From positions 21,679 to 85,678 of the forward strand of contig JAFYWC010000020.1 of the NCBI GenBank assembly GCA_017546585.1: a stretch of 64,000 nt of DNA. Reading direction: 5' to 3'. Positions 1 to 64,000 of the stretch are shown here, one piece after another. The position numbers were made by a program, and so were the translations under genes. Source of the stretch: Bacteroidales bacterium (lineage in GTDB: Bacteria > Bacteroidota > Bacteroidia > Bacteroidales > UBA932). The notes under the pieces are model-generated. The model searched no databases. It had not been told where the DNA came from and worked only from the letters and a program-made list of their open reading frames with translations. Each line of letters opens with the position of its first letter. Position 1 is the first letter of the stretch.

Positions 1-161
1 GCAATCTGTCCGACATAATTGTTGAGGATGGAGGTCTTGCCCTTTTCCAGGTCTCTGTAGGCGGTGATTGAAATGTTCAGCCTGTGGGCCATCTCTTCCT
101 GAGTCAGCCTTCGCCTTTGCCTTACTTTGCGGATGTTGTCTTTGATTGAAATGTTGTCCAT
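1..161 (-). CDS. XRE-family helix-turn-helix protein (partial)
   Basis: Leftward gene cut by the window edge; only the first 53 codons are visible, starting at the ATG at 161. The visible part is a classic XRE/Cro-C1 helix-turn-helix: RKVRQRRRLTQEEMAHRL forms helices 1-2, and ISITAYRDLEKGK is the recognition helix and turn. Such proteins bind DNA as dimers and usually repress. A -7 element sits 27 bases upstream on the same strand. The rest of the protein, and so any sensor domain, is not visible. Confidence 0.85.
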   Translation of the reverse strand, partial: MDNISIKDNIRKVRQRRRLTQEEMAHRLNISITAYRDLEKGKTSILNNYVGQI

Positions 162-187
162 TTCTGCCGTTGTTTTAAGATTCGGCG

Positions 188-195
188 CAAAAGTA
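188..195 (-). promoter_or_regulatory. -7 promoter element for the XRE gene
   Basis: On the minus strand the sequence reads TACTTTTG, an exact match to the Bacteroidota TAnnTTTG consensus, 27 bases before the start codon. No clear -33 TTG was assigned. Confidence 0.55.
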
Positions 196-370
196 TTTGT
201 AAAGCAGAAGCAGGTTAAACAAGAAAAACCGACGAACCGCAAGCAAAACTGTTAAAAAAAGAGAAATAATTTAAAAATAAAGAAAAATGTGACGAAAATC
301 CCCGGCATTTGATGGTCAAAAGTTGCGATTTCCGCGGCCAAGGACGAGTTTTGCGGAAAAGAAGATCCGT

Positions 371-541
371 ATGAAGAGAAGAATCGAAGAGTCGTACTCC
401 GCCCTGTGCTCCGCTATGGCCTCCGGCAAGCCGGTGCCGGCCCCGCTTCCGCCAGAAGTGGACAATCTGTTTTATGAACGTCTGGGGATGTCTGCAGAGG
501 ACATTCTGCTTATGCTTTCAATGGATGAAACAATGTTCTGA
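371..541 (+). CDS. Small hypothetical protein
   Basis: A 56-residue open frame from the ATG at 371; an in-frame TTG at 323 would extend it to 72 residues but is a weak start. The protein is basic at the N-terminus (MKRRIEESYSALC), then proline-rich (PVPAPLPPEVDNLFY), and ends in a short acidic-hydrophobic helix (AEDILLMLSMDE). There is no signal peptide or recognised domain. It is divergent from the XRE gene and lies upstream of the EF-G paralogue. The proline-rich centre and good codon use favour a real gene, but this is not certain. Confidence 0.4.
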   Translation: MKRRIEESYSALCSAMASGKPVPAPLPPEVDNLFYERLGMSAEDILLMLSMDETMF

Positions 542-564
542 TGTCAAAAACTCCCCGCAATTCA

Positions 565-595
565 TTGATATTCCGACATAATTTTATTAGATTTG
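565..595 (+). promoter_or_regulatory. Promoter of the EF-G paralogue
   Basis: The -7 element TAGATTTG (588-595) matches TAnnTTTG exactly. A TTG at 565-567 lies 20 bases before it, in the usual -33 position. Transcription would start near 602, giving a leader of roughly 57 bases before the ATG at 659. Confidence 0.65.
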
Positions 596-658
596 CGAGG
601 ATGCGTCTTCCCAGACGCTGAAAGACACATAATACAAACACATAACACAACAGAACTG

Positions 659-2812
659 ATGAAAACTTATTCAACTAAAAACATCCGTAATGTGGTTCTG
701 CTTGGTAGCACCAAGTCAGGTAAGACCACATTGTCTGAAGCAATGCTTTACGAGGGTAAGGTGATTGACAGAAGAGGTACAGTAGAAGGAAAGAACACTG
801 TTTCTGACAACGCTGAGATCGAACAGTTGAACCAGAGATCTATCTATGCGACTCCGCTCTACGCAGAGTTTATGGATACAAAATTCAATATCATCGACAC
901 TCCGGGTGCAGATGACTTCGTCGGTGGAGCCGTGTCTGCATTCAAGGTCTGCGACCTCGGTGTGCTCGTTATCAATGCTCAGCAGGGTGTTGAGGTAGGT
1001 ACTCAGATCTACTCACGCTATGCTAGAGAATATCACATTCCGCTTATCGCTGCTGTAAACCAGCTTGACGGCGATAAGGCATCTTGGGAGACAACTCTCG
1101 AATCAATGAAAGAGGCATTCGGCAACAAGCCGGTAGTGGTTCAGTATCCTGTGACAGTAGGACCTGAGTTCGACGGCTTCATCGATGTACTCAAAATGAA
1201 ATATTATCGCTTCGAAGGCGATACAGGCAAGCGCCAGGACCTCGAGATTCCAGCAGATCGTCTTGAGGAGGCTGAGGAGCTCAGAAACGCTCTCATCGAG
1301 CGCGCTGCCGAGTATGATGACACACTTATGGAGACATTCTTCGAGCAGGGTTCTCTTTCTGAGGACGAGATCAGAAAGGGTCTTGGAGTAGGTATCCGCG
1401 AAGGAAAGGTTATGCCTATCTTCTGTCTCTCTGCAAAGAAGGACATCGGAGTAAAGCGTCTTATGGAGTTCACAATCCGTACTGCTGCTTCTCCAGCTGA
1501 GCGTCCGTGTGTGACTAAGGATGAGAAAGTATATGAGTGCAAGGAGGATGCTCCTGTATCACTCTTCATTTATAAGACAGCTGTCGAGCCACACCTTGGT
1601 GAGGTTGCTTACTTCAAGGTTATGACAGGTGAGCTCACAGAGGGTATGGACCTTGAGAATCCGGAGACAGGCGACAAGGAAAGAATCACAGCCATCTACG
1701 CTGTTGCAGGTAAGAAGAAGGAGAAGGTTACAGACCTTAAGGCCGGTGACATCGGATGTACAGTGAAGCTTCGCGCAGCAAAGACAAACGTTACTCTTTG
1801 CGCTCCAGGTGCAGACATCGCATACAAGGAGATCAACTTCCCTAACTACAAGTACCGTTGCGCTGTAAAGGCAAAGGACGCTAAGGATGAGGAGAAGGTG
1901 AGCGAGGCTATGGCCAAGATCGCTGCCGAGGATCCTACATACATCATCGAGTACCACAAGGAGCAGAAGCAGACTATCCTCAAGGGTATGGGTGAGCAGC
2001 ACGTGAACACTCTCAAGTGGAGACTCCAGAACGAGAACAAACTCGAGATCGAGTTCTCTGCTCCTAAGATCTCTTACCGTGAGACCATCACTAAGGTCGC
2101 TACAGCAGACTACCGTCACAAGAAGCAGTCAGGTGGTGCTGGTCAGTTCGGTGAGGTTCACCTCCTTATCGCACCTTACCAGGAGGGCGTAGATCCAGGC
2201 AACAGATTCAAGGTTGACGGAAAAGAGGTTGTCCTCAACATCAAGGGCAAGGAAGAGTTCGACCTTCCTTGGGGCGGTAAGCTCGAGTACTACAACTGCG
2301 TTGTCGGTGGTGCTATCGACGCTCGCTTTATGCCGGCAATCCTCAAGGGTATCAACGAGAAGATGAGCGAAGGTCCTCTTACAGGTTCACTCGCACGTGA
2401 TATCCGCGTTTACGTTTACGACGGTAAGATGCATCCGGTAGATTCAAATGAAATCTCATTCATCCTCGCAGCTCGTAACGCATTCAAGGAGGCATTCCGT
2501 ATCGCAGGTCCAAAGATTATGGAGCCTATCTACAACGTTGAGGTTATGACTCCATCTGAGCATATGGGTGCTTGTATGTCAGATCTCCAGAACCGTCGCG
2601 CTCTCATCGAGGGTATGGGTTCAGACAAGGGATTCGAGGTTATCAAGGCACGCGTTCCGCTCGCAGAGCTCTACCGTTACTCTACAACTCTCAGCTCACT
2701 CTCATCAGGTAGCGCAACATTCACAATGGAGTTCGCTGACTATCAGCCAGTGCCAGGTGATGTACAGGACAAACTCTTGAAGGCTTACCTCGAGGAGGAG
2801 AAGGAAGACTAA
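659..2812 (+). CDS. fusA2: Elongation factor G paralogue (EF-G2 type)
   Basis: A 717-residue translation GTPase with the full EF-G domain order. The ATG at 659 is chosen over a TTG-type start at 593 because homology begins at MKTYSTKNIRN. Visible G motifs: P-loop GSTKSGKT (residues 16-23), G3 DTPGADDF (80-87) and G4 NQLD (134-137). Two canonical elements are altered. The switch I RGITI stretch is replaced by QRSIYAT, and the catalytic histidine of DTPGH is Ala84. These changes match the Bacteroides EF-G2 class, known from B. thetaiotaomicron as a translocase without GTPase activity that matters in starvation and gut colonisation. The gene stands alone, away from rpsL at the other end of the window, so it is not the str-operon fusA. 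It has its own promoter and terminator. Confidence 0.9.
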   Translation: MKTYSTKNIRNVVLLGSTKSGKTTLSEAMLYEGKVIDRRGTVEGKNTVSDNAEIEQLNQRSIYATPLYAEFMDTKFNIIDTPGADDFVGGAVSAFKVCDLGVLVINAQQGVEVGTQIYSRYAREYHIPLIAAVNQLDGDKASWETTLESMKEAFGNKPVVVQYPVTVGPEFDGFIDVLKMKYYRFEGDTGKRQDLEIPADRLEEAEELRNALIERAAEYDDTLMETFFEQGSLSEDEIRKGLGVGIREGKVMPIFCLSAKKDIGVKRLMEFTIRTAASPAERPCVTKDEKVYECKEDAPVSLFIYKTAVEPHLGEVAYFKVMTGELTEGMDLENPETGDKERITAIYAVAGKKKEKVTDLKAGDIGCTVKLRAAKTNVTLCAPGADIAYKEINFPNYKYRCAVKAKDAKDEEKVSEAMAKIAAEDPTYIIEYHKEQKQTILKGMGEQHVNTLKWRLQNENKLEIEFSAPKISYRETITKVATADYRHKKQSGGAGQFGEVHLLIAPYQEGVDPGNRFKVDGKEVVLNIKGKEEFDLPWGGKLEYYNCVVGGAIDARFMPAILKGINEKMSEGPLTGSLARDIRVYVYDGKMHPVDSNEISFILAARNAFKEAFRIAGPKIMEPIYNVEVMTPSEHMGACMSDLQNRRALIEGMGSDKGFEVIKARVPLAELYRYSTTLSSLSSGSATFTMEFADYQPVPGDVQDKLLKAYLEEEKED

Positions 2813-2838
2813 TTCAATAACATAAAGTTATAAACGCA

Positions 2839-2875
2839 GATCGGGCGGCCCGTTTGGGTCGCCTGATTTTATTAT
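2839..2875 (+). terminator. Rho-independent terminator after the EF-G paralogue
   Basis: GATCGGGCGGCC pairs with GGTCGCCTGATT (with G-U pairs) around a short loop, followed by an AT-rich run rich in T. It lies 27 bases after the stop codon. Confidence 0.75.
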
Positions 2876-2881
2876 TTTGAT

Positions 2882-2889
2882 TATCTTTG
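2882..2889 (+). promoter_or_regulatory. -7 element before the Gfo/Idh/MocA gene
   Basis: TATCTTTG matches TAnnTTTG exactly, but ends only six bases before the ATG at 2896. If used, the transcript would be leaderless or nearly so. Confidence 0.45.
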
Positions 2890-2895
2890 CGTGAT

Positions 2896-4101
2896 ATGTC
2901 TGGAAAAAGAGTGAAAATAGCAGCTTTGGGCTTGGGCAACAGGACCTGCAAGTATCTCCGTTATGTGGCGGAGCATCAGGACATTGCCGAGCTTGTGGCT
3001 GTCGTTGATACGGAAGCTGCACGATTCTCGAAGGTGCAGGAGCCGTTCGCTCTTTCTGCAGACAGGTGCTTCACCTCTCTTGAAGCATTGGCCGCGTCCG
3101 GCCTTGAGGTGGATGCCTGCATCATCGGCACCCCCGACATACATCACCATCAGATGGCCCTTCAGGCGATGCGACACGGATGGCATATCCTTCTCGAGAA
3201 GCCTATGGCTCAGACCTATGAGCAGTGCAGCGATATCGTCCGTGTGAGCGAGGAGACCGGCAGGATGGTGTCAGTATGCTATGTTCTTCGTTATCATCCA
3301 TACTTCATAAAACTCAAGGAACTAACCGAGAGTCCTCAGGTGGGACGTCTTCTTTCGGTTCGTCATATCGAAAGGGTAGGAAAGGACCGCCTGACACATA
3401 CATTCGTGAGGGGACCTTGGAACAAGGCCGAGATGAACACTTCAGTGTTCTTTACCAAGTGCTGCCACGATGTGGATTTCGTGCTTTGGCTGACTGGCGA
3501 CGATGTGAAGTCTGTCACTGCCGTATACGGCTCGAAGATGTTTGTCGAGAGCGGTGCTCCGGAAGGTTCCGCTTCAAGGTGTCTTGACTGTCAGTTGGAG
3601 AAGGAGTGTCCATACTCTGCAGTGGATCTGTATCAGCGCAGAAGGGACTGGATCAAGGGCTTCGCTGCTATGCCTGGCGAAAGTCAGGATGAGATGATCG
3701 CAAGAATCCTGAAGGAATCACGATATGGAAGATGTGTCTACCGTTGTCCTGAGCACGATGTGATAGACCGTCAGAGTGTCGCTCTTGAGATGGAGTCCGG
3801 CATCAGGGCTGAAGTGATAATGGAATGCCAGACAGAAGAGACCAACAGAGTTACAGTTGTCGAGTGTGAGAATGCTGTCATTTCAGGTGACGAGTGCACT
3901 ATTGAGATCGCATATAAGGACGGCACACCATCTGAAGTGTATGATTTCAGTTGGACAAAGTCTCTGGAGCTTCACGCCGGAGCTGATATACTGATCATAA
4001 AGGAATTCATAGAGGCCATCGGCGAAGGTCATCTTCAGACCCGTACACCCGGTTCCGCCTCATTCGTCAGCCACAAGATCTGCTTTCTCGCAGAATTCTG
4101 A
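2896..4101 (+). CDS. Gfo/Idh/MocA-family NAD(P)-dependent oxidoreductase
   Basis: 401 residues. The N-terminal Rossmann fold starts with KIAALGLGNRT and is followed by VAVVD, the acidic end of the second strand that sets cofactor choice. The family motif EKPMA supplies the catalytic lysine near residue 96. The C-terminal domain carries HDVDFVLWLTG, the usual second substrate-binding region. Two cysteine clusters (CLDCQLEKECPY and CVYRCPEHD) occur in a subset of the family and may bind metal. The enzymes oxidise or reduce sugar or cyclitol hydroxyls; the substrate here is unknown. The gene appears monocistronic and converges on the flavin reductase gene, with hairpin repeat copy A between them. 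Confidence 0.85.
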   Translation: MSGKRVKIAALGLGNRTCKYLRYVAEHQDIAELVAVVDTEAARFSKVQEPFALSADRCFTSLEALAASGLEVDACIIGTPDIHHHQMALQAMRHGWHILLEKPMAQTYEQCSDIVRVSEETGRMVSVCYVLRYHPYFIKLKELTESPQVGRLLSVRHIERVGKDRLTHTFVRGPWNKAEMNTSVFFTKCCHDVDFVLWLTGDDVKSVTAVYGSKMFVESGAPEGSASRCLDCQLEKECPYSAVDLYQRRRDWIKGFAAMPGESQDEMIARILKESRYGRCVYRCPEHDVIDRQSVALEMESGIRAEVIMECQTEETNRVTVVECENAVISGDECTIEIAYKDGTPSEVYDFSWTKSLELHAGADILIIKEFIEAIGEGHLQTRTPGSASFVSHKICFLAEF

Positions 4102-4137
4102 TCCCGTCCTGTAACGGCATTACAGATTATTGACCAA

Positions 4138-4244
4138 TAGCGTGTTTTGCAAAGCGCTTATAATTAAACACTTACAGAAACTGCGTGCTCCCCTTTGGCG
4201 GCACGCAGTTTCTGTAATGTGTTGATATGCAACAGGTTGCATTT
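4138..4244. repeat. Hairpin element, copy A (between convergent genes)
   Basis: Core stem ACAGAAACTGCGTGC (4174-4188) pairs perfectly with 4201-4215 across a 12-base loop, TCCCCTTTGGCG. The stem extends outward through AACAC..T / A..GTGTT. The flank AAAGCGCTTA on the left is shared with copies B and D. The loop is the reverse complement of the CGCCA..GGGGA loop in the other copies, so this copy is in the opposite orientation. It fills the gap between two convergent genes and could terminate transcription from both sides. Confidence 0.7.
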
Positions 4245-4250
4245 TACGCT

Positions 4251-4895
4251 TTATCTGATGAAGTTGGTCATCACAGGCTTCTCCTTTACAGGATCAGGTA
4301 CGCCTGCTGCGCGTCCGGCTGCGATACATTTGAGCAGCCAAGCCATATTGCGGCCGAGCTCACGCATCACCTGCATTCCCTCCTCATCCTGAAGCACCTG
4401 ATCTGGAGTGCTTCCGTGAACCATATTCCAGTACTTTGATGACACGACAGGCATTGACGAGATTGTGAAGTACTTGTTGATCTGGTCGAATGCTGCAGTA
4501 GTACCGCCTCTGCGGGCACTTACGATGCCGGCTGCCGGCTTGTAGCGGAATACCTTGCCTTTGCCGTAGAATGCACGATCCATAAATGAAGTGAGGGCTC
4601 CAGAAAGGGCAGCGTAGTGTACAGGGCTTCCGAATACGAATCCGTCTGCCTGCTCTGCCTTGTCGAGGAATTCGTTCACGCCGTCGTTGATGCAGCATCT
4701 GAGTGACGGCTTCTCTCCGTTAGGGCCTCTCTTGATGCACTGTGCACATCCGAGACATCCTGAAATAGGCTTTGTTCCGAGCCAGATGATTTCGGTCTCT
4801 ACGCCTTCCGCGAGAAGTTCCTTCTCGACTTCCTTGAGGGCTGTGTAGGTGCATCCTTCCTTGTGAGGACTGCCGTTAACAAGTAAAACTTTCAT
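4251..4895 (-). CDS. NADPH-dependent FMN reductase / flavodoxin-like protein
   Basis: 214 residues with a flavodoxin-like fold. The start MKVLLVNGSPHKEG is the FMN phosphate-binding loop; GSPVHYAALSGAL is the second flavin loop. A CLGCAQC motif near residue 48 is typical of the iron-sulfur-flavoprotein-like branch, with further cysteines at LRCC. Such enzymes transfer electrons from NAD(P)H to flavin or small acceptors. It is the last gene of a leftward unit behind ksgA and the DUF4252 gene, with 30 bases between it and the latter. The cellular acceptor cannot be told from sequence. Confidence 0.85.
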   Translation of the reverse strand: MKVLLVNGSPHKEGCTYTALKEVEKELLAEGVETEIIWLGTKPISGCLGCAQCIKRGPNGEKPSLRCCINDGVNEFLDKAEQADGFVFGSPVHYAALSGALTSFMDRAFYGKGKVFRYKPAAGIVSARRGGTTAAFDQINKYFTISSMPVVSSKYWNMVHGSTPDQVLQDEEGMQVMRELGRNMAWLLKCIAAGRAAGVPDPVKEKPVMTNFIR

Positions 4896-4925
4896 ATTTT
4901 CTGATGTTGTTAGTTATTTCAAAAG

Positions 4926-5450
4926 TTAATTCTTGGACTTGCGTTTGCTGCGCTTCTGGGAGAGGTCGCTCATATTGAGGAGGCCTTCTTCGGTGAACTT
5001 GCCGTGGAAAACCATAATCACGGTCTCGGGGCGGGTCACGACCAGGAACATCTCGTGGAAGACTCCTCCGTCAGGACTGTCAAGATAAAGCACAAGGTTT
5101 GAGTTGGTGTCTTCTCTGTATACTTCTCCGGCCTTGATGTATGGCTGCAGTGCCTTGTTCAGTTCAGCGTTGAACTTCGCCATATCTCCATCGGACACAT
5201 CCTTCATATTTAGCATATACATCCTCTCGATGTCGTCCATCACAGCGGATATAGGCTCCTTCTTCATATAAGGCTTTGCCATTCGCAGCATCAGGCCTTC
5301 CAGCTTCACAAGTTTTGCCCCTTTGATGACCTCGCTTTTCTGAAGCAGACTCACGGCAGGAGTGTCTGCCGGCAGCGGCCCGTCAGCATAAACTGTCTGG
5401 CATATCAGGATAGCCATAAATGCCAGAAATATTGTTGCAATGCGTTTCAT
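4926..5450 (-). CDS. Secreted DUF4252-type protein
   Basis: 174 residues from the ATG at 5450, chosen because MKRIATIFLAFMAILICQTVYA is a clean signal peptide. The mature part is mixed alpha/beta, with KLVKLEGLMLRMAKPYMKK and a C-terminal LSQKRSKRKSKN basic tail. The pattern (a conserved LMLRMA helix and short strands near FLVVTRPETVIMVFHGKF) fits DUF4252, a Bacteroidota periplasmic or membrane-associated family of unknown function. It begins 21 bases after the ksgA stop, so it is probably co-transcribed with ksgA. The family assignment is from memory of its pattern and is moderate. Confidence 0.6.
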   Translation of the reverse strand: MKRIATIFLAFMAILICQTVYADGPLPADTPAVSLLQKSEVIKGAKLVKLEGLMLRMAKPYMKKEPISAVMDDIERMYMLNMKDVSDGDMAKFNAELNKALQPYIKAGEVYREDTNSNLVLYLDSPDGGVFHEMFLVVTRPETVIMVFHGKFTEEGLLNMSDLSQKRSKRKSKN

Positions 5451-5471
5451 AAGGGAAAAGAGGAGCACTTA

Positions 5472-6305
5472 TTATGCCAGTTTCTGGGTCAGTGCGATGA
5501 AGTCCTCGACACTCAGACGCTCAGGACGCAGTTCGAATACGGGATCCGATACAAACTCAGTCAACTGCTCCTCTGACCAGCCGAGACGATCCGCCTTTGC
5601 GCGGATAAGCGGCTTGAGCGAGTTGCGAAGCGTCTTGCGTCGCTGGTTGAAGCCGGTCTTGACGACTGTCTTGAACAATGCCTCGTCGCATCCGAGCTCT
5701 GTGCGCTGGTTGCGTACGAGTCTGATGACCGCAGACTTCACCTTTGGCGGAGGGTTGAATGCGCCCTCTCCGACAGTGAACAGGTATTCGATGTCATACC
5801 AGGCCTGAAGCAGCACCGAAAGGATGCCGTATGTCTTTGTGCCAGGCTTCTCGGCGATGCGCTCAGCCACCTCCTTCTGGATCATACATACCACCTGAGG
5901 CACCTGCTCCTTGTAGTCAAGCACCTTGAAGAAGATCTGTGATGAGATGTTGTATGGGAAGTTTCCGATGACGCAGAACTGTCCCGGAAAGAATGTTTCG
6001 AGTTTGAGTTTGAGGAAGTCGGCTTCGATGAGCTTTCCGTTCACCTGAGGGAAGTGTACAAGGAGATAGTCAACTGATTCAGTATCAATCTCTACCATAC
6101 GAAGATCCACCTCCGGTCTCTGAAGCACGTACTGTGTCAATACACCCATTCCCGGGCCGACCTCAAGTGCTGGCATAGGGTTCGATGCGTCGTGCTGAAC
6201 GTCCAGACCCGGGCACGGAACGATAAGTGCCTCTGCAATTCTCTGTGCAATAGAAAGGTCTGTCAAAAAATGCTGGCCAAGGGCCTTCTTAGCTCTAACT
6301 TCCAT
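5472..6305 (-). CDS. rsmA: 16S rRNA dimethyladenosine transferase RsmA/KsgA
   Basis: 277 residues, normal length. It dimethylates two adjacent adenines in the 3'-terminal helix of 16S rRNA using S-adenosylmethionine, a late step of small-subunit assembly. Visible motifs: [10 protein letters not shown] (N-terminal RNA-contact segment), [11 protein letters not shown] (SAM motif I), VEIDTES (acidic SAM ribose contact) and [10 protein letters not shown] (catalytic motif IV, N-x-P-Y form). The C-terminal all-helical domain includes [10 protein letters not shown]. The promoter on the minus strand is an exact -7 element 22 bases upstream. It leads a three-gene unit with the DUF4252 and flavin reductase genes. 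Confidence 0.95.
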
Positions 6306-6326
6306 ATGTAACCGTATAAATTCCTA

Positions 6327-6334
6327 CAAATATA
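6327..6334 (-). promoter_or_regulatory. -7 promoter element of rsmA
   Basis: Minus-strand TATATTTG matches TAnnTTTG exactly, 22 bases upstream of the rsmA ATG. Confidence 0.65.
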
Positions 6335-6365
6335 ACCTCTTTCCTTTAAAACATCAATATCGACA

Positions 6366-6402
6366 AGATTGCCACGGCTTCCAAGAAGCCTCGCAATGAT
6401 GC
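6366..6402. repeat. Dispersed GATTGCCACG palindromic repeat, degenerate copy
   Basis: AGATTGCCACGGC...GCCTCGCAATGATG: a member of the family also seen at 13647, 17322, 17393, 25946 and 25997. It lies between the stop of the DMT transporter gene and the rsmA promoter. Confidence 0.6.
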
Positions 6403-6408
6403 GGTGAT

Positions 6409-7434
6409 TTAGTTGGTTCCGATCCAGATGAACGCCATTCCGACGAGGATGATAGCCAGGTCGATGAGTTTTGCGCGGAGGTTCCTCTCCTTGAAGAAGA
6501 TGACGGCGCAGGCGAACGAGACGATCACCGAACTGCGTCTTACCAGCGACACTACGGAAATCATCGACTCAGGGTTGTTCAGCGATGTGAAGTATGCGAA
6601 ATCGGCGAAGCAGATGAACAGCGAAATGAGCGGAATGGTCCATCTCCACTGGAACGGTGTGGTTTCGCTGCGCTTCGGATACCATACCAGGCCGCAGATC
6701 ACTGCCATAATGATCATCTGGTAGAGGTTGAACCAGCTCTGCACGAACATAGGGCAGAGCTCCTTCATTATGTACTTGTCGTATAGGCCGCTGACGGCTC
6801 CGAGAATCGCCGCCAGACCCACGCACCATATCCACTTGTTCCTCTTGAAGTCGATGGATTCCTTCTTTCCTGCACGGCTCATCAGGTAGATGGAGAGCAG
6901 CGTCAGCAGGACGCCGATCCATTGGTATGCGTTCAGCCTTTCGCCGAAAAGCAGCACGGCTCCCACAAGCACGAGCACCGGCCTGGTCGCGTTGATCGGG
7001 CCGACGATCGTAAGCGGCAGGTGCTTCAGACCGAAATATCCGCAGATCCACGACGACAGCACGATGAATGCCTTCAGCACCACCAGCAGATGCGCTTTTA
7101 CCGTGGCGGATAAAGCGCTGTGCGTCAGCGAGTTGCTGAAACCTCGTGCCGCCAGAGGGGAGCACGCACTTTCAGGAAGTGACTGTGCGTCAGCGAGTTG
7201 CGCGCCACGCAAAACGTCGCTTTCGAAGGGGGCGGTGTCGAGGAAGGTGCCTGTGAACCAGCCGAATCCGCCGATGTAATCCAGCAGAAATGGCGAGAAT
7301 ATCAGTGTAGAGAACACCGTATTCAGGAAGAGGACAGGAAGCACGGCGTTTCCCTTGAGGGACGCCTTTTTCGATGTATCATAGAATCCGAGAAGTGTCG
7401 CGGATACGAAAGCCAGAACCAACCACATAGGCAA
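6409..7434 (-). CDS. DMT/EamA-family transporter with an in-frame repeat insertion
   Basis: 341 residues, longer than the roughly 300 usual for the family. About ten transmembrane segments are visible, from MWLVLAFVSATLLGFYD to LAIILVGMAFIWIG. The two EamA halves are marked by HLPLTIVGPINATRPVLVLVG and LNNPESMISVVSLVRRSSV. Drug/metabolite transporters export small metabolites; the substrate is unknown. Residues about 74-113 (from LRGAQLADAQS to ALSATVK) are hydrophilic, do not look like the family and are encoded exactly by hairpin element copy B. The element therefore sits in a loop between membrane segments without breaking the frame. The protein may still work or may be inactivated. It has its own -7 element (7452-7459). 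Confidence 0.85.
   Translation of the reverse strand: MPMWLVLAFVSATLLGFYDTSKKASLKGNAVLPVLFLNTVFSTLIFSPFLLDYIGGFGWFTGTFLDTAPFESDVLRGAQLADAQSLPESACSPLAARGFSNSLTHSALSATVKAHLLVVLKAFIVLSSWICGYFGLKHLPLTIVGPINATRPVLVLVGAVLLFGERLNAYQWIGVLLTLLSIYLMSRAGKKESIDFKRNKWIWCVGLAAILGAVSGLYDKYIMKELCPMFVQSWFNLYQMIIMAVICGLVWYPKRSETTPFQWRWTIPLISLFICFADFAYFTSLNNPESMISVVSLVRRSSVIVSFACAVIFFKERNLRAKLIDLAIILVGMAFIWIGTN
7096..7214. repeat. Hairpin element, copy B (inside the transporter gene)
   Basis: Outer inverted ends TTTTACCGTGGCG (7096-7108) and CGCCACGCAAAA (7203-7214). Inside them is a perfect direct repeat, CTGTGCGTCAGCGAGTTGC, at about 7118-7136 and 7183-7201. At the centre is a hairpin CGTGC-CGCCAGAGGGGA-GCACG. 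The order is end / direct repeat / hairpin / direct repeat / end. It lies wholly within the DMT transporter coding sequence and is read through without a stop. Confidence 0.75.
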
Positions 7435-7451
7435 TAATCATTTTAGGGCTG

Positions 7452-7459
7452 CAAATGTA
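7452..7459 (-). promoter_or_regulatory. -7 promoter element of the DMT transporter
   Basis: Minus-strand TACATTTG, exact TAnnTTTG, 17 bases upstream of the start. It is divergent from the aspS promoter. Confidence 0.55.
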
Positions 7460-7480
7460 TCACAATTATTATTTATTTCG

Positions 7481-7488
7481 TATTTTTG
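7481..7488 (+). promoter_or_regulatory. -7 promoter element of aspS
   Basis: TATTTTTG, exact TAnnTTTG, 34 bases upstream of the aspS ATG. Confidence 0.6.
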
Positions 7489-7522
7489 TAAGTTTTTAGG
7501 AAGAAAATAAACAACAGATAAT

Positions 7523-9295
7523 ATGTACAGAACACACACCTGCGGAGAACTCCGCATTGAAAATGTAGGCCAGACAGTTACACTGGCAGGATGGGTGCAG
7601 AAGTCAAGAAAGCTTGGCGGTATGACATTCGTTGACCTCAGAGACCGTTACGGCATCACTCAGCTCGTTGTGGATGCACACGCGGCACAGGAGCTTGTAG
7701 AGACTGCTGCAAGCCTCGGTCGTGAGTGGGTGCTTCAGGTTACCGGTGAGGTTATCGAGCGTCAGAGCAAGAACCCTAAGATGGATACAGGTGACATCGA
7801 GATCAGCCTCAGCGAGATCAAGGTGCTCAACAAGGCCAACACTCCTCCGTTCACAATCGAGGAGGAGAGCGACGGAGGCGAGGAGCTCAGAGCGAAGTAC
7901 CGCTACCTCGACCTTCGTAGAGGACCTCTCCAGAGAGCGCTCAGGATCCGTCACCAGATCGCACACGAAGTACGCAACTATCTCGATGCTCAGAACTTCC
8001 TCGAGATCGAGACTCCATACCTCATCAAGTCTACTCCGGAGGGAGCACGTGACTTTGTGGTTCCTTCACGTATGAACCCGGGTCAGTTCTATGCTCTTCC
8101 ACAGTCTCCACAGACATTCAAGCAGCTCCTTATGGTTGCCGGCTACGACCGTTACTTCCAGATCGTACGCTGCTTCCGTGACGAGGATCTCCGTGCTGAC
8201 CGTCAGCCTGAGTTCACTCAGATCGACTGCGAGATGTCATTCGTAGAGCAAGAGGACGTACTCAACACATTCGAGGGAATGATGAGAACCCTCTTCAAGA
8301 ACGTTCTCAACGTGGAGATCGCTGAGCGCATCCCACGTATGAGCTGGTACGACGCTATGGATTTCTACGGTTCAGACAAGCCGGATATCCGTTTCGATAT
8401 GAAGATCCACGAGATCACTGACCTCGTCAAGGGTTACGGTTTCTCAGTATTCGATGGCGTAGACTACATCGGTGCAATCAACGTTGAGGGTACTGCAAAC
8501 TACACCCGCAAGCAGATCGACGAGCTCACAGAGTGGGTGAAGAGACCTCAGGTGGGTGCAAAGGGACTCGTTTACATCAAGATCAACGAGGACGGCAGCA
8601 TCAAGTCTTCTATCGACAAGTTCTACACACCAGAGCAGCTCCAGGCTGTCGCTGACCGCCTCGGCGCAAAGAAGGGCGATATGCTCCTCGTAATGTGCGG
8701 TGCAAAGAGAAAGACCCAGAATATGCTCGGAGTACTCCGTATCGAGATGGGTAACCGCCTCGGTCTCCGCGATCCTTTCAACTTCGCACCTCTCTGGGTG
8801 GTTGACTTCCCTCTCGTGGAGTGGGACGACGAGACTCAGCGTTTCTACGCTATGCACCATCCGTTCACAGCTCCTAAGCCAGAGCACCTTGAGCTCTTCT
8901 ACAGCGACAAGAAGGAAGACCTCGAGAAGGTATGTGCAAACGCATATGACTTCGTTCTCAACGGAACAGAGCTCGGTGGTGGATCTATCCGTATCCACGA
9001 GGCGGCAATGCAGGAGCGTATGTTCGAGGTTCTCGGCATCTCTAAGGAGGACGCAGAGTACAAGTTCGGCTTCATCATCAACGCATTCAAGTTCGGTGCA
9101 CCTCCACACGGCGGTCTCGCATTCGGCTTCGACCGCGTATGTTCGCTCTTCGGTGGCCAGGAGACAATCCGTGACTACATCGCATTCCCTAAGAACAACC
9201 AGGGCCGCGACGTGATGATCGATTCTCCATCACTCATCGACCAGGTGCAGATGGACGAGCTCTTCCTCGAGTCAAAGGCAGAAATCAACAAATAA
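7523..9295 (+). CDS. aspS: Aspartyl-tRNA synthetase
   Basis: 590 residues, the normal size of the bacterial type. It charges tRNA-Asp with aspartate in the cytoplasm. The N-terminal OB-fold anticodon-binding domain begins [11 protein letters not shown]...[16 protein letters not shown]. The class II catalytic core shows motif 2 ([19 protein letters not shown]) and motif 3 ([10 protein letters not shown]), with [13 protein letters not shown] before the latter. The inserted GAD domain spans roughly residues 290-420 and marks the bacterial rather than archaeal form. A lipoprotein gene follows after 13 bases and may be co-transcribed. Confidence 0.97.
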
Positions 9296-9308
9296 TCCCC
9301 CGACGACT

Positions 9309-11369
9309 ATGAAAAAATATATTCTTTGTCTCTTCAGCGCACTTGCGCTTCTCCTTGTTGGATGTACAAACCAGCCGCCGCCAGAGGTGATCAAGTGTGA
9401 GGTTACCCTTACTGAAGGCATTGCAACCGACTCACAGGTAGAGTTCTACCTTTCGGCGACAAACGCCGAGGAGGTTGCATACCTCTGTGTGAACACTTCT
9501 GAGGAAACTCTCGTGATCTCTGCAGAGACACTTTTCGAGACCGGAGAGATCTTTACAGCTACTGTGGATCCGGTGCAGCATCAGATCGAGAACCTCAAGC
9601 CTGATACAGAGTATACTGTCTATGCGGCTTCAAGAGCCAAGGTGGAAGACAAGTATTACTACAGCGACGTGGCTTCGATCGTTATGAATACTGCCGGCAT
9701 CCCAAAGATGCTTGAGTTCGTGTCTTCTTCAAAGACCGGCTTCTCTTACAAGGTGACTGTAGAGGAAGGCAAGGCATACCTCCACACATACTTCGAGGGC
9801 TGGTTCTTCGAGTACAACTACGAGATGAACAAGTACATTTCGGAGGCTAGCGGTGAGGAGTTCGATGCGAGCATCTTCATCCTCAACCTTCTTGCGACAT
9901 ACGGATCGCTCGGCAAGGACTCCCAGACAATCGACTGGTACGCAGGCCAGGAGAGCGAGGTCCGTGGCGAAGTGTTCCTCGTTCCGGGCATCAGATATTA
10001 TGCTGCCGCAGCATTGTTCGACGAGGAGACTGGTATGTGGGTAGAGGGCGAGAAGCCTGAGATCATCCAGTTCGAAATGGATAAGCCTGGTGAATCTTCA
10101 CAGACAATCAACTGCTCGGTTGACGGCATTTCTCCTTATTCTGTAAACATCCGTATGGAGTGTGACGAGAATCTCGTGAACTTCTATATGTACAACCTCT
10201 ACAGACTTTCAGACTACAAGACTTATGTGGCAGAAAACGGTATCGAGGGAATGAAGAGCTATGTTTCAGAGTATGGCTACGGAAAGGGCAACACATACAC
10301 TGACACTTGGACTGTAGAGCCAGGCACATCATATATGCTCTGCGTTTATGGTGTAGACTACAACGGTGACGATTTCTACACAGAACTCCAGGTGAACGTT
10401 CCGCTTCCGGAGGCGAAGATCTACCTCTCTATGGAGCCGTATGAGCGTGATCTCGAGGGCTACAATACTTACAACACACTCAAGGTAGACGCTTCATTCT
10501 CGAACTTCATCGGCCTTGACTATGAGGAGTCTGTATTCTGCCTTTCAGGCGGTCCTGTAGAGAAGAGCCTCTTCGATATGGCTATCGAGTCAGTAGGTAT
10601 GAGCGGTACACTTGAGGAGCTTCAGGAGTACGGCGAGATGATGTATGTCCTCGGAAATGCATATTTCGGCCTCCATCCGGTGACTGTAAACGACGCCATC
10701 CTCGCTTCACTCAAGGAGAAGAACTCGTTCAGTATGATCCATTCCGGTCTCCAGCCTGATACAGAATATGTATATATGGTGGTTGCCCAGTACGACGGCA
10801 AGACTATGTGCCGCCTCGCTGCAGCAAAGACTGACGAGGAGCCTGTCCTTGTTGAGGAGCTTGACGCATACAAGGCATTCCTCGGCAACTGGACAGTGAC
10901 AGGAAAGCAGACTGATGACTGGGCTACTTACAATACATTCAATCTCAAGATTGCACGTCTCACATCTAACCGCAGCTTCAAGATTTATGGCTGGTCAAAC
11001 CAGCAGGTAGGTCAGGACTTCCCGTTCGAGGCAAGCTTTGACGAGGCGACCGGCAAGATCAAGATCCAGACTCCACAGGTTCTCGGAAAGGTTACAATCA
11101 ACGACTATGAGTATGAGGTTCATTTCGTCGGCAAGGCTTACAAGTCAGGAAGCGATCAGCTCATCGTTCTCGGTGATTACGAGGGCCTCGCTTATGTCGG
11201 CAGAATCAATGAGCCATACCTTACACTCCTCGGCGAGATGCCTCAGTACGCAGGCCAGTGGTGGGAGTACAAGTCAATGTCTTATGTGCTCTACGACGCT
11301 GCAGAAAAGCAGTACTACGCTCTTGAGCCGTACGATCTCGTATACTTCCAGACCGTCAGAGCAAACTAG
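9309..11369 (+). CDS. Large surface lipoprotein with Fn3-like modules
   Basis: 686 residues. MKKYILCLFSALALLLVGC is a lipoprotein signal with the acylated Cys at about residue 19. The mature protein is beta-rich and acidic. Segments such as IENLKPDTEYTVYAASRAK, VEPGTSYMLCVYGVDYNGD and GLQPDTEYVYMVVAQYDGK are typical C-terminal halves of fibronectin type III modules, so three or more such modules are likely. The last 150 residues (FLGNWTVTGKQ...) resemble a beta-barrel or lipocalin-like tail. Function is unknown; a surface adhesin or substrate-binding role would fit. It follows aspS by 13 bases and ends just before hairpin element copy C. Confidence 0.75.
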   Translation: MKKYILCLFSALALLLVGCTNQPPPEVIKCEVTLTEGIATDSQVEFYLSATNAEEVAYLCVNTSEETLVISAETLFETGEIFTATVDPVQHQIENLKPDTEYTVYAASRAKVEDKYYYSDVASIVMNTAGIPKMLEFVSSSKTGFSYKVTVEEGKAYLHTYFEGWFFEYNYEMNKYISEASGEEFDASIFILNLLATYGSLGKDSQTIDWYAGQESEVRGEVFLVPGIRYYAAAALFDEETGMWVEGEKPEIIQFEMDKPGESSQTINCSVDGISPYSVNIRMECDENLVNFYMYNLYRLSDYKTYVAENGIEGMKSYVSEYGYGKGNTYTDTWTVEPGTSYMLCVYGVDYNGDDFYTELQVNVPLPEAKIYLSMEPYERDLEGYNTYNTLKVDASFSNFIGLDYEESVFCLSGGPVEKSLFDMAIESVGMSGTLEELQEYGEMMYVLGNAYFGLHPVTVNDAILASLKEKNSFSMIHSGLQPDTEYVYMVVAQYDGKTMCRLAAAKTDEEPVLVEELDAYKAFLGNWTVTGKQTDDWATYNTFNLKIARLTSNRSFKIYGWSNQQVGQDFPFEASFDEATGKIKIQTPQVLGKVTINDYEYEVHFVGKAYKSGSDQLIVLGDYEGLAYVGRINEPYLTLLGEMPQYAGQWWEYKSMSYVLYDAAEKQYYALEPYDLVYFQTVRAN

Positions 11370-11370
11370 T

Positions 11371-11490
11371 TTTTGCGTGAAATATAAATCGCTGTGATTC
11401 AGCGTAATATGAAATATGCGTGCTGCCATTGGGGAGCACGCATATTTTGTAAGTAAGTATGTGTCAGTGTGTTGCATTTCACGCTGAAAA
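11371..11490. repeat. Hairpin element, copy C (between convergent genes)
   Basis: Outer ends TTTTGCGTGAAAT (11371-11383) and ATTTCACGCTGAAAA (11476-11490) are inverted copies with a two-base indel. The central hairpin is AAATATGCGTGCT / AGCACGCATATTT around GCCATTGGGG. The left flank contains ATCGCTGTGATTCAGCG and the right flank TGTGTCAGTGTGTTGC, the degenerate direct repeats of this family. The element fills the gap between two convergent stop codons almost exactly and could terminate transcription in both directions. Confidence 0.7.
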
Positions 11491-11497
11491 CGAGTTT

Positions 11498-13639
11498 CTA
11501 GAGGCCGATTTCTTCGATGATGCGGGTCATTCCGGCGTAGCGGTCGAGAGTCCAGAGGATGAAGCGGATGTCGACGCATACGCATTTATTGTAGCCGTCC
11601 TGGCACCATACGTCGCTTGAGAGCGACTCCTTGTTGCCGTCGAAGGCGAGGCCGATAAGCTCGCCGCGCGAGTTGAGGACCGGACTGCCGGAGTTGCCGC
11701 CGGTGATGTCGTTGTCGGTAAGGAAGTCCACATACATCTGCGAGCCGTTCTCGCCGAAGCCCCATCTGCCCCACTGCTTCGCGCTGTAGAGGAGGTACTG
11801 TCTGTCGTTGAGGTAGAAGTCGTACTCGGCAGGGTTGAACTTCTCGAGGATGCCGGCAGGAGTTGTCTTCCAGTCGCAGACTGTGCCGTCGTAAGGCTCG
11901 ATACCGCCTACTGTACCGTAGGTGATTCGCATAGTGGAATTCGCATCAGGATACTGCGGAATGCCCTTGTCGAGTCGCATCTGATAGAGTGCGCGGGTGA
12001 ACTCAGACTCGAGGTCGAGAAGGCTGAGGCCGTTCTCCGCCACTGTCTTTGCATCGTTGAATGCTGTGATCTTCACCTCCATAATGAACTTGCAGAGAGG
12101 ATCCTCCACGATCTCCTCCTGCGGAACCTCCTTGGCCATAATCCTCGCTATGCCCTCCTCAGAAGTGAACACACTGTTGTTCCAGAGATACTCTGCAAAT
12201 GCCTTGGTGTCGCATACTCCGTCTACGGTGAACTTCGCGAGAAGCTCCTTCTGCCAGTCGGTGAAGTATTTCGAGTCGATATTGTTCACATACTCCGCAA
12301 TGGCGTAATCCATAAGTTCGCGCTCCACGCGGAGATCGATCTCCGCATATTCCCTCTCCTGGCGAGTGCCTGCTCCGTGCGGATTTCTGGCGTTGTGAGC
12401 CCTTCTCACGATAAGGCCGAGCCTTGTGCCGCGGATGATGGTCTCGCGGAAATAAACGGCGTTTCTCTCCGGTCCTGACACGGCTGCATATGTATCCTTC
12501 AGATTCTGAAGAAGGTTGCCCCATTTTTCCTTGCGCTCATCGGAAGCGTCCACCCATTCCTGGAACTCAGCCTCCTCGACCGCCTTCTGTCCGATCACAT
12601 CAAATCTTGCGCAGCAGTCAACCTCGCCGCTGTAAAGCTCCTGGACGTTGCTGAGGCTGAAGAAATAGTCTGAATACTTCAGGCGTACCTCAGGATCCTT
12701 GTCCATCCACTTCTTGATGATGCCCATCTGATCTCCGCGGATCCTGTTGCTGATAGGGTGCTTGAGGTTCTCGGTGAAGTCCACCTCGTATGAACTGCTG
12801 TAACGGTTGGTTCTGCCAGGGTAGCCGATGATCATAGTGTAGTCGCCTTCCTGGTAGCCGTCGAGGGAAATCTTGAGCTTTGCAGCAGGCTTCAAAGGCA
12901 CATTGTCCTTCGAATACTCGGCAGGGGATCCGTCAGGAGCCGTGTACACTCGATACATAGCGAAGTCGCACTTGTGCTGCGGCCACTCCCAGTTGTCGAT
13001 GTCTCCGCCGAAGGCGGCAGACGACACTGGGGGAGCAGCGACGAGACGCACGTCGCGGTAGACCTCATAGAGGGCGATGTAGTACCTCGAACCCTTCCAC
13101 ATAGATGCAAGCCAGGCATCCATACCGGTCTTCTCCTTGTACTCCTTCTCCATAGTGAAGCTGAGCTTGCGGATGCCGGTAGGTATTCCCTGGGCTCTCA
13201 GTTCGGCCTTAAGTTCCTCCACCTCGTCTGTCACGTCGATGACCTTCTTGAGGAAGTACACGCTCTTGTTCTTGATGTTCACTTCCTCGTCAGATCTGAA
13301 CGCCCAGAATCCCTCCTCCAGATAGTTGTGCTCCGGAGTGCTGAGACCGTGGATGTCGCTGTATGCACAGTGGTGGTTGGTGATGAGAAGGCCTTCGTCA
13401 GAAATGATGCTTCCGGTGCATCCGAACTCCATCGAGACAACCGCGTCAGACACCGATGCTCCCGGCGCATCCGCATTGTATATCTCTCCGGCAGAAAGCT
13501 CGAGACCGCGCTCCTGCATCTTCTTTTCCAGTGCGGCATCGATGGCATTGATCATCCACATACCCTCGTCCGCCATAGCGCTATAGCTGCCTATCACAGC
13601 AGCCATAGCGGTCAATATTGCTTTTCTGCTTATTGTCAT
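11498..13639 (-). CDS. S46-family dipeptidyl-peptidase (DPP7/DPP11-like)
   Basis: About 713 residues, usual for S46; the ATG at 13639 is used rather than the preceding TTG. A signal peptide ends near AVIGSYSAMA, so the enzyme is periplasmic. It removes dipeptides from peptide N-termini during amino-acid foraging. The serine triad is visible: His in LLITNHHCAY (about residue 90), Asp in GGDIDNWEWPQH (about 220), and Ser in TGGNSGSPV (about 650). Downstream, LAFDGNKESLSSD has Gly where DPP11 enzymes carry the Arg that selects acidic P1 residues, so a DPP7-like preference for hydrophobic P1 is more likely; this depends on my recall of that position. It is last in a leftward block behind the polyferredoxin gene. 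Confidence 0.92.
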   Translation of the reverse strand: MTISRKAILTAMAAVIGSYSAMADEGMWMINAIDAALEKKMQERGLELSAGEIYNADAPGASVSDAVVSMEFGCTGSIISDEGLLITNHHCAYSDIHGLSTPEHNYLEEGFWAFRSDEEVNIKNKSVYFLKKVIDVTDEVEELKAELRAQGIPTGIRKLSFTMEKEYKEKTGMDAWLASMWKGSRYYIALYEVYRDVRLVAAPPVSSAAFGGDIDNWEWPQHKCDFAMYRVYTAPDGSPAEYSKDNVPLKPAAKLKISLDGYQEGDYTMIIGYPGRTNRYSSSYEVDFTENLKHPISNRIRGDQMGIIKKWMDKDPEVRLKYSDYFFSLSNVQELYSGEVDCCARFDVIGQKAVEEAEFQEWVDASDERKEKWGNLLQNLKDTYAAVSGPERNAVYFRETIIRGTRLGLIVRRAHNARNPHGAGTRQEREYAEIDLRVERELMDYAIAEYVNNIDSKYFTDWQKELLAKFTVDGVCDTKAFAEYLWNNSVFTSEEGIARIMAKEVPQEEIVEDPLCKFIMEVKITAFNDAKTVAENGLSLLDLESEFTRALYQMRLDKGIPQYPDANSTMRITYGTVGGIEPYDGTVCDWKTTPAGILEKFNPAEYDFYLNDRQYLLYSAKQWGRWGFGENGSQMYVDFLTDNDITGGNSGSPVLNSRGELIGLAFDGNKESLSSDVWCQDGYNKCVCVDIRFILWTLDRYAGMTRIIEEIGL

Positions 13640-13646
13640 CAATGTT

Positions 13647-13684
13647 AAAGATTGCCACGTCGCTACGCTTCTCGCAATGACGTG
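13647..13684. repeat. Dispersed GATTGCCACG palindromic repeat
   Basis: AAAGATTGCCACG...CTCGCAATGACGTG, a near-palindrome in the 60-base gap between the polyferredoxin and S46 peptidase genes. It belongs to the same family as the copies at 17322, 17393, 25946 and 25997. Confidence 0.75.
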
Positions 13685-13701
13685 TATGACTATCCTAATA
13701 A

Positions 13702-15723
13702 TTACTCAGTATATTCATAAGTGCTGCCCTGAGCCTTGAAGCTGAGCTTCGCCGGCTCCTGACGCACGTCGTCAGCCTTGTAGGTGATGGTCCAGGTCTC
13801 CATAGTCATAAGTTCCCAGAGTCTTTCTGCAGTCATAGGCTCTGCATATCTGATCTGGATAGAAGGCTGGAGATCCCTGTTGAGATCGAGATATACTCCG
13901 ATCACACCCTCCTGAGTCGAAAGATGGTTGCTCAGGAACGGCATATTGCGAAGAATGATAGGCTTCTCGTAGTTCTTGTCCACGATCTCGTACACATACT
14001 GCTGCTTGCCTTCAGCCGCAGCGATGCGGCTCTTCCACTGCACGCGGAACGGATTGAACATCTTCCTGATGAATGACTCTGTAGAAACCATAGAAACCTC
14101 GTCCTCGAGCTTCACGAAATCATAGTCCACCGGAGTGATCTTCTCGCCGCCACCGTGAACAGGCATCGCAAGCTCCTTCTTCTCAACGACTTCCTTGAAC
14201 CAAGCCTTGTCGACCTCCTCGGAAGGATCCATATAAACACGGACGATCAGAGGACAAGCGAACTCAGTCTCAAGACCATAAAGTCTCTTGCCGGTAAGTC
14301 TGAACTGCAGACCAAGATAGTTGATGTCCATCTTGTCATACATACCCTCTGTACGGATTGTCACCACCTTGAGCGAGTCGCACTCAGTGATGTCCGGAGT
14401 CTGGATACGGAACTTCGAAGGAACGAAAATCGCCTCCTGGATCTTGTCAGGGTCGGTCTGTGCAGGGTTGTAGAGGATGTCTGCAGCGTGTCTCTTCACG
14501 AACACCTTCACACCGTACACGCCCTGGATCTTCTGAAGCTTCGCCTTGAACGCCATAGAACTTCCGTAGCACTTCACCGAACGGAGACCTTCGACGGTCA
14601 CTGTCTCAAGATCGCTCATATCCACGACCTTCACCATAGTGCTGTCGGCGCCCATAACCTCCATTCCCCACTTCATATCGATGGTAGGAAGTTCGAACTT
14701 GCCGCCTGACCAGATGCCGAATGCTACGAGAACAACTGTGAGGACTGCAGGAAGGAGATTCCATACGCCTCCCTTGCCCTTCTTGCTGCTGCAAACGCCC
14801 ACCTGAAGAGCTCCTGTGTTACATACTGCCACACACTCGCCGCAGAGAGTACAGTCCACAGAATCCACCTTGCCGTCGCGGAACGACTTGATGTCGATGT
14901 GGTAAGGACACTTCTTTGCGCAGAGACCGCAGTTGTTGCAGGTCGCCATATTCTTCTGGACCTTGAGCACCTGAAGCTTAGGTCTTGCGTGGAAGATCTC
15001 GAGGAGATAGCCCACCACGCAGAAAGCTCCAAGGAGCACAGCCCAAGGAATATCGGCTCCGAGAACGTCACCTACATAGTAAAGCCCGAAAAGGACTCCG
15101 ATCCACAACCAGAACTTGAGTGTGTTCGAAATCGCTCCGAGCGGACAGAGGTAACGGCACCAGAACATATCCACGAGGAAGCTTCCAAGCACTACGATGC
15201 TGATGGATACGATTGACATCCAAAGAGTTATCTCGCCTTTGAATCCGGTTGCGATAGCATAGTAAGGATCAAGGTTCTTGCAGAAGAGTTCGCTTGCCTC
15301 CACTGTGCTGTAGAAGATCCAGAAGAGGAGAGCATACTTGATCACGCGGAGCACCTTGTCGGCGATTGATCCGTTGCGGACCTTTACAGACTTGATGTGC
15401 ATAGCGTTGCGTGCCTTGCTGATGAGGTCCTGCACAGTGCCGAGCGGGCAGATGTACGCGCAGAAGAGCTTGCTGAAAAGCACGACTGCAGCCACCAGTG
15501 CGAGACCCATCATCACCTGAAGCGATGACATACTGCAAGGAAGGCTGTTGTTGGCAAGATATGTGGCAAGCGCCTGAAGACCGCCCATAGGGCAATATGT
15601 CTCAGGGTCCACGGCTGTCTCAGAAGGGACGAGGCCGGTGATGAATACCACAAGGGCGATAAGCACTCCCCACTGGAGGAGGTACTTAGGCCAGTTGCTG
15701 ATGATGGTTGATCGTCTAGCCAT
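13702..15723 (-). CDS. NapH/NosR-like membrane polyferredoxin with C-terminal HMA-like domain
   Basis: 673 residues. The N-terminal 260 residues hold about five to six membrane helices and two CxxxCP motifs (FCAYICPLG and WCRYLCPLG), the hallmark of NapH/NosR/RdxA-type electron-transfer proteins. Two 4Fe-4S ferredoxin motifs follow, CNNCGLCAKKCPYHI and CTLCGECVAVCNTG. After another helix (LLPAVLTVVLVAFGIW), a segment around VKCYGSSMAFKAKLQKIQGV looks like a heavy-metal-associated fold without the metal-binding CxxC. The last 200 residues are not recognised. It probably passes electrons across or along the inner membrane. It starts six bases after the FISUMP lipoprotein gene in a unit with outer-membrane proteins, which suggests reduction of an imported metal or cofactor (inference). 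Confidence 0.8.
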   Translation of the reverse strand: MARRSTIISNWPKYLLQWGVLIALVVFITGLVPSETAVDPETYCPMGGLQALATYLANNSLPCSMSSLQVMMGLALVAAVVLFSKLFCAYICPLGTVQDLISKARNAMHIKSVKVRNGSIADKVLRVIKYALLFWIFYSTVEASELFCKNLDPYYAIATGFKGEITLWMSIVSISIVVLGSFLVDMFWCRYLCPLGAISNTLKFWLWIGVLFGLYYVGDVLGADIPWAVLLGAFCVVGYLLEIFHARPKLQVLKVQKNMATCNNCGLCAKKCPYHIDIKSFRDGKVDSVDCTLCGECVAVCNTGALQVGVCSSKKGKGGVWNLLPAVLTVVLVAFGIWSGGKFELPTIDMKWGMEVMGADSTMVKVVDMSDLETVTVEGLRSVKCYGSSMAFKAKLQKIQGVYGVKVFVKRHAADILYNPAQTDPDKIQEAIFVPSKFRIQTPDITECDSLKVVTIRTEGMYDKMDINYLGLQFRLTGKRLYGLETEFACPLIVRVYMDPSEEVDKAWFKEVVEKKELAMPVHGGGEKITPVDYDFVKLEDEVSMVSTESFIRKMFNPFRVQWKSRIAAAEGKQQYVYEIVDKNYEKPIILRNMPFLSNHLSTQEGVIGVYLDLNRDLQPSIQIRYAEPMTAERLWELMTMETWTITYKADDVRQEPAKLSFKAQGSTYEYTE

Positions 15724-15729
15724 AATGGA

Positions 15730-17283
15730 TTATTTGTTCTTTACACAACGGAGTGATGCTCCTGCGAGGAAGTTGCCGTATGCTACGGTCACCTTCTCGT
15801 TTGAAGCGTTGTATGTTGGCATCAGATAGTAGTACTGGACGTTCTTGAGCGAGCCGTCCTCGTTGGTGAATGTCTTGTACATAGAAGAACCGATGAGGTA
15901 AGACATCACACCGTAGTTGCCGTCGTAGTTGGTTACTGTGAAACTGCCGGCACCGGTGACGTTGGCCTTGTTTCTCATACTTGCGAACTGCCACTCCCAG
16001 CCTGCCTCTGCAAGTGCAGTGAGGCTTGCTCCCTTGATTGTAGAGTCGTAATATGCACCGTCAGTGTTGATTACTGCAGAATTTGCACAATGACCTACGA
16101 GGCCTGTCATTTCAGTAAGAGTAGGGATGTGCCAGCCGGTAGGGCAGATGCCCTGAACGCCTTCGAATGTCTCTGCATTCTCAAGTGTCACAGCCTCTAC
16201 GCCGAACGCTGTAGCCGCATCGTAAAGAAGACCGAGAGTCTCTGCAAGTGCAGGATCAGCCACCTTGTCTGCGTTTGCTGCAGGATACCAGATGCCGGCA
16301 TCCTCTGCAGGGTCAGTTGAAACGCTCTTTCCGCGTGGAATGTAACGGAGGTTCTCTGCCATCCAGGTGTTGCCGTCGGCAAGTGTGACTGTGGCATACT
16401 CTACGCCGTCATAAACGAAGTAGCCTTCGTACTCTGTGAACTCAACCGGAAGTTCCTCTGAAGAACCCTCGCCGTCGAACTCGATCTCACCCTCGTCTGT
16501 CCAGTTCTCGATCTCGCCGGATGCGCTCACGATCATATTGTCCTCGACGATGCGTGCGTTGATTGTGTACTGTCCGCCTGACTTGAGAGTCATCTCAGCA
16601 AGCGGCTGAGTAATCTTCTTGCCGTTCGAAAGCGACACTGCGAGCTCCATCTTCACTGTTCCTGGGATGATGATGGCCTGCCATACCTTTCCGGCAGTTG
16701 CCTCATATGCCTTTACGGCAACAGTCTCTTCTGCAGCCGCAACAGCAAGGTTCGCATAGTCAACCTCTGCAGAAACAGGTGTGCCGTTGAGCTCTACTGT
16801 GCCCACGTTTGCGCCGGAAGCGTTGTCGATGTTAACGACGATCTTGGTCATAAGGTGCTTGAACACCATTGTGACTGCGTTAGGTGTAGGGAGTACACCC
16901 TTCTTTGCAGCAGCCATAAGGTCAGCAGGAGCGATGCCCTCTGTCTGGTCTGCAACTGCCTCATACACAGCAGGTGCGCCCTCTGCCGAATATGGATAAT
17001 ATGCATACACGTCAGCCTGTGAATATGCGTCAGCATACCACATAAGTTCGCCGGAGAACACATTTCCGTCGAATGTGAGGCACGCGTTGGAAGCGTATGC
17101 TTCCGCTCCGTTGACCTTGGTCATAGTCAGACCGATCTGGTCACCGGCCTCGAAGTTTACTTCTGTCGCCTTTGTGATCACAGGTTCCACCTGAACCTTT
17201 CCCGGAGCCATCTGAGGCTCTGCGGTCTGCTGGCAGGCTGCGAATGCGAGCGCTGCAAGCGCAAGTGTAAGATAACGTTTCAT
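15730..17283 (-). CDS. Fimbrillin-like lipoprotein with C-terminal FISUMP domain
   Basis: 517 residues. MKRYLTLALAALAFAACQQ is a lipoprotein signal. Residues about 30-270 follow the fimbrillin-like pattern (FEAGDQIGLTMTK, VYAYYPYS, MVFKHLMTKIVVNI), a beta-sandwich of Bacteroidales pili and surface proteins. From about residue 290 the sequence changes to a FISUMP domain, marked by YATVTLADGNTWMAENLRY and ICPTGWHIPTLTEM, ending ASLRCVKNK. A surface role is likely, but whether it polymerises is unknown. It overlaps nothing and is six bases from the polyferredoxin gene, so the two are probably translated from one message. Confidence 0.8.
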   Translation of the reverse strand: MKRYLTLALAALAFAACQQTAEPQMAPGKVQVEPVITKATEVNFEAGDQIGLTMTKVNGAEAYASNACLTFDGNVFSGELMWYADAYSQADVYAYYPYSAEGAPAVYEAVADQTEGIAPADLMAAAKKGVLPTPNAVTMVFKHLMTKIVVNIDNASGANVGTVELNGTPVSAEVDYANLAVAAAEETVAVKAYEATAGKVWQAIIIPGTVKMELAVSLSNGKKITQPLAEMTLKSGGQYTINARIVEDNMIVSASGEIENWTDEGEIEFDGEGSSEELPVEFTEYEGYFVYDGVEYATVTLADGNTWMAENLRYIPRGKSVSTDPAEDAGIWYPAANADKVADPALAETLGLLYDAATAFGVEAVTLENAETFEGVQGICPTGWHIPTLTEMTGLVGHCANSAVINTDGAYYDSTIKGASLTALAEAGWEWQFASMRNKANVTGAGSFTVTNYDGNYGVMSYLIGSSMYKTFTNEDGSLKNVQYYYLMPTYNASNEKVTVAYGNFLAGASLRCVKNK

Positions 17284-17321
17284 AATATTTGTGTTTTTAG
17301 TTTTATTTTACTTTCAGTTTT

Positions 17322-17432
17322 AAAGATTGCCACGTCAGGACTTCGTCCTTCCTCGCAATGACGTGTTTGTCTTTTGTTTCTATGTTTTCTTCCACGTCAT
17401 TACGAGGAGCGTTAGCGACGTGGTAATCTTTA
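17322..17432. repeat. Inverted pair of GATTGCCACG repeats
   Basis: Two family members in opposite orientation: AAAGATTGCCACG... (17322-17365) and ...CGTGGTAATCTTTA (17393-17432), separated by about 27 bases. Together they can form a long cruciform or stem between the DUF6850 and fimbrillin-like genes. The second overlaps the stop codon of the DUF6850 gene. Confidence 0.75.
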
Positions 17433-18938
17433 AAAAGTCATACCGATGGAAATGGTTGCTTTGTAGCGGTTTGGGTTGTTGATGTACTGGAGGTTGAAGC
17501 CGTGGAGCCAAGTTCCTTCGGCCTCGGTGTACAGTCCTTTCCAAAAGTTCCAGCGCAGGCTCAAGCCAATGTTTGTGCGCGATGCTGTCGCATACTCCAT
17601 CTGCCAGTTGTACCAGTCCTCAAGCCTGAACGGTGTAGTCTGTACTCCTGACTCTGTATCCACGATGTCTTCATTCTCCGACACCCATCCCTGGCCATAG
17701 CAGCCGGTGACGCCCCAGTCGAAACGGCCGGTGTGGAACAGCAGGCCGAGGTACGCCGAAGCCTCGGTGAGCGACTGTGTGTATGCATACGGATACATCT
17801 GGGACGAGATAGTATTCTGTACATCCACATCAAGTCCTGCCTTGAATTCCATTATGCCGTCTGCGATGAATTCGTATTCAGGTGAGATGCTCCAGCCTGA
17901 GCGGGTGAGTATCCTGTTGGTTCCGTGATTGATGACGGTGCTGACTCCGTTTTCAGTCACCTTCTCCAGCACGGTTTCGTCCAGAACCAGACCGTTCCAT
18001 CCGAACTTCACTCTTGCGAAGTGCTGTGACCTTTCGCCGATATGCCTGTATCCGGCGATAGCGTTCACTCTGTCGCCGGGGAAACGGAACCATATGAACT
18101 CCTTCTCTCCTATCGTTCCTGCCGTGCGGAGATACTCTGCCTCCGCGAAGAATCCCTTATACTGAAGCTGTACCGCTCCTCCGTTGCTGAAGTCCTTTAT
18201 AGGGAAACCCTTCACTCCAGCTTCCTGCAGTTGCAGTCCGCTGCCGGTCCAGATGTTATACACTCCGTACATCATACCCTTGTCAAGGAAGGCATAGTAT
18301 GACTGTCCGGAATTTCCCACCTGCTCGGCCTCTATGGTCTCGCCTGTCTTTCTGAATATGTAGTTCGCTCCGACTGCAAAGTCTCCGTTGTGGTAAAGGA
18401 AGCCTGGAGATACGGTCATATCAAGCAGCCAGTTCGAATGTCTGAGGTCCTTGCGCTTGGCGATGTTCGCAGACTCGAAGTCCATCATCGCTCCGATCCT
18501 CCAGTGAGCATCCAGATCATATGCTATACCGCCGTCGAATGCATATGTCTGCAGCGTCTTTCTGCCAGGAGTGAACTCCATCACGTCCACAGGGTAGAAT
18601 CCCGGTCTGATCGACATAGAGCCGCACATATCATAGCCTTCGGTCTGGGTAAACGAGAACGAACCCTTGAGAGTCATCCTTTCAAAGTGGCGTATGCTGG
18701 CTGTCTCCGCTCCGGCGCTCCACCCCTGCGGGGCTTCCCAACTGTCGCGGAATCCGCCTCCCTCATAGCCGGCAAATGCCTCGGCATATGAACTTGAAAC
18801 AGTGTCCTGACGCACTCCGGTGACGTTCTCGGACTCGTTCCACAGATTGTTTCGCAGCACCCTTTCATAGGTCTGCGCCGACACAGCCATACTGTAGAAC
18901 AGCAGGCACAGAAGCGATATGTATCTGACCTTATTCAT
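17430..18938 (-). CDS. DUF6850-type outer-membrane beta-barrel protein
   Basis: 502 residues from the ATG at 18938, which overlaps the stop of the upstream DUF4876 gene by eight bases (ATGAATAA). That supports this start and translational coupling. A signal peptide runs to SMAVSAQ. The remainder is made of alternating aromatic beta strands (AFDGGIAYDLDAHWRIGAMM, FFAEAEYLRTAG) and ends in YKATISIGMTF, a C-terminal phenylalanine typical of outer-membrane barrels. Placement next to DUF4876 and a TonB receptor is the usual genomic setting of DUF6850 proteins. The function is unknown; the operon suggests uptake of a nutrient through the outer membrane. Confidence 0.75.
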   Translation of the reverse strand: MNKVRYISLLCLLFYSMAVSAQTYERVLRNNLWNESENVTGVRQDTVSSSYAEAFAGYEGGGFRDSWEAPQGWSAGAETASIRHFERMTLKGSFSFTQTEGYDMCGSMSIRPGFYPVDVMEFTPGRKTLQTYAFDGGIAYDLDAHWRIGAMMDFESANIAKRKDLRHSNWLLDMTVSPGFLYHNGDFAVGANYIFRKTGETIEAEQVGNSGQSYYAFLDKGMMYGVYNIWTGSGLQLQEAGVKGFPIKDFSNGGAVQLQYKGFFAEAEYLRTAGTIGEKEFIWFRFPGDRVNAIAGYRHIGERSQHFARVKFGWNGLVLDETVLEKVTENGVSTVINHGTNRILTRSGWSISPEYEFIADGIMEFKAGLDVDVQNTISSQMYPYAYTQSLTEASAYLGLLFHTGRFDWGVTGCYGQGWVSENEDIVDTESGVQTTPFRLEDWYNWQMEYATASRTNIGLSLRWNFWKGLYTEAEGTWLHGFNLQYINNPNRYKATISIGMTF

Positions 18939-20133
18939 ACAGTGACTGTTTTTCGGATTCATAGAAATCGTTCAGCGAGTTGTTGGTGTCTGCCAATATC
19001 TCGTATCCCGCTACAGCGGTCGCAGCCTCATCCACCGATCTCATAAGAGTGTGTCCGAGGAACACGTCAGTCTGTGTCACATAGCCGGCGTCGAGAGACG
19101 ATACAAGCCTCTTCTGGTTTGCGGCTGAGCGGCCGTCAAACACTTCCACAGCGTCAAGCACCCAGTCGAACGGTACCTTCACCACCCTGTCCACATTGCT
19201 GCCCGGAACCTGGATCACGTTGTCCTGATTCTGCACGTGCTCCTGGATGGTAATGCCTTCGGCGCGGAAGATCACCACCGCAGGTGATGAATTGGACATA
19301 GTGTAGGCGTTTGCCTGGCCGGTCTTTATCACCACATCAAGATATCTGTCCTGGGAAATCAGGTTGCCAGGAGCAGGATGATATGCGGTGTTTGTAAAGT
19401 ATGTCGGATTATAGCATACGAAGTAGTCCGGCTTGTTGAGGTTCACGGAGAGAGGATACTGCACTGTGTGGTCTATCGCTCCGCGGAGACACATCACGGC
19501 GTCTTCTCCAGGCTGGAGAGGGAAGTCGTCACCGTCGCCAGGGAACTGCCATACCGCCTGGATCACAGGGATGAACTCAGGAAGACCGCTTTCGTCTACC
19601 CAAGGGTTTGATCCGGTCGCATTGTATGGAGAGAGTGTGCCGAAGCAGATGCCGTCAAGGTGCTGCACCTTGTAATCGTTGTTGTGCAGGATTATGTACT
19701 GGTCGGCCTGGTAATCGCCTTCCTGAGGATATTTCTTGCAGCCTCCGCAGTAGATTTCCTTGATCACCACAGAGCCGGCCTTCGATACGATGACGTTGAG
19801 GTTGACGCCAAGATCTCTTCCGGAAAGCACCACCTTGTCTGCAGAAGCGTTGAACACTTCCTTCTCGGTCTTTCCGCTGAGGTTGATTCTGTACAGACCG
19901 TTAGGCAGACTGAATCTCGAGACTCCTTCCGTGTCTGTCTGCGATACATATCTGCTGCCGGTGTTCATATCTTCCACCCTCACCTCTGCTCCGCTGCGCA
20001 CGATGTCTCCCTCCGGCCACACGGTCGCTACAGTCAGGGTGTGCAATCCTCCTTCGTACGGATTGACATCCCTGATGTCCGCACATCCGGCCGCCAGGAG
20101 TAACAGTGTCAGTATGTGTATTATTCTTTTCAT
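18931..20133 (-). CDS. DUF4876-type lipoprotein
   Basis: About 400 residues. MKRIIHILTLLLLAAGC is a lipoprotein signal; a start two codons earlier is also possible. Residues 30-115 form a carboxypeptidase-regulatory-like Ig fold (RVEDMNTGSRYVSQTDTEGV...LPNGLYRINLSG). The main domain begins IKEIYCGGCKKYP and contains QADQYIILHNN and LDAVEVFDG, in keeping with DUF4876, which has a lamin-tail-like pattern. It lies between a TonB-dependent receptor and a DUF6850 barrel, an arrangement conserved in Bacteroidota. It probably sits on the surface with the receptor; the ligand is unknown. Confidence 0.75.
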   Translation of the reverse strand: MKRIIHILTLLLLAAGCADIRDVNPYEGGLHTLTVATVWPEGDIVRSGAEVRVEDMNTGSRYVSQTDTEGVSRFSLPNGLYRINLSGKTEKEVFNASADKVVLSGRDLGVNLNVIVSKAGSVVIKEIYCGGCKKYPQEGDYQADQYIILHNNDYKVQHLDGICFGTLSPYNATGSNPWVDESGLPEFIPVIQAVWQFPGDGDDFPLQPGEDAVMCLRGAIDHTVQYPLSVNLNKPDYFVCYNPTYFTNTAYHPAPGNLISQDRYLDVVIKTGQANAYTMSNSSPAVVIFRAEGITIQEHVQNQDNVIQVPGSNVDRVVKVPFDWVLDAVEVFDGRSAANQKRLVSSLDAGYVTQTDVFLGHTLMRSVDEAATAVAGYEILADTNNSLNDFYESEKQSLYE

Positions 20134-20144
20134 TTCCATTTTTT

Positions 20145-20297
20145 AGATTTCTCGACTTCGCTCGAAATGACAAGTTTGTGTTTCTTGTTTTTCACTGTCA
20201 TTTCGACCGTTTTTCACTGTCATTTCGACCGTCTTTCTTTGTCATTTCGACTGTCTTTCTTTGTCATTTCGACCGAACGAAGTGAGTGGAGAAATCT
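20145..20297. repeat. Palindrome enclosing four 22-bp tandem repeats
   Basis: Outer arms AGATTTCTCGACTTCG (from 20145) and ...GTGGAGAAATCT (to 20297) are inverted. Between them four 22-bp units lie head to tail at 20187-20274. Units 1-2 read GTTTTTCACTGTCATTTCG.. and units 3-4 GTCTTTCTTTGTCATTTCG... The region separates the TonB receptor gene from the DUF4876 gene. Confidence 0.8.
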
Positions 20298-20303
20298 GTC
20301 GCT

Positions 20304-23129
20304 TTAAAATTTCAGTCTACAGGTGAGGCCGTAGTAGAAGGCAGGTGTGAAGATCGCTCCCACGCCGGTAGCCAACGACTTGACATATGGCCTCGAGTTG
20401 GTAAAGTTGTTTGCAAAGAACGACAGCGACACGTGGTCTCCTATCTCTTTGGTTATGCTCAGATTGGCTGACATATACATTCCGTAGCCGTCCTGTGCGA
20501 ATGTGTAGGCATTGCCGGACTTCATAATGAGGTTGGCGAATGCCGGGTCGGCAGCCTCTGCTGCCGTAAACGGATGCACATTGCCGTCAAGGTCCATATA
20601 TGAGACAGGGTACACGGCAGTGTATGAATTTCCGTCATAGATATTGCCTCCGGTAGGAGTGTTTCCGTCCTCGGTCACGGTGAAGGCATATGCTGCCCCG
20701 TTGTATTCCGAGAGGTTTCGGCTGCGACGGAGGACTGTCGCCTCCAGCCTGCAGGTGATGATGAGGCGCGCCTGAGGGATATGGGTGATCGCCGTAAGGT
20801 TTGCGTCAAGGTTCTGTGTGGTCTTTCCGTTGGCCACGGCTGTGTTGCTGCCGCCGTTGGCATATATTCCCACATACTGATATGAGCGGTTAGGCAACGA
20901 TGTGTGCGACCATCCGTTCTGGTAATATGCGGACAGCTGCTCGTTCAGATACTTGGTGTAGGTGTATGCCGCATCAAGTCGGAAAGTGGTCCTGAGCGGC
21001 TTTATTTCAGGGAATTCCACAATGAGTTCGGCTCCGGCCCTCTTCACGTCGGCACCGTTGTTCTGCTTTGTGGACTTTGCGAAGGTCTGGTCTGTCACCT
21101 TCACTTCCATAGGTGTCCAGTACTCGTCGTCATTGCCTCTGACATACATCATTCCTGTCTGCTTGTCCACAATGATCTGTGGGTTGTCCGGCATAGTGAA
21201 CCCCTCCGGACGCTGGAGTATGTCATATGAATAGGCCTCGTAGACATTCTGGAAATTGTACGGACCCTTGGTGATGTTGTAGAATCCCACCAGAGACATC
21301 TTGAAGCCTCCGAAGGATGCGTCTATTCCGAACTCCGAGTTGCTGTTTCGCTGCCAGCGGAGATCCGGATTGTACACTACCGTGTATGGCTGAGTGTAAT
21401 AGATGTAGCTTGTCTGCTCGCCGTGCGAGAATCCGTAGGTCTGGATGTCACGGTACTCCTGCTTAGGATAGAGGATGTAATATGACGGCAGCTTTTCAGT
21501 GATTCCCCAGCCTCCTCTGATAGAAAGACCGTCCGTCAGCTGCCACTTCGCATTGAATCGTGGCGAGAAGGTGGTCTTGTTGTTGTAGAGGGAGTTCCTG
21601 ATGAACACGTTCTCCATTCGAAGACCGGCAGTTATCTCAAGCTTGGTCTCGGCGACAGGAATCGCGACATCCTCCTCCGCATACACCGAAAGGTTGTGCA
21701 TAAAAGGATAGTCGGTGTAAGGACGTGGTCTGTAGCCGTTTGCGGCCAGCGACGGATCTTCATAGTATTCTCCCTGACCCACGTTGCCGTTGGCCTTCCA
21801 CTGCACTCCGGCCTTCAGGACGCTCTTGTAGCCGTCCCAGCGCTTGTGCCAGTTGTACTTCACCGATGCGGCAAAGTCAAGTTCCTTGGAGTCTATGATC
21901 TGGTCCGAGAAATATGTCAGAGGAAGACGATCTGCAATGTAGTAGCCCTCCTTCTCCGCGTGTACCGCCGGCTGGTTCGATGCGTACGACTCGTACTTGT
22001 GGAACCTGTACAGATTGTCGTTGAAGTTCACCGATGCATCGAACTTCAGGTTTGTGATCCAGTCCTTGTTCAGCATCCAGCTCAGCGAGGTGTTCGCCCT
22101 GAACACATTGTCGCGCTCCTTTTCGTACTCTCCGGTGTATCCGTCCGGATCGTCCTTGCTGTTCATTCCTCCGATATTTCCGGAGAAGCCGGCCTCGAAG
22201 CGGAGCGAATTCGCGAAGTTGTTGCTGTAGTTGAGCGTTATTCCTGTGCGGTTGTATGATTCGTAAGGTGAGATGAGCTTCTTTACTGCACGTGCCCATT
22301 CTGCACTAAGGTTGAGGATTCCGTTATCTTCCTGAAGGTCAATGCCCTTTGAAACGGAAGCCTGGTATGTGCGCGGGTTTACCGCAAAGGTCACATTCGT
22401 AGGAGTGCGGCCTTTCTTTGTGTTGATCTTGACCATTCCGGAGTTGAGGTCTCCGTACTCTGCGGACGGCACTCCGGTAATGACCTCGATGGATTCGATA
22501 TTGTCTACGGCCACGCTTCTCGTGTCCACGCCTCCCATCTCTCCGAAGGATGCGTTGTTTCCAAGTCTCACTCCGTCCACCTCCACGGCCGTTCCGAAGG
22601 CGGCGTTTCCGGTGGCGGCACCTCCCTCGCGGAGAGAGAATGCGTTTTCGGTAGTAAGGTCAGGATTCACGGTCTTTCCGCCCGGAAGCAGAGCCGCAAT
22701 ATCTGTCGTATTCGAAAGCTGCAGATGATTGAGAGCATCGCGGCCGAGGCTGTGGGACGTACCGAGTCCGTCCTTCGCCTTCTGCGCTGTGACCACCACC
22801 TCGTCAAGGGCGAGCGAACTCTCGTGCAGTTTCAGCACGATGTCCACGACGTCCTTTCTGACATCGATTTCAACCGAGGCGTTTACATAGCCGAGGCAGG
22901 AAGCCTCAAGCACATATCCGCCCGGCTGCACATTCTCGAACGTGAAGTTTCCGTCGATGTCAGTGGTTGTCCAGAGATAATCGTTTCCTATCCTGACCGC
23001 CGCTCCCACAACGGGCGCTTCGGTCTTTGCCTCCAAGACGCGACCCTCTACCAGGCGCCCCTTCGGAGCGCCCGATGCAACTGCTGCGACAAACAGGGTC
23101 AGCAGCATTATGAGAAGTCGTCTTGTCAT
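20304..23129 (-). CDS. TonB-dependent receptor with carboxypeptidase-regulatory-like domain
   Basis: 941 residues. A signal peptide (LLTLFVAAVASGAP) is followed by a CarboxypepD_reg-like domain at about 25-110 (VEGRVLEAKTEAPVVGAAVRI...). The TonB-box region is LDEVVVTAQKAKDG, and the plug includes LLPGGKTVNPDLTTENAFSL and GVPSAEYGDLNSGMVKINTKKG. The 22-strand barrel ends YYGLTCRLKF. It imports a large or scarce nutrient across the outer membrane. It is not the SusC type because there is no SusD partner; its partners are DUF4876 and DUF6850 proteins. It starts 17 bases after the C69 peptidase stop, so the two are probably one transcript. Confidence 0.9.
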   Translation of the reverse strand: MTRRLLIMLLTLFVAAVASGAPKGRLVEGRVLEAKTEAPVVGAAVRIGNDYLWTTTDIDGNFTFENVQPGGYVLEASCLGYVNASVEIDVRKDVVDIVLKLHESSLALDEVVVTAQKAKDGLGTSHSLGRDALNHLQLSNTTDIAALLPGGKTVNPDLTTENAFSLREGGAATGNAAFGTAVEVDGVRLGNNASFGEMGGVDTRSVAVDNIESIEVITGVPSAEYGDLNSGMVKINTKKGRTPTNVTFAVNPRTYQASVSKGIDLQEDNGILNLSAEWARAVKKLISPYESYNRTGITLNYSNNFANSLRFEAGFSGNIGGMNSKDDPDGYTGEYEKERDNVFRANTSLSWMLNKDWITNLKFDASVNFNDNLYRFHKYESYASNQPAVHAEKEGYYIADRLPLTYFSDQIIDSKELDFAASVKYNWHKRWDGYKSVLKAGVQWKANGNVGQGEYYEDPSLAANGYRPRPYTDYPFMHNLSVYAEEDVAIPVAETKLEITAGLRMENVFIRNSLYNNKTTFSPRFNAKWQLTDGLSIRGGWGITEKLPSYYILYPKQEYRDIQTYGFSHGEQTSYIYYTQPYTVVYNPDLRWQRNSNSEFGIDASFGGFKMSLVGFYNITKGPYNFQNVYEAYSYDILQRPEGFTMPDNPQIIVDKQTGMMYVRGNDDEYWTPMEVKVTDQTFAKSTKQNNGADVKRAGAELIVEFPEIKPLRTTFRLDAAYTYTKYLNEQLSAYYQNGWSHTSLPNRSYQYVGIYANGGSNTAVANGKTTQNLDANLTAITHIPQARLIITCRLEATVLRRSRNLSEYNGAAYAFTVTEDGNTPTGGNIYDGNSYTAVYPVSYMDLDGNVHPFTAAEAADPAFANLIMKSGNAYTFAQDGYGMYMSANLSITKEIGDHVSLSFFANNFTNSRPYVKSLATGVGAIFTPAFYYGLTCRLKF

Positions 23130-23146
23130 CTGCCGTGTCTGGGAAA

Positions 23147-24910
23147 TTACTTCACTTCAACGACCTTGCCGTGATCGTTTGCTACAGCCTCTTTCCACTT
23201 TGCAGTGTAGCCTGGCTGAGTGATCTTGGCAGGGATGCAGTCTGTGTGCTCGTTTGTAACGAATGTTCCGTCCTCGTTCTGGGCCTTCACGTTTCCGTCG
23301 ATGAACTTCACGAGAAGAAGCTGCTCAAGCTCTACCCACTTGCCGAAGATCTTCTGTGCATTGTCCACAGAGAACTTTGTGAGGTAGTCGCGTACTGAAG
23401 TGTATGGATCCACCACCTTGCGGCACTTGTCGTTGCGGCGGATCTGCTTGCGTGGCTTCTGGTCAGCCTCCTTGTAGAGGGCGAGAGCCTGCTCGTCTGC
23501 CTTTGCGACAGCCTCCATCATCTCAGTCTCCCAAGCGTCGATGGCTGCGTCTACAGTAGGGAACATAATGTTGTATGCCTTGTAGCAGGCGTTTGCTACG
23601 CGGTTGGTCATCCAGAATGCTGAAGTAGGAGAGTAGGTGATCATATCGCCGTTGCCTACTCGGAAGCACTCAGGAACCTCTGTTGTGCAAGTGTAGATAG
23701 GTGTAAGATAAGAGGTTGCAGCATCGTCGCAACCGAACCAGTTGACGCCTCCGATCTCGTCAGGAAGCCATCCGCGTGACTGTCCCACGAACCAGAATCC
23801 TGTCTGCTGTGTAGCGATCGCTCTCTCGTTCATATACTCCTTTCCGTTGTGCTCGAAGCCCATAGGTCTCCAACGGTATGGAAGAGCGTTTCCGCCTGCT
23901 CCGATGTCCTGGGTCATATCCATAGGAGTGCCCTCGTAGTGGTCGCGCATAACGTCAGCCACGTCCTTTACGCTGATCTTGCGTGAAGGCTTCACGAAGA
24001 GAGGGAATCTCTTTGTCTTGTCCCATCCCATCGCATAGTCGATGTAGTCGTATGCGTCCTTTGTCACTACATTGCCGTTCTCATCCTCGAATGTGAACTT
24101 GCCGTCGCAGAGGATGTTGAATGCAGACCACGCACGTGCCTCGCAGCCGCGCATTCCGCTGAAATCGAGCGGTGCATAAGCGTCGCAGAAGCTGAAGTCC
24201 TTGTCCTCGCCGCTGAAGTAGCCCATTTCACGTGCGAAAGAGATCACGTCCGGAGCATAGATGCAGTTCTCAGGATCGTTCTGAGGGAAGGTGCTGATGC
24301 GTGCCTGGTTTGCGTGAGAGCAGATGTATCCGTCAGGAACTCTTCTTGCAACCCATACGATGCCCTTGTGGTCCTTGCCCTTTCCGATAAGGTCCATAAC
24401 CCACACTTCCTCAGTGTCTGCGAGAGAGAATGACTCTCCGCTTGAGTAGTATCCGTAAGTGTTTGCGAGATCCACGATGATGTCGATGGCCTCACGTGCT
24501 GTCTTGGCTCTTTCGAGTGCAACGTAGATGAGTGAACCGTAGTCCATAATGCCGTTGTTGCCCTCGAGTTCAGGACGTCCGCCGTATGTGGTCTCGGCGA
24601 TGATGAGCTGGTGCTCGTTCATATTTCCGACCCTCTGGTATGTCCTTGCCACCTGAGGGATGTAACCGAGGAACTTGCCTGTATCCCACTCGTTGATCTG
24701 GCGCATATCGCCTTCGTTCCATACGGCTGCAGGAGCATAGTAAAGCTCGCCGTAAAGCTGGTGTGAGTCGGCCGCATATGAAATCATAGTCGAGCCGTCT
24801 GTGCTGGCTCCCTTGGTCACGAGGACGTTGGTGCAAGCGTCGCTTTCAATGCTGCTGAAGCAGAAAGCCGCTGCCAATGTCAACAGAATGGATGCTGAAA
24901 TCTTTCTCAT
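23147..24910 (-). CDS. C69-family peptidase (dipeptidase)
   Basis: 587 residues. A signal peptide ends before ESDACTNVLVTKGAS. Cys26, or the Cys exposed by processing here, is the N-terminal nucleophile typical of C69 Ntn hydrolases. Other family stretches are MISYAADSHQLYGELYY, NEHQLIIAETTYGGR, SGESFSLADTEEVWVMDLIGKG and RRVPDGYICSHANQARI. These enzymes cleave dipeptides; here the location is periplasmic. It heads a leftward unit with the TonB-dependent receptor. The leader is about 65 bases and carries a small GC hairpin. Confidence 0.9.
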   Translation of the reverse strand: MRKISASILLTLAAAFCFSSIESDACTNVLVTKGASTDGSTMISYAADSHQLYGELYYAPAAVWNEGDMRQINEWDTGKFLGYIPQVARTYQRVGNMNEHQLIIAETTYGGRPELEGNNGIMDYGSLIYVALERAKTAREAIDIIVDLANTYGYYSSGESFSLADTEEVWVMDLIGKGKDHKGIVWVARRVPDGYICSHANQARISTFPQNDPENCIYAPDVISFAREMGYFSGEDKDFSFCDAYAPLDFSGMRGCEARAWSAFNILCDGKFTFEDENGNVVTKDAYDYIDYAMGWDKTKRFPLFVKPSRKISVKDVADVMRDHYEGTPMDMTQDIGAGGNALPYRWRPMGFEHNGKEYMNERAIATQQTGFWFVGQSRGWLPDEIGGVNWFGCDDAATSYLTPIYTCTTEVPECFRVGNGDMITYSPTSAFWMTNRVANACYKAYNIMFPTVDAAIDAWETEMMEAVAKADEQALALYKEADQKPRKQIRRNDKCRKVVDPYTSVRDYLTKFSVDNAQKIFGKWVELEQLLLVKFIDGNVKAQNEDGTFVTNEHTDCIPAKITQPGYTAKWKEAVANDHGKVVEVK

Positions 24911-24982
24911 TTTGTTCTTTTGTTATTATTAATTACTTTTGTGTCGTATTTTGCATAACAGGGCAAAAGGCCCTATATCTTG

Positions 24983-24990
24983 CAAAAATA
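24983..24990 (-). promoter_or_regulatory. -7 promoter element of the C69 peptidase unit
   Basis: Minus-strand TATTTTTG, exact TAnnTTTG, 73 bases upstream of the start codon. The leader contains the hairpin AGGGC-AAAAG-GCCCT (24960-24974). Confidence 0.5.
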
Positions 24991-25008
24991 TAAAAAATAC
25001 CGCACTTT

Positions 25009-25425
25009 ATGAAATTGAAAATACACGCATCTGTCGCTCTGGCGACTTTTTTTGCGCTTTCTTTTTTCTGCTGTGAGGCCAATGCCCAGCAGCAGCCGAA
25101 GCAGCCTGACATATACGAGCAGGCCGAGATGGAGGCCGACAGGCTTCAGAGAGTGCTCGACCTTGAGGATTGGCAGGTGTTCTATGTAGATTCGACTCTC
25201 AAGCACGATTTCCCTGCAATGATGGCCGATTACGACCAGCTCAGAAAAGCCAAGGTTGCCAATTCGGCTATGTATCAGGACGTTCAGGACAAGTGGATGG
25301 ACCAGATCGATGCGACATACAAGAAGATATTCACTCCTGAGCAGTGGGCAGCTTACCTGAAGCAGGGTGCGGCAAAGGCCCAGAAGGCCCGTGAGAAACG
25401 TCGCCTCAAGGCTCAGGGTAAATAA
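25009..25425 (+). CDS. Small secreted helical protein, function unknown
   Basis: 138 residues. A signal peptide (MKLKIHASVALATFFALSFF...ANAQ) precedes a charged, helical mature part with YEQAEMEADRLQRVLDLEDWQVFYVDSTL, DVQDKWMDQIDATYKKIFTPEQWAAY and a lysine/arginine-rich C-terminus (KAQKAREKRRLKAQGK). The spacing of helices and the FTPEQW.AY motif recall small periplasmic proteins of the Spy/CpxP style, but the similarity is too weak to name it. It is divergent from the C69 peptidase and 43 bases upstream of the nitroreductase. Confidence 0.7.
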   Translation: MKLKIHASVALATFFALSFFCCEANAQQQPKQPDIYEQAEMEADRLQRVLDLEDWQVFYVDSTLKHDFPAMMADYDQLRKAKVANSAMYQDVQDKWMDQIDATYKKIFTPEQWAAYLKQGAAKAQKAREKRRLKAQGK

Positions 25426-25430
25426 TAAAT

Positions 25431-25457
25431 GTCATCCCGAGCGAAGCCGAGGGATCT
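25431..25457. repeat. Short palindromic intergenic repeat (GTCATCCCGAG type)
   Basis: GTCATCCCGAGC-GAA-GCCGAGGGATCT, a short near-palindrome in the 43-base gap between the secreted protein and nitroreductase genes. It is related in layout to the GATTGCCACG family. Confidence 0.5.
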
Positions 25458-25468
25458 AAAACCAATAT

Positions 25469-25945
25469 ATGGATTTCTTAGAAGTAATAGAGAAAAGGCA
25501 TTCGGTCAGAAAGTATTCTGATCAGCCGGTAGACAAGGCGATTCTTGATGCGATCGTGAGAGTGGCTCAGACCGCTCCTTCTTCGCGCAACAGCAAGAGT
25601 TCGGTGTTTATGATTGTCGAGGACAGGGACACTCTCGATGCGCTCTCTCAGATGCGTGACTATGGTTCGGCCCTCCTCACAGGCGCACAGGCTGCCATCG
25701 TGGTGCTCGGCGACGAGACGAAGACAGATCTTTGGGTGGACAACTGCGCGATTTCTGCGACATTCATCCAGCTTGCGGTGACAGCGATGGACCTTGTGAG
25801 CTGCTGGGTGCACATCAACGGCCGTCCTTGCGTAAGACTTGAGCCGGAGGGAGCGAAGGCAGAGGATTATGTACGTAACCTCCTCGGTATCAAGGACGGA
25901 CTCAAGCCATATTGCGTCATCGCAATCGGTTATCCAGAAGAATAA
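25469..25945 (+). CDS. Nitroreductase-family FMN protein
   Basis: 158 residues, at the short end for the family. MDFLEVIEKRHSVRKYSDQPV with the RHSVRKY phosphate-contact motif and AQTAPSSRNSKSSVF form the FMN site. KPYCVIAIGYPEE is the conserved C-terminal strand. NAD(P)H-dependent reduction of nitro, quinone or similar substrates is typical; the natural substrate is unknown. It is followed by an inverted pair of repeats and then pheS. Confidence 0.85.
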   Translation: MDFLEVIEKRHSVRKYSDQPVDKAILDAIVRVAQTAPSSRNSKSSVFMIVEDRDTLDALSQMRDYGSALLTGAQAAIVVLGDETKTDLWVDNCAISATFIQLAVTAMDLVSCWVHINGRPCVRLEPEGAKAEDYVRNLLGIKDGLKPYCVIAIGYPEE

Positions 25946-26037
25946 GAGATTCCCACGTCGCTGACGCTCCTCGGAATGACATATCGGTGAATCCCACACG
26001 TCATTGCGAGGTCATGAAATGACCGTGGCAATCTTTA
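25946..26037. repeat. Pair of GATTGCCACG-family repeats in opposite orientation
   Basis: GAGATTCCCACGTCGCTGACG...GGAATGACAT (25946-25981) and CACGTCATTGCGAGGTCATG...GTGGCAATCTTTA (25997-26037). They occupy almost the entire gap between the nitroreductase gene and pheS. The second contains one of only three CATG sites I found in the window. Confidence 0.75.
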
Positions 26038-26067
26038 AATGATTGAAAATAAAAATATTAAAGAAAT

Positions 26068-27093
26068 ATGAGAGAAAAAATTGAAGCCCTAATGGCTGAA
26101 GTTGCTGCTTTGTCGTGCAACACAGAGCAGGAGATCGAGCAGGCGCGTGTGCGTCTTCTCGGAAAGAAGGGTGAGATCACTGCGCTTTTCGATGAGTTCA
26201 GAACAGTGGCTCCGGAGCTCAAGAGAGAGTTCGGACAGAAGCTGAACGTGCTCAAGAACACAGCGGCAGCGAAGATTGAAGAACTCAAGGAGGCTGCATC
26301 AGAGTCACAGGCCGGCGGTGCGGCTGCATTCGACTATACAATGCCAGGTGATCCGGTTCAGCTCGGTTCACGCCATCCGGTTTCCATCGCACGCGAGGAG
26401 ATCGTGAACATCTTCCGCAAGTTCGGCTACGATGTGGCTGAGGGTCCGGAAGTAGAGGACGACTGGCACGTATTCGAGGCTCTCAACTTCCCGCCTGAGC
26501 ACCCGGCTCGCGAGATGCAGGACACATTCTTCATCAACGACAGCGACAATCCGGTGCTTCTCCGTACCCACACTTCTTCCGTGCAGGTACGCGCAATGGA
26601 GAAGATGCCTCTCCCTATCCGTATCGTATGTCCTGGCCGTGTGTTCCGTAACGAGGCTATCTCTGCACGTGCACACTGCATCTTCCACCAGGTTGAGGGA
26701 CTCTACATCGACGAGAACGTTACTTTCGCTGATATGAAGCAGGCTATCCTCCTCTTCGCACGCGAGATGTTCGGTGCTCAGAGCCAGATCCGTATGCGTC
26801 CGTCATACTTCCCGTTCACTGAGCCTTCTGCAGAGATCGACGTAAGCTGCAACATCTGCGGCGGAAAGGGCTGCAACATCTGCAAGGGTACAGGCTGGCT
26901 TGAGATTATGGGCTGCGGTATGGTCGACCCTAATGTCCTCGAGGCTTCAGGCATCGACAGCAAGAAGTATAGCGGCTTCGCCTTCGGTATGGGTGTGGAG
27001 CGTATCGCAATGCTCAAGTGGCAGGTGCGTGACCTCCGCAACTACTTCGAGAACGACCTCCGTTTCCTCAAGGAATTCGAGACATCGCTCTAA
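26068..27093 (+). CDS. pheS: Phenylalanyl-tRNA synthetase alpha subunit
   Basis: 341 residues, normal length. It forms the alpha2-beta2 enzyme with PheT, which is not in this window. The N-terminal coiled coil (about residues 1-80) is followed by the class II core. HPVSIAREEIVNIFRKFGYDVAEGPEVEDDW is seen in family order, RVFRNEAISARAHCIFHQVEGLYID is motif 2, and GFAFGMGVERIAML is motif 3. CNICGGKGCNICKGTGWLEI is the loop common in this subunit. The next gene, a sugar-type regulator, begins one base after its stop, an unusual partner for pheS. Confidence 0.96.
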   Translation: MREKIEALMAEVAALSCNTEQEIEQARVRLLGKKGEITALFDEFRTVAPELKREFGQKLNVLKNTAAAKIEELKEAASESQAGGAAAFDYTMPGDPVQLGSRHPVSIAREEIVNIFRKFGYDVAEGPEVEDDWHVFEALNFPPEHPAREMQDTFFINDSDNPVLLRTHTSSVQVRAMEKMPLPIRIVCPGRVFRNEAISARAHCIFHQVEGLYIDENVTFADMKQAILLFAREMFGAQSQIRMRPSYFPFTEPSAEIDVSCNICGGKGCNICKGTGWLEIMGCGMVDPNVLEASGIDSKKYSGFAFGMGVERIAMLKWQVRDLRNYFENDLRFLKEFETSL

Positions 27094-27094
27094 G

Positions 27095-28261
27095 ATGAGG
27101 CTTCTCTTCATAACAGATTTTACCGAGCAGTTTGCTTACAGGTTTTTAAGTGGCATCTTCAATTACTCACAGCGTACAGAGCAGTGGGTGGTCTGCAAGA
27201 TGCCACCTTCGTATATGCGCCAGCTCGGTATCGAGGGCGTTGTGTCCTGGGCGAAGACGTGGAACGCGGATGTCGTCATAGGCCAGTTCGAGCCGGACGA
27301 CGACGTGACTCTTTTCAGAAAGAACGGAATCATCGCGATCGCGCAGGACTACGTTGTCAAATTTTCCCAGATTCCGAATGTGACGGCGGACTATGACCTC
27401 ACGGGAAAAATGGCCGCAGAGCACTTCCTGAGCAAGGGTTTCGAGAACTTTGCATTCTTCGGCTACAAGGGGGTGTGCTGGTCGGACGAGCGTTATCAGG
27501 GCTTTGTCAGGCGTCTGGCACAGTCGGGATATGGCGAGAATGTACATCTGTATGACGGTCAGCAGATTGACAACCTCTGGTATTATGACCAGACTTCGCT
27601 GCACGAGTGGCTGATGTCGCTGCCGAAGCCTATAGCGGTAATGGCCTGCGATGACAACCAGGGAAACATTCTGATCCAGGCCTGTCACGTCTGCGGTCTG
27701 AAGATACCGTTCGATGTGGCAGTCATTGGTGTGGACAATGACGAGATCTTATGCAATATGTCGGAGCCGGCAATGTCCACAATCAATGTCGATATCGAGC
27801 GTGGAGGATATGATACGGCCGCAATGGTCGACAGGATGGTCAAGGACCCGTCGTATCAGGGAGAGGATATCATTCTGAAGCCGTTGAATGTCGTTCAGCG
27901 TGTCTCGTCGTCCATCTTTGCCACCAACGACAGTGCGGTCCTCAAGGCCCTCCGGTTCATCATCGCCAACATAGACCGCAGGATCCAGGTTTCCGATATT
28001 CTGGAGCACGTTCCTATGTCAAGACGTCTTCTTGAGCAGAGGTTCAAGCAGATGACGGGTATGACAATCTACAACTACATCACTATCCACAGGATAGAGC
28101 GTTTCGCTCAGCTTCTTCTGTCCAGCAAGGATCCGGTTTCGGAAATCGCTGCAAGATTTGACGAGTTCGACGCAAAGAGTATCTCGAGACGTTTCAAGAG
28201 CATAAAGGGCTGCACTCCTACCGAGTACAGGAAAAAGAAGTTAGGAAAAAGGGGATTATAG
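27095..28261 (+). CDS. XylR-type transcription regulator (periplasmic-binding sensor plus AraC HTH)
   Basis: 388 residues from the ATG at 27095, one base after the pheS stop; longer frames upstream overlap pheS and are rejected. Residues 1-270 are a LacI/XylR-type sugar-binding sensor (MRLLFITDFTEQFAYRFLSG, VMACDDNQGNILIQACH, VIGVDNDEILC). Residues 285-388 are a double helix-turn-helix AraC domain (VSDILEHVPMSRRLLEQRFK, SEIAARFDEFDAKSISRRFK). It is a paralogue of the regulator at 55462-56622. It lies directly upstream of the SusC1 operator and probably activates the utilisation locus on sensing a breakdown product. Transcription would come from the pheS promoter unless an internal start exists. 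Confidence 0.92.
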   Translation: MRLLFITDFTEQFAYRFLSGIFNYSQRTEQWVVCKMPPSYMRQLGIEGVVSWAKTWNADVVIGQFEPDDDVTLFRKNGIIAIAQDYVVKFSQIPNVTADYDLTGKMAAEHFLSKGFENFAFFGYKGVCWSDERYQGFVRRLAQSGYGENVHLYDGQQIDNLWYYDQTSLHEWLMSLPKPIAVMACDDNQGNILIQACHVCGLKIPFDVAVIGVDNDEILCNMSEPAMSTINVDIERGGYDTAAMVDRMVKDPSYQGEDIILKPLNVVQRVSSSIFATNDSAVLKALRFIIANIDRRIQVSDILEHVPMSRRLLEQRFKQMTGMTIYNYITIHRIERFAQLLLSSKDPVSEIAARFDEFDAKSISRRFKSIKGCTPTEYRKKKLGKRGL

Positions 28262-28292
28262 CCCATTTAAATCATCTATAAGGCATATTCTG

Positions 28293-28355
28293 CGCAATTT
28301 GTGGTATTAAATACGCAAATTGTGCAGAATTTCTTTTTGTACCTTCTTAACTTTG
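28293..28355 (+). promoter_or_regulatory. Operator O1 and promoter of the SusCD operon
   Basis: Two direct half-sites, CGCAATTTG (28293-28301) and CGCAAATTG (28314-28322), are exactly 21 bp apart. The -7 element TAACTTTG (28348-28355) begins 34 bases after the proximal half-site starts. The outer bases also make an imperfect inverted repeat (ATTCTGCGCAATTTG / CAAATTGTGCAGAAT). The geometry matches operators O2-O4. Placement next to the -33 region fits class II activation by an AraC-type protein. The 75-base leader contains the hairpin GCAGATT-GTGTA-AATCTGC (28362-28380). Confidence 0.75.
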
Positions 28356-28429
28356 TACATTGCAGATTGTGTAAATCTGCGTATGGATGAAACTGACAAA
28401 CACAACTAACCAACATAAAATTTAACAAA

Positions 28430-31400
28430 ATGAAACAGAAAGTAGTCCATTTTTCCAAGCTGGCTGCTCTGATGTGTCTGTTCCTGGGAATGTGGGGGTC
28501 TGGTGCTCTCGCACAGAACAGGGGTGTTACCATCAACGGTAATGTCGTTGACGCGTACGGAGAGCCGGTAATCGGTGCGGCTGTTACCATCCAGGGAACG
28601 ACCACCGGTGTGGCTGCCGACATGGACGGAGGCTTTACGCTTACCGTACCCGGTGAGAATTCTGTGATCGAGGTATCTGGCCTTGGCTACGTCACTGAAG
28701 TGATAACCGTAGGCAAGAAGCGGACATTCAGCGTCGTGCTTCAAGAGGATACCCAGACCCTTGAAGCAACGGTTGTGGTCGCTTATGGTACGCAGACCAG
28801 AGCTACCATTACCGGAGCCTTGACGTCCATCGACACTAAGGCCCTGGTCGAAGCGCCAGTAGCCGATGTCACCAACATTCTCGCCGGCCAGATGCCGGGT
28901 GTCTCCACTATTCAGGAGAGCGGTCAGCCGGGTGAAGACTATGCCAAGATCTACATCCGAGGCGTAGGTTCCCTGAGCGACTCCAATTCCAGCCCTCTCA
29001 TCCTGGTCGATGGTGTCGAGCGTCCGATGAACACTGTGGATCCGAACGAAATCGAGAGTCTGTCCGTCCTGAAGGACGCTGCCTCTACAGCGGTGTTCGG
29101 TGTGCGCGGTGCGAACGGTGTCATCATCATCACCACCAAGCGAGGCGACGCAGGCAAGCCAAAGATTTCAGTCAGTTCCATCACCGGTGTCCAGATGCCG
29201 ATGTCCTACATCGAGCAGTGCGACAGCTACGATTTTGCCCGTTACTACAACGTTTACCAGTGGAACGATGGCAAGACAGATCCGGGCCTGTACTTTACTC
29301 GCGAGGCCATCGAGGCTTACCGCACAGGTTCAGATCCTATTATGTATCCGAACACACACTGGAACGAGCTGATGTTCCGCGATGCTTTCCTTCAGACCAA
29401 GAACAACATCAACATCTCAGGTGGCTCCGACAAGGTGCGCTACTTCGTGTCGATGGGTTATATGTTCCAGAACGGTCTGCTTAAGCAGATTCCAGGCGTT
29501 ACTTATGACAACAACTACGCGTATAACCGTTACAACTACCGCGCGAACCTCGACTTCAAGCTTACTGAAACCACAGATATGAAGTTCAACATCAGCGGTG
29601 TGATCGGCAATACACGCGAGCCGCTGAATGACGGTCGTGACAACATCTGGATGCTTACTATGCTGTGGGCCCATCCGACAGCATCTCCGGGAATTGTGAA
29701 CGGTATGCCTGTGACAGTGGTTTCATACGACGCACTTCCAGACGGCCTCACCAAGTGGAACGGTTGGGAGTATTACTATTGGTCGGGTTATCAGAGCAAG
29801 TTCAAGACCACCCTCGGAATGGATATGACCATTACCCAGAGACTGGACTTCATCACCGAAGGTCTCAGCGCTTCTATTATGGGTTCATATGATACCGATA
29901 TGTCCCTGACAAAGAAACGTACCGGTTCCGGTGGTTATGAGCAGACTATCGAGTACGCATCTTGGGCTGACGGATCAGGTATGGATATCTCCGATCCAGC
30001 TTTCGACCGTACATATGTCCCAGTGATCAGTGGAAGCCAGCCTACCTTGAGCTATAGCGAGTCTACCGATGACGACAAGAGCTGGTATCTGGAAGCCCGT
30101 ATCGACTACAGACGCAAGTTCGCTCAGAAACATTCGGTAAGCGGTCTCCTCCTGTACAACCAGTCACGCGACTACTACCCTTCGAAATATAGCTGGCTCC
30201 CATACGGTTACGTGGGTTGGGTGGCACGCGCTACCTATGGCTATGACGATAAATACCTCGTTGACTTCTCTGCCGGTTACAACGGTTCCGAAAACTTCGC
30301 TCCAGGCAAGACACGCTACGGTCTGTTCCCTTCAGCTTCCCTTGGTTGGGTTATTTCCGAGGAAGATTTTATGGAGAAGGTCAGCTGGGTCGACTTCCTC
30401 AAGCTTCGTGCTTCTGTCGGCCTCGTAGGTAACGATCAGGGTAATTCAGTCCGATTTATGTATATGGACGGTGTCTGGAACGAGGCCGGTTCATATTACT
30501 TTGGTGTGAACAAGAGCGACGGCGTTCCTCGCTATGAATTGGGAACACCGGGCAATGCAGGTGTGACCTGGGAGACTGCGCTCAAGTCCAACGTCGGTCT
30601 GGACTTCGACCTGTTCAACAACCGCCTCCATTTCTCAGGCGACCTCTTCTACGAGCACCGTACAGGTATCCTGATTTCTCCTAATTCGCTGCCTTCGATC
30701 ATTGCTACGTCACTTCCGAATATGAACCTCGGTGTAGTGGATAACAAGGGTTATGAAATCGAAGTCGGCTGGAATGATCGCGTCGGCAATTTCACTTACG
30801 ATATCAACGCCAACGTCACCTTCGCCCGCAACAAGATCATCTATCAGGACGAAGTTGAGCCAGAATACGAATACCAGCGTGAGACCGGCGGTTCTACCGG
30901 CCGCTATATGCTGTATCAGTTCGAGCGTCTGTACCAGAAGAGCGACTTCTATACTGATGCTGACGGAGTGTTGCGCTTGAATCCGGATCTGCCACAGCCT
31001 TCCAATGCCGTATATCCGGGCGACTGTATGTATAAGGACCTCAACGGTGACAAGATCATCGACGGACGCGACAGAATGTACGACGGTTATCCGAACCGTC
31101 CTGAATACGTGTTCGGTTCAAACTGGAAGTTTGGTTACAAGGGCTTCAACCTGAACCTGAACTGGGTGGCAGCCACAAATGTGAGCCGTGTATGGAACGA
31201 CGACTACCGTATTCCGTTTACGAACTCCGGCCACCGAGGCCTGTTGAAGATCTTCGCGGAGAACTCTTGGATCGACAATGACAATCCTTGGGCTCCAGGT
31301 CGTGAGGACGGCACCCTGCCGCGTTTCACCAAGACTAACTACCCTTGGAACTCTATGGATTCCACCCTTTGGACTGTGGATGCCTCATACCTCCGTCTCA

Positions 31401-31606
31401 AGAGCGCCAGCTTCGGTTACACATTCTCACGCAGCCGCTTCTTGGAGAAGTTGGGTATCAACTCCCTGGGCGTGATGTTCACAGGATATAACCTCTGGAC
31501 TCTCTCTAAGATGAAACTGCAGGATCCGGAAGCGAAATCAAAGTCATCCGACGGACAGTACCCATTGGTCAAGACATATAACCTTGCCCTTAACATCAAC
31601 TTCTAA
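28430..31606 (+). CDS. SusC-like TonB-dependent transporter 1
   Basis: 1058 residues. A signal peptide ends near GSGALAQ. A CarboxypepD_reg-like domain covers about 33-112 (VTINGNVVDAYGEPVIGAAV...), then a TonB-box-like TVVVAYGTQ. The plug holds LAGQMPGVSTIQESG, YIRGVGSLSDSNSSPLILVDG and VFGVRGANGVIIITTKRG, classic SusC signatures. The barrel ends LALNINF. It imports oligosaccharides captured by its SusD lid. It is first in an operon of nine genes running to 47046. Leucine is encoded mostly by CTG/TTG, unlike the CTC/CTT use in aspS and other core genes, a hint of different ancestry. Confidence 0.96.
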   Translation: MKQKVVHFSKLAALMCLFLGMWGSGALAQNRGVTINGNVVDAYGEPVIGAAVTIQGTTTGVAADMDGGFTLTVPGENSVIEVSGLGYVTEVITVGKKRTFSVVLQEDTQTLEATVVVAYGTQTRATITGALTSIDTKALVEAPVADVTNILAGQMPGVSTIQESGQPGEDYAKIYIRGVGSLSDSNSSPLILVDGVERPMNTVDPNEIESLSVLKDAASTAVFGVRGANGVIIITTKRGDAGKPKISVSSITGVQMPMSYIEQCDSYDFARYYNVYQWNDGKTDPGLYFTREAIEAYRTGSDPIMYPNTHWNELMFRDAFLQTKNNINISGGSDKVRYFVSMGYMFQNGLLKQIPGVTYDNNYAYNRYNYRANLDFKLTETTDMKFNISGVIGNTREPLNDGRDNIWMLTMLWAHPTASPGIVNGMPVTVVSYDALPDGLTKWNGWEYYYWSGYQSKFKTTLGMDMTITQRLDFITEGLSASIMGSYDTDMSLTKKRTGSGGYEQTIEYASWADGSGMDISDPAFDRTYVPVISGSQPTLSYSESTDDDKSWYLEARIDYRRKFAQKHSVSGLLLYNQSRDYYPSKYSWLPYGYVGWVARATYGYDDKYLVDFSAGYNGSENFAPGKTRYGLFPSASLGWVISEEDFMEKVSWVDFLKLRASVGLVGNDQGNSVRFMYMDGVWNEAGSYYFGVNKSDGVPRYELGTPGNAGVTWETALKSNVGLDFDLFNNRLHFSGDLFYEHRTGILISPNSLPSIIATSLPNMNLGVVDNKGYEIEVGWNDRVGNFTYDINANVTFARNKIIYQDEVEPEYEYQRETGGSTGRYMLYQFERLYQKSDFYTDADGVLRLNPDLPQPSNAVYPGDCMYKDLNGDKIIDGRDRMYDGYPNRPEYVFGSNWKFGYKGFNLNLNWVAATNVSRVWNDDYRIPFTNSGHRGLLKIFAENSWIDNDNPWAPGREDGTLPRFTKTNYPWNSMDSTLWTVDASYLRLKSASFGYTFSRSRFLEKLGINSLGVMFTGYNLWTLSKMKLQDPEAKSKSSDGQYPLVKTYNLALNINF

Positions 31607-31618
31607 ACCGAGCGAACC

Positions 31619-33460
31619 GTGAAAAAAATAACACAACTTTTGACAATCGCCCTTGTGGGCGCTGGTGTGGTCGCTTGTGAGAGCATGAGATTGGGAGACG
31701 CCGGTCTTTCCCAGGCTCCGGAAACTTCCGGCGCCACAATCGACACTCTGTTCGCGTCAGTGAAAGACGCCGACAAGGTGCTGACTACGGCTTACTATTA
31801 TCTCCCTTACGGTCTGATCTCCGATTTCGATTCCAAGATGGGAGGCGATTTCCTGGAGTCTATCACCGATCACTTCATCAGCAATAAGCATTCGGACAGC
31901 GACGGTCCGAACAACCTATATTATTCAGGCGGTCTTTCTGCCAACTTGACCGGTTCCTATGCCGGTGGTGAGAATTACCGCTTCGGCAGCGAGAAGGATT
32001 ACTACGTGATCCGTTATGCTTGGCTGTTCCTGGAGAACGCCGACCGCATTCCTGACGCTGATCCCGCCCTCCTCGCTCAGAAGAAGGCTGAAGCCAAGGT
32101 ATGTATGGCCATTGCCTATTCGAATATGCTCCGTTATGTGGGCGGTGTTCCTATCTTGAAACACGCAGTCGATCCTGCTGAGAATATGCACTATCCGCGC
32201 AACACATTCGCTGAGACAGTCGATTACATCGTGAGCCTTTGTGATGAGGCTGCTCCGGATCTTCCGTGGTCTGTAAGCGCTGTGGACGATGGCCGTATGA
32301 CTCGCGCCGCTGCGTTGGGTCTCAAGCTGCGCGTCCTCTGCTTCGCCGCTTCGCCGACTTTCAATTCTGATAAGAAATGGCATCCTCTGGCGGACGAGTA
32401 CACCTGCTATGGAAACTATGACCATTCCCGTTGGCAGGCAGCGAAGGATGCGGCTGATGAGTTTATGCGCGAGCAGCTGGCAAACGGCCACTACGCATTG
32501 TGTGAAGCTCAGCCAGATGCGTTGACAGGTCTGATCACTCCTCGCTCTTACCGTTTGGCTTACCGCAAGGGTTATTATGAGCGTGGAAGCTCAGAGAGCA
32601 TCATTTCCATCCGCAAGTCCAACAGCACCAGCTACAACGACAAACATTACGAGGTACAGGGTTCCTACGGTAGTGGAGCATCCCTTAACTGGGTGAACAA
32701 GTTCCCGTGGGCAGACGGTACGACATTCCCTGAGGATTTCCCTTGGGAGGATAAGACCGCTTGGCCTGAGCATCCGTTCTTCAAGCCGGACCCAATGGGT
32801 ACGCTGAAAGTGAATGGAGCTACCTTCTCCGAGACACGTGACCCTCGCTTGTACGAGAATGTCTGCGTTCCTGGCGACATCTGGAGAGACGGCTCTGTGG
32901 GCCGCGCCTACGACAATCACAAGTATCACCAGGACGGCTGTCCAGGTTTCCTTATGATGAAGTTCGTTCTTCAGCAGAATACCGACCGCTCACAGCCGCA
33001 GCACTGGCCATTTATGCGTTTCGCTGAAGTGCTTCTTAATTGTGCTGAGGCATACAATGAGGCAGACGGCTTCCCGTCAGACAAGGCTTACACTTGGGTG
33101 AACGCCGTACGTTCACGCGTCGGCCTGCCTGGCCTCCCGGAGGGTATGACTAAGGAAGAATTCCGCGATGCTCTCATCCTGGAGCGTGAACTCGAGTTCG
33201 GTTTTGAGGAGGTTCGTTGGTTCGATATGATCCGCTGGGGTCTGGTTGACGCCTTCATTACTCCGCTCAAGGGTCTTACATCCTTCGGCGACAGCAACAA
33301 CGCGGCGACAGTTTTCACCTTCAAGGAAAAGGATGCGTATCCACCTCGCAAGTGGTACACATACAACGCTGCCGATTGGGATACCAAGTGGTATCTTGCC
33401 CCAATCCCTGCTATTGAGATCAACAAGAACTACGGAATGACTCAGAATCCGGGTTGGTAA
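31619..33460 (+). CDS. SusD-like substrate-binding lipoprotein 1
   Basis: 613 residues beginning with GTG at 31619, 12 bases after SusC1. KKITQLLTIALVGAGVVAC is the lipoprotein signal. SusD features include TTAYYYLPYG at the N-terminus, the helical tetratricopeptide-like region (KAEAKVCMAIAYSNMLRYVGGVPIL), and the C-terminal motifs MRFAEVLLNCAEAYNEADG, RDALILERELEFGFEEVRWFDMIRWG and a final PIPAIEINKNYGMTQNPGW. It is the outer lid of the SusC1 transporter and sets the oligosaccharide size and type. Confidence 0.95.
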   Translation: MKKITQLLTIALVGAGVVACESMRLGDAGLSQAPETSGATIDTLFASVKDADKVLTTAYYYLPYGLISDFDSKMGGDFLESITDHFISNKHSDSDGPNNLYYSGGLSANLTGSYAGGENYRFGSEKDYYVIRYAWLFLENADRIPDADPALLAQKKAEAKVCMAIAYSNMLRYVGGVPILKHAVDPAENMHYPRNTFAETVDYIVSLCDEAAPDLPWSVSAVDDGRMTRAAALGLKLRVLCFAASPTFNSDKKWHPLADEYTCYGNYDHSRWQAAKDAADEFMREQLANGHYALCEAQPDALTGLITPRSYRLAYRKGYYERGSSESIISIRKSNSTSYNDKHYEVQGSYGSGASLNWVNKFPWADGTTFPEDFPWEDKTAWPEHPFFKPDPMGTLKVNGATFSETRDPRLYENVCVPGDIWRDGSVGRAYDNHKYHQDGCPGFLMMKFVLQQNTDRSQPQHWPFMRFAEVLLNCAEAYNEADGFPSDKAYTWVNAVRSRVGLPGLPEGMTKEEFRDALILERELEFGFEEVRWFDMIRWGLVDAFITPLKGLTSFGDSNNAATVFTFKEKDAYPPRKWYTYNAADWDTKWYLAPIPAIEINKNYGMTQNPGW

Positions 33461-33478
33461 TCTTAAATGTGCACGAAT

Positions 33479-36223
33479 ATGAAAAGATTGTTAGCATACA
33501 TAACCCTTCCGCTTCTGCTCGTCAGCGCGACGGCTTCCGCACAGAATGCCACATCGCCGCTGGACTCCGTCAACCTGGGAAACCTGTTCGGGTTCCAGGC
33601 CAACGGCAATCCGGTAATGTGCGAGAGCATCTTCGAGAAGAGTCCTGAAGTGGATGTTGCCAACGCCCTATATGGGCAGTTATCCGGCCTCTTGGTGAAG
33701 AATAGCTCCAGTGTATATGACTCTAACCAGTCTAAACTGAAGCTGGCCCTTCGCCTGCACGGCCACAGCCCGCTCGTATTGGTGGACGGCGTTCCCCGTT
33801 CATTGGACGACCTTGACGGTATCGAGATCGAGAAGGTTGAAGTCCTCAAGGATGCGGTCGCTTCCGCTCTGTACGGTGTGAAAGGCGGCAACGGAGTTGT
33901 CTCCATCACTACCAAACGCGGAAAGGATTCGCCGTTGAAGGTGACTGCAAAGTACCAGTACGGCTATCAGACTATGTTCCGCGCCCCTGAATTTGCGGAC
34001 GCTTATACCTATGGCTTCCTCGTGAACGAGGCCCGTACTTTGGACGGACTGCCAGTCAAGTACAACGATGCCGAACTGCTCGCCTTGTACAGTGGCCAGT
34101 ATCCGTACGCATATCCGAACGTGAACTGGTGGGACGAAGTATACCGTAACCACGGAGACAACCACCAGGCTGAATTCACCTTTATGGGCGGTAACCGCAA
34201 TTTCCGCTATTTCACTGCGGTGGAATATCTGAAGGAGGATTTCCTTTATAAGAAGGCTACCTCTGACGACCGCTACAACGCGAACCATTATGACAACCGT
34301 CTGGGTATCCGCGCCAATGTAGACGTGAACATTACGGAATCCACTCTGATGAAGATCAATGTGAAAGCCCGTCTGGCAGAATTCAACAAGGGTAACTACA
34401 GCGGCCGTATCGAAGAGACCCTGTATACTCTCCCTTCTGCTGCTTTCCCTGTGAAGCAGGCTGACGGTACCTACGGCGGCACTTCTTTGTACGGAGCCGC
34501 GAATCCGGTAGCCCAGATGCAGGAGCTTGGACAGAAGCAGTATTCACAGACCAAGGTGCTGGCTGATATGCTGCTCCGTCAGGATCTCGGAATGTTTGTT
34601 CCTGGTCTTTCTGTCGATGCCGGTATCGCTTTCGACTATATCGGACGTTTGTCAGAGGACGCCACAAAGGAGTTCCAGTATTCGGAGCTTATCAGCACGT
34701 TGGCTACTCAGGGCAACCAGAGCTACATCCTCTCTGAGCAGAAGTACTATGGCACGAATTCCAAGACCGTCGAGTACAGCCACTGGTTCTCTAACCTGCA
34801 GATGAAGATGGAATTCCAGGCACGCGTAAATTGGGAACGTGACTTCGGCGTCAACCACATCGACGCTCACGCCGCGTACCGCCAGCGCTCTTGGATCCTC
34901 AGCGGACAGAACAACTCTTCCAAGACACAGGAGGTTCTGGGTACGGTGAGCTATAACTGGAAGAAGCGTTTCTTTGCTGATGCAGTTGTCAACTACTCAG
35001 GTTCATCCTATTTGCCTAAGGGCAGCCGCTTCAATGTATATCCGGCCTTGAGTCTGGCGTACATCGTTCTGGACAAGAACTCGTACGTGAAGGTGTACGG
35101 CTCCGCTGGTCTCAGCGGTTCTGACTCTGATTTGGAGCACGAACTCTGGCGCCAGAACTATGTGAGCGGTAACAGCTATTACTTCGGTCCTAATGGCGGT
35201 TCTAGCTTCAGCGGCCGCACAGAAGGCGATATGGCTGCCGTCACACTTGCTCCGGAACTCTCACGCAAGGCTACATTCGGCGTAGACCTGGGCTTCTTTG
35301 ACAAGCGACTTATGGTCAATGCTGAAGGCTTTGCAGAGGATCGCCGCAACATCCTCATCTCTCCATCAAACATTTCAGAGGTGATCGGTGTGGGTGTGAA
35401 CGAGCAGAGCGTCGGCGAATATACTTATAAAGGTGTAGATCTTTCCGTTTCCTGGAACAACCGTCACGGAGACTTTGACTACGGCGTATACGCCAACGGC
35501 GGATGGCTGTTTACCGAAGTGATCAACGACGGTCAGGCCTACCAGATGTACGACTACCTCTACCACAAGGGTAACCCTGTGGGCCAGTGCTACGGTCTTG
35601 AGGTCATCGGCATCTTCCAGAACCAGCAGGAAATCAACAACAGCCCGCAGCAGACATTCGGCGCTGTCCGTCCCGGCGACCTCAAGTACCGCGACCAGAA
35701 CGGCGACGGTGTCATCGACAAGCAGGACCGCGTGAAGATGTTCGGTAGTACTACTCCGCTCCTCCAGTTCGGTTTCGGTCTCAATTTCGGTTATAAGAAC
35801 TTCAAGGTATATGCAGATTTCCAGGGTGTGACAGGTGTCACCGTCGACCTTTTGGATTCTCCACTGTACCAGCCGCTTGTGTCTAACGGAACTATCTCCA
35901 AGACATTCCTGGACCGCGAAATCACCTGGGCTCCTGGCCGCGAGGCTTACGCTACGATGCCGCGCTTGACTACACAGGAGAACCCGAACAACTACCAGGC
36001 GAACTCGCTGTGGTACCGCGACGGTTCCTTCATCAAGCTCCGCAACTTGGGCATATCATATACTATTCCTAAGAAGGTGATGAGAGTCTGCGATGCAACG
36101 GTCACACTGACCGGAACGAACCTGTTCAGCCTCGACAATATCGGTTTTGCCGATCCTGAGCAGCTGGGCGCCTATTATCCTTCTACCCGAGTCTTCTGGG
36201 CCGGTATCAAGTTCAACTTCTAA
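33479..36223 (+). CDS. SusC-like TonB-dependent transporter 2, lacking the N-terminal regulatory domain
   Basis: 914 residues from the ATG at 33479 (MKRLLAYITLPLLLVSATASAQ signal). Unlike SusC1 it has no CarboxypepD_reg-like domain and no obvious VVVGYG TonB-box stretch; the plug begins almost at once (FEKSPEVDVANALYGQLSGLLV). Plug signatures present: LVLVDGVPRSLDDLDGIEIE and ALYGVKGGNGVVSITTKRG. The barrel ends VFWAGIKFNF. The frame is intact, so it is a genuine shorter type, perhaps depending on SusC1 or on a different TonB contact. It is paired with SusD2, 12 bases downstream. Confidence 0.93.
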   Translation: MKRLLAYITLPLLLVSATASAQNATSPLDSVNLGNLFGFQANGNPVMCESIFEKSPEVDVANALYGQLSGLLVKNSSSVYDSNQSKLKLALRLHGHSPLVLVDGVPRSLDDLDGIEIEKVEVLKDAVASALYGVKGGNGVVSITTKRGKDSPLKVTAKYQYGYQTMFRAPEFADAYTYGFLVNEARTLDGLPVKYNDAELLALYSGQYPYAYPNVNWWDEVYRNHGDNHQAEFTFMGGNRNFRYFTAVEYLKEDFLYKKATSDDRYNANHYDNRLGIRANVDVNITESTLMKINVKARLAEFNKGNYSGRIEETLYTLPSAAFPVKQADGTYGGTSLYGAANPVAQMQELGQKQYSQTKVLADMLLRQDLGMFVPGLSVDAGIAFDYIGRLSEDATKEFQYSELISTLATQGNQSYILSEQKYYGTNSKTVEYSHWFSNLQMKMEFQARVNWERDFGVNHIDAHAAYRQRSWILSGQNNSSKTQEVLGTVSYNWKKRFFADAVVNYSGSSYLPKGSRFNVYPALSLAYIVLDKNSYVKVYGSAGLSGSDSDLEHELWRQNYVSGNSYYFGPNGGSSFSGRTEGDMAAVTLAPELSRKATFGVDLGFFDKRLMVNAEGFAEDRRNILISPSNISEVIGVGVNEQSVGEYTYKGVDLSVSWNNRHGDFDYGVYANGGWLFTEVINDGQAYQMYDYLYHKGNPVGQCYGLEVIGIFQNQQEINNSPQQTFGAVRPGDLKYRDQNGDGVIDKQDRVKMFGSTTPLLQFGFGLNFGYKNFKVYADFQGVTGVTVDLLDSPLYQPLVSNGTISKTFLDREITWAPGREAYATMPRLTTQENPNNYQANSLWYRDGSFIKLRNLGISYTIPKKVMRVCDATVTLTGTNLFSLDNIGFADPEQLGAYYPSTRVFWAGIKFNF

Positions 36224-36235
36224 ACAGGAAAAAAG

Positions 36236-37918
36236 ATGAAAAAGTTATTCTATATTTTGTCTGTAGCCTTCCTTGCGGCCGGCTGCAATTTCCTGGACTT
36301 CGACGAATCTTCGAGCGACTACAGTCGTGACGATATGTACCTTACATACAGCAATATCCAGAAGATGCTCACCAACATCTACGGATATATGCCGAACAAG
36401 AATATCTACGACGTGAGCAGCGCCCTGCGCGACTGCGGTTCTGATGACGCCGAATACGGTGATCCAGATGCAAGCGTACAGCGTTTCACCAACGGTACTT
36501 GGAGCGCTCTGAACACTGTTGATGACAAGTGGAGCACGATGTACAGCGGAATCCGTTCTGCCAACGAGTTCCTGGAGTCAATCAAGACCGTGGACCTGTC
36601 GATGTACCAGTACGAAACCAAGTACCAGCGTTGGCTGGAGCACCTCAAGTACTATCCGTACCAGGCTAAGGTTCTGCGTGCATATTATTTCTTCGAGTTG
36701 GCCCGCAGATACGGCGACATTCCAATGCCGATGACTATGCTGACTGCCGAGGAAGCGAATGCGATCGCAAAGACTCCTTTCGATGAGGTGATCAACTTCA
36801 TTGTAAGCGAATGCGACGAGTCAGCTGCCAACCTGCCTGACACCTATGTGGGCTTGCTGGACGACGAGGTCGGCCGCGTCACAAGAGGCTTCGCCCTGGC
36901 CGTGAAGACCAAGGCTCTCCTGTATGCTGCCAGTCCTCTTCATAACCCTTCGGGCGACAAGTCAAAGTGGGAGAAGGCTGCTGCGGCTGCCAAGGAAATC
37001 ATTGACCTGGGTATCTACAAGTTGGATCCAGATGAGAAGGCCAACAATTATACCTCGCAGGAAGTGATCTTCGCGATTATGCGTTCCGAGAGCAGCAGTT
37101 TCGAGCTGTACAACTTCCCGGTACGTTTCACTGAGGGACAGCGTACTTACCTCGCAGGAAACTATCCTACCCAGAACCTTGTGGATGCCTTCCAGACCGC
37201 AAACGGTTATGACATCACGCTGGGTTCAAACGGATGGCAGACTGCTGACCCTGACTTCGACGTGACCAGACCGTATGAGGGCCGCGATCCGCGCTTTGCG
37301 CGTGCGATCCTCGCAGATGGAATGTCGTTCAAGGGATCCACAATCGAGACTTTCGTAGGCGGCAAGGACTATTCCGCAACCCGCAATGACTTAGGTTCTC
37401 CAACCGGCTACTATCTCCGCCGTTACATCCAGGAAAGCACCAGCTTCGTTCCTGAGAATACGGTATCGAACAAGCACCAGTGGATTGTTTACCGCTATGC
37501 GGAGGTTCTCCTGACTTATGCGGAGGCCTTGAATGAGTACCTGGGAAATCCTGCTGCAACAGGAGGAGAATTCTCTCTCAGCGCCCTTGAAGCCCTGAAT
37601 ATGGTCCGCGCAAACGCCGGTATGCCGGAAGTGACCGCAGCTTCACAGAGCGACTTCCGCGAGGCTGTGCGCCGTGAGTGGCGTGTGGAGTTCGCGTTCG
37701 AAGACCATCGCTTCTGGGATGTGCGCCGCTGGGACATCGGTCAGGCGACACAGGGACAGATCGACGGTGTGGAGATTACCCGCACCGGTGGCAAGAGCGA
37801 ATACAAGCGTATGACTGTCGAGACCCGTACCTGGTCCGCACGCCAGAACTTGTTCCCTATTCCGCAGAGCGAACTCTTCTGCAATCCAAACCTCAACCCT
37901 CAGAACACCGGCTGGTAG
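36236..37918 (+). CDS. SusD-like substrate-binding lipoprotein 2
   Basis: 560 residues. MKKLFYILSVAFLAAGC is the lipoprotein signal. SusD features: YSNIQKMLTNIYGYMP near the N-terminus, KVLRAYYFFELARRYGDIPM, IVYRYAEVLLTYAEALNEYLG, and VRREWRVEFAFEDHRFWDVRRWDIGQ, ending LFPIPQSELFCNPNLNPQNTGW. It forms the lid of SusC2. Two SusCD pairs in tandem are also known from chitin loci of Flavobacteria, which agrees with the glycosidases around here. Confidence 0.95.
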   Translation: MKKLFYILSVAFLAAGCNFLDFDESSSDYSRDDMYLTYSNIQKMLTNIYGYMPNKNIYDVSSALRDCGSDDAEYGDPDASVQRFTNGTWSALNTVDDKWSTMYSGIRSANEFLESIKTVDLSMYQYETKYQRWLEHLKYYPYQAKVLRAYYFFELARRYGDIPMPMTMLTAEEANAIAKTPFDEVINFIVSECDESAANLPDTYVGLLDDEVGRVTRGFALAVKTKALLYAASPLHNPSGDKSKWEKAAAAAKEIIDLGIYKLDPDEKANNYTSQEVIFAIMRSESSSFELYNFPVRFTEGQRTYLAGNYPTQNLVDAFQTANGYDITLGSNGWQTADPDFDVTRPYEGRDPRFARAILADGMSFKGSTIETFVGGKDYSATRNDLGSPTGYYLRRYIQESTSFVPENTVSNKHQWIVYRYAEVLLTYAEALNEYLGNPAATGGEFSLSALEALNMVRANAGMPEVTAASQSDFREAVRREWRVEFAFEDHRFWDVRRWDIGQATQGQIDGVEITRTGGKSEYKRMTVETRTWSARQNLFPIPQSELFCNPNLNPQNTGW

Positions 37919-37951
37919 CAGTCGTCAACTTTGGATAATAACTATCGATAT

Positions 37952-39634
37952 ATGAAAACACTAACTAGAATCATTGCAAGCTTGTCTATCTTTCTGACTG
38001 CGGCTGCCTGCCAGCAGTTCGATATCGACACGCAGATGACACCAGAGAAGGAATTGGCGAACCTGCGATTGGTCTGTGACGCCGTGGACAGCTATTCGTT
38101 CCCTTCGACTAACGCGGACAAAGTAACTTTCAATGTGAGTTCCAACACGCCGTGGACCATCACACGTTCAAGCGGCGCTGAATGGTGCACAGTTACTCCA
38201 TCTTCCAGCTCATCTTCCAGCCTGATCTCCGACGTAGTCGTGAGCGTGGCCGACAATGAAAGCGGAGAAGACCGTACCGCAACCCTGACTGTCAGGGGTG
38301 AGCGCGTCAACAGCTATTACACCATCACCATCAACCAGCACCGCAAGGGCAGGTTGTTCGTGACACCGGTCGCAAAGGACTATGTGGCGACAGGCGGTCC
38401 GCTTTCCTTCACCATCAATACCAACGTGGCGTGGGAAGTCCGTACCGATGTTTCTTGGCTCTCTTTCAATCGTGAGAACGGCCAGCCTGATCCTGACGGC
38501 AGGACCATCACCATTATCGCTACTGCCGAGCCAAGTGACGTACTTGAGCGTGTTGCAACTGTGACTGTTGTTGCAGGCGACGACGAGGAGTCCTTCACCG
38601 TTGCTCAGAGGGGTAGCTTCGATCTTACCGAGATCACCGGTGAATTCCCTGGTTCCGGTGCCACTCAGCAGCTGAAGCTCCGCACTGACCTTGCCTGGAC
38701 AGTGAGCGCAGACAAGGACTGGATTTCCTTCGACAAGGAATACGGCGAAGGCAGCAACAATGCTACCGTGATCAATGTAACTGCCGCTCCGAATGACGAC
38801 GTTGCACGTAGTGCTGTGATTACCGTGAGCGCAGGTGGACAGAACCGCGAGTTCGAGGTCTTCCAGTCTGGTACGACCTTCGAGATCGTCGCTCCGGAAG
38901 ATCCTACAATCGACCGTTTGGGTGGCGAGCTTCTCGTCGAGGTCAACTCTTCAAAGGCGTGGGAACCTCAGACTGATGCTCCTGGCGTTGCTGTAGAGAA
39001 GGTCGATGACTCCCACTTCAAGGTTATCGCTGGTTTCAACGGCTACTTCGCTCCTCGCAAGATCCAGGTCAGCATCGTCGGCGGCACAGCTACTGACAGC
39101 ATCGAGATCACCCAGGACGTGAACTTCGAAGTCGAGGGCGGTGAAGTGTTTGAGGACGGCTCTGTAAAGCTTGATGGTGCCAATAAGGCTAGAGTATACT
39201 TCAAGGACGGTCTCCGCTATTTCAACGCCGTTCTTAACGTGAAGGAGATCAGCTTCGGTTCAGATGGCCAGTTCTGGTTCTTCAGCGACACCGACGGTGA
39301 CTTCGGTAACTGGATGACAGTAGGTAAGTTCAGACTTCGTACAAACTGCGGCAGCGTAAGCAACTACAACAATACTTACTACGATGACGTTATGTCTGTT
39401 GACTTCCTCAACACAATGACCAAGTATGAGTTCGCAGTAACTCCTGACGCTGAGACTGCAGGCAACGGTAAGTTCATCTTTACTGTAAACGAGACTACAG
39501 TAGAGTCTCACTCTTGGGCTAGCCCATTTGCTGGTAATGACACAACATTCCAGTGGTACTTCGGTTTCAATACTGCTGTAGCGGGAACTTACTACGTGAT
39601 CGAGTCTGTAGAGTTTACTCCAATCGCTGAATAA
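37952..39634 (+). CDS. Multi-BACON surface lipoprotein with C-terminal sandwich domain
   Basis: 560 residues from the ATG at 37952; MKTLTRIIASLSIFLTAAAC is the lipoprotein signal. At least three BACON-type Ig folds are seen, marked by VTFNVSSNTPWTITRS..WCTVTPS, LSFTINTNVAWEVRTDVSWLSF and QQLKLRTDLAWTVSADKDWISF, each ending in a Q-rich strand (INQHRKG, VAQRGS, VFQSGT). A fourth, degenerate one may follow. From about residue 400 the sequence becomes a jelly-roll-like region (VYFKDGLRYFNAVLN...WYFGFNTAVAGTYYVIESVEF). In SusCD loci this position usually holds a surface glycan-binding protein. Codon use shifts near 39,130 from CTG/TTG-rich to the host-like style. Confidence 0.85.
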   Translation: MKTLTRIIASLSIFLTAAACQQFDIDTQMTPEKELANLRLVCDAVDSYSFPSTNADKVTFNVSSNTPWTITRSSGAEWCTVTPSSSSSSSLISDVVVSVADNESGEDRTATLTVRGERVNSYYTITINQHRKGRLFVTPVAKDYVATGGPLSFTINTNVAWEVRTDVSWLSFNRENGQPDPDGRTITIIATAEPSDVLERVATVTVVAGDDEESFTVAQRGSFDLTEITGEFPGSGATQQLKLRTDLAWTVSADKDWISFDKEYGEGSNNATVINVTAAPNDDVARSAVITVSAGGQNREFEVFQSGTTFEIVAPEDPTIDRLGGELLVEVNSSKAWEPQTDAPGVAVEKVDDSHFKVIAGFNGYFAPRKIQVSIVGGTATDSIEITQDVNFEVEGGEVFEDGSVKLDGANKARVYFKDGLRYFNAVLNVKEISFGSDGQFWFFSDTDGDFGNWMTVGKFRLRTNCGSVSNYNNTYYDDVMSVDFLNTMTKYEFAVTPDAETAGNGKFIFTVNETTVESHSWASPFAGNDTTFQWYFGFNTAVAGTYYVIESVEFTPIAE

Positions 39635-39646
39635 AGCTAATTTACT

Positions 39647-41182
39647 ATGAAGAGATATTTATTGACTTTCTGTGCAGCCGTGGCCCTGATTTCAGGGCTA
39701 GGCGGTTGCCAGCAGGTAGATGAGCCCATTAAGATAGTGGACTTGCGCTACCGCGCGGAGGACAGTTACGACCTTCCTGCGTACGGTGCCAAAGCCTTCA
39801 CTATTATGGTGGTGTCTACCGAGCCTTGGACTGTCACCAGCGCAAATCCTGACTGGTGTATCATCAGTGAGGAGGAGGGTGAGGCATCTGATCCGACTCT
39901 CGTGCATCAGGGAAAGGCAGAAGCCACAACCATCCGCGTCCAGTACTATGACAATGTTGACCTGGATGACAGGGAAGACAAGATTACCATCAAGAGCGAC
40001 TACTGGGTGGGCAAGGAAATCATCGTCCGCCAGAAGGGTAGTGCTTTCTTGACAGTCTCTGAGACAGACCTTGCTCAGGATGTGACCAAGAAGGGAGGTG
40101 ATCACTTTATCCATATCGAGTCCAACCAGGACTGGAGTGTGCGCGTCACTGACGGTGACTGGGTGGAGGTTACAGAAGGTGCCAGCGGATACGGCACAGG
40201 TATCGCTACGGTAAACGCTGCCGAGAATACCTCAGAGCTCCGTTATGCAGAAGTGACAGTGTACGACCGTCACGAAGTTGCTGTGGCTCTCATCAAGTTC
40301 ACACAGGACGGTGTTCAGTTGGTTCCTCTCTCGACCGAGATCCGCGCCGGCTACGACCAGCTTTCCGCTGAATTGGAGGTTCAGTCCAACACCCAGTGGG
40401 TAGTTACCAAGGAATCTGAATCTGACGATTGGTATGAGATCCTCACACCGACAGGCGAAGGTGACGGCAAAATCCAGCTCTCATTCACTCAGAATGATAC
40501 TGACGGCCTCCGCAGCGCTGTCCTTCTCCTCAAGAACGTGGTGGCTAACGAAGACGACTACGCTGCTGTGAAGGAGATCAAGGTGAAGCAGGCATACCAG
40601 ATCACCCCTGTCCGAGTGCCGTTCAACAACGATGAACTCGGCAACTGGAGTTCTGACTGGACCAATACGCCGTCTTACAGCAAGGATCTTGGAGGTACCC
40701 TGTTCACAGCCAAGGCCCGTCTGCACAACAGCAGTATGCCGTTCGGTAACTATACCTTCCACTGGAGTGCCATCACACAGAATCCGGCGTCAGAGACTAC
40801 AGTTCGCGTGCGCCACTGGTTCTGCTTCGATGAGGGCGCCGAGCTCAAGGCCGATATTCGTCCAGGCGACGGCAAGATCAGCTACGATGTGAACGCTGCC
40901 GGCGACGGCAACAAGCCTACTCTTGAGGCCTATACGGATTTGGATTTCACCCAGCCAGTGGAAATTACCTACAAGTTCGATCCAAGCGGTGCAAATCACT
41001 GCCACGTCACCTACCTGGTGAACGGTGTGGAGACTAACAGCTTCGACACTTCTGAGACGCTGCTCCGTTCTATCACTTGGGGAACTAACTTCAATGTGTA
41101 CATCGGTGTGGATAACGAGAACTCAGGTTCAGCTGTCCTGGAGTGGTACGAATACACACCTCCGATGAACTGGGAAGACTAG
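39647..41182 (+). CDS. BACON-domain surface lipoprotein with C-terminal lectin-like domain
   Basis: 511 residues. MKRYLLTFCAAVALISGLGGC is the lipoprotein signal. Three BACON-like units are seen (FTIMVVSTEPWTVTSANPDWCII; HFIHIESNQDWSVRVTDGDWVEV; AELEVQSNTQWVVTKESESDDWYEI). The C-terminal third from residue about 330 (NDELGNWSSDWTNTPSYSKDLGG...VLEWYEYTPP) is beta-rich and resembles the sandwich tail of the preceding protein. It is probably a second surface glycan-binding protein of the locus. The ligand is not predictable from sequence. Confidence 0.82.
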   Translation: MKRYLLTFCAAVALISGLGGCQQVDEPIKIVDLRYRAEDSYDLPAYGAKAFTIMVVSTEPWTVTSANPDWCIISEEEGEASDPTLVHQGKAEATTIRVQYYDNVDLDDREDKITIKSDYWVGKEIIVRQKGSAFLTVSETDLAQDVTKKGGDHFIHIESNQDWSVRVTDGDWVEVTEGASGYGTGIATVNAAENTSELRYAEVTVYDRHEVAVALIKFTQDGVQLVPLSTEIRAGYDQLSAELEVQSNTQWVVTKESESDDWYEILTPTGEGDGKIQLSFTQNDTDGLRSAVLLLKNVVANEDDYAAVKEIKVKQAYQITPVRVPFNNDELGNWSSDWTNTPSYSKDLGGTLFTAKARLHNSSMPFGNYTFHWSAITQNPASETTVRVRHWFCFDEGAELKADIRPGDGKISYDVNAAGDGNKPTLEAYTDLDFTQPVEITYKFDPSGANHCHVTYLVNGVETNSFDTSETLLRSITWGTNFNVYIGVDNENSGSAVLEWYEYTPPMNWED

Positions 41183-41197
41183 ACAAAGGACCTTTAA

Positions 41198-43051
41198 ATG
41201 AAAGAGATTATGAAAAAGATTTACAATATAGCGATTCTTTGCGCAGTCATTCTCCCGCTCTTCGCTTGTCAAGAGAACCCTGTCGATCCGGACGGTCCGG
41301 TTACAGGGCTAGAAGTGGAGCCTGAGACACGTACGCTCACTTTCGTCCTCCCTGAATTTACTTTAGGGGAGGGCGAGGAGGCGCCCGAGGTCCTCAAGAC
41401 AGCCTGGGTGGCAGGCGACCAGATCGTTGTCCACGGCGAATATGCCAAGAATCAGGTGACTGTCACCCTCGGAGCCAACGATATTTCCGATGACGGCAAG
41501 ACTGCGACTGTCGAGGTGAGCGGACTCTATCCGTACAAGAGAGAAGACTGCTCAAGCACACTGTACGCCTCTTATCCGGCGTCGCTGGTGAACAACCTCA
41601 AGCACTGCTTCTTCTATAGCCAGTTCTCGACCTCCAATGCGCAGATTATGGCGGCGTGCAACAATGAGGATACCTTCCAGTTCCAGAATATTTGCGGCAT
41701 CCTGTCGATGTCTGTGGACGGGGAATATGATGGATATACCATTTCGACACCTAAGAAGGATCCGATGGGATACGAGTTCCTGCAGGTGAAGATTACCGAC
41801 AAAGAGCAGAACTATAAGCAGTATGTGGGTGATCCTATCATCCAGCTGGACGGAACCATCGACGGTTCTGAACTCCTGGTCTTCCTGCCGGAAGGTACCG
41901 CTTTCCCTGCAGGCTTCACCGTGAAGTTCAAAGAGGGGGATGACTATACCAAGATCTTCAAATACACTGATCCTGTGGAGATTGCCCGCGGTGCCATCGT
42001 GAATATCGGTGACATCACAGGAGATATCCAGACTTATGTCAATCCGTTCTCCAGCGATATCAAGGATTTGGATATGGCCGGCAACGCGAACTGCTATGTC
42101 ATCAGAGAAACAGGTGGCTACAAGTTCAAGGCGGTATATGGAAACGAGTCTACCAACTACATCCCTGACGTCGAGTCGGCTGAGATTTACTGGGAGACCT
42201 GGAACGACGCATCGGAGGTTACTCCTAACAGCGTGCTTGCTTCTGCTGCTTTCGCTGAAGACTACATCATCATCCGTACACCGGAGACCCTGAAGTCAGG
42301 TAACGCGATGGTAGTAGCCAAGGGCGCAAACGGTACAATCCTCTGGAGCTGGCACATCTGGATTCCTGAGACTGACATCGTGACTGCAAACTTCGGCGGT
42401 ATTATGGGTGTAGATATGATGGACCGTAACCTGGGTGCTCTCGTGGCAACTGTTGCGACAAGCGAGCCGGTGGATCCTACTTCATACGGTATGGTATACC
42501 AGTGGGGCCGTAAGGATCCGTTCACTGCGGCAGCCGAGTTCAATGGCGAGGCTCCTGCGACCTACGCTGGAGTTCCTGAGACATTGGCAGAAGGTCAGAT
42601 CACTCTCGAGGAATCTATCGCAGACCCACGCCTCCTCGGTCACATCAACAACGGAGACTGGTGTCTGACTCCTAACAACGAGTTCTGGGCCGATGCAGAA
42701 AAGACTATCTACGATCCGTGTCCTCCGGGTTACCGAGTGTCGAAGAAGAACACTGCCAATCCGTTCTGGTCTAGCGACCTGACAGTGCAGGCAGGATGGG
42801 GTATTGACAGTGCAGCCGGATGGCTCAAACTGGGATCTCCAGAGGCTTCTGTCTTCCCTATCGCCGGTTATCGCGACGACTACGGTGTGGACGCTCTCGC
42901 CAAGGTTGGCGTACGTACTCTGTACTGGACATCTCAGGCATCCGACGATGCCAAGGGACCTTGCGCTGACCTCCGCTATGACAAGGGAACCTTTAAATTC
43001 GGCTCCGCACCGAAAGCCCGTCTCGGTTCTGTGCGCTGTACTGTAGAATAA
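41198..43051 (+). CDS. Fimbrillin-like lipoprotein with C-terminal FISUMP-type domain
   Basis: 617 residues (613 if the ATG at 41210 is used, which gives the neat signal MKKIYNIAILCAVILPLFAC). The first 260 residues follow the fimbrillin-like pattern (LKTAWVAGDQIVVHGEYAKN, LYASYPASLV, IARGAIVNIGDIT). From about residue 290 a second module begins at NANCYVIRETGGYKFKAVYG and contains TPNSVLASAAF, ILWSWHIWIP, MDRNLGALVAT, YQWGRKDPF and YDPCPPGYRVSKKNT, ending RLGSVRCTVE. The same module is the C-terminal half of the next gene. A surface glycan-binding or adhesive role is likely. Confidence 0.8.
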   Translation: MKEIMKKIYNIAILCAVILPLFACQENPVDPDGPVTGLEVEPETRTLTFVLPEFTLGEGEEAPEVLKTAWVAGDQIVVHGEYAKNQVTVTLGANDISDDGKTATVEVSGLYPYKREDCSSTLYASYPASLVNNLKHCFFYSQFSTSNAQIMAACNNEDTFQFQNICGILSMSVDGEYDGYTISTPKKDPMGYEFLQVKITDKEQNYKQYVGDPIIQLDGTIDGSELLVFLPEGTAFPAGFTVKFKEGDDYTKIFKYTDPVEIARGAIVNIGDITGDIQTYVNPFSSDIKDLDMAGNANCYVIRETGGYKFKAVYGNESTNYIPDVESAEIYWETWNDASEVTPNSVLASAAFAEDYIIIRTPETLKSGNAMVVAKGANGTILWSWHIWIPETDIVTANFGGIMGVDMMDRNLGALVATVATSEPVDPTSYGMVYQWGRKDPFTAAAEFNGEAPATYAGVPETLAEGQITLEESIADPRLLGHINNGDWCLTPNNEFWADAEKTIYDPCPPGYRVSKKNTANPFWSSDLTVQAGWGIDSAAGWLKLGSPEASVFPIAGYRDDYGVDALAKVGVRTLYWTSQASDDAKGPCADLRYDKGTFKFGSAPKARLGSVRCTVE

Positions 43052-43080
43052 TTTGAAACTAATAACTAATATAAAACCAT

Positions 43081-44949
43081 ATGAAAAAGTTTTTTACTCT
43101 CGTTGTGCTGGCGCTCCTGGCTGTGGGCTGCACAATGGAATATGACGACACTGGCATTAGAGATCTGATCAATGGATTGGACGTTAGAATCAGCAAACTG
43201 GAGAATGATATTTCAGCTCTGCAGTCCGCTGTAGGTGACGGCAAGTTCGTTCGCAAGGTGGAAGAGTACAAGGATCCGGAAACTGGCCGTACCACCGGTA
43301 TCACAGTCACTTACACTGACGGCAATGTTGTACACTTCAATATCGTTCCTACCGATCCGTCTGAGGGTCCTGTATTCTCTGTGATCCGCAATGGTGCAGG
43401 CGAGCTTGTCTGGGCTGTTGATGGTATTGCCATCAAGGTTGACGGTGAAGAGGTTCCTGTTTACGAGACTCCTGTTTTCTCAATCGATGAAGAGGGTAAT
43501 CTGTGGGTGGAGGTCGCTGGAAAGAAGACTAACCTCGGCCCGGTTGCGACCGGCGGTGCTACTCTCCAGGATGGTATCTTCACTGACCTTGCTGTTACAG
43601 ACGACGCTGTTGTCTTGACTTTGTCAGATGGAACAACAGTGAACATTCCGTTCGCTGAAGCTTTCAAGCTGAACATCGACACTACAGAGTATGAGTATGA
43701 GACAATGGATCCGATCATAATCCCTTACACTGTGTCTGCAAAGACATCAGGAACTGTGGTTGCCGTATCTGGTTACAATCCTAAGGCTTTCAAGGTTGAG
43801 GTTGATGATGCAAACATCGTGATCACTCCTCTTAAGCTTACTGAGAGCGCAGTCCTCCTTGCATATGCAGACTCCAAGGTAGGTCTTACTTCTTTCGTGA
43901 ATATCGTCATCAATTCAGCAATTGAGGAAGGACCTAAGAACCTTGGCAAGAAGGGAACTGCCAACTGTTACCTCGTGACAGAGGCTGGCGAATACAAGTT
44001 CCCGCTCGTGAAGGGTAACACAGAGGAAAGTGTTGGTGCTGTTGCCAAGGCTGCTCTCCTTTGGGAGACCTGGAATAATCAGGATGCTGTGACTCCTAAC
44101 AGTGTCATCGCTTCTGTTGACTATTCAGGCGACTTCATCACTTTCGCTACTCCTGCAACACTGAAGCCAGGTAATGCCCTCATCGCTGCACTTGATGCAA
44201 ATGACGAGGTTCTCTGGAGCTGGCATATCTGGATTCCTGCTACTCCTATCACTGATGCTGTTGAGCAGAATTATTCAGTAAAGGCGGCTATGAGCAGAAA
44301 CCTTGGTGCTCTTGTTGATACTCCTGCAATCCTTGATCCTGTCGCAACAGTAGAGTCTTTCGGTCTTCTCTATGAGTGGGGCCGTAAGGATCCGTTCCCA
44401 GGTCTTGGTGTAGTAAGCGGTACAGGTGCCATTACTGTAGCTGGCACAGAAATGACTAGCCAGGTGGCCCCTATGACAGTTGAGGAGGCGATCAAGAATC
44501 CTACCGTTTATGTGATCAAGAACGAAACCAGCAAGGACTGGCTGCCGGAGATTACCGATGAGGTCGGCAAGCTCTGGGGCGAAACTGAAAAGAGTGTTTA
44601 TGACCCTTGTCCGGTTGGCTATATGCTTCCTCAGCGTAACACTTCTTGCGGATTCTGGGATTCCGGCACAAATCTCAATGACAGGGAGTATTTTGCGCTT
44701 GATGCCGATAACTGCTGCTATACTGTAGGTTCTATGATCTTCCCTCTTGCCGGTTATATAGCTGAAGACGGAGAAGGCCAGAAGAAGGCAGGAGCACGTA
44801 CAATTGTGTGGTCTGCACGTTGGGATAGTGGCACCGAGAACGGTTATGGTATGTACGGATACATCGACGACGGTATCAAGTTCAAGCGTGCCGGTCAGGT
44901 TCGTACCCGTGGCGGTAGCGTGCGTTGCGTCGCTGAATCCGCTGAATAA
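43081..44949 (+). CDS. DUF4988-type lipoprotein with C-terminal FISUMP-type domain
   Basis: 622 residues. MKKFFTLVVLALLAVGC is the lipoprotein signal. An N-terminal heptad-type coiled coil (IRDLINGLDVRISKLENDISALQSAV, in two stretches) leads into the DUF4988 beta region (GITVTYTDGNVVHFNI, GELVWAVDGIAIKVDG). The C-terminal half (from NCYLVTEAGEYKFPLVKGN) is the module shared with the preceding gene: TPNSVIASVDY, VLWSWHIWIP, MSRNLGALVDT, YEWGRKDPF, YDPCPVGYMLPQRNT and SVRCVAE. The coiled coil suggests a trimeric surface stalk. A role in glycan capture is inferred from operon position. Confidence 0.82.
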   Translation: MKKFFTLVVLALLAVGCTMEYDDTGIRDLINGLDVRISKLENDISALQSAVGDGKFVRKVEEYKDPETGRTTGITVTYTDGNVVHFNIVPTDPSEGPVFSVIRNGAGELVWAVDGIAIKVDGEEVPVYETPVFSIDEEGNLWVEVAGKKTNLGPVATGGATLQDGIFTDLAVTDDAVVLTLSDGTTVNIPFAEAFKLNIDTTEYEYETMDPIIIPYTVSAKTSGTVVAVSGYNPKAFKVEVDDANIVITPLKLTESAVLLAYADSKVGLTSFVNIVINSAIEEGPKNLGKKGTANCYLVTEAGEYKFPLVKGNTEESVGAVAKAALLWETWNNQDAVTPNSVIASVDYSGDFITFATPATLKPGNALIAALDANDEVLWSWHIWIPATPITDAVEQNYSVKAAMSRNLGALVDTPAILDPVATVESFGLLYEWGRKDPFPGLGVVSGTGAITVAGTEMTSQVAPMTVEEAIKNPTVYVIKNETSKDWLPEITDEVGKLWGETEKSVYDPCPVGYMLPQRNTSCGFWDSGTNLNDREYFALDADNCCYTVGSMIFPLAGYIAEDGEGQKKAGARTIVWSARWDSGTENGYGMYGYIDDGIKFKRAGQVRTRGGSVRCVAESAE

Positions 44950-44961
44950 CAAATCTTTACT

Positions 44962-47046
44962 ATGAAAAGTAGAGTCAGGTTTATTATGCTGCTGCCGCTG
45001 CTGGTTTTCCTTGCAGCGGTATGCGGCTGTACTCAGGATCGGATGGGAATGCTTGTTCCGGATCCCAATACCAAGCCGAACTCGGGAGAGATTCCTTCGG
45101 GAGATCCTTTCAATCCCGAAGATCCCGGCCAGGACCCGGACATCCCTGACATCCTGGACGAAAATCCTTGGGACAGCCCTGAACGTCAGGCCCGTATCGG
45201 TATTACTCCTATCATAGAGATCTACTATACGGAGTACACCAAGGACGACTGGTTCCCATCTCTGGAAGAGGTGAGAAACTTCACTCACATCAATGTGGGC
45301 CACGTTCGTTTCAAGGATAAGGTGAACGGAACCGGTATTGAGATTCCGGCTAAATCGATTACCATCGCACAGAAGTTCGTAGCCTACAAGGCCCAGTATC
45401 CGGAGCTTAAGGTCAAGTTCCAGATGGGTGGCTGGGGTAAGAATGCGGATGGTTGGTCTCAGATGGCCCGTGATGAAGCAAAGCGTAAAGCCTTTGTGGA
45501 GGAATGCGTGGCTATTACTGAGCAGTATGGAACTGACGGCTTCGACATAGACTGGGAGTATCCTACCTATGCGGCCAAAGAAGGAGAATACGTCAACGGC
45601 GCTGACCCTTCCGACTGGTACAACTTCATCACCCTCCTCAAGGAAATGAGGGAGGCGATGCCGGACAAGATACTTTCTTATGCAGCTTCTTCCAGCGGAA
45701 AATATACTGATAACGTCAATGCCCTGAAGTACGTGGATTACATCAATGTGATGACCTATGACCTGGGCAATCCACCTTATCACAACGCTCCGCTTTATCG
45801 CAGTTCCATTGCTAAAACCCGCACCTGTCAGGAGGTTATTGATGATATCTTCCACGGTCAGCAGGGTATTCCTTACCAGATGATGAACTTCGGTATTCCA
45901 TTCTACGGTCACGGTGACGGTTACGCGCAAACCACAGGCAACTATTATCCTGCTTCGGTGACTTACGGTGATCTTGAAGACATTTTCTTCAACGGTACTT
46001 GTGACGGTATGAATGTGTCAGGCAAGAACTATCGTGTCTGGGACGACGTGGCCAAGGTTCCATACCTGGCTGATGCTCTTGGTAAGATGTATGCCAGCTA
46101 TGAGGACATAGAATCCGTAAATGCAAAGGTGGAATTCCTCAAGTCCAGGAATATGCTCGGAGCAATGATCTGGGAGTTCCGTGAAGACAATAAGGAAGGT
46201 ACCCTCCGCCACGCAGTTAAGCACGCTATGGACGGAAATCCGGATGCTCCTGGCAAGTACGAACGTCCGGATGAGTATGTTCCGGAGAAAGAAGCGCCTA
46301 AGATGGGCAAGGTGGAATTCACTACAAAACTCCAGAGCAGTGACGGCAAGTGGATTCCGGAACTCTCCGGTCTGTGTCTGAGCAAGGACGGCGACTTCCT
46401 GTGGGGATGTGACGACAACGGCGGACTGTACAAGATCAACTTCGATGGTACTTTCAGCCTCCATTGGGATAAGAGCGCCGAAATGGAAGCCCTCGCGATT
46501 GATCCTGCCACAGGTACAATGTACATCGGCTTGGAGTCTACTTCAAATTCCGGCTATGCGGTACCAGCTCCGGGTTACAACAGCAAAACCAACTTCGGTT
46601 GGGTAGTGGATGGCGCGGCCAATATGGGCAACTCCGGTGTGGAAGGCATCGCCTGGTACAAGGGTGAACTCCTGTTGGGTACCCAGACCGGTGCGACTCT
46701 GTTCCGCTATACATTGGACGGTAAGCTGCAGGAGAAGAAGAGCCTTCGTACAGTATGCTCTACCATCTCCGAGATCGCAGGTCTTGACTACGATGAAGAG
46801 AACGACTGGTTGTGGGTGATCGACTCCAACTCCAATAAGGACGCTCCGCAGTATGATCCTTACACCATCTATCTGTTCGACGGTGCTGCCACCAAGCTGA
46901 TTGCCAAGTATTACATCGGCGATTTCGCTGATTGGAATCCGGAAGCGATCTGTGTGGACAAGAAGAACGGATGCATCTGGGTCGGTGAAGACTGTGGAGA
47001 CGAGAAATTCTCTCTCCTGCACAAAGTCAAGTTCACAGGAATGTAA
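44962..47046 (+). CDS. GH18 lipoprotein fused to a C-terminal SdiA-regulated-like propeller
   Basis: 694 residues, last gene of the SusCD operon. A lipoprotein signal ends at Cys23 (AAVCGC), followed by a proline/aspartate-rich linker. The GH18 barrel covers about 80-430, with TDGFDIDWEYP giving the complete DxxDxDxE motif and catalytic Glu199. FQMGGWG and VDYINVMTYDLG are further family strands. It should cleave beta-1,4-GlcNAc linkages by substrate-assisted catalysis. From about residue 450 an SdiA-regulated-like beta-propeller follows (ELSGLCLSKDGDFLWGCDDNGGLYKI, EMEALAIDPATGTMYIGLES, EIAGLDYDEENDWLWVIDSNSN, PEAICVDKKNGCIWVGEDCGD). The propeller could bind the polymer. Confidence 0.9.
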   Translation: MKSRVRFIMLLPLLVFLAAVCGCTQDRMGMLVPDPNTKPNSGEIPSGDPFNPEDPGQDPDIPDILDENPWDSPERQARIGITPIIEIYYTEYTKDDWFPSLEEVRNFTHINVGHVRFKDKVNGTGIEIPAKSITIAQKFVAYKAQYPELKVKFQMGGWGKNADGWSQMARDEAKRKAFVEECVAITEQYGTDGFDIDWEYPTYAAKEGEYVNGADPSDWYNFITLLKEMREAMPDKILSYAASSSGKYTDNVNALKYVDYINVMTYDLGNPPYHNAPLYRSSIAKTRTCQEVIDDIFHGQQGIPYQMMNFGIPFYGHGDGYAQTTGNYYPASVTYGDLEDIFFNGTCDGMNVSGKNYRVWDDVAKVPYLADALGKMYASYEDIESVNAKVEFLKSRNMLGAMIWEFREDNKEGTLRHAVKHAMDGNPDAPGKYERPDEYVPEKEAPKMGKVEFTTKLQSSDGKWIPELSGLCLSKDGDFLWGCDDNGGLYKINFDGTFSLHWDKSAEMEALAIDPATGTMYIGLESTSNSGYAVPAPGYNSKTNFGWVVDGAANMGNSGVEGIAWYKGELLLGTQTGATLFRYTLDGKLQEKKSLRTVCSTISEIAGLDYDEENDWLWVIDSNSNKDAPQYDPYTIYLFDGAATKLIAKYYIGDFADWNPEAICVDKKNGCIWVGEDCGDEKFSLLHKVKFTGM

Positions 47047-47048
47047 TA

Positions 47049-47102
47049 ATATTGAAAAATGCGGTGGTTTGGGATTTTCCCTACCACCGCATTTTTCAAT
47101 AT
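47049..47102. terminator. Bidirectional terminator
   Basis: A perfect 20-bp stem (47049-47068 with 47083-47102) has core GCGGTGGT/ACCACCGC flanked by ATTGAAAAAT / ATTTTTCAAT, with a 14-base loop. A/T runs on both sides allow termination of the SusCD operon and of the convergent GH18-phosphatase gene. Confidence 0.9.
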
Positions 47103-47113
47103 AGTTATATATT

Positions 47114-49291
47114 CTATTTTACCATCTGAGTCTTGATCTCGTTGATGTCTTTCTGAGGAACTCCGATGGAAAGGAGATATTTCTCGACGCTCTCTGCGAA
47201 TGTCTTGCCGCCGAAGCTCCAGACATATTCGCAAGCACCTCTGAATGAGCTGACATTGCGGGTGTGATTATAGAATGCCTTGCCGCTGCTGTCGTATTCC
47301 ATACTCCATTCCTCCGGAGAGAAATAAGTCAGTTCGTAGTCTTTGCCGAGGTCTCCTTCAGACACGCCAAGCAGACCGAGTGTCAGGAGGGCGATTGTTC
47401 CTGTGCGGTCACGTCCTGCTGAACAATGGATGAATACAGGCTTATTCTCTCTGAGGCATTTCGCAATGAATACAAAGCAGTCCTTGACTCCGCTGGCGTA
47501 GTCCTTCATCATTCCCTTGTATCCGTGTGGGAAGCCAGGGCAGATGAAGTCGATATCGACGCCGACAGGAGACTTTGATGCGGAGCCGGCCTCTCTGAGG
47601 TCAAGTTCGGCTTTGATTCCGGCAGCCCTCCATTCTCTCTTTCCTTCAGAGTCAATCCTGACAGCGCCACCTCTGTAAAGCTTGCGGTATACTACAGTCT
47701 TGCCATCCTTGGTCTTCCATCCGCCAAGATCTCGGCCATTGCGAACTCTGTCGCTGAAATACACCTGATGGATTGAACCGGTGGTCTTGAATGCGCCTTC
47801 TGCAATAGAAGTGTTGTCGCTGCCGGTGACTGTATAATGATAAGTCGAATTAGGTACAAGGTTCAAAAGCTCCTGCTTGGAAATACCTGCAGACAGAGAA
47901 TACTCGCGGCTCCAATCCTTGTCCCAGACCTTAAGGGTTGTCTTGCCTGTGTAGCCATTGAGATCCCAGCTGATTGTCACTGAAGGTGGTATGTCTGCCT
48001 CTCCAGGTCCTCCACCAGGATAATTTTTGATATAGGAAGTAGTCTTGTCCGTATAATTCACATTATAGGTTACCTCATCCATATATTTTTGCATATATTC
48101 ATTGGTAACCTGATAAGACTCCAGATTGCTGTCGTCTTCATCATCTGTATTCCCACCTGAATTTCCGTCAAGAAGACTTGTAGACAAGGCTTTAGATAGC
48201 GTCCAGTTTATGTCGTCAGCCTCAATGTTCCAGTACATTGCTCCGAGAAGTCCCTTGCTCTTTATGAAGTCGGCCTTGAGCCCAAGAGACTTGGCGTTGT
48301 CATAGCAAATAACCATAGTGCCGCTGGCATCTACGAGGTATGGGACCTTTGATACATCATCCCAGCGTTCTGTATATGTGCTGAAATATCCGGCAGCGAG
48401 GTCAACGTAATCCACACTCTCTCCCTGGGCCGGCTTGCCATAGAACGGAACTCCAAGAACAAGCTTCTCATACGGTACGCCTGCATTGTAATGCTTCTCT
48501 ACGGCCTCCGCACAGCTGTTCTTCGTCTTGGAAGAAGCGTAGAGTGCAGAATGGTGATATGGCGGTCTTCCCATATCGTAAGTCATAATATTGACGAAGT
48601 CAAGGTACTGCGCTACATTTCTGAAATCATAGTACTTCACGCCTGCATATGATGCGATCGTGAGAAGCTTATCACTGCCGAGTGCCGCTCTAAGGTCTTT
48701 CATCAGCAGGGTAAAGTTGCTGATGTCTTGTGGCGATGACGAAATGCCGGCAGAAGAACTGCTTGGGTATTCCCAATCGATGTCAATGCCGTCAAGGCCA
48801 TATGTCTTCACAGCAGTCACGCAGTTTGCCGCAAACTTCTTACGATGATTCGCGTCAGCTGCCATCTCGCTGAAGTTGCCTGCTCCCCATCCTCCGACTG
48901 AAAGAACTACTTTCAGGTTTGGATTCTGCTTCTTCAGCGCAACTATTTTCTTGAGACGGTCTGGACCCTTCACGTTAAGGCTTTCGAAATCGTCCTTGAT
49001 AAGAGCAAATGCGTAGTTGATATGAGTAAGTAGAGTAGGATCCGGCATACGTGTGTCCCAATATGTTGCATAACCTACGATGATAGGTCCTCCTGTCGGT
49101 GCCGGAACAGGTTCCACAGGAGGCTCCGGAGTTACAGGAGTATCTGGAGTGTCGGATGGATTTTGTGTGTTGTTGTCTGTTCCTTGTCCCCAGCTAGGTG
49201 GCGGTATGATGAATCCCGGATTCGGATCAGTGCAACTCGTCAGTCCGATTGTGAGGAACAGAAAGAATAGGAGAGTCTTTGTGAATTTCAT
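47114..49291 (-). CDS. GH18 chitinase fused to a tyrosine-phosphatase domain
   Basis: 725 residues. A lipoprotein signal ends at Cys20 (TIGLTSC), followed by a Pro/Thr-rich linker (about 30-66). The GH18 domain (about 68-365) has SVGGWG and LDGIDIDWEYP with catalytic Glu174. An acidic linker (DGNSGGNTDDEDDSNLES) leads to an Fn3-like module (VTISWDLNGYTGKTTLKVWD...STYHYTVTG). The C-terminal 210 residues are a Y_phosphatase3-type domain: RNGRDLGGWKTKDGKTV, YRGGAVR, and the P-loop HCSAGRDRTG with Cys623 and Arg629 (CX5R). Both active sites look complete. Joining a chitinase to a phosphomonoesterase on one lipoprotein suggests a phosphorylated amino-sugar substrate, or signalling at the cell surface. 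The gene faces the SusCD operon across a shared terminator. Confidence 0.92.
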   Translation of the reverse strand: MKFTKTLLFFLFLTIGLTSCTDPNPGFIIPPPSWGQGTDNNTQNPSDTPDTPVTPEPPVEPVPAPTGGPIIVGYATYWDTRMPDPTLLTHINYAFALIKDDFESLNVKGPDRLKKIVALKKQNPNLKVVLSVGGWGAGNFSEMAADANHRKKFAANCVTAVKTYGLDGIDIDWEYPSSSSAGISSSPQDISNFTLLMKDLRAALGSDKLLTIASYAGVKYYDFRNVAQYLDFVNIMTYDMGRPPYHHSALYASSKTKNSCAEAVEKHYNAGVPYEKLVLGVPFYGKPAQGESVDYVDLAAGYFSTYTERWDDVSKVPYLVDASGTMVICYDNAKSLGLKADFIKSKGLLGAMYWNIEADDINWTLSKALSTSLLDGNSGGNTDDEDDSNLESYQVTNEYMQKYMDEVTYNVNYTDKTTSYIKNYPGGGPGEADIPPSVTISWDLNGYTGKTTLKVWDKDWSREYSLSAGISKQELLNLVPNSTYHYTVTGSDNTSIAEGAFKTTGSIHQVYFSDRVRNGRDLGGWKTKDGKTVVYRKLYRGGAVRIDSEGKREWRAAGIKAELDLREAGSASKSPVGVDIDFICPGFPHGYKGMMKDYASGVKDCFVFIAKCLRENKPVFIHCSAGRDRTGTIALLTLGLLGVSEGDLGKDYELTYFSPEEWSMEYDSSGKAFYNHTRNVSSFRGACEYVWSFGGKTFAESVEKYLLSIGVPQKDINEIKTQMVK

Positions 49292-49347
49292 ATTTTATAA
49301 ATGTTAAATTGTTCGTTTTAAGGCGGTTTGCCTATGTGCGCAAGCAA

Positions 49348-49355
49348 CAAATATA
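49348..49355 (-). promoter_or_regulatory. -7 promoter element of the GH18-phosphatase gene
   Basis: Minus-strand TATATTTG, exact TAnnTTTG, 57 bases upstream of the start. No CGCAA half-site pair lies at the 33-35-base spacing on this strand, so this gene may be regulated differently or through the divergent O2 site. Confidence 0.55.
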
Positions 49356-49418
49356 TCCGTTTTTTGCAATAAATCCAACAAGAAATGCTGTGGTTGAGCA
49401 CCCGTATACAAAGGTTTG

Positions 49419-49480
49419 CGCAAACAGTTGGAAATAATTCGCAATTTGTGTGTTTTACTATGTAATTTTATGTAAGTTTG
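49419..49480 (+). promoter_or_regulatory. Operator O2 and promoter of the alkaline phosphatase 1 / chitinase operon
   Basis: Half-sites CGCAAACAG (49419-49427) and CGCAATTTG (49440-49448) are 21 bp apart. The -7 element TAAGTTTG (49473-49480) begins 33 bases after the proximal half-site starts. Same layout as O1, O3 and O4. Confidence 0.72.
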
Positions 49481-49497
49481 AATAAAATTTTACAACT

Positions 49498-50670
49498 ATG
49501 AAGAAGAGTTTTATTTCAATGGCAATGCTGTCGCTTGTGATGGCGATTACTGGCTGCTGCAATGAGCCGCAGGTAAAGAACGTCATCTATCTTATCGGTG
49601 ACGGTATGGGATTCGGAGCTGTGTCTACTTTGCTCCTTTCAGAGGATGAGCCGACAGGTTTCGAGATGGCACCGGTAATCGGTCTTCACGAGACTTGTTC
49701 AGCAAACAACTACGTGACTGACTCGGCTGCGGGTGGTACTGCCCTTGCTACAGGTACACGTACAAACAATGGCTATGTCGGAGCGGATCCTGACGGAAAT
49801 CAGCTTACAAGCGTCCTCAGAAAGGCTCAGACCTATGGTATGAAGACAGGTATCGTAGTTAACACTACTCTTACAGAGGCTACTCCAGGAGCATTCTACG
49901 GAGGCGTTACAAGCCGTAAATTCGTTTACGACATCGCAAAGCAGTTCACTGAGAGCGAGGTTGACCTTGCTATCGGTGGCGGTCTTGACCACTTCGTCGG
50001 CCGTCCGGACTCATTGGACCTCACAGCAACTCTTATCGAGAAGGGCTATGATGTATACCTCAACTGGGAGACTGTTCTTGAGACTGAATCGGACAAGTTT
50101 GTAGGTATCCTTCCTCTTTACGACCTCCACAGAAGAGAGGAGAACAACGGCGAAGCAAGCGCTGCCGAGGGTCAGGAGGTTTGCCTTGCAGCTCAGATGG
50201 CGGCCCTCAACGAGGATGCTGACCGTGAGCACCTCTCGGAGCCTACAGTATACCTCGAGAAGGCTACAGCAAAGGCGCTTGAAGTGCTTTCGCGCAACAA
50301 CAAGGACGGATTCTTCCTTATGATCGAGAGCGCAATCATCGACGGTTACGGCCACAATAACGACGGTGAGGGAATGGTAGTGGAAATGAAGGAGTTCAAT
50401 CGCACACTCCGTCAGATGATCGAGTATGTCAACCAGCATCCCGAGACTCTTCTTGTTGTGACAGCAGACCACGAGACTGGTGGTACAGGTGTATATTACA
50501 ACGGTCACACTCCTGGCAACGAAGGACCGCTCAGACTGAAATTCAGCACATCCGGCCACACCGGAACAGTCGTTCCTGTCTTTGCATACGGTGCAGGAGC
50601 AGAGAACTTTGCCGGCGTGATGAAGAACATCGACGTCCCTGCGAAGATCGACGCGCTTATCCGCAAGTAG
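49498..50670 (+). CDS. Alkaline phosphatase family protein 1 (lipoprotein)
   Basis: 390 residues. The signal MKKSFISMAMLSLVMAITGC places it in the periplasm or on the outer membrane. PhoA-superfamily active-site elements are complete: IGDGMG (metal Asp), VTDSAAGGTALATG with nucleophile Ser76, TTLTEATPGAFYGG, MIESAIIDGYGHNND (metal ligands), TADHETGG and SGHTG (zinc His). It hydrolyses phosphate monoesters. It is led by operator O2 and followed after one base by a GH18 chitinase, so phosphate removal and chitin cleavage are co-expressed. The natural substrate is unknown; a phosphorylated sugar is the contextual guess. Confidence 0.93.
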   Translation: MKKSFISMAMLSLVMAITGCCNEPQVKNVIYLIGDGMGFGAVSTLLLSEDEPTGFEMAPVIGLHETCSANNYVTDSAAGGTALATGTRTNNGYVGADPDGNQLTSVLRKAQTYGMKTGIVVNTTLTEATPGAFYGGVTSRKFVYDIAKQFTESEVDLAIGGGLDHFVGRPDSLDLTATLIEKGYDVYLNWETVLETESDKFVGILPLYDLHRREENNGEASAAEGQEVCLAAQMAALNEDADREHLSEPTVYLEKATAKALEVLSRNNKDGFFLMIESAIIDGYGHNNDGEGMVVEMKEFNRTLRQMIEYVNQHPETLLVVTADHETGGTGVYYNGHTPGNEGPLRLKFSTSGHTGTVVPVFAYGAGAENFAGVMKNIDVPAKIDALIRK

Positions 50671-50671
50671 T

Positions 50672-51697
50672 ATGAAAACGAGGATCTTTACAGCGTTGGC
50701 GGCATTGTTCGTGTGCCTGTCAACGCTTTCCGGATGCGCTGAGAAGGCTCCGGAAAAGGAATATGTGGTGGTCGCTTATGTGACTTCCTGGAGCCGTATT
50801 ATGCCGGATCCGTTCACTATGACGCATATCAACTATGCGTTCGGACACGTGAACGACACTTTTGACGGTGTCCGCATCGATAATCCTCGCCGCCTCAAGA
50901 GCATCGTGGAGCTCAAGTCGGTGAATCCGGAGCTCAATGTGATGCTGTCTGTAGGAGGATGGGGAAGCGGTCGCTTCAGCGAAATGGCTGCAGACGACGC
51001 CCGCCGTCTTTCATTCGCCCAGGACTGTCTCAAGGCTGTCGAGGAGTTCGGTCTTGACGGTATCGACATCGACTGGGAGTATCCTACAAGCGATGCTGCC
51101 GGCATTTCTTCGTCACCGGATGACAGGGAGAACTTCAACCTTCTGATGAGGGATCTCCGTGCAGTGCTTGGCGAGGACCGTCTTCTTACCCTTGCAAGTT
51201 CTGCCTATGCGGAGTACATTGATTTCTTCGCTTGCGAGCAGTATCTTGACTTCGTGAACATTATGACATATGATATGGCGACTGCTCCATACCATCACGC
51301 TGCCCTTTATGCTTCAGAGAACACCAAGGGCTGCTGCGAGGGAGCTGTCAAGGCTCACATTGAGGCTGGCGTGCCTGTGGAGAAACTTGTCCTCGGAATG
51401 CCGTTCTACGGCAGAGGCGGTACAGCAATGCCAAGATTCGTGGATTATAAGGATATCGAAGCGGGTGATGCCTATGTGGAGATGTGGGATGAGGTGGCTC
51501 AGGCTCCTTATCTTGCGGACCAGGAGGGAAATCTCGTTCTTGGATACGATACTCCAAAGTCTATGACACTGAAGTGTGACTTCATCAAGGCGACGGGCCT
51601 TCGTGGCGCAATGTACTGGGACTACGACGGCGACAACGCCTCCGGAGATCTCCGCACCGTCCTTGCCCAGCAGATGGGTGTGGTCGCTGCAGAATAA
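50672..51697 (+). CDS. GH18 chitinase (lipoprotein, single domain)
   Basis: 341 residues beginning one base after the phosphatase stop. A lipoprotein signal ends at Cys22 (STLSGC). The whole mature protein is a GH18 barrel: MTHINYAFGHV, MLSVGGWGSGRFSEMA, LDGIDIDWEYP with catalytic Glu136, YLDFVNIMTYDM, LVLGMPFYGRGG and GLRGAMYWDYDGD. It is closely similar over its length to the GH18 part of the phosphatase fusion (for example GISSSPxDxxNF), so the two probably arose by duplication. An endo- or processive chitinase of the surface or periplasm is expected. Hairpin element copy D begins at the base after its stop codon. Confidence 0.93.
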   Translation: MKTRIFTALAALFVCLSTLSGCAEKAPEKEYVVVAYVTSWSRIMPDPFTMTHINYAFGHVNDTFDGVRIDNPRRLKSIVELKSVNPELNVMLSVGGWGSGRFSEMAADDARRLSFAQDCLKAVEEFGLDGIDIDWEYPTSDAAGISSSPDDRENFNLLMRDLRAVLGEDRLLTLASSAYAEYIDFFACEQYLDFVNIMTYDMATAPYHHAALYASENTKGCCEGAVKAHIEAGVPVEKLVLGMPFYGRGGTAMPRFVDYKDIEAGDAYVEMWDEVAQAPYLADQEGNLVLGYDTPKSMTLKCDFIKATGLRGAMYWDYDGDNASGDLRTVLAQQMGVVAAE

Positions 51698-51805
51698 CCT
51701 GGCGCTTAAAGCGCTGTCAGCTAGCAATTTACAGAAACCGCGTGCTGCCAAAGGGGAGCACGCGGTTTGCGTATGGTGCTGTTAGCCAATGATTTGGCCG
51801 CCAGG
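51698..51805. repeat. Hairpin element, copy D (abuts a stop codon)
   Basis: Outer ends CCTGGCG (51698-51704) and CGCCAGG (51799-51805). The central hairpin is AAACCGCGTGCT / AGCACGCGGTTT around GCCAAAGGGG. The flanks GCTGTCAGCTAGCAATTTA and GCTGTTAGCCAATGATTT are degenerate direct repeats. TAAAGCGCTGT on the left is shared with copy B. It starts at the base directly after the chitinase stop codon and may act as its terminator. Confidence 0.75.
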
Positions 51806-51885
51806 TAGGGATACAAATAAAAAAGCCGACCTTGTGCACAAGGACGACTGACATATGATTGAACCCCGTCGGGTGAATATTTTTC

Positions 51886-51921
51886 AAAATTTAAGGTCAT
51901 CCGAAGATGACCCTTAATTTT
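51886..51921 (-). terminator. Probable terminator of the tRNA-Gly gene
   Basis: AAAATTTAAGGTCATC pairs with GATGACCCTTAATTTT, with a one-base mismatch, around CGAA. It lies five bases beyond the 3' end of the leftward tRNA gene. Confidence 0.6.
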
Positions 51922-51925
51922 GTTT

Positions 51926-52001
51926 TGGAGCAGAAGACGAGGCTCGAACTCGCGACCCCAACCTTGGCAAGGTTGTGCTCTACCAACTGAGCTACTTCTG
52001 C
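51926..52001 (-). tRNA. tRNA-Gly (anticodon GCC)
   Basis: The minus strand folds as a full cloverleaf. The acceptor GCAGAAG pairs with CTTCTGC. The D arm is GCTCAGTTGGTAGAGC. The anticodon stem CAACC/GGTTG holds loop TTGCCAA, anticodon GCC. The T arm has GTTCGAG. Discriminator T and the CCA end are encoded. It lies alone between the chitinase and GH20 genes, with its own -7 element and terminator. Confidence 0.96.
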
Positions 52002-52031
52002 GTTTTGTCCCGTTGTTTTCGTTTGGGATTG

Positions 52032-52039
52032 CAAAGGTA
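52032..52039 (-). promoter_or_regulatory. -7 promoter element of tRNA-Gly
   Basis: Minus-strand TACCTTTG, exact TAnnTTTG, 30 bases upstream of the mature 5' end. Confidence 0.65.
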
Positions 52040-52109
52040 CGAACAAAAATTAAACTTCCAAACTTTTTTGAGATTTTTTTCAAAAAAAGTGAAAAAAAGT
52101 GCATTATTT

Positions 52110-52173
52110 CGCAAATTGAGTGCTGAAGTACGCAAAATGTACGGCAAATTCAGCGTTGATTCCTCTATATTTG
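52110..52173 (+). promoter_or_regulatory. Operator O3 and promoter of the GH20 / alkaline phosphatase 2 operon
   Basis: Half-sites CGCAAATTG (52110-52118) and CGCAAAATG (52131-52139) are 21 bp apart. The -7 element TATATTTG (52166-52173) begins 35 bases after the proximal half-site starts. An A/T-rich hairpin (about 52062-52090) lies upstream. Confidence 0.75.
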
Positions 52174-52204
52174 TGTCAGAAAATAAAACTAATCACCAAA
52201 TATT

Positions 52205-54286
52205 ATGAGAAAAAAATCGTTATTCGGTTTCTCTTTGTGTGCAGTTGCCCTCGCTTTTGTGGCATCAAGCTGCTGCAGCAAGACTTCTGTAGTATGGACA
52301 GAAGGCGAGACTGACCCTGAAACAGGTCGCGCTTTGAACACTCTTACTATCGTCAATGCGCCAAAAGGTACTGACTGGGCTGTATGGCTCACATCAAATC
52401 ACATCGTGGCAGAGCCTCTCGAAGGAACAGAGGGTGTGATCGAGCAGCATCACGGATGCTGGTACAAGATGACCCCTGCCGCGCACGAAGGAAAAGATCT
52501 TGTCGTCAAATATTCCGACCGTCCTCTCCAGCGTCACTGCTGGGCACCTGAGGGATTTGTCCTCGAGCAGGGCAAGAAGGTGAAGGCTCTCAAGGTAAAG
52601 TACGAGTTCCTCCCTTCAGAGAACATTCCTGATTTCCCTTATAATCACGTGCAGACTGAAGTGTGGGATATGGTCCCATCTCTCAAGAACGTGCAGCCGG
52701 CTGAGGGAACAACTGCCGTTGAGGCGGTTCCTGAGGCTGTGATGGTTGAAGGCCAGAAAGCAGGTTGGTACAAGATCACTCTCGACGGTACCTGCAAGAT
52801 CGAGGCTGCCGATGCTGACGGAGCATACTATGCAAAGGTAACAATGGACAACCTCTTCAGAAACGCAGGCGGCACAGAGCTTCCTAATATGGTGATCGAA
52901 GACTGGCCTGACCTTGCATATAGAGGCCTTATGCTCGATATCTCAAGAAACTTCACAAGCAAGGACAATCTCCTCAAGCTCATCGACCTTCTCGCACACT
53001 ACAAGGTGAGCATCTTCCACCTCCACTTCGGAGATGACGAGGGCTGGAGACTTGAAATGCCTCAGTTCCCTGAACTCACAACCTACGGAGCATACCACTC
53101 GTTCCCTGTAAAGAACGAAGCAGGCGAGTACGTTGAGGAGGAGTATCTCATCCCTTCATATGACGGATGTGCCGATCCTAAGGATATGACTTCCGCTTCG
53201 AACGGCCACCTTACAAAGGAGGACTACATCGAGATTCTCAAGTATGCGTGGGAGCGCCGCATCCAGGTCATCCCTGAGTTCGACACTCCAGGTCACTCAA
53301 GAGCGGCTATCAAGGCTATGGAGGCTTATGCAAAGCGTACAGGCGACGAGAGCTGCCTCCTCAGCGAGAAGGAGGACGTGTCCGAGTACTGCTCTGTGCA
53401 GTATTACAAGGACAACGCCATCAACGTGGCTCTCCCTTCTACATACAAGTTCATCGAGATCGTGTTCGACAACATCATCGCTTACCACAATGAGGCCGGT
53501 GTTCCTCTTCCGGCAATCCACGTAGGTGGTGACGAGGTTCCGGGCGGTGCTTGGGTAGGCTCGCCTGCCTGCCAGAAGATTATGGCGGAGAGAGGCTGGG
53601 ACAACATCGAACTCCTCAAGTCATACTATATCGAGAACGTCCTCAGCATCGCTGAGCAGAGAGGCGTGAAGATCGCAGGATGGCAGGAGCTTGTGATGGA
53701 CCTTGAGGACCACACATACGAGAGAATGAAGAAGAGCCTTTATTCTATCAACTTCTGGCACACAGGACACGGACAGGAGGAGTATCCTTATCACTATGCA
53801 AACGACGACGTTCCTGTCATTCTTTCGAATATGACCAACACTTATATGGACTTCGCGTACACTACTGACAAGACCGAGAGAGGTCTTTCCTGGGGTGGTT
53901 TCGTGGATGAGCGTCGCAGCTTCTGCCTCCTTCCATATGACATCTACCGTTCGGTACGTTGGGATGACCGCGGAAGAATGCGCGACATCTCAAACCTTCC
54001 TGCAGGCAAGACAGAGCTTAAGAAGCAGGAGAACATTGCAGGTATCCAGGCTCAGCTCTGGACAGAGACTGTAAGAAACTTCGATCACGTCACATCGTAC
54101 ATCTTCCCTAAGGTCTGCGGAGTGTTCGAGAGAGCGTGGAACGCAAGCCCGACTTGGGAGGGCACTCTCAAGGCTGACGATCCTGTATTTATGGAAGAAC
54201 TCGACAGATACTACAGCACAGTGGTTGACCGTGAGATGCCTTACTACGAGGAACAGGGTATCGCTTACCGTCATAGAAAGAATTAA
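52205..54286 (+). CDS. GH20 beta-N-acetylhexosaminidase
   Basis: 693 residues. A signal peptide with a cysteine cluster (FVASSCCSK) suggests a lipoprotein. The N-terminal 200 residues are the GH20b-type alpha/beta domain. The GH20 barrel begins DWPDLAYRGLMLDISRNFTSKD, continues LLAHYKVSIFHLHFGDDEGWRLE and RRIQVIPEFDTPGHSRAAIKAM, and shows the catalytic pair in HVGGDEVPGG (Asp443-Glu444). It releases terminal GlcNAc or GalNAc from oligosaccharides such as chitobiose. It is under operator O3, and the second alkaline phosphatase follows after 20 bases. It would complete what the GH18 enzymes start. Confidence 0.95.
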   Translation: MRKKSLFGFSLCAVALAFVASSCCSKTSVVWTEGETDPETGRALNTLTIVNAPKGTDWAVWLTSNHIVAEPLEGTEGVIEQHHGCWYKMTPAAHEGKDLVVKYSDRPLQRHCWAPEGFVLEQGKKVKALKVKYEFLPSENIPDFPYNHVQTEVWDMVPSLKNVQPAEGTTAVEAVPEAVMVEGQKAGWYKITLDGTCKIEAADADGAYYAKVTMDNLFRNAGGTELPNMVIEDWPDLAYRGLMLDISRNFTSKDNLLKLIDLLAHYKVSIFHLHFGDDEGWRLEMPQFPELTTYGAYHSFPVKNEAGEYVEEEYLIPSYDGCADPKDMTSASNGHLTKEDYIEILKYAWERRIQVIPEFDTPGHSRAAIKAMEAYAKRTGDESCLLSEKEDVSEYCSVQYYKDNAINVALPSTYKFIEIVFDNIIAYHNEAGVPLPAIHVGGDEVPGGAWVGSPACQKIMAERGWDNIELLKSYYIENVLSIAEQRGVKIAGWQELVMDLEDHTYERMKKSLYSINFWHTGHGQEEYPYHYANDDVPVILSNMTNTYMDFAYTTDKTERGLSWGGFVDERRSFCLLPYDIYRSVRWDDRGRMRDISNLPAGKTELKKQENIAGIQAQLWTETVRNFDHVTSYIFPKVCGVFERAWNASPTWEGTLKADDPVFMEELDRYYSTVVDREMPYYEEQGIAYRHRKN

Positions 54287-54306
54287 CTGATAAAGAAGAT
54301 TGAATT

Positions 54307-55461
54307 ATGAGAAAGATGTTTTTTATCGCCTCTCTTTTCCTGGGGTTTGCCTATGTGGCAAACTCTCAGGTGCTTGACAGAGACAGGTCAAAGTATGCAG
54401 TGAACAATTTCGCAGAGGATGACAAGTACGTTATGCTGGAGCCGTATGAGACGGTTTCTGTCCAGGAGCCGAAAGGAAAGAAGGTGAAGAACATCATCTT
54501 TATGATCGGCGACGGTATGGGTCTCGAGCAGATCAGCGCAGCCTGGGTATGCAACGGAGGACTCAATCTTGACAACTTCTCGAAGGTCGGTATCCAGAGG
54601 ACATATTCTGCGAACAAACTCGTTACGGATTCTGCGGCTGCAGGTTCTGCATTGGCGACAGGTCAGAAGACCAACAACGGTATGATTGCGATGAATCCGG
54701 ATTCCGTTGCCGTGAAATCTCTTGCTGAAGAAGCGATGGAGAAAGGCAAGAGAGCAGGTGCTGCAGTTACCTGCCGCGTAACCGATGCTACTCCTGCCGT
54801 ATTCTTCAGCCACACTACAACCCGCAAAAATATGGATGACATTGCAGTCCAGATGACCAACAGCGGTGTGTACTTCCTTTCAGGCGGCGGCACAAGATAT
54901 TGGAGCGGCAGAGAGGACGGTGTTGATCTTGTAGGCCAGGCAGAGGCTATGGGTTATACATACGTTGAGACAAAGGAAGAGATGATGGCGGTAGAGAACG
55001 GTCCGGTGATCGCCCTTATGGACGAATATGAGCTTAAGCCGGCTCTCGACCGTGGTGACATCCTTCCGTCTGCAGTGACAAAGGCCCTTCAGGTTCTTGA
55101 CAACAAGAAAGGCTTCTTCCTTATGATCGAGGGCTCTATGATCGATGACGGCGGTCACGACAACAAGGCCGGAATGACAATGGAGGAACTCTTCGACTTC
55201 GACCGTACTCTCGGTATCGTTCTCGAGTGGGCGGCAAAGGACGGTGAGACTCTTGTGGTGGTTACAGGTGACCACGCTACAGGCGGTATGACTCTTCTGA
55301 GCGGCAGCCTTGAAGAGAAGAGAATCCGCGTGAACTATTCTACTACAGGTCACAACGGTATTGCCCTTCCTGTATTCGCCTGGGGACCACATTCAGAGGA
55401 CTTCGTGGGCGTGTACGAGAATGCAGAGCTTTCAGACAAGATCAGAGCATTGATCAAATAA
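54307..55461 (+). CDS. Alkaline phosphatase family protein 2 (periplasmic)
   Basis: 384 residues. The signal peptide MRKMFFIASLFLGFAYVANSQ lacks a lipobox, so the enzyme is probably soluble in the periplasm, unlike phosphatase 1. Active-site elements: FMIGDGMG, VTDSAAAGSALATG with nucleophile Ser109, VTDATPAVFFSH, MIEGSMIDDGGHDN, TGDHATGG and TTGHNG. It shares the GH20 operon (O3). Its stop codon abuts the convergent stop of the XylR-type regulator with no spacer and no terminator between them. Confidence 0.93.
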   Translation: MRKMFFIASLFLGFAYVANSQVLDRDRSKYAVNNFAEDDKYVMLEPYETVSVQEPKGKKVKNIIFMIGDGMGLEQISAAWVCNGGLNLDNFSKVGIQRTYSANKLVTDSAAAGSALATGQKTNNGMIAMNPDSVAVKSLAEEAMEKGKRAGAAVTCRVTDATPAVFFSHTTTRKNMDDIAVQMTNSGVYFLSGGGTRYWSGREDGVDLVGQAEAMGYTYVETKEEMMAVENGPVIALMDEYELKPALDRGDILPSAVTKALQVLDNKKGFFLMIEGSMIDDGGHDNKAGMTMEELFDFDRTLGIVLEWAAKDGETLVVVTGDHATGGMTLLSGSLEEKRIRVNYSTTGHNGIALPVFAWGPHSEDFVGVYENAELSDKIRALIK

Positions 55462-56622
55462 TCATATTCCCGAATTCCTGAGCCTGTATTCGTTAGGCGA
55501 ACAGCCGTACACGGCCTTGAATTTCTTGGAAATGCTTTTTGCGTCGCTCTCTCCTATGGAGAGGGCGATGTTTATTACCTGCTCGTTCGTTTCAAGGAGC
55601 ATCTCTGCAAAGGTCTTCAGCCTCAGCGCGAAGATGTACTGGTAGATGCTCTGTCCGGTCACTTCCTTGAAGCGGATCTCCAGCAGTCGGCGGGAGAGCG
55701 CGACCTGTTCCACGACGTCATCTACAGAGAGTTTCTTCCTGCCGTTCTGGTGTATGAACATCAAGGCCTTCTGTATTTCGCTGTCGCCGGTCGCATATGC
55801 GGCCGTTGATATCCTGTGGATGATCTTTGTCGGGCGCAGAACGATGTCCTCGTGTTTTTCGTCCGGTGATTCCACCATTTTTTCTATGAGTTCCGCCACC
55901 TTGTATCCTCCGCCTTCGATGTCTATCGCTATGGTCGAGAGCGTCGGGATGCTGAGGTTGCACAGAAGGTCGTCATTGTCCACTCCCAGGATGGAAACCT
56001 CCTGCGGAATCTTTATGCCTGCAGAGTTGCAGGCCTCTATCAGGTTGTTGCCCTGATTGTCGTCGCAGGCCATAATGCCGATCGGCTTCGGAAGCCCCTT
56101 GAGCCACTTTGCGAGCGCCTCCCTTTCGTAGAACCAGTGGCGGTCGATGTCCTGCGTGTTGTATTTGTGGACGGATCCTTCCTGTCCGCTCTTCTTGATC
56201 TCCTTGAAGAATCCTTCAAACCTCTCATCGGACCAGCACACATCCTTGAGTCCGAAGAATCCGAAATTGCGGAATCCTCGGTCCAGATAATATCTGGCCG
56301 CCATCTTTCCGGTGCCTTTGTAGTCGCCTGTTATGTTCGGGACACCGTGGAGCCTTTTCTTGAAGTCCTGGGCAATGACGATGATGCCTTCTTCGCGGAG
56401 CATTCCGATGTCGTCACCGTCCTCGAACGTGCCTATCACCACGTCGATCTCCCATTCCTTCGCCACCTTCAGAATTCCCTCCATACCAATGGATTGCTTG
56501 TAGTATGACGGCATCCTGCTGATGGACCACTGGCCCTTCTCTTTGGAGAAATCGATGATGCCTTTGAGCAGCCTGTTGGCGTATGAATCCGAATAGTCTG
56601 TGATGAAAAGCAGTCTTATCAT
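55462..56622 (-). CDS. XylR-type transcription regulator, second paralogue
   Basis: 386 residues. The N-terminal sugar-sensor domain (MIRLLFITDYSDSYANRLLKG, IGIMACDDNQGNNLIEACN, SILGVDNDDLLCNLSIPTLS) and the C-terminal AraC double helix-turn-helix (SVDDVVEQVALSRRLLEIRFK, VINIALSIGESDAKSISKKFK) match the regulator at 27095 along the whole length. It is divergent from the ROK kinase gene, with operator O4 between them, so it may control both that operon and itself. Which paralogue binds which operator cannot be decided from sequence. The shared half-site motif suggests overlapping targets. Confidence 0.93.
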   Translation of the reverse strand: MIRLLFITDYSDSYANRLLKGIIDFSKEKGQWSISRMPSYYKQSIGMEGILKVAKEWEIDVVIGTFEDGDDIGMLREEGIIVIAQDFKKRLHGVPNITGDYKGTGKMAARYYLDRGFRNFGFFGLKDVCWSDERFEGFFKEIKKSGQEGSVHKYNTQDIDRHWFYEREALAKWLKGLPKPIGIMACDDNQGNNLIEACNSAGIKIPQEVSILGVDNDDLLCNLSIPTLSTIAIDIEGGGYKVAELIEKMVESPDEKHEDIVLRPTKIIHRISTAAYATGDSEIQKALMFIHQNGRKKLSVDDVVEQVALSRRLLEIRFKEVTGQSIYQYIFALRLKTFAEMLLETNEQVINIALSIGESDAKSISKKFKAVYGCSPNEYRLRNSGI

Positions 56623-56645
56623 ATGCGGTCAAGTCTTGGATGACA

Positions 56646-56653
56646 CAAAAATA
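56646..56653 (-). promoter_or_regulatory. -7 promoter element of the second XylR-type regulator
   Basis: Minus-strand TATTTTTG, exact TAnnTTTG, 24 bases upstream of the start. Operator O4 begins 22 bases further upstream, so binding there could affect this promoter. Confidence 0.6.
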
Positions 56654-56674
56654 GCATAATTTATCAATCTTCTG

Positions 56675-56737
56675 CGCAAATTGCGTTTGCAAATACGCAA
56701 AAAGCCATACGACAACTTACCATATATGGTAAATTTG
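56675..56737 (+). promoter_or_regulatory. Operator O4 and promoter of the ROK / GH2 operon
   Basis: Half-sites CGCAAATTG (56675-56683) and CGCAAAAAG (56696-56704) are 21 bp apart. The -7 element TAAATTTG (56730-56737) begins 34 bases after the proximal half-site starts. The ROK start codon follows at 56756. Confidence 0.75.
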
Positions 56738-56755
56738 CCAAAATAACTACGTAGT

Positions 56756-57586
56756 ATGACATTAGGAATTGACCTCGGAGGAACTAACCTTTGCCTCGGA
56801 CTTGTAGACAACGGTAAAGTCATCAGTATGACTTCGGTTCCGTCTTTTGACCGTTCTTTTACATTAGAACAGACTTTGGAGTATCTCGCAGAGCAGATTT
56901 CAACTGTTTTTGTCGAGGGTGTAGAAAAAATCGGCATCGGTGTTCCATCGGTAGTTGATGTGAACAGAGGCATCGTCTATGATGCAGCCAACATCCCTTC
57001 GTGGAAGGAAGTCCATCTCAAGGAGTTCCTTGAAGGACGTTTCGGCGTTCCGGTGTATATCAACAATGACGCAAACTGCTATGCAATGGGAGCATACGGC
57101 CTTTATCCGGAGGATGCAAGGCCTGAGTCCCTTGTGACTGTGACTCTCGGAACCGGTATGGGTATCGGCATCGTGTACCACGGACGCCTTATCTGCGGAG
57201 TGAACTGCGGAGCAGGCGAGCTCGGCTACCTCGACTACAACGGAGGTTGCCTCGAGGAGTTCTGCAGCAAGCAGTTCTTTGCGAAGTACAATGTAGACAG
57301 CTATGAGCTCAGCAAGGCAGTTGCGGCCGGCGACGAGAAGGCGAAGGCGATCTTCGACGAATTCGGCGCCCACCTCGGCTACGCTGTGACTCTCCTTATG
57401 TACGCTTATGATCCTAGCCACATCGTCTTCGGCGGCGGCATCGCCAACGCAATGCCTCTGTTCCGTGAGTCTATGATGAAGACAATCAGAAGCAAGTTCC
57501 CGTTTGCGGCGAACGTGGACAAGCTCCAGATCGATGTGCAGACAAGCGGCGAGACTCCTATCATCGGAGCGGCATCTTTGAATTAA
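56756..57586 (+). CDS. ROK-family sugar kinase
   Basis: 276 residues, slightly short for the family. GIDLGGTNLCLGLVDNG is the ATP phosphate-binding start, INNDANCYAMGAYG contains the catalytic Asp, and VTVTLGTGMGIGIVYHGRL and HIVFGGGIANA are the other nucleotide loops. The ROK zinc signature (G-H then CxCGxxGCxE) is reduced here to AGELGYLDYNGGCLEEFCS, lacking the His and two Cys, so zinc binding is doubtful. It probably phosphorylates a released hexosamine or glucose in the cytoplasm. It starts an operon with GH2 under operator O4; no deacetylase or deaminase gene is in the window. Confidence 0.88.
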   Translation: MTLGIDLGGTNLCLGLVDNGKVISMTSVPSFDRSFTLEQTLEYLAEQISTVFVEGVEKIGIGVPSVVDVNRGIVYDAANIPSWKEVHLKEFLEGRFGVPVYINNDANCYAMGAYGLYPEDARPESLVTVTLGTGMGIGIVYHGRLICGVNCGAGELGYLDYNGGCLEEFCSKQFFAKYNVDSYELSKAVAAGDEKAKAIFDEFGAHLGYAVTLLMYAYDPSHIVFGGGIANAMPLFRESMMKTIRSKFPFAANVDKLQIDVQTSGETPIIGAASLN

Positions 57587-57604
57587 TCAACACAACAATA
57601 CAAT

Positions 57605-60115
57605 ATGAAAGCGCTAAAACTCATTTTGGCTGCGGGTATGCTCAGCGCGTGCACCGGAGCTGTGTCTCTGCAGAACGGAGACGAAATTCTGCTTGATTCC
57701 TGGACGCTCAACCGCGAGGGAACAACACAGAAGTACGATGTTAAGGTACCTTCTACTGTAGCTGGAGTGCTTTACGAGCAGGGCTATTTCGGAGAAGAGG
57801 ACATCCTTAACGGCACTGCCTACTATGATGTAGACAAGAGCATCTTCGATGACGCTTGGATCTATGAGACAGAATTCAATCTTGACCTTGCAGAGGGCAC
57901 TCACTATGACCTCGTGTTCAATGGTCTCAACTATTATGCGGACATCACTCTCAACGGTACTCAGATTGCCGCTTCGGACACAACTTACGGTGTGTTCCTC
58001 GTAAGAGAGTACGACGTGACCAAGCTTCTCCAGGAGAAGAACACTCTCGAGGTGAAGATCAAGAGAGCGGTTTCACGTGACCTCAACATCGGATTCGTTG
58101 ACTGGAACCCAAGACCGCTCGACGAGAGTATGGGTATAACACAGACTGTGAAGCTCTGCGCTTCAGGTGCTGTGAGCATCCAGGACGTATATGTGATTCC
58201 TAGCCTTGACACTGAGGCATTCGCTGAGGCTGACCTTGAGGTTCGCGTTACTTTGAAGAACAACAATGACGCTCCTGTAGCCGGTGAGATTGCTCTCGAC
58301 CTCCAGGATGCAGGTGTATGCAACGTTCCTTTCGAGCTTCAGGCCGGTGAGGAGACAATCGTTGTCGTAACTCCTGAGCAGGCTGCAAACCTCCACGTGG
58401 AGAATCCACGCGTATGGTGGACATACGACCTCGGTACTCCTGAGCTCTACGACCTCAATGTGGCTGTAGCGACAGAGGGTGTGGTTTCAGACAAGTACGA
58501 TGTGACTTTCGGTATCCGTGAGATCACAAGCGAACTCAACGAGTACGGTTACAGACAGTTCACTCTCAACGGCAAGGATATCCTCATCAAGGGTGCAGGC
58601 TGGACAGACGACATCTTCCTCCGCGATACTCCTCAGAGTATCGACCAGCAGCTCCAGTATGTTATGGATATGAATATGAACTGCGTTCGTTTCGAGAATA
58701 TCTGGGGTAAGGATGACACAGTGTATGACCTCTGCGACCAGTACGGTCTCCTCGCTCTTGTGGGCTGGAGCTGCCAGTGGGAGTGGGAGAACTACTGCGG
58801 TATCCCTGAGATCCACCACGTAGGCTGCATCTATGAGCCTAAGGAGATCGACCTCGCTGTAAGATATTTCAAGGATCAGGTGATCAGACTCCATAACCAC
58901 GCATCGGTATTCGCTTGGATGACAGGTTCTGACTGCGTTCCTATCTACGAGCTCGAGAAGCAGTATCTTGAGATCTATGAGAAGTACGACTATCGTCCAT
59001 ACATCAGCTCTGCAAAGAGCCTCAAGAGTGAGCTCACAGGCTGGTCTGGCAGCAAGATGGCAGGTCCATACGAGTATGTGGCTCCTGACTACTGGTACTT
59101 CGATACAAACTACGGTGGAGCATTCGGCTTCAACACAGAGACCGGTATCGGTGCAAACATCCCGCAGGCAGAGTCTCTTATGAAGATGATTCCTGCTGAT
59201 CAGCTTTGGCCTATCACAGACGCTTGGGGCAAGCACTGTACTACTTCATCTACCGCGATGAACAATATGGATGTCCTCACAAACGTGATGAACAATATGT
59301 ATGGTGAGGCTGCTGACTTCAATGACTATGTAAGAAAGGGTCACGCTCTCGACTATGACGGAACACGCGCTATGTTCGAGGCATTCCGTGTGAACACTCC
59401 GGTTTCTACAGGTATCGTTCAGTGGATGCTCAACTCTGCTTGGCCATCTATCTACTGGCAGCTTTACGACTACTACGGAGCTCCTGTAGCGGCATACTAC
59501 GGAACAAAGAAGGCTTGTGAGCCAGTTCAGCTCATCTACAACTACAAGGACAGCCACGTATATCTCGTGAACGAGGGTCTTGCTGAAGGTGATGTAGTTG
59601 CAACTGTGAAGGTATATGACGACGCTTCAGCTCTTCTCTGCGAGGAGACAAAGACTGTCGGCACATCATACCGCAACACTGTTGACGTATTCGACCTCGC
59701 CAAGTTCGACGGCAAGCCGCACTTCGTAGCTCTCGAGATCGTTGATGCAGAGGGCAACTTCGTTGCTGACAACTTCTACTGCATCGCAGCTCAGAGAAAC
59801 GTGTACAACTTCAAGGAGAGCACCTGGTATGATTCACCTATCACTTCATACTCAGACCTCCGTTTCGCATTCGCACAGCCGGAGTCCAAGATCGCTATGC
59901 AGGTTTCATATGCTGACGGTGTATACACTGTTGCTGTCACAAATAACTCTGAGTACATCTCTTATATGAATATCCTCAAGGCTAAGGATGCAAAGGGGAA
60001 TCTTGTGCTTCCAGCTTTCTGGAGCGACAACTTCTTCCCGCTCCTCCCTGGCCAGACAAAGACTGTAACCTGCAAGGTTGACAAGGCAGGCCTCCTCATT
60101 GAGCTTGACGCATAA
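57605..60115 (+). CDS. GH2 enzyme, probable exo-beta-D-glucosaminidase
   Basis: 836 residues. The signal MKALKLILAAGMLSAC indicates a lipoprotein. GH2 order is clear: N-terminal sugar-binding jelly roll (VPSTVAGVLYEQGYFGEEDI, DDAWIYETEF), Ig-like domain, catalytic barrel (LNGKDILIKGAGWTDDIFLRD...MDMNMNCVRFEN) and C-terminal sandwich domains. The acid/base position reads FAWMTGSDCVP (Asp443) where beta-mannosidases have N-E; the nucleophile is Glu512 in GFNTETG. The G-S-D form and roughly 70-residue spacing match the exo-chitosanase (CsxA) subfamily. It would remove terminal GlcN from chitosan oligosaccharides. Beta-mannosidase is the alternative. Confidence 0.85.
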   Translation: MKALKLILAAGMLSACTGAVSLQNGDEILLDSWTLNREGTTQKYDVKVPSTVAGVLYEQGYFGEEDILNGTAYYDVDKSIFDDAWIYETEFNLDLAEGTHYDLVFNGLNYYADITLNGTQIAASDTTYGVFLVREYDVTKLLQEKNTLEVKIKRAVSRDLNIGFVDWNPRPLDESMGITQTVKLCASGAVSIQDVYVIPSLDTEAFAEADLEVRVTLKNNNDAPVAGEIALDLQDAGVCNVPFELQAGEETIVVVTPEQAANLHVENPRVWWTYDLGTPELYDLNVAVATEGVVSDKYDVTFGIREITSELNEYGYRQFTLNGKDILIKGAGWTDDIFLRDTPQSIDQQLQYVMDMNMNCVRFENIWGKDDTVYDLCDQYGLLALVGWSCQWEWENYCGIPEIHHVGCIYEPKEIDLAVRYFKDQVIRLHNHASVFAWMTGSDCVPIYELEKQYLEIYEKYDYRPYISSAKSLKSELTGWSGSKMAGPYEYVAPDYWYFDTNYGGAFGFNTETGIGANIPQAESLMKMIPADQLWPITDAWGKHCTTSSTAMNNMDVLTNVMNNMYGEAADFNDYVRKGHALDYDGTRAMFEAFRVNTPVSTGIVQWMLNSAWPSIYWQLYDYYGAPVAAYYGTKKACEPVQLIYNYKDSHVYLVNEGLAEGDVVATVKVYDDASALLCEETKTVGTSYRNTVDVFDLAKFDGKPHFVALEIVDAEGNFVADNFYCIAAQRNVYNFKESTWYDSPITSYSDLRFAFAQPESKIAMQVSYADGVYTVAVTNNSEYISYMNILKAKDAKGNLVLPAFWSDNFFPLLPGQTKTVTCKVDKAGLLIELDA

Positions 60116-60142
60116 CAGAGGCATTCAAGATTTTTGATATCA

Positions 60143-60176
60143 GGAGGGAACCGATGACGTCGGTTCCCTCCTTTTC
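60143..60176 (+). terminator. Rho-independent terminator of the ROK / GH2 operon
   Basis: A perfect 12-bp stem, GGAGGGAACCGA / TCGGTTCCCTCC, around TGACG, followed by TTTTCT. Confidence 0.92.
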
Positions 60177-60227
60177 TAATCTTTTTGAATAATATTTGAT
60201 ATCTTTACGCTCTATATGCGACCGGCT

Positions 60228-60743
60228 ATGAAAAGATTCATCATCATTGTCCTGTGCGCCATAATTGCGGCGCTGCCTGGATTCGCCCAGGACAGGAAGA
60301 AAGATAGGGAGATCCGCAAGGAGGAGCGCAGAATCGAACGTGCCATCAGGGATTCTCTGAGGGCTGTGATGGCGAGCAACGATTCCGTCTATGTGGGATA
60401 CGGATACATCAAGAAGTCCAAGCTGACGAATTCCGTTTCCAGTGTGAATATGGACAATAATCTGGTGGCGAGCTACAGCGACATCGGCGAGTATCTTCAG
60501 GGAAGGGTTCCGGGACTCAGTGTCATCAAGAACGGACCTAAGTACAGGTTTATCATTCGGGGAGTGAGCACGATAAACGGCACATCCGAGCCGCTTCTGA
60601 TTGTGGATGGAGTCGAGGTGTCAGACATCAGTTTCCTGCATCCTCGTGACATCAAGTCGGTGGAGGTGCTGAAGGATTCGTCCTCTTCGATATACGGAGC
60701 GCGTGGAGCGTTCGGCGTCATCATCATCAATACGCGCAGGTAA
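60228..60743 (+). CDS. Stand-alone TonB-receptor plug-domain protein
   Basis: 171 residues from the ATG at 60228 (MKRFIIIVLCAIIAALPGFAQ signal). A strongly charged helix follows (DRKKDREIRKEERRIERAIRDSLRAV). The rest is a complete SusC-type plug: YLQGRVPGLSVI, YRFIIRGVSTING, PLLIVDGVEV, and SIYGARGAFGVIIINTRR at the very end. There is no barrel; the frame stops cleanly after the last plug strand and the next gene is unrelated. It may bind ligands or TonB components in the periplasm on its own. It is not a visible fragment of a broken receptor gene, because no barrel remnants follow. Confidence 0.82.
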   Translation: MKRFIIIVLCAIIAALPGFAQDRKKDREIRKEERRIERAIRDSLRAVMASNDSVYVGYGYIKKSKLTNSVSSVNMDNNLVASYSDIGEYLQGRVPGLSVIKNGPKYRFIIRGVSTINGTSEPLLIVDGVEVSDISFLHPRDIKSVEVLKDSSSSIYGARGAFGVIIINTRR

Positions 60744-60787
60744 GGTTCTTGCAGTGGACTTGCCTGATCGCTTAAAACTTCTGTCAT

Positions 60788-61492
60788 ATGGATAAAGGAA
60801 AATTCTACAGCGGGCTCTGCATAATGGCAGGCCTGGTCATTCTCGGTATGATGATACCGACTGCGGTTGTGAAGTATCGTTCGTTTGATCGCACTGTCAA
60901 TGTGAAGGGCCTCTGCGAGAAAGAGGTCAGGGCCGACAAGGTGATATGGCCTATAGTATATAAGGTTATGTCTGACAATGTGCAGTCGATATACAGTCAG
61001 ATCGATGCGGCCAATGCGGTGATCGTAGACTTCCTCAAGGAGGGCGGCGTGGCAGAGGATGAGATAACCGTTTCGGTGCCTCAGATTTCCGACAAGCTTG
61101 CAAACGAGTACGGCGACACCAACCGCGCGTTCCGCTACATTGCGAAGAATGTGGTCACAGTGTGCACGTCAGATATAGATAAGGTGCTTGCGCTTATGTC
61201 AAGCCAGGCGGACCTTCTGAAGAAGGGAGTCGTGACCGTGGGCAATGATTGGGAAAACCCTGTCGAGTTCAGATACGAAGGACTGAACGGCATCAAGCCG
61301 GAGATGATAGAGGAGGCGACGCAGAACGCACGTGAGACTGCGGAGAAATTCGCCAAGGATTCCGACAGCAGGCTCGGCAAGATAAAGACTGCGAACCAGG
61401 GTACGTTCACCATCGAGGACCGTGACAGCAACACACCATATATAAAGAAGGTGCGTGTGGTGACCTCGGTTACATATTATCTGAAGAATTAG
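60788..61492 (+). CDS. SIMPL-domain protein
   Basis: 234 residues. One N-terminal membrane anchor (GLCIMAGLVILGMMIPTAVV) is followed by a SIMPL (DUF541) domain: RTVNVKGLCEKEVRADKVIWPIVY, AVIVDFLKEGGVAEDEITVSVPQ, and EATQNARETAEKFAKDSDSRLGKI with the C-terminal VVTSVTYYLKN. The domain oligomerises in some bacteria; in Bacteroidota its job is unknown. It is anchored in the inner membrane facing the periplasm. It follows the plug protein by 44 bases and may be co-transcribed. Confidence 0.85.
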   Translation: MDKGKFYSGLCIMAGLVILGMMIPTAVVKYRSFDRTVNVKGLCEKEVRADKVIWPIVYKVMSDNVQSIYSQIDAANAVIVDFLKEGGVAEDEITVSVPQISDKLANEYGDTNRAFRYIAKNVVTVCTSDIDKVLALMSSQADLLKKGVVTVGNDWENPVEFRYEGLNGIKPEMIEEATQNARETAEKFAKDSDSRLGKIKTANQGTFTIEDRDSNTPYIKKVRVVTSVTYYLKN

Positions 61493-61501
61493 AGTGCCGC
61501 A

Positions 61502-62089
61502 TTACATCTGCTGCGAGTGCTCGAGCTGGATGAGTTCGCGTTTGAGTTTTCGTCCGAGGGCATACTCTCCGAAGTCGATGCCCTTCTCACGAAGAAGACT
61601 GTTTATACAAAGGTCGTCTCCCTTGAAAATAGTGGATTCGGCCTTTTTCTGTATCTCGCGGATCCTGTCGATCGTTTCTTTCGGGACCACCAGGTGGCAG
61701 GGGATTGCCACGGACACGGGGTTCAGGCCTATCGCGTGCGCTACGGCCCTCACTCCCGCCTTGTTTTGGCACTGGTCTGCGAAGTCGCTGTAGCTGATCA
61801 TCCTCGGCGTGAGCGGCTCGCCGTTCTCGTTGTGGGTGAGATCGAAAAGCCTCTTCCATACCTTCTTCTGGAATTCGGTGCCGGTAAGCGTGATGTCCTC
61901 CCAGCGGAGCGTCTGCCTGAGCTTCCACACCTCGTCGAAGCCGACCGTCTCCGCACAGATGTTCCTGTTCGAGATGCTCTTCTGCTGCGCCAGCCTTGCC
62001 GCGATCGCAGCCAGAGCCGCATAGTTCGTAGATATCGCAGCCACCTTCCCGTCAATCCTGACGATGATCCATTTCTGAGACTCTTCCAT
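61502..62089 (-). CDS. Methylated-DNA-protein cysteine methyltransferase-like protein
   Basis: 195 residues. The C-terminal ATase domain has TEFQKKVWKRLFDLTH, ISYSDFADQCQNKAGVRAVAHAIGLNPVSVAIPCHLVV and a terminal LLREKGID. The Cys of IPCHLV is the alkyl acceptor and the helix-turn-helix lies around VRAVAHAIG. It repairs O6-alkylguanine by suicide transfer. LV replaces the usual RV after the PCH, a common variant. It converges with the SIMPL gene, nine bases apart. Confidence 0.9.
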   Translation of the reverse strand: MEESQKWIIVRIDGKVAAISTNYAALAAIAARLAQQKSISNRNICAETVGFDEVWKLRQTLRWEDITLTGTEFQKKVWKRLFDLTHNENGEPLTPRMISYSDFADQCQNKAGVRAVAHAIGLNPVSVAIPCHLVVPKETIDRIREIQKKAESTIFKGDDLCINSLLREKGIDFGEYALGRKLKRELIQLEHSQQM

Positions 62090-62253
62090 ATCCGACAGCC
62101 TTTAGAATGTTTTCTGCCCCTCCCGTCGTGGGCCAACTCTCAAATATACAATAATTTCCGCACATTCCCAAATCCCCGTCTCCTCCCGTGCATTTTCCTC
62201 CTTCTCCGCATTCCTGCCCTTCTCCGGTTCCGGCATTCGGGTCGTCTCTGCAA

Positions 62254-62364
62254 AGAGCTGTACCCTATTACGGGCGAAATGCGGTACAGCTCTGCGGTAA
62301 ATCCGCCCATTTGAAGGATTTGCGCCACAGCTGTACCCTGAAATGCCCAAAACCCGGTACAGCT
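62254..62364. repeat. REP cluster A beside the RAYT gene
   Basis: Three hairpins in 111 bases: AGAGCTGTACC/GGTACAGCTCT (62254-62293), a small AAATCC/GGATTT stem, and AGCTGTACC/GGTACAGCT (62329-62364). It is a near copy of cluster B at 63461-63570 in the same orientation. The 90 bases to its left (about 62160-62250) are pyrimidine-rich, and resemble the sequence to the right of cluster B. No gene was found in 62090-62399. Confidence 0.85.
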
Positions 62365-62371
62365 CGTCGTA

Positions 62372-62424
62372 CTACTTCGGCAGAACGAGGCATTTGATGC
62401 TATTTCGGCAGGACCAGGCATCTG
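62372..62424. repeat. Tandem duplication at the 3' end of the RAYT gene
   Basis: A 25-base segment at 62372-62396 recurs at 62400-62424, with a period of 28 and about four differences. Read leftwards, both copies end in codons for CLVLPK followed by a stop, the outer copy in another frame. Confidence 0.7.
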
Positions 62425-63332
62425 CGGATCTGTGACTCGCTGAGGTGCCGCACGCGATACAGATGCTCTGCGATCTCTTCCTTCTCCTTCAACGACAGCT
62501 CGTACACCGAGTGCCTGCCGTACCTGTTGCGGGCGAGCATATCCAGTTCCGTGCACAATTCTATGTCAGAAACCTTCCTGTAGTCCGCTTTCCCGGCCTC
62601 AAGCGAGAGCATCCTGTTCACCTCGTGCATCCTGACTCCCTTCTCGATGAGGCCGATGTTCACGGATTCGAAGCAGTTGCCGTCTTTCCGCTGTTCGGCC
62701 TCCCATTCTTCAGAAGACTTCCTGCTCATATAGAAGTTGAATGACCGGGGAGTCACGTAAAGGGCTTCCATCTGAGGGATGTCCAATACGCTTTCTCTGG
62801 TGAAGACTCCGCTTTCCGTCATCCTGTAGGAGTCCGGGTATTCGGCTCTCTTGCTGAGGAACCTTGAGAAATGCCTGGGTTCAAGAAGGGGATCTGCAAG
62901 GTGCTTCCCCATTTCTTTTCTGAAGATTGCATTCGCAGAGCAGTGCGGGTATGCGTAGGGCGTGGGAGCGACACCGTGATGAAGGGCGTTGCGTAGAGTG
63001 TAGCTGGCTGCTGCAATCGTGTGGTGATACCCCACGACTTCCAATGTGAAATGGTGCTTCTCTCCCAGAGTGCCGCGTCTGTGGTATTTCCTGTTGAAGT
63101 GCATACAGTACGGCTGCCGGAACATATACATAAATTCGTCCGGCCGTGAGGTCTGTATCAGCTGGTGGGTATGGGTGGACATAAACGACTCCACCAGTCC
63201 TGTCGACCCCGTCTTGTGAAGGGCGACTGCAAAACAGTTGAAGCCTCTGTGATAGTCCTCGAGGTCACGGAACATAACCTCGTCGCCTGCGGACAGGCAT
63301 AGATGGTAAGTCTTTTTCATAACATTTATCAT
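62400..63332 (-). CDS. REP-associated tyrosine transposase (RAYT)-like protein
   Basis: 310 residues from the ATG at 63332 (MINVMKKTYHLC); a GTG at 63377 or the ATG at 63320 are alternatives. The first 150 residues follow the Y1/IS200-like transposase layout: NCFAVALHKTGSTGLVESFMSTHTHQLIQTS with H-T-H in the HUH position, MHFNRKYHRRGTLGEKHHF, and HHTIAAASYTLRNALHHGV with the candidate catalytic Tyr. The HUH centre has Thr rather than a hydrophobic residue. The C-terminal half (SRKSSEEWEAEQ..., LSESQIRRCLVLPK) looks like a DNA-binding extension. Flanking REP clusters on both sides fit a RAYT with its REP substrate; such genes are domesticated and usually single-copy. Confidence 0.72.
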   Translation of the reverse strand: MINVMKKTYHLCLSAGDEVMFRDLEDYHRGFNCFAVALHKTGSTGLVESFMSTHTHQLIQTSRPDEFMYMFRQPYCMHFNRKYHRRGTLGEKHHFTLEVVGYHHTIAAASYTLRNALHHGVAPTPYAYPHCSANAIFRKEMGKHLADPLLEPRHFSRFLSKRAEYPDSYRMTESGVFTRESVLDIPQMEALYVTPRSFNFYMSRKSSEEWEAEQRKDGNCFESVNIGLIEKGVRMHEVNRMLSLEAGKADYRKVSDIELCTELDMLARNRYGRHSVYELSLKEKEEIAEHLYRVRHLSESQIRRCLVLPK

Positions 63333-63419
63333 TAAGTGTTCCTTCCCTTCTTCACTCTTCACGTCTTCTCGCGTCACATTCTTCCCGACATCTCTTTCGA
63401 AATGCTATGAAGCCTTCTG

Positions 63420-63427
63420 CAAATGTA
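63420..63427 (-). promoter_or_regulatory. -7 promoter element of the RAYT gene
   Basis: Minus-strand TACATTTG, exact TAnnTTTG, 88 bases upstream of the ATG at 63332. Confidence 0.45.
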
Positions 63428-63460
63428 TATAAAACGGGTCATATCTGTGCATCCCCGGTC

Positions 63461-63570
63461 GAGCTGTACCGTATTTTGTGCAAAATACGGTACGGCTCTG
63501 TGGTAAATCCGCCCCTTCCAAGGATTTGTGCCATAGCTGTACCCTGAAATGCCCCAAATGCGGTACAGCT
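63461..63570. repeat. REP cluster B beside the RAYT gene
   Basis: Hairpin 1 has an 18-bp stem, GAGCTGTACCGTATTTTG with CAAAATACGGTACGGCTC (one G-U-type mismatch, 2-base loop). A small AAATCC/GGATTT hairpin follows, then AGCTGTACC/GGTACAGCT (63535-63570). It is a direct repeat of cluster A. Confidence 0.88.
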
Positions 63571-63780
63571 CTACGCAGGCATTCCGCCCCTTCCCGGATC
63601 CCGTCCCTTTTTCCGGTACCCCGTCCCGCGCATTTCCCTCCTTCTCCCGCATTTCCCTCCTCCCTGGCTCCTGCGGCTCCCTCCGGTGGCGCGCAGAGCC
63701 TGCGGAAGCGCGGAAAAGGAGGAGAAACGGCGGGGGAGGGAGGAAGTTATCAACAGGCGGGAATGTGTGAATTGCATTGA
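63571..63780. other. GC-rich, strand-asymmetric intergenic stretch
   Basis: The top strand is mostly pyrimidine (CCCTCCTTCTCCC runs) to about 63670, then changes to purine-rich (GGAGGAGAAACGG...GGAGGGAGGAAG) to about 63745. No gene is supported. The first part resembles 62160-62250, the outer flank of REP cluster A. Confidence 0.6.
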
Positions 63781-63805
63781 AATTCAGCGATTTTTGAGAA
63801 AGTTG

Positions 63806-63835
63806 TTGATAAATAAAAAATAATTCGTATATTTG
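63806..63835 (+). promoter_or_regulatory. rpsL promoter
   Basis: -7 TATATTTG (63828-63835), exact consensus, with TTG (63806-63808) 19 bases before it as -33. The leader runs about 45 bases to the ATG at 63888. Confidence 0.75.
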
Positions 63836-63887
63836 CAGCCCCCAAAATATGGGGTAAACAACATAAATTATTTATTTACAAACATTT

Positions 63888-64000
63888 ATGCCTACAATTC
63901 AACAATTAGTTCGCAAAGGACGCGAGGTTATCGTCGAGAAGAGCAAATCTCGCGCGTTGGATGCTTGTCCTCAGAGAAGAGGCGTATGCGTACGTGTGTA
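63888..64000 (+). CDS. rpsL: 30S ribosomal protein S12 (partial)
   Basis: The first 37 codons, cut by the window edge: [13 protein letters not shown]...[19 protein letters not shown]. The S12 N-terminus [11 protein letters not shown] and CPQRRGVC are diagnostic. S12 sits at the decoding centre of the small subunit. In Bacteroidales it usually starts the str operon with rpsG and the main fusA, which would lie beyond the window. Confidence 0.96.

What the first reader, a model, noticed from the sequence alone, without database searches (positions are those of the whole stretch)
28293..56737. Four promoters share one 21-bp-spaced direct-repeat operator
Seen directly: CGCAAnnnG half-sites occur as direct pairs exactly 21 bp apart at 28293/28314, 49419/49440, 52110/52131 and 56675/56696. 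In every case the proximal half-site starts 33-35 bases before an exact TAnnTTTG element. These control SusC1, alkaline phosphatase 1 plus chitinase, GH20 plus alkaline phosphatase 2, and ROK plus GH2. Two-turn direct-repeat spacing next to the promoter is what AraC/XylR-type activators use, and two XylR-type paralogues flank the locus. Together they define a regulon whose substrate, regulator and operator can be studied as one system.
Basis: partly seen in the sequence, partly recalled or inferred. Interest (0 to 1): 0.85.

Follow-up and report, generated by a model that had tools for sequence, protein, structure and literature searches.

The report
Shared operator of a chitin-type locus
Four promoters of a gut bacterium's chitin-type sugar-use locus carry the same paired DNA switch, kept at a fixed distance from the promoter in related bacteria that have the same kind of sugar-sensing regulator, so it is very probably that regulator's binding site; the design is known, and I found no description of this instance.

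Summary
Two regulators of XylR architecture (LacI-type sensor, AraC-type HTH) lie beside O1 and O4. A half-site matrix trained on the window alone finds 61 further promoter-linked pairs in 43 of 105 relatives' loci; among the spacings tried 21 stands alone, and 65 of 67 TAnnTTTG matches start 33-35 bp from box 2. Strict sites: 10 of 30 family genomes with the regulator, 0 of 168 without; order-wide 2 of 13 against 0 of 330. Best reading: a ligand-gated activator operator of RegA/RegB for a GlcNAc/glucosamine-glycan regulon. Binding, ligand and sign of control are not shown. The architecture is known (XylR, HTCS motifs): new member of a known kind.

The parts
28293..28322 (+). O1: half-sites 28293-28301 and 28314-28322
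   Evidence: 36.6 bits
28348..28355 (+). TAnnTTTG element of the O1 promoter, 34 bp from box 2
28430..47046 (+). operon 1, nine genes: SusC1, SusD1, a 918-aa gene without Pfam match called SusC2 by its place, SusD2, two BACON proteins, a 617-aa gene without match, DUF4988, GH18a
   Evidence: run-through transcription inferred from short gaps
49419..49448 (+). O2: half-sites 49419-49427 and 49440-49448
   Evidence: 31.0 bits
49473..49480 (+). TAnnTTTG element of the O2 promoter, 33 bp from box 2
49498..51697 (+). operon 2: alkaline phosphatase AP1, GH18b
52110..52139 (+). O3: half-sites 52110-52118 and 52131-52139
   Evidence: 32.7 bits
52166..52173 (+). TAnnTTTG element of the O3 promoter, 35 bp from box 2
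52205..55461 (+). operon 3: GH20, alkaline phosphatase AP2
56675..56704 (+). O4: half-sites 56675-56683 and 56696-56704
   Evidence: 31.4 bits
56730..56737 (+). TAnnTTTG element of the O4 promoter, 34 bp from box 2
56756..60115 (+). operon 4: ROK kinase, GH2 exo-glucosaminidase-like
27095..28261 (+). RegA, XylR-architecture regulator, 388 aa; ends just before O1
55462..56622 (-). RegB, XylR-architecture regulator, 386 aa; divergent from O4
56646..56653 (-). TAnnTTTG-like element before RegB; O4 box 1 lies 22-30 bp upstream of it
47114..49291 (-). GH18 fused to Y_phosphatase3; its own TAnnTTTG at 49355 (-); no operator pair in its orientation

Best explanation
O1-O4 are the operators of the two XylR-architecture one-component regulators RegA and RegB. 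Each operator is a direct repeat of about TTgCGCAAATTGnG with starts 21 bp apart, so that two DNA-binding domains lie on one face of the helix two turns apart; the proximal box ends just upstream of the -33 region of a Bacteroidota promoter whose TAnnTTTG starts about 34 bp from the box start. When the LacI-type sensor binds a cytosolic product of the pathway (most likely a GlcNAc- or glucosamine-containing mono- or disaccharide, possibly phosphorylated), the protein fills both boxes and recruits RNA polymerase (class II activation, like AraC at araI). This switches on SusCD uptake, chitinase, hexosaminidase, exo-glucosaminidase, phosphatases and ROK kinase together. The operator's existence, spacing, promoter distance and tie to this regulator family are shown by comparison; binding, ligand and positive control are inferred.
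For: Four exact copies before four operons and no other promoter-linked copy in the draft genome. Window-trained matrix on relatives: 24 pairs of 20 bits or more at spacing 21 against 0-1 at 14 other spacings in 33 loci; 56 against 0-4 at 18 other spacings in 80 loci, and 48 (17 bits or more) against 0-2 with TAnnTTTG at 33-35 (8 of these 80 repeat loci). 65 of 67 TAnnTTTG matches at 33-35. Strict-site genomes: 10 of 30 with the regulator, 0 of 168 without, own genome left out; in 9 of the 10 the site lies within about 2.3 kb of the regulator gene, in G171 on another contig. Order-wide: 2 of 13 against 0 of 330. Tree: 36 of 41 regulators of one Bacteroidales clade have the operator in the fetched locus; RegB subclade 14 of 16, RegA subclade 18 of 19. 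SRRLLE stands in HTH1 of both paralogues. The next window-type gene is a ROK kinase at 30 of 61 relative sites; one relative's target has glucosamine-6-P isomerase and PIG-L domains. G000 has 10 AraC-type HTH genes, none in an open frame over 471 aa, so none of HTCS size.
Against: 20 of 30 regulator-bearing family genomes and 11 of 13 in the order sample lack the strict site; matrix sites with TAnnTTTG were found in three of the former (G040, G177, G033). Outside the 41-row clade only 7 of 61 regulators have a promoter-linked matrix site, and a 26-row Cytophagales clade, 46-49% identical to RegB, has none even with a relaxed -7 element. 41 of 106 matrix pairs of 17 bits or more have no TAnnTTTG at 33-35; part of them are opposite-strand or overlapping readings. 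Matrix and strict pattern derive from the same four window sites. Nothing here shows binding, ligand or direction of control; eight other AraC-type genes of the genome are not excluded.
Confidence: 0.87

Rival explanations
1. The repeat is an operator, but of another AraC-type protein of the genome or of an HTCS; RegA and RegB only happen to lie nearby.
For: Predicted HTCS motifs of Bacteroides are direct repeats with a mean of 21 bp between sites (PMC3878776, passages). G000 has eight further AraC-type HTH genes.
Against: No HTH_18 match of G000 lies in an HTCS-sized frame (draft genome, 95.6% complete). The strict site occurs in 0 of 168 family and 0 of 330 order genomes without the RegB homologue; other AraC-type genes in those genomes were not counted.
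Confidence: 0.06
2. RegA/RegB bind the repeat as repressors that are released by the ligand.
For: The sensor domain is of the LacI/GalR type. O4 box 1 lies 22-30 bp upstream of the divergent TAnnTTTG of RegB (56653), where binding could block the RegB promoter.
Against: At all four operons the boxes lie upstream of, not over, the -7 element, and the 34-bp distance is conserved in relatives, as expected for contact with polymerase rather than occlusion. Vibrio XylRA, of the same architecture, activates (PMC12125979, passages); E. coli XylR is called an activator in a cited title.
Confidence: 0.06
3. The two paralogues have split roles: one activates, the other competes for the same boxes or forms a mixed dimer with it, so that the locus integrates two ligands. 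This refines the best explanation rather than replacing it.
For: Both are present here, 49% identical; each subclade keeps the same operator in other genomes, of which all but G000 and G194 among 31 family genomes show a single match at 1e-40 (G194's two are near-copies of one type).
Against: No data on ligands or mixed dimers; they could be redundant.
Confidence: 0.3
4. Chance repeats, or a duplicated promoter cassette without regulatory role.
For: Only CGCAA and one G are fixed in all eight half-sites.
Against: 0 full patterns in 300 simulations; spacers and flanks differ between the four copies; L114, whose SusC1 is 95% identical, keeps the boxes in an intergenic stretch that has otherwise diverged.
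Confidence: 0.01

Closest known systems
E. coli XylR (4fe4/4fe7) and Vibrio XylRA
   Same: LacI-type ligand domain plus AraC-type HTH; sites are two direct repeats at the controlled promoters (XylRA: PMC12125979, passages; the E. coli structure paper is not held, so its details are recalled). RegB matches 4fe4 at 6.5e-37 over residues 52-384.
   Different: XylRA's repeats are A+T-rich and serve xylose/xylan genes; here the core is CGCAA, the promoter is TAnnTTTG, and the targets are chitin/glucosaminide-type genes.
HTCS operators of Bacteroides thetaiotaomicron (Ravcheev et al. 2013, PMC3878776)
   Same: Predicted direct repeats with a mean of 21 bp between sites, AraC-type HTH, control of PULs; two pairs of HTCS paralogues are proposed there to share one motif each (passages).
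   Different: HTCSs combine a sensor, kinase and receiver in one protein; RegA and RegB are one-component proteins of 386-388 aa. 'XylR' in that paper is an NrtR-family protein. Neither CGCAA nor TTGCG occurs in its main text; its supplements were not open to me.
AraC at araI1-I2
   Same: Direct repeat two turns apart, proximal half-site next to the polymerase element, stronger distal box (recalled, from no call).
   Different: Sensor domain (cupin versus LacI-type), half-site sequence, promoter class; a distant looping site was not looked for.

Membership tests
XylR-architecture regulators (LacI-type sensor + AraC HTH) | Peripla_BP_3 domain followed by a C-terminal AraC-type double HTH | tested here: met
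   E. coli XylR is the best solved relative of RegB (RegA not run)
XylR-architecture regulators (LacI-type sensor + AraC HTH) | operator of two direct repeats two helical turns apart at the controlled promoters | tested here: met
   that the repeat is the regulator's operator is by association
XylR-architecture regulators (LacI-type sensor + AraC HTH) | ligand-dependent binding and activation | not testable with these tools
   needs protein and DNA in vitro
XylR sensu stricto (xylose operon regulator) | controls xylose or xylan genes | tested here: not met
   no Pfam match of the genes of the four operons is a xylose or xylan family; the commonest target in relatives is ROK
HTCS | histidine kinase and receiver domains in the same protein | tested here: not met
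   only Peripla_BP_3 and AraC HTH matches in RegA and RegB
AraC-type class II operator | proximal half-site at a fixed position next to the polymerase-binding elements | tested here: met
   65 of 67 TAnnTTTG matches at 33-35 bp; transcription start not mapped
Bacteroidota housekeeping promoter | TAnnTTTG -7 element upstream of the gene | tested here: met

The most novel reading that the evidence does not exclude
A Bacteroidota family of cytosolic XylR-architecture regulators controls GlcNAc/glucosamine-glycan loci in place of HTCS or sigma/anti-sigma systems, through one operator grammar (CGCAA, 21 bp, 34 bp to the -7 element) that reaches, weakened, into early-branching Cytophagales rows. In this genome two paralogues with different ligands read the same four operators, so that four operons respond to a combination of two sugars, one of them perhaps a phosphorylated amino sugar made available by the locus's phosphatases.
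Probability: 0.25. Interest if true: 0.65.

Novelty: new member of a known kind. Interest (0 to 1): 0.5.

Why it matters
Here regulator, operator, promoter and targets of a polysaccharide-use locus are linked with strong comparative support, and the grammar is strict enough to find further members by pattern search. Two paralogues beside identical operators allow a clean test of how duplicated regulators divide work. Named relatives with the operator (Bacteroides heparinolyticus L113, Bacteroides cutis L110) make the prediction open to a bench test.

Tried and rejected
Tried with little result: (1) an operator for Cytophagales regulators. With TAnnTTTG required there was one weak de novo hit in 32 loci, and no 7-mer pair at spacing 21 was shared by more than 2 loci (the pair count was highest at 21, 528 against 101-452 at the other spacings). 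On checking the draft of this report I relaxed the -7 element to TAnnnTT and the matrix to 14 bits: the 26-row clade still gives 0 at spacing 21, but 5 of the other 6 loci (L115, L138, L159, L164, L169) give 7 sites at 33-35 bp, against 0 at spacings 19, 20, 22 and 23. So a weaker form of the operator exists there; I had first written that there was none. (2) Other operator classes in distant family loci: mostly low-complexity hits. (3) Literature: eight searches listed no paper that I recognised as on a XylR-architecture regulator of a chitin or glucosamine PUL in Bacteroidota. Capped lists: one search showed 15 of 34 papers, 10 of 44, 10 of 18, 15 of 196; the rest were not seen. I read listings, and passages of PMC3878776, PMC12125979 and PMC11253607 only.

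Rejected: chance; an HTCS of this genome. Doubtful hits: four sites share one coding-like sequence (G033, G091, G124, G169), and G013, G044, G050, G076, G082, G104, G107 and G162 fit box 1 poorly. The first count, before box 1 was restricted, is 13 of 31 regulator genomes (own included) against 10 of 168 (p 1.1e-6). With box 1 held to CGCAAWWTG none of the 168 remains. That restriction was chosen; three of the four window sites fit it (O2 does not). The order-wide search used it unchanged on 344 genomes, 339 of them not in the family sample; but the G316 site has the same letters as the site at L170:11248 that I had already seen, so only G256 was wholly unseen. Regulator thresholds differ: 1e-40 in the family, 1e-60 in the order.

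Full report
Observation. Simulated windows never gave the full pattern (0 in 300; pair alone 3 in 300). A matrix from the eight half-sites scores the four at 31.0-36.6 bits and everything else in the window at 19.3 or less over spacings 18-25. In the genome (2,494,267 bases, 163 contigs, 95.6% complete) CGCAA-N16-CGCAA has 10 places against 3 for the reversed pattern; with TAnnTTTG behind it there are 4, all here, against 0.

Surroundings. O1 is followed by nine genes with gaps under 30 bp: SusC1, SusD1, a 918-aa gene without Pfam match that I call SusC2 by its place, SusD2, two BACON proteins, a 617-aa gene without match, DUF4988 and GH18, ending at a hairpin between 47046 and 47114 seen by eye. 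O2 precedes an alkaline phosphatase and a GH18; O3 a GH20 and a second alkaline phosphatase; O4 a ROK kinase and a GH2. The best solved relative of the GH2 is exo-beta-D-glucosaminidase (2vzs, 4.4e-118; beta-mannosidases 7e-25 at best). The GH18-phosphatase gene on the other strand is nearest to a chitinase (5gzu, 1.7e-84), GH20 to hexosaminidases and chitobiase, ROK to glucokinase and GlcNAc kinase, AP2 to true alkaline phosphatases (2w5v, 9.5e-66). NCBIfam gave no match over its cut-off among the seven proteins scanned. Chitin- or chitosan-like glycans are the likely substrate, by inference from families.

Regulators. RegA (27095-28261, +) and RegB (55462-56622, -) have a Peripla_BP_3 domain and an AraC-type double HTH and are 49% identical; RegB matches E. 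coli XylR best among solved structures (RegA was not run). Their HTH1 reads MSRRLLEQRFK and LSRRLLEIRFK, the corresponding part of HTH2 DAKSISRRFK and DAKSISKKFK; that these are recognition helices is recalled from AraC-family structures. In 29 aligned homologues S310, R311, R312 and E315 are invariant. The genome has 10 HTH_18 matches, two of them these, none in a frame over 471 aa.

Relatives. Of 199 family genomes 31 (own included) have a RegB homologue at 1e-40. I fetched 33 loci (L088 and L090 for a pattern hit, the rest for the regulator) and scanned 553,764 bases: spacing 21 gave 24 pairs of 20 bits or more, 14 other spacings 0 or 1; with TAnnTTTG at 31-37, 22 pairs of 17 bits or more against 0. 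In 80 further loci with organism names (1,502,002 bases; the best 80 of 580 found) it was 56 against 0-4 at 18 other spacings, and 48 against 0-2 with TAnnTTTG at 33-35. Part of the pairs are opposite-strand readings of the same site, because CGCAAWTTGCG is nearly a palindrome. After removal of eight repeated loci there are 61 promoter-linked sites in 43 of 105 loci; the next window-type gene is ROK in 30, SusC1 in 9, GH2 in 3, GH18 in 3, SusC2 in 1, none in 15; L061-L064 are near-copies. Nine targets were scanned with Pfam: two GH18, a glucosamine-6-P isomerase/PIG-L protein, a GH2 + alkaline phosphatase frame, GH92, an MFS transporter, DUF6057, a DegT aminotransferase, and one without a match. 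GH92 and the aminotransferase do not speak for chitin.

Geometry. Over 106 pairs of 17 bits or more (window included), TAnnTTTG within 20-52 bp of box 2 starts at 34 (55), 35 (8), 33 (2), 31 (1) and 26 (1); 65 pairs have it at 33-35 and 41 do not. From 52 non-redundant sites at 34 the consensus is TTgCGCAAATTG.G.att.aAATACGCAAATt, then TA.tTTTG. Summed by hand, eleven columns hold about 15.1 bits in box 1 and 10.9 in box 2: the distal box is the better one. That recalls AraC (strong distal, weak proximal half-site; recalled) and fits ligand-gated filling of the proximal box (inference). In the window itself O2 is the other way round: its proximal box fits better. If TAnnTTTG starts near -12, box 2 covers about -46 to -38, just upstream of the -33 element (inference).

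Association. The pattern gave 27 sites in 23 of 199 genomes (reversed control: 1): 13 of 31 genomes with the regulator, own included, against 10 of 168 without (p 1.1e-6). With box 1 as CGCAAWWTG, 10 of 30 regulator genomes and 0 of 168 others keep a site, own genome left out (p 1.5e-9). That box was fixed, so I repeated it on an order-wide sample of 344 genomes, 339 of them new: 3 have the site (own, G256, G316; reversed control 0) and all three are among the 14 with the regulator at 1e-60; without the own genome 2 of 13 against 0 of 330 (p 0.0013). In G316 the site is beside the regulator gene, in G256 about 16 kb away on the same contig. The G316 site has the letters of L170:11248, seen before.

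Phylogeny. In a tree of 102 regulators the operator label needs 11 changes against 33.0 for shuffled labels. One Bacteroidales clade of 41 has it in 36; outside it 7 of 61 have it. The RegB subclade has it in 14 of 16 and the RegA subclade in 18 of 19, so both paralogues probably descend from regulators that use this operator; the branch of the 19-row RegA subclade has weak support (95/47). A Cytophagales clade of 26 has none, also with a relaxed -7 element; 5 of 6 other Cytophagales-type loci have 7 weaker sites at the same geometry. The three Cytophagales loci whose gene content I looked at have ROK near the regulator (L123, L130, L147). In 25 chosen Bacteroidales and 32 Cytophagales rows the latter differ in HTH1 (SRRaLEKRF) and HTH2 (DSKNIARQF); whether this bears on the operator is open.

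Footprint. L114 has a SusC1 95% identical to the window's and a RegA 74% identical. In the intergenic alignment of window, L114 and L109 the boxes and TA.CTTTG stand out as invariant stretches.

Mechanism. The best-supported account is an activator operator read by RegA and/or RegB. Shown: the sites, their spacing, promoter distance and tie to the regulator family. Inferred: binding, ligand, activation. A possible autoregulatory loop: on the - strand O4 box 1 reads CGCAATTTGCG and starts 32 bp before the TAnnTTTG of RegB (56653), though the pair on that strand scores only 12.1 bits; L156 shows a like reading before its regulator (20.2 bits, 31 bp).

Known and new. Two-turn direct repeats are the predicted form of HTCS sites (mean 21 bp; PMC3878776, passages), and XylRA of Vibrio binds sites of two A+T-rich direct repeats and responds to xylose (PMC12125979, passages). 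What seems new, within the eight capped searches named under Tried and rejected, is a XylR-architecture regulon for GlcNAc/glucosamine glycans in Bacteroidota with this CGCAA operator, and two paralogues on one set of operators. I score it as a solid, testable regulon prediction of known type.

Noticed in passing
window 47114-49291 (-), 49498-50670, 54307-55461; L118:3567-6923: Three phosphatase domains in one chitin-type locus: two alkaline phosphatases and a GH18 fused to Y_phosphatase3. AP2 homologues lie beside GH2 in many of the relatives listed and share one open frame with GH2 in L118 (cut by the contig end). Phosphorylated amino-sugar glycans may be part of the substrate; not tested.
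   Followed up: partly
window 27091-27095; L114, L109: RegA starts one base after the pheS stop codon, and pheS directly precedes the RegA homologue in L114 and L109 too, so this sensor may be expressed with a housekeeping gene.
   Followed up: partly
window 56622-56704; L156:9907: O4 box 1 is nearly palindromic and also faces the divergent RegB promoter (TAnnTTTG at 56653, -) at 32 bp; a like arrangement is in L156 at 31 bp. Possible autoregulation.
   Followed up: partly
L115, L138, L159, L164, L169 and the 26-row Cytophagales clade: Weaker operator-like pairs with the same 21/33-35 geometry but a relaxed -7 element occur in five early-branching Cytophagales-type loci; the 26-row clade, whose regulators are 46-49% identical to RegB, shows none, and its operator is unknown.
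   Followed up: partly
L061, L062, L063, L064, L065: A second conserved operator in these loci stands before a DUF6057 gene (Pfam run on L061 only; the others have a 569-aa frame at the same place).
   Followed up: no
L091:13886-15808, also L095 and L096: The operator precedes a protein with glucosamine-6-phosphate isomerase and PIG-L deacetylase domains (Pfam run on L091 only), which links the regulon to GlcNAc/GlcN breakdown.
   Followed up: partly
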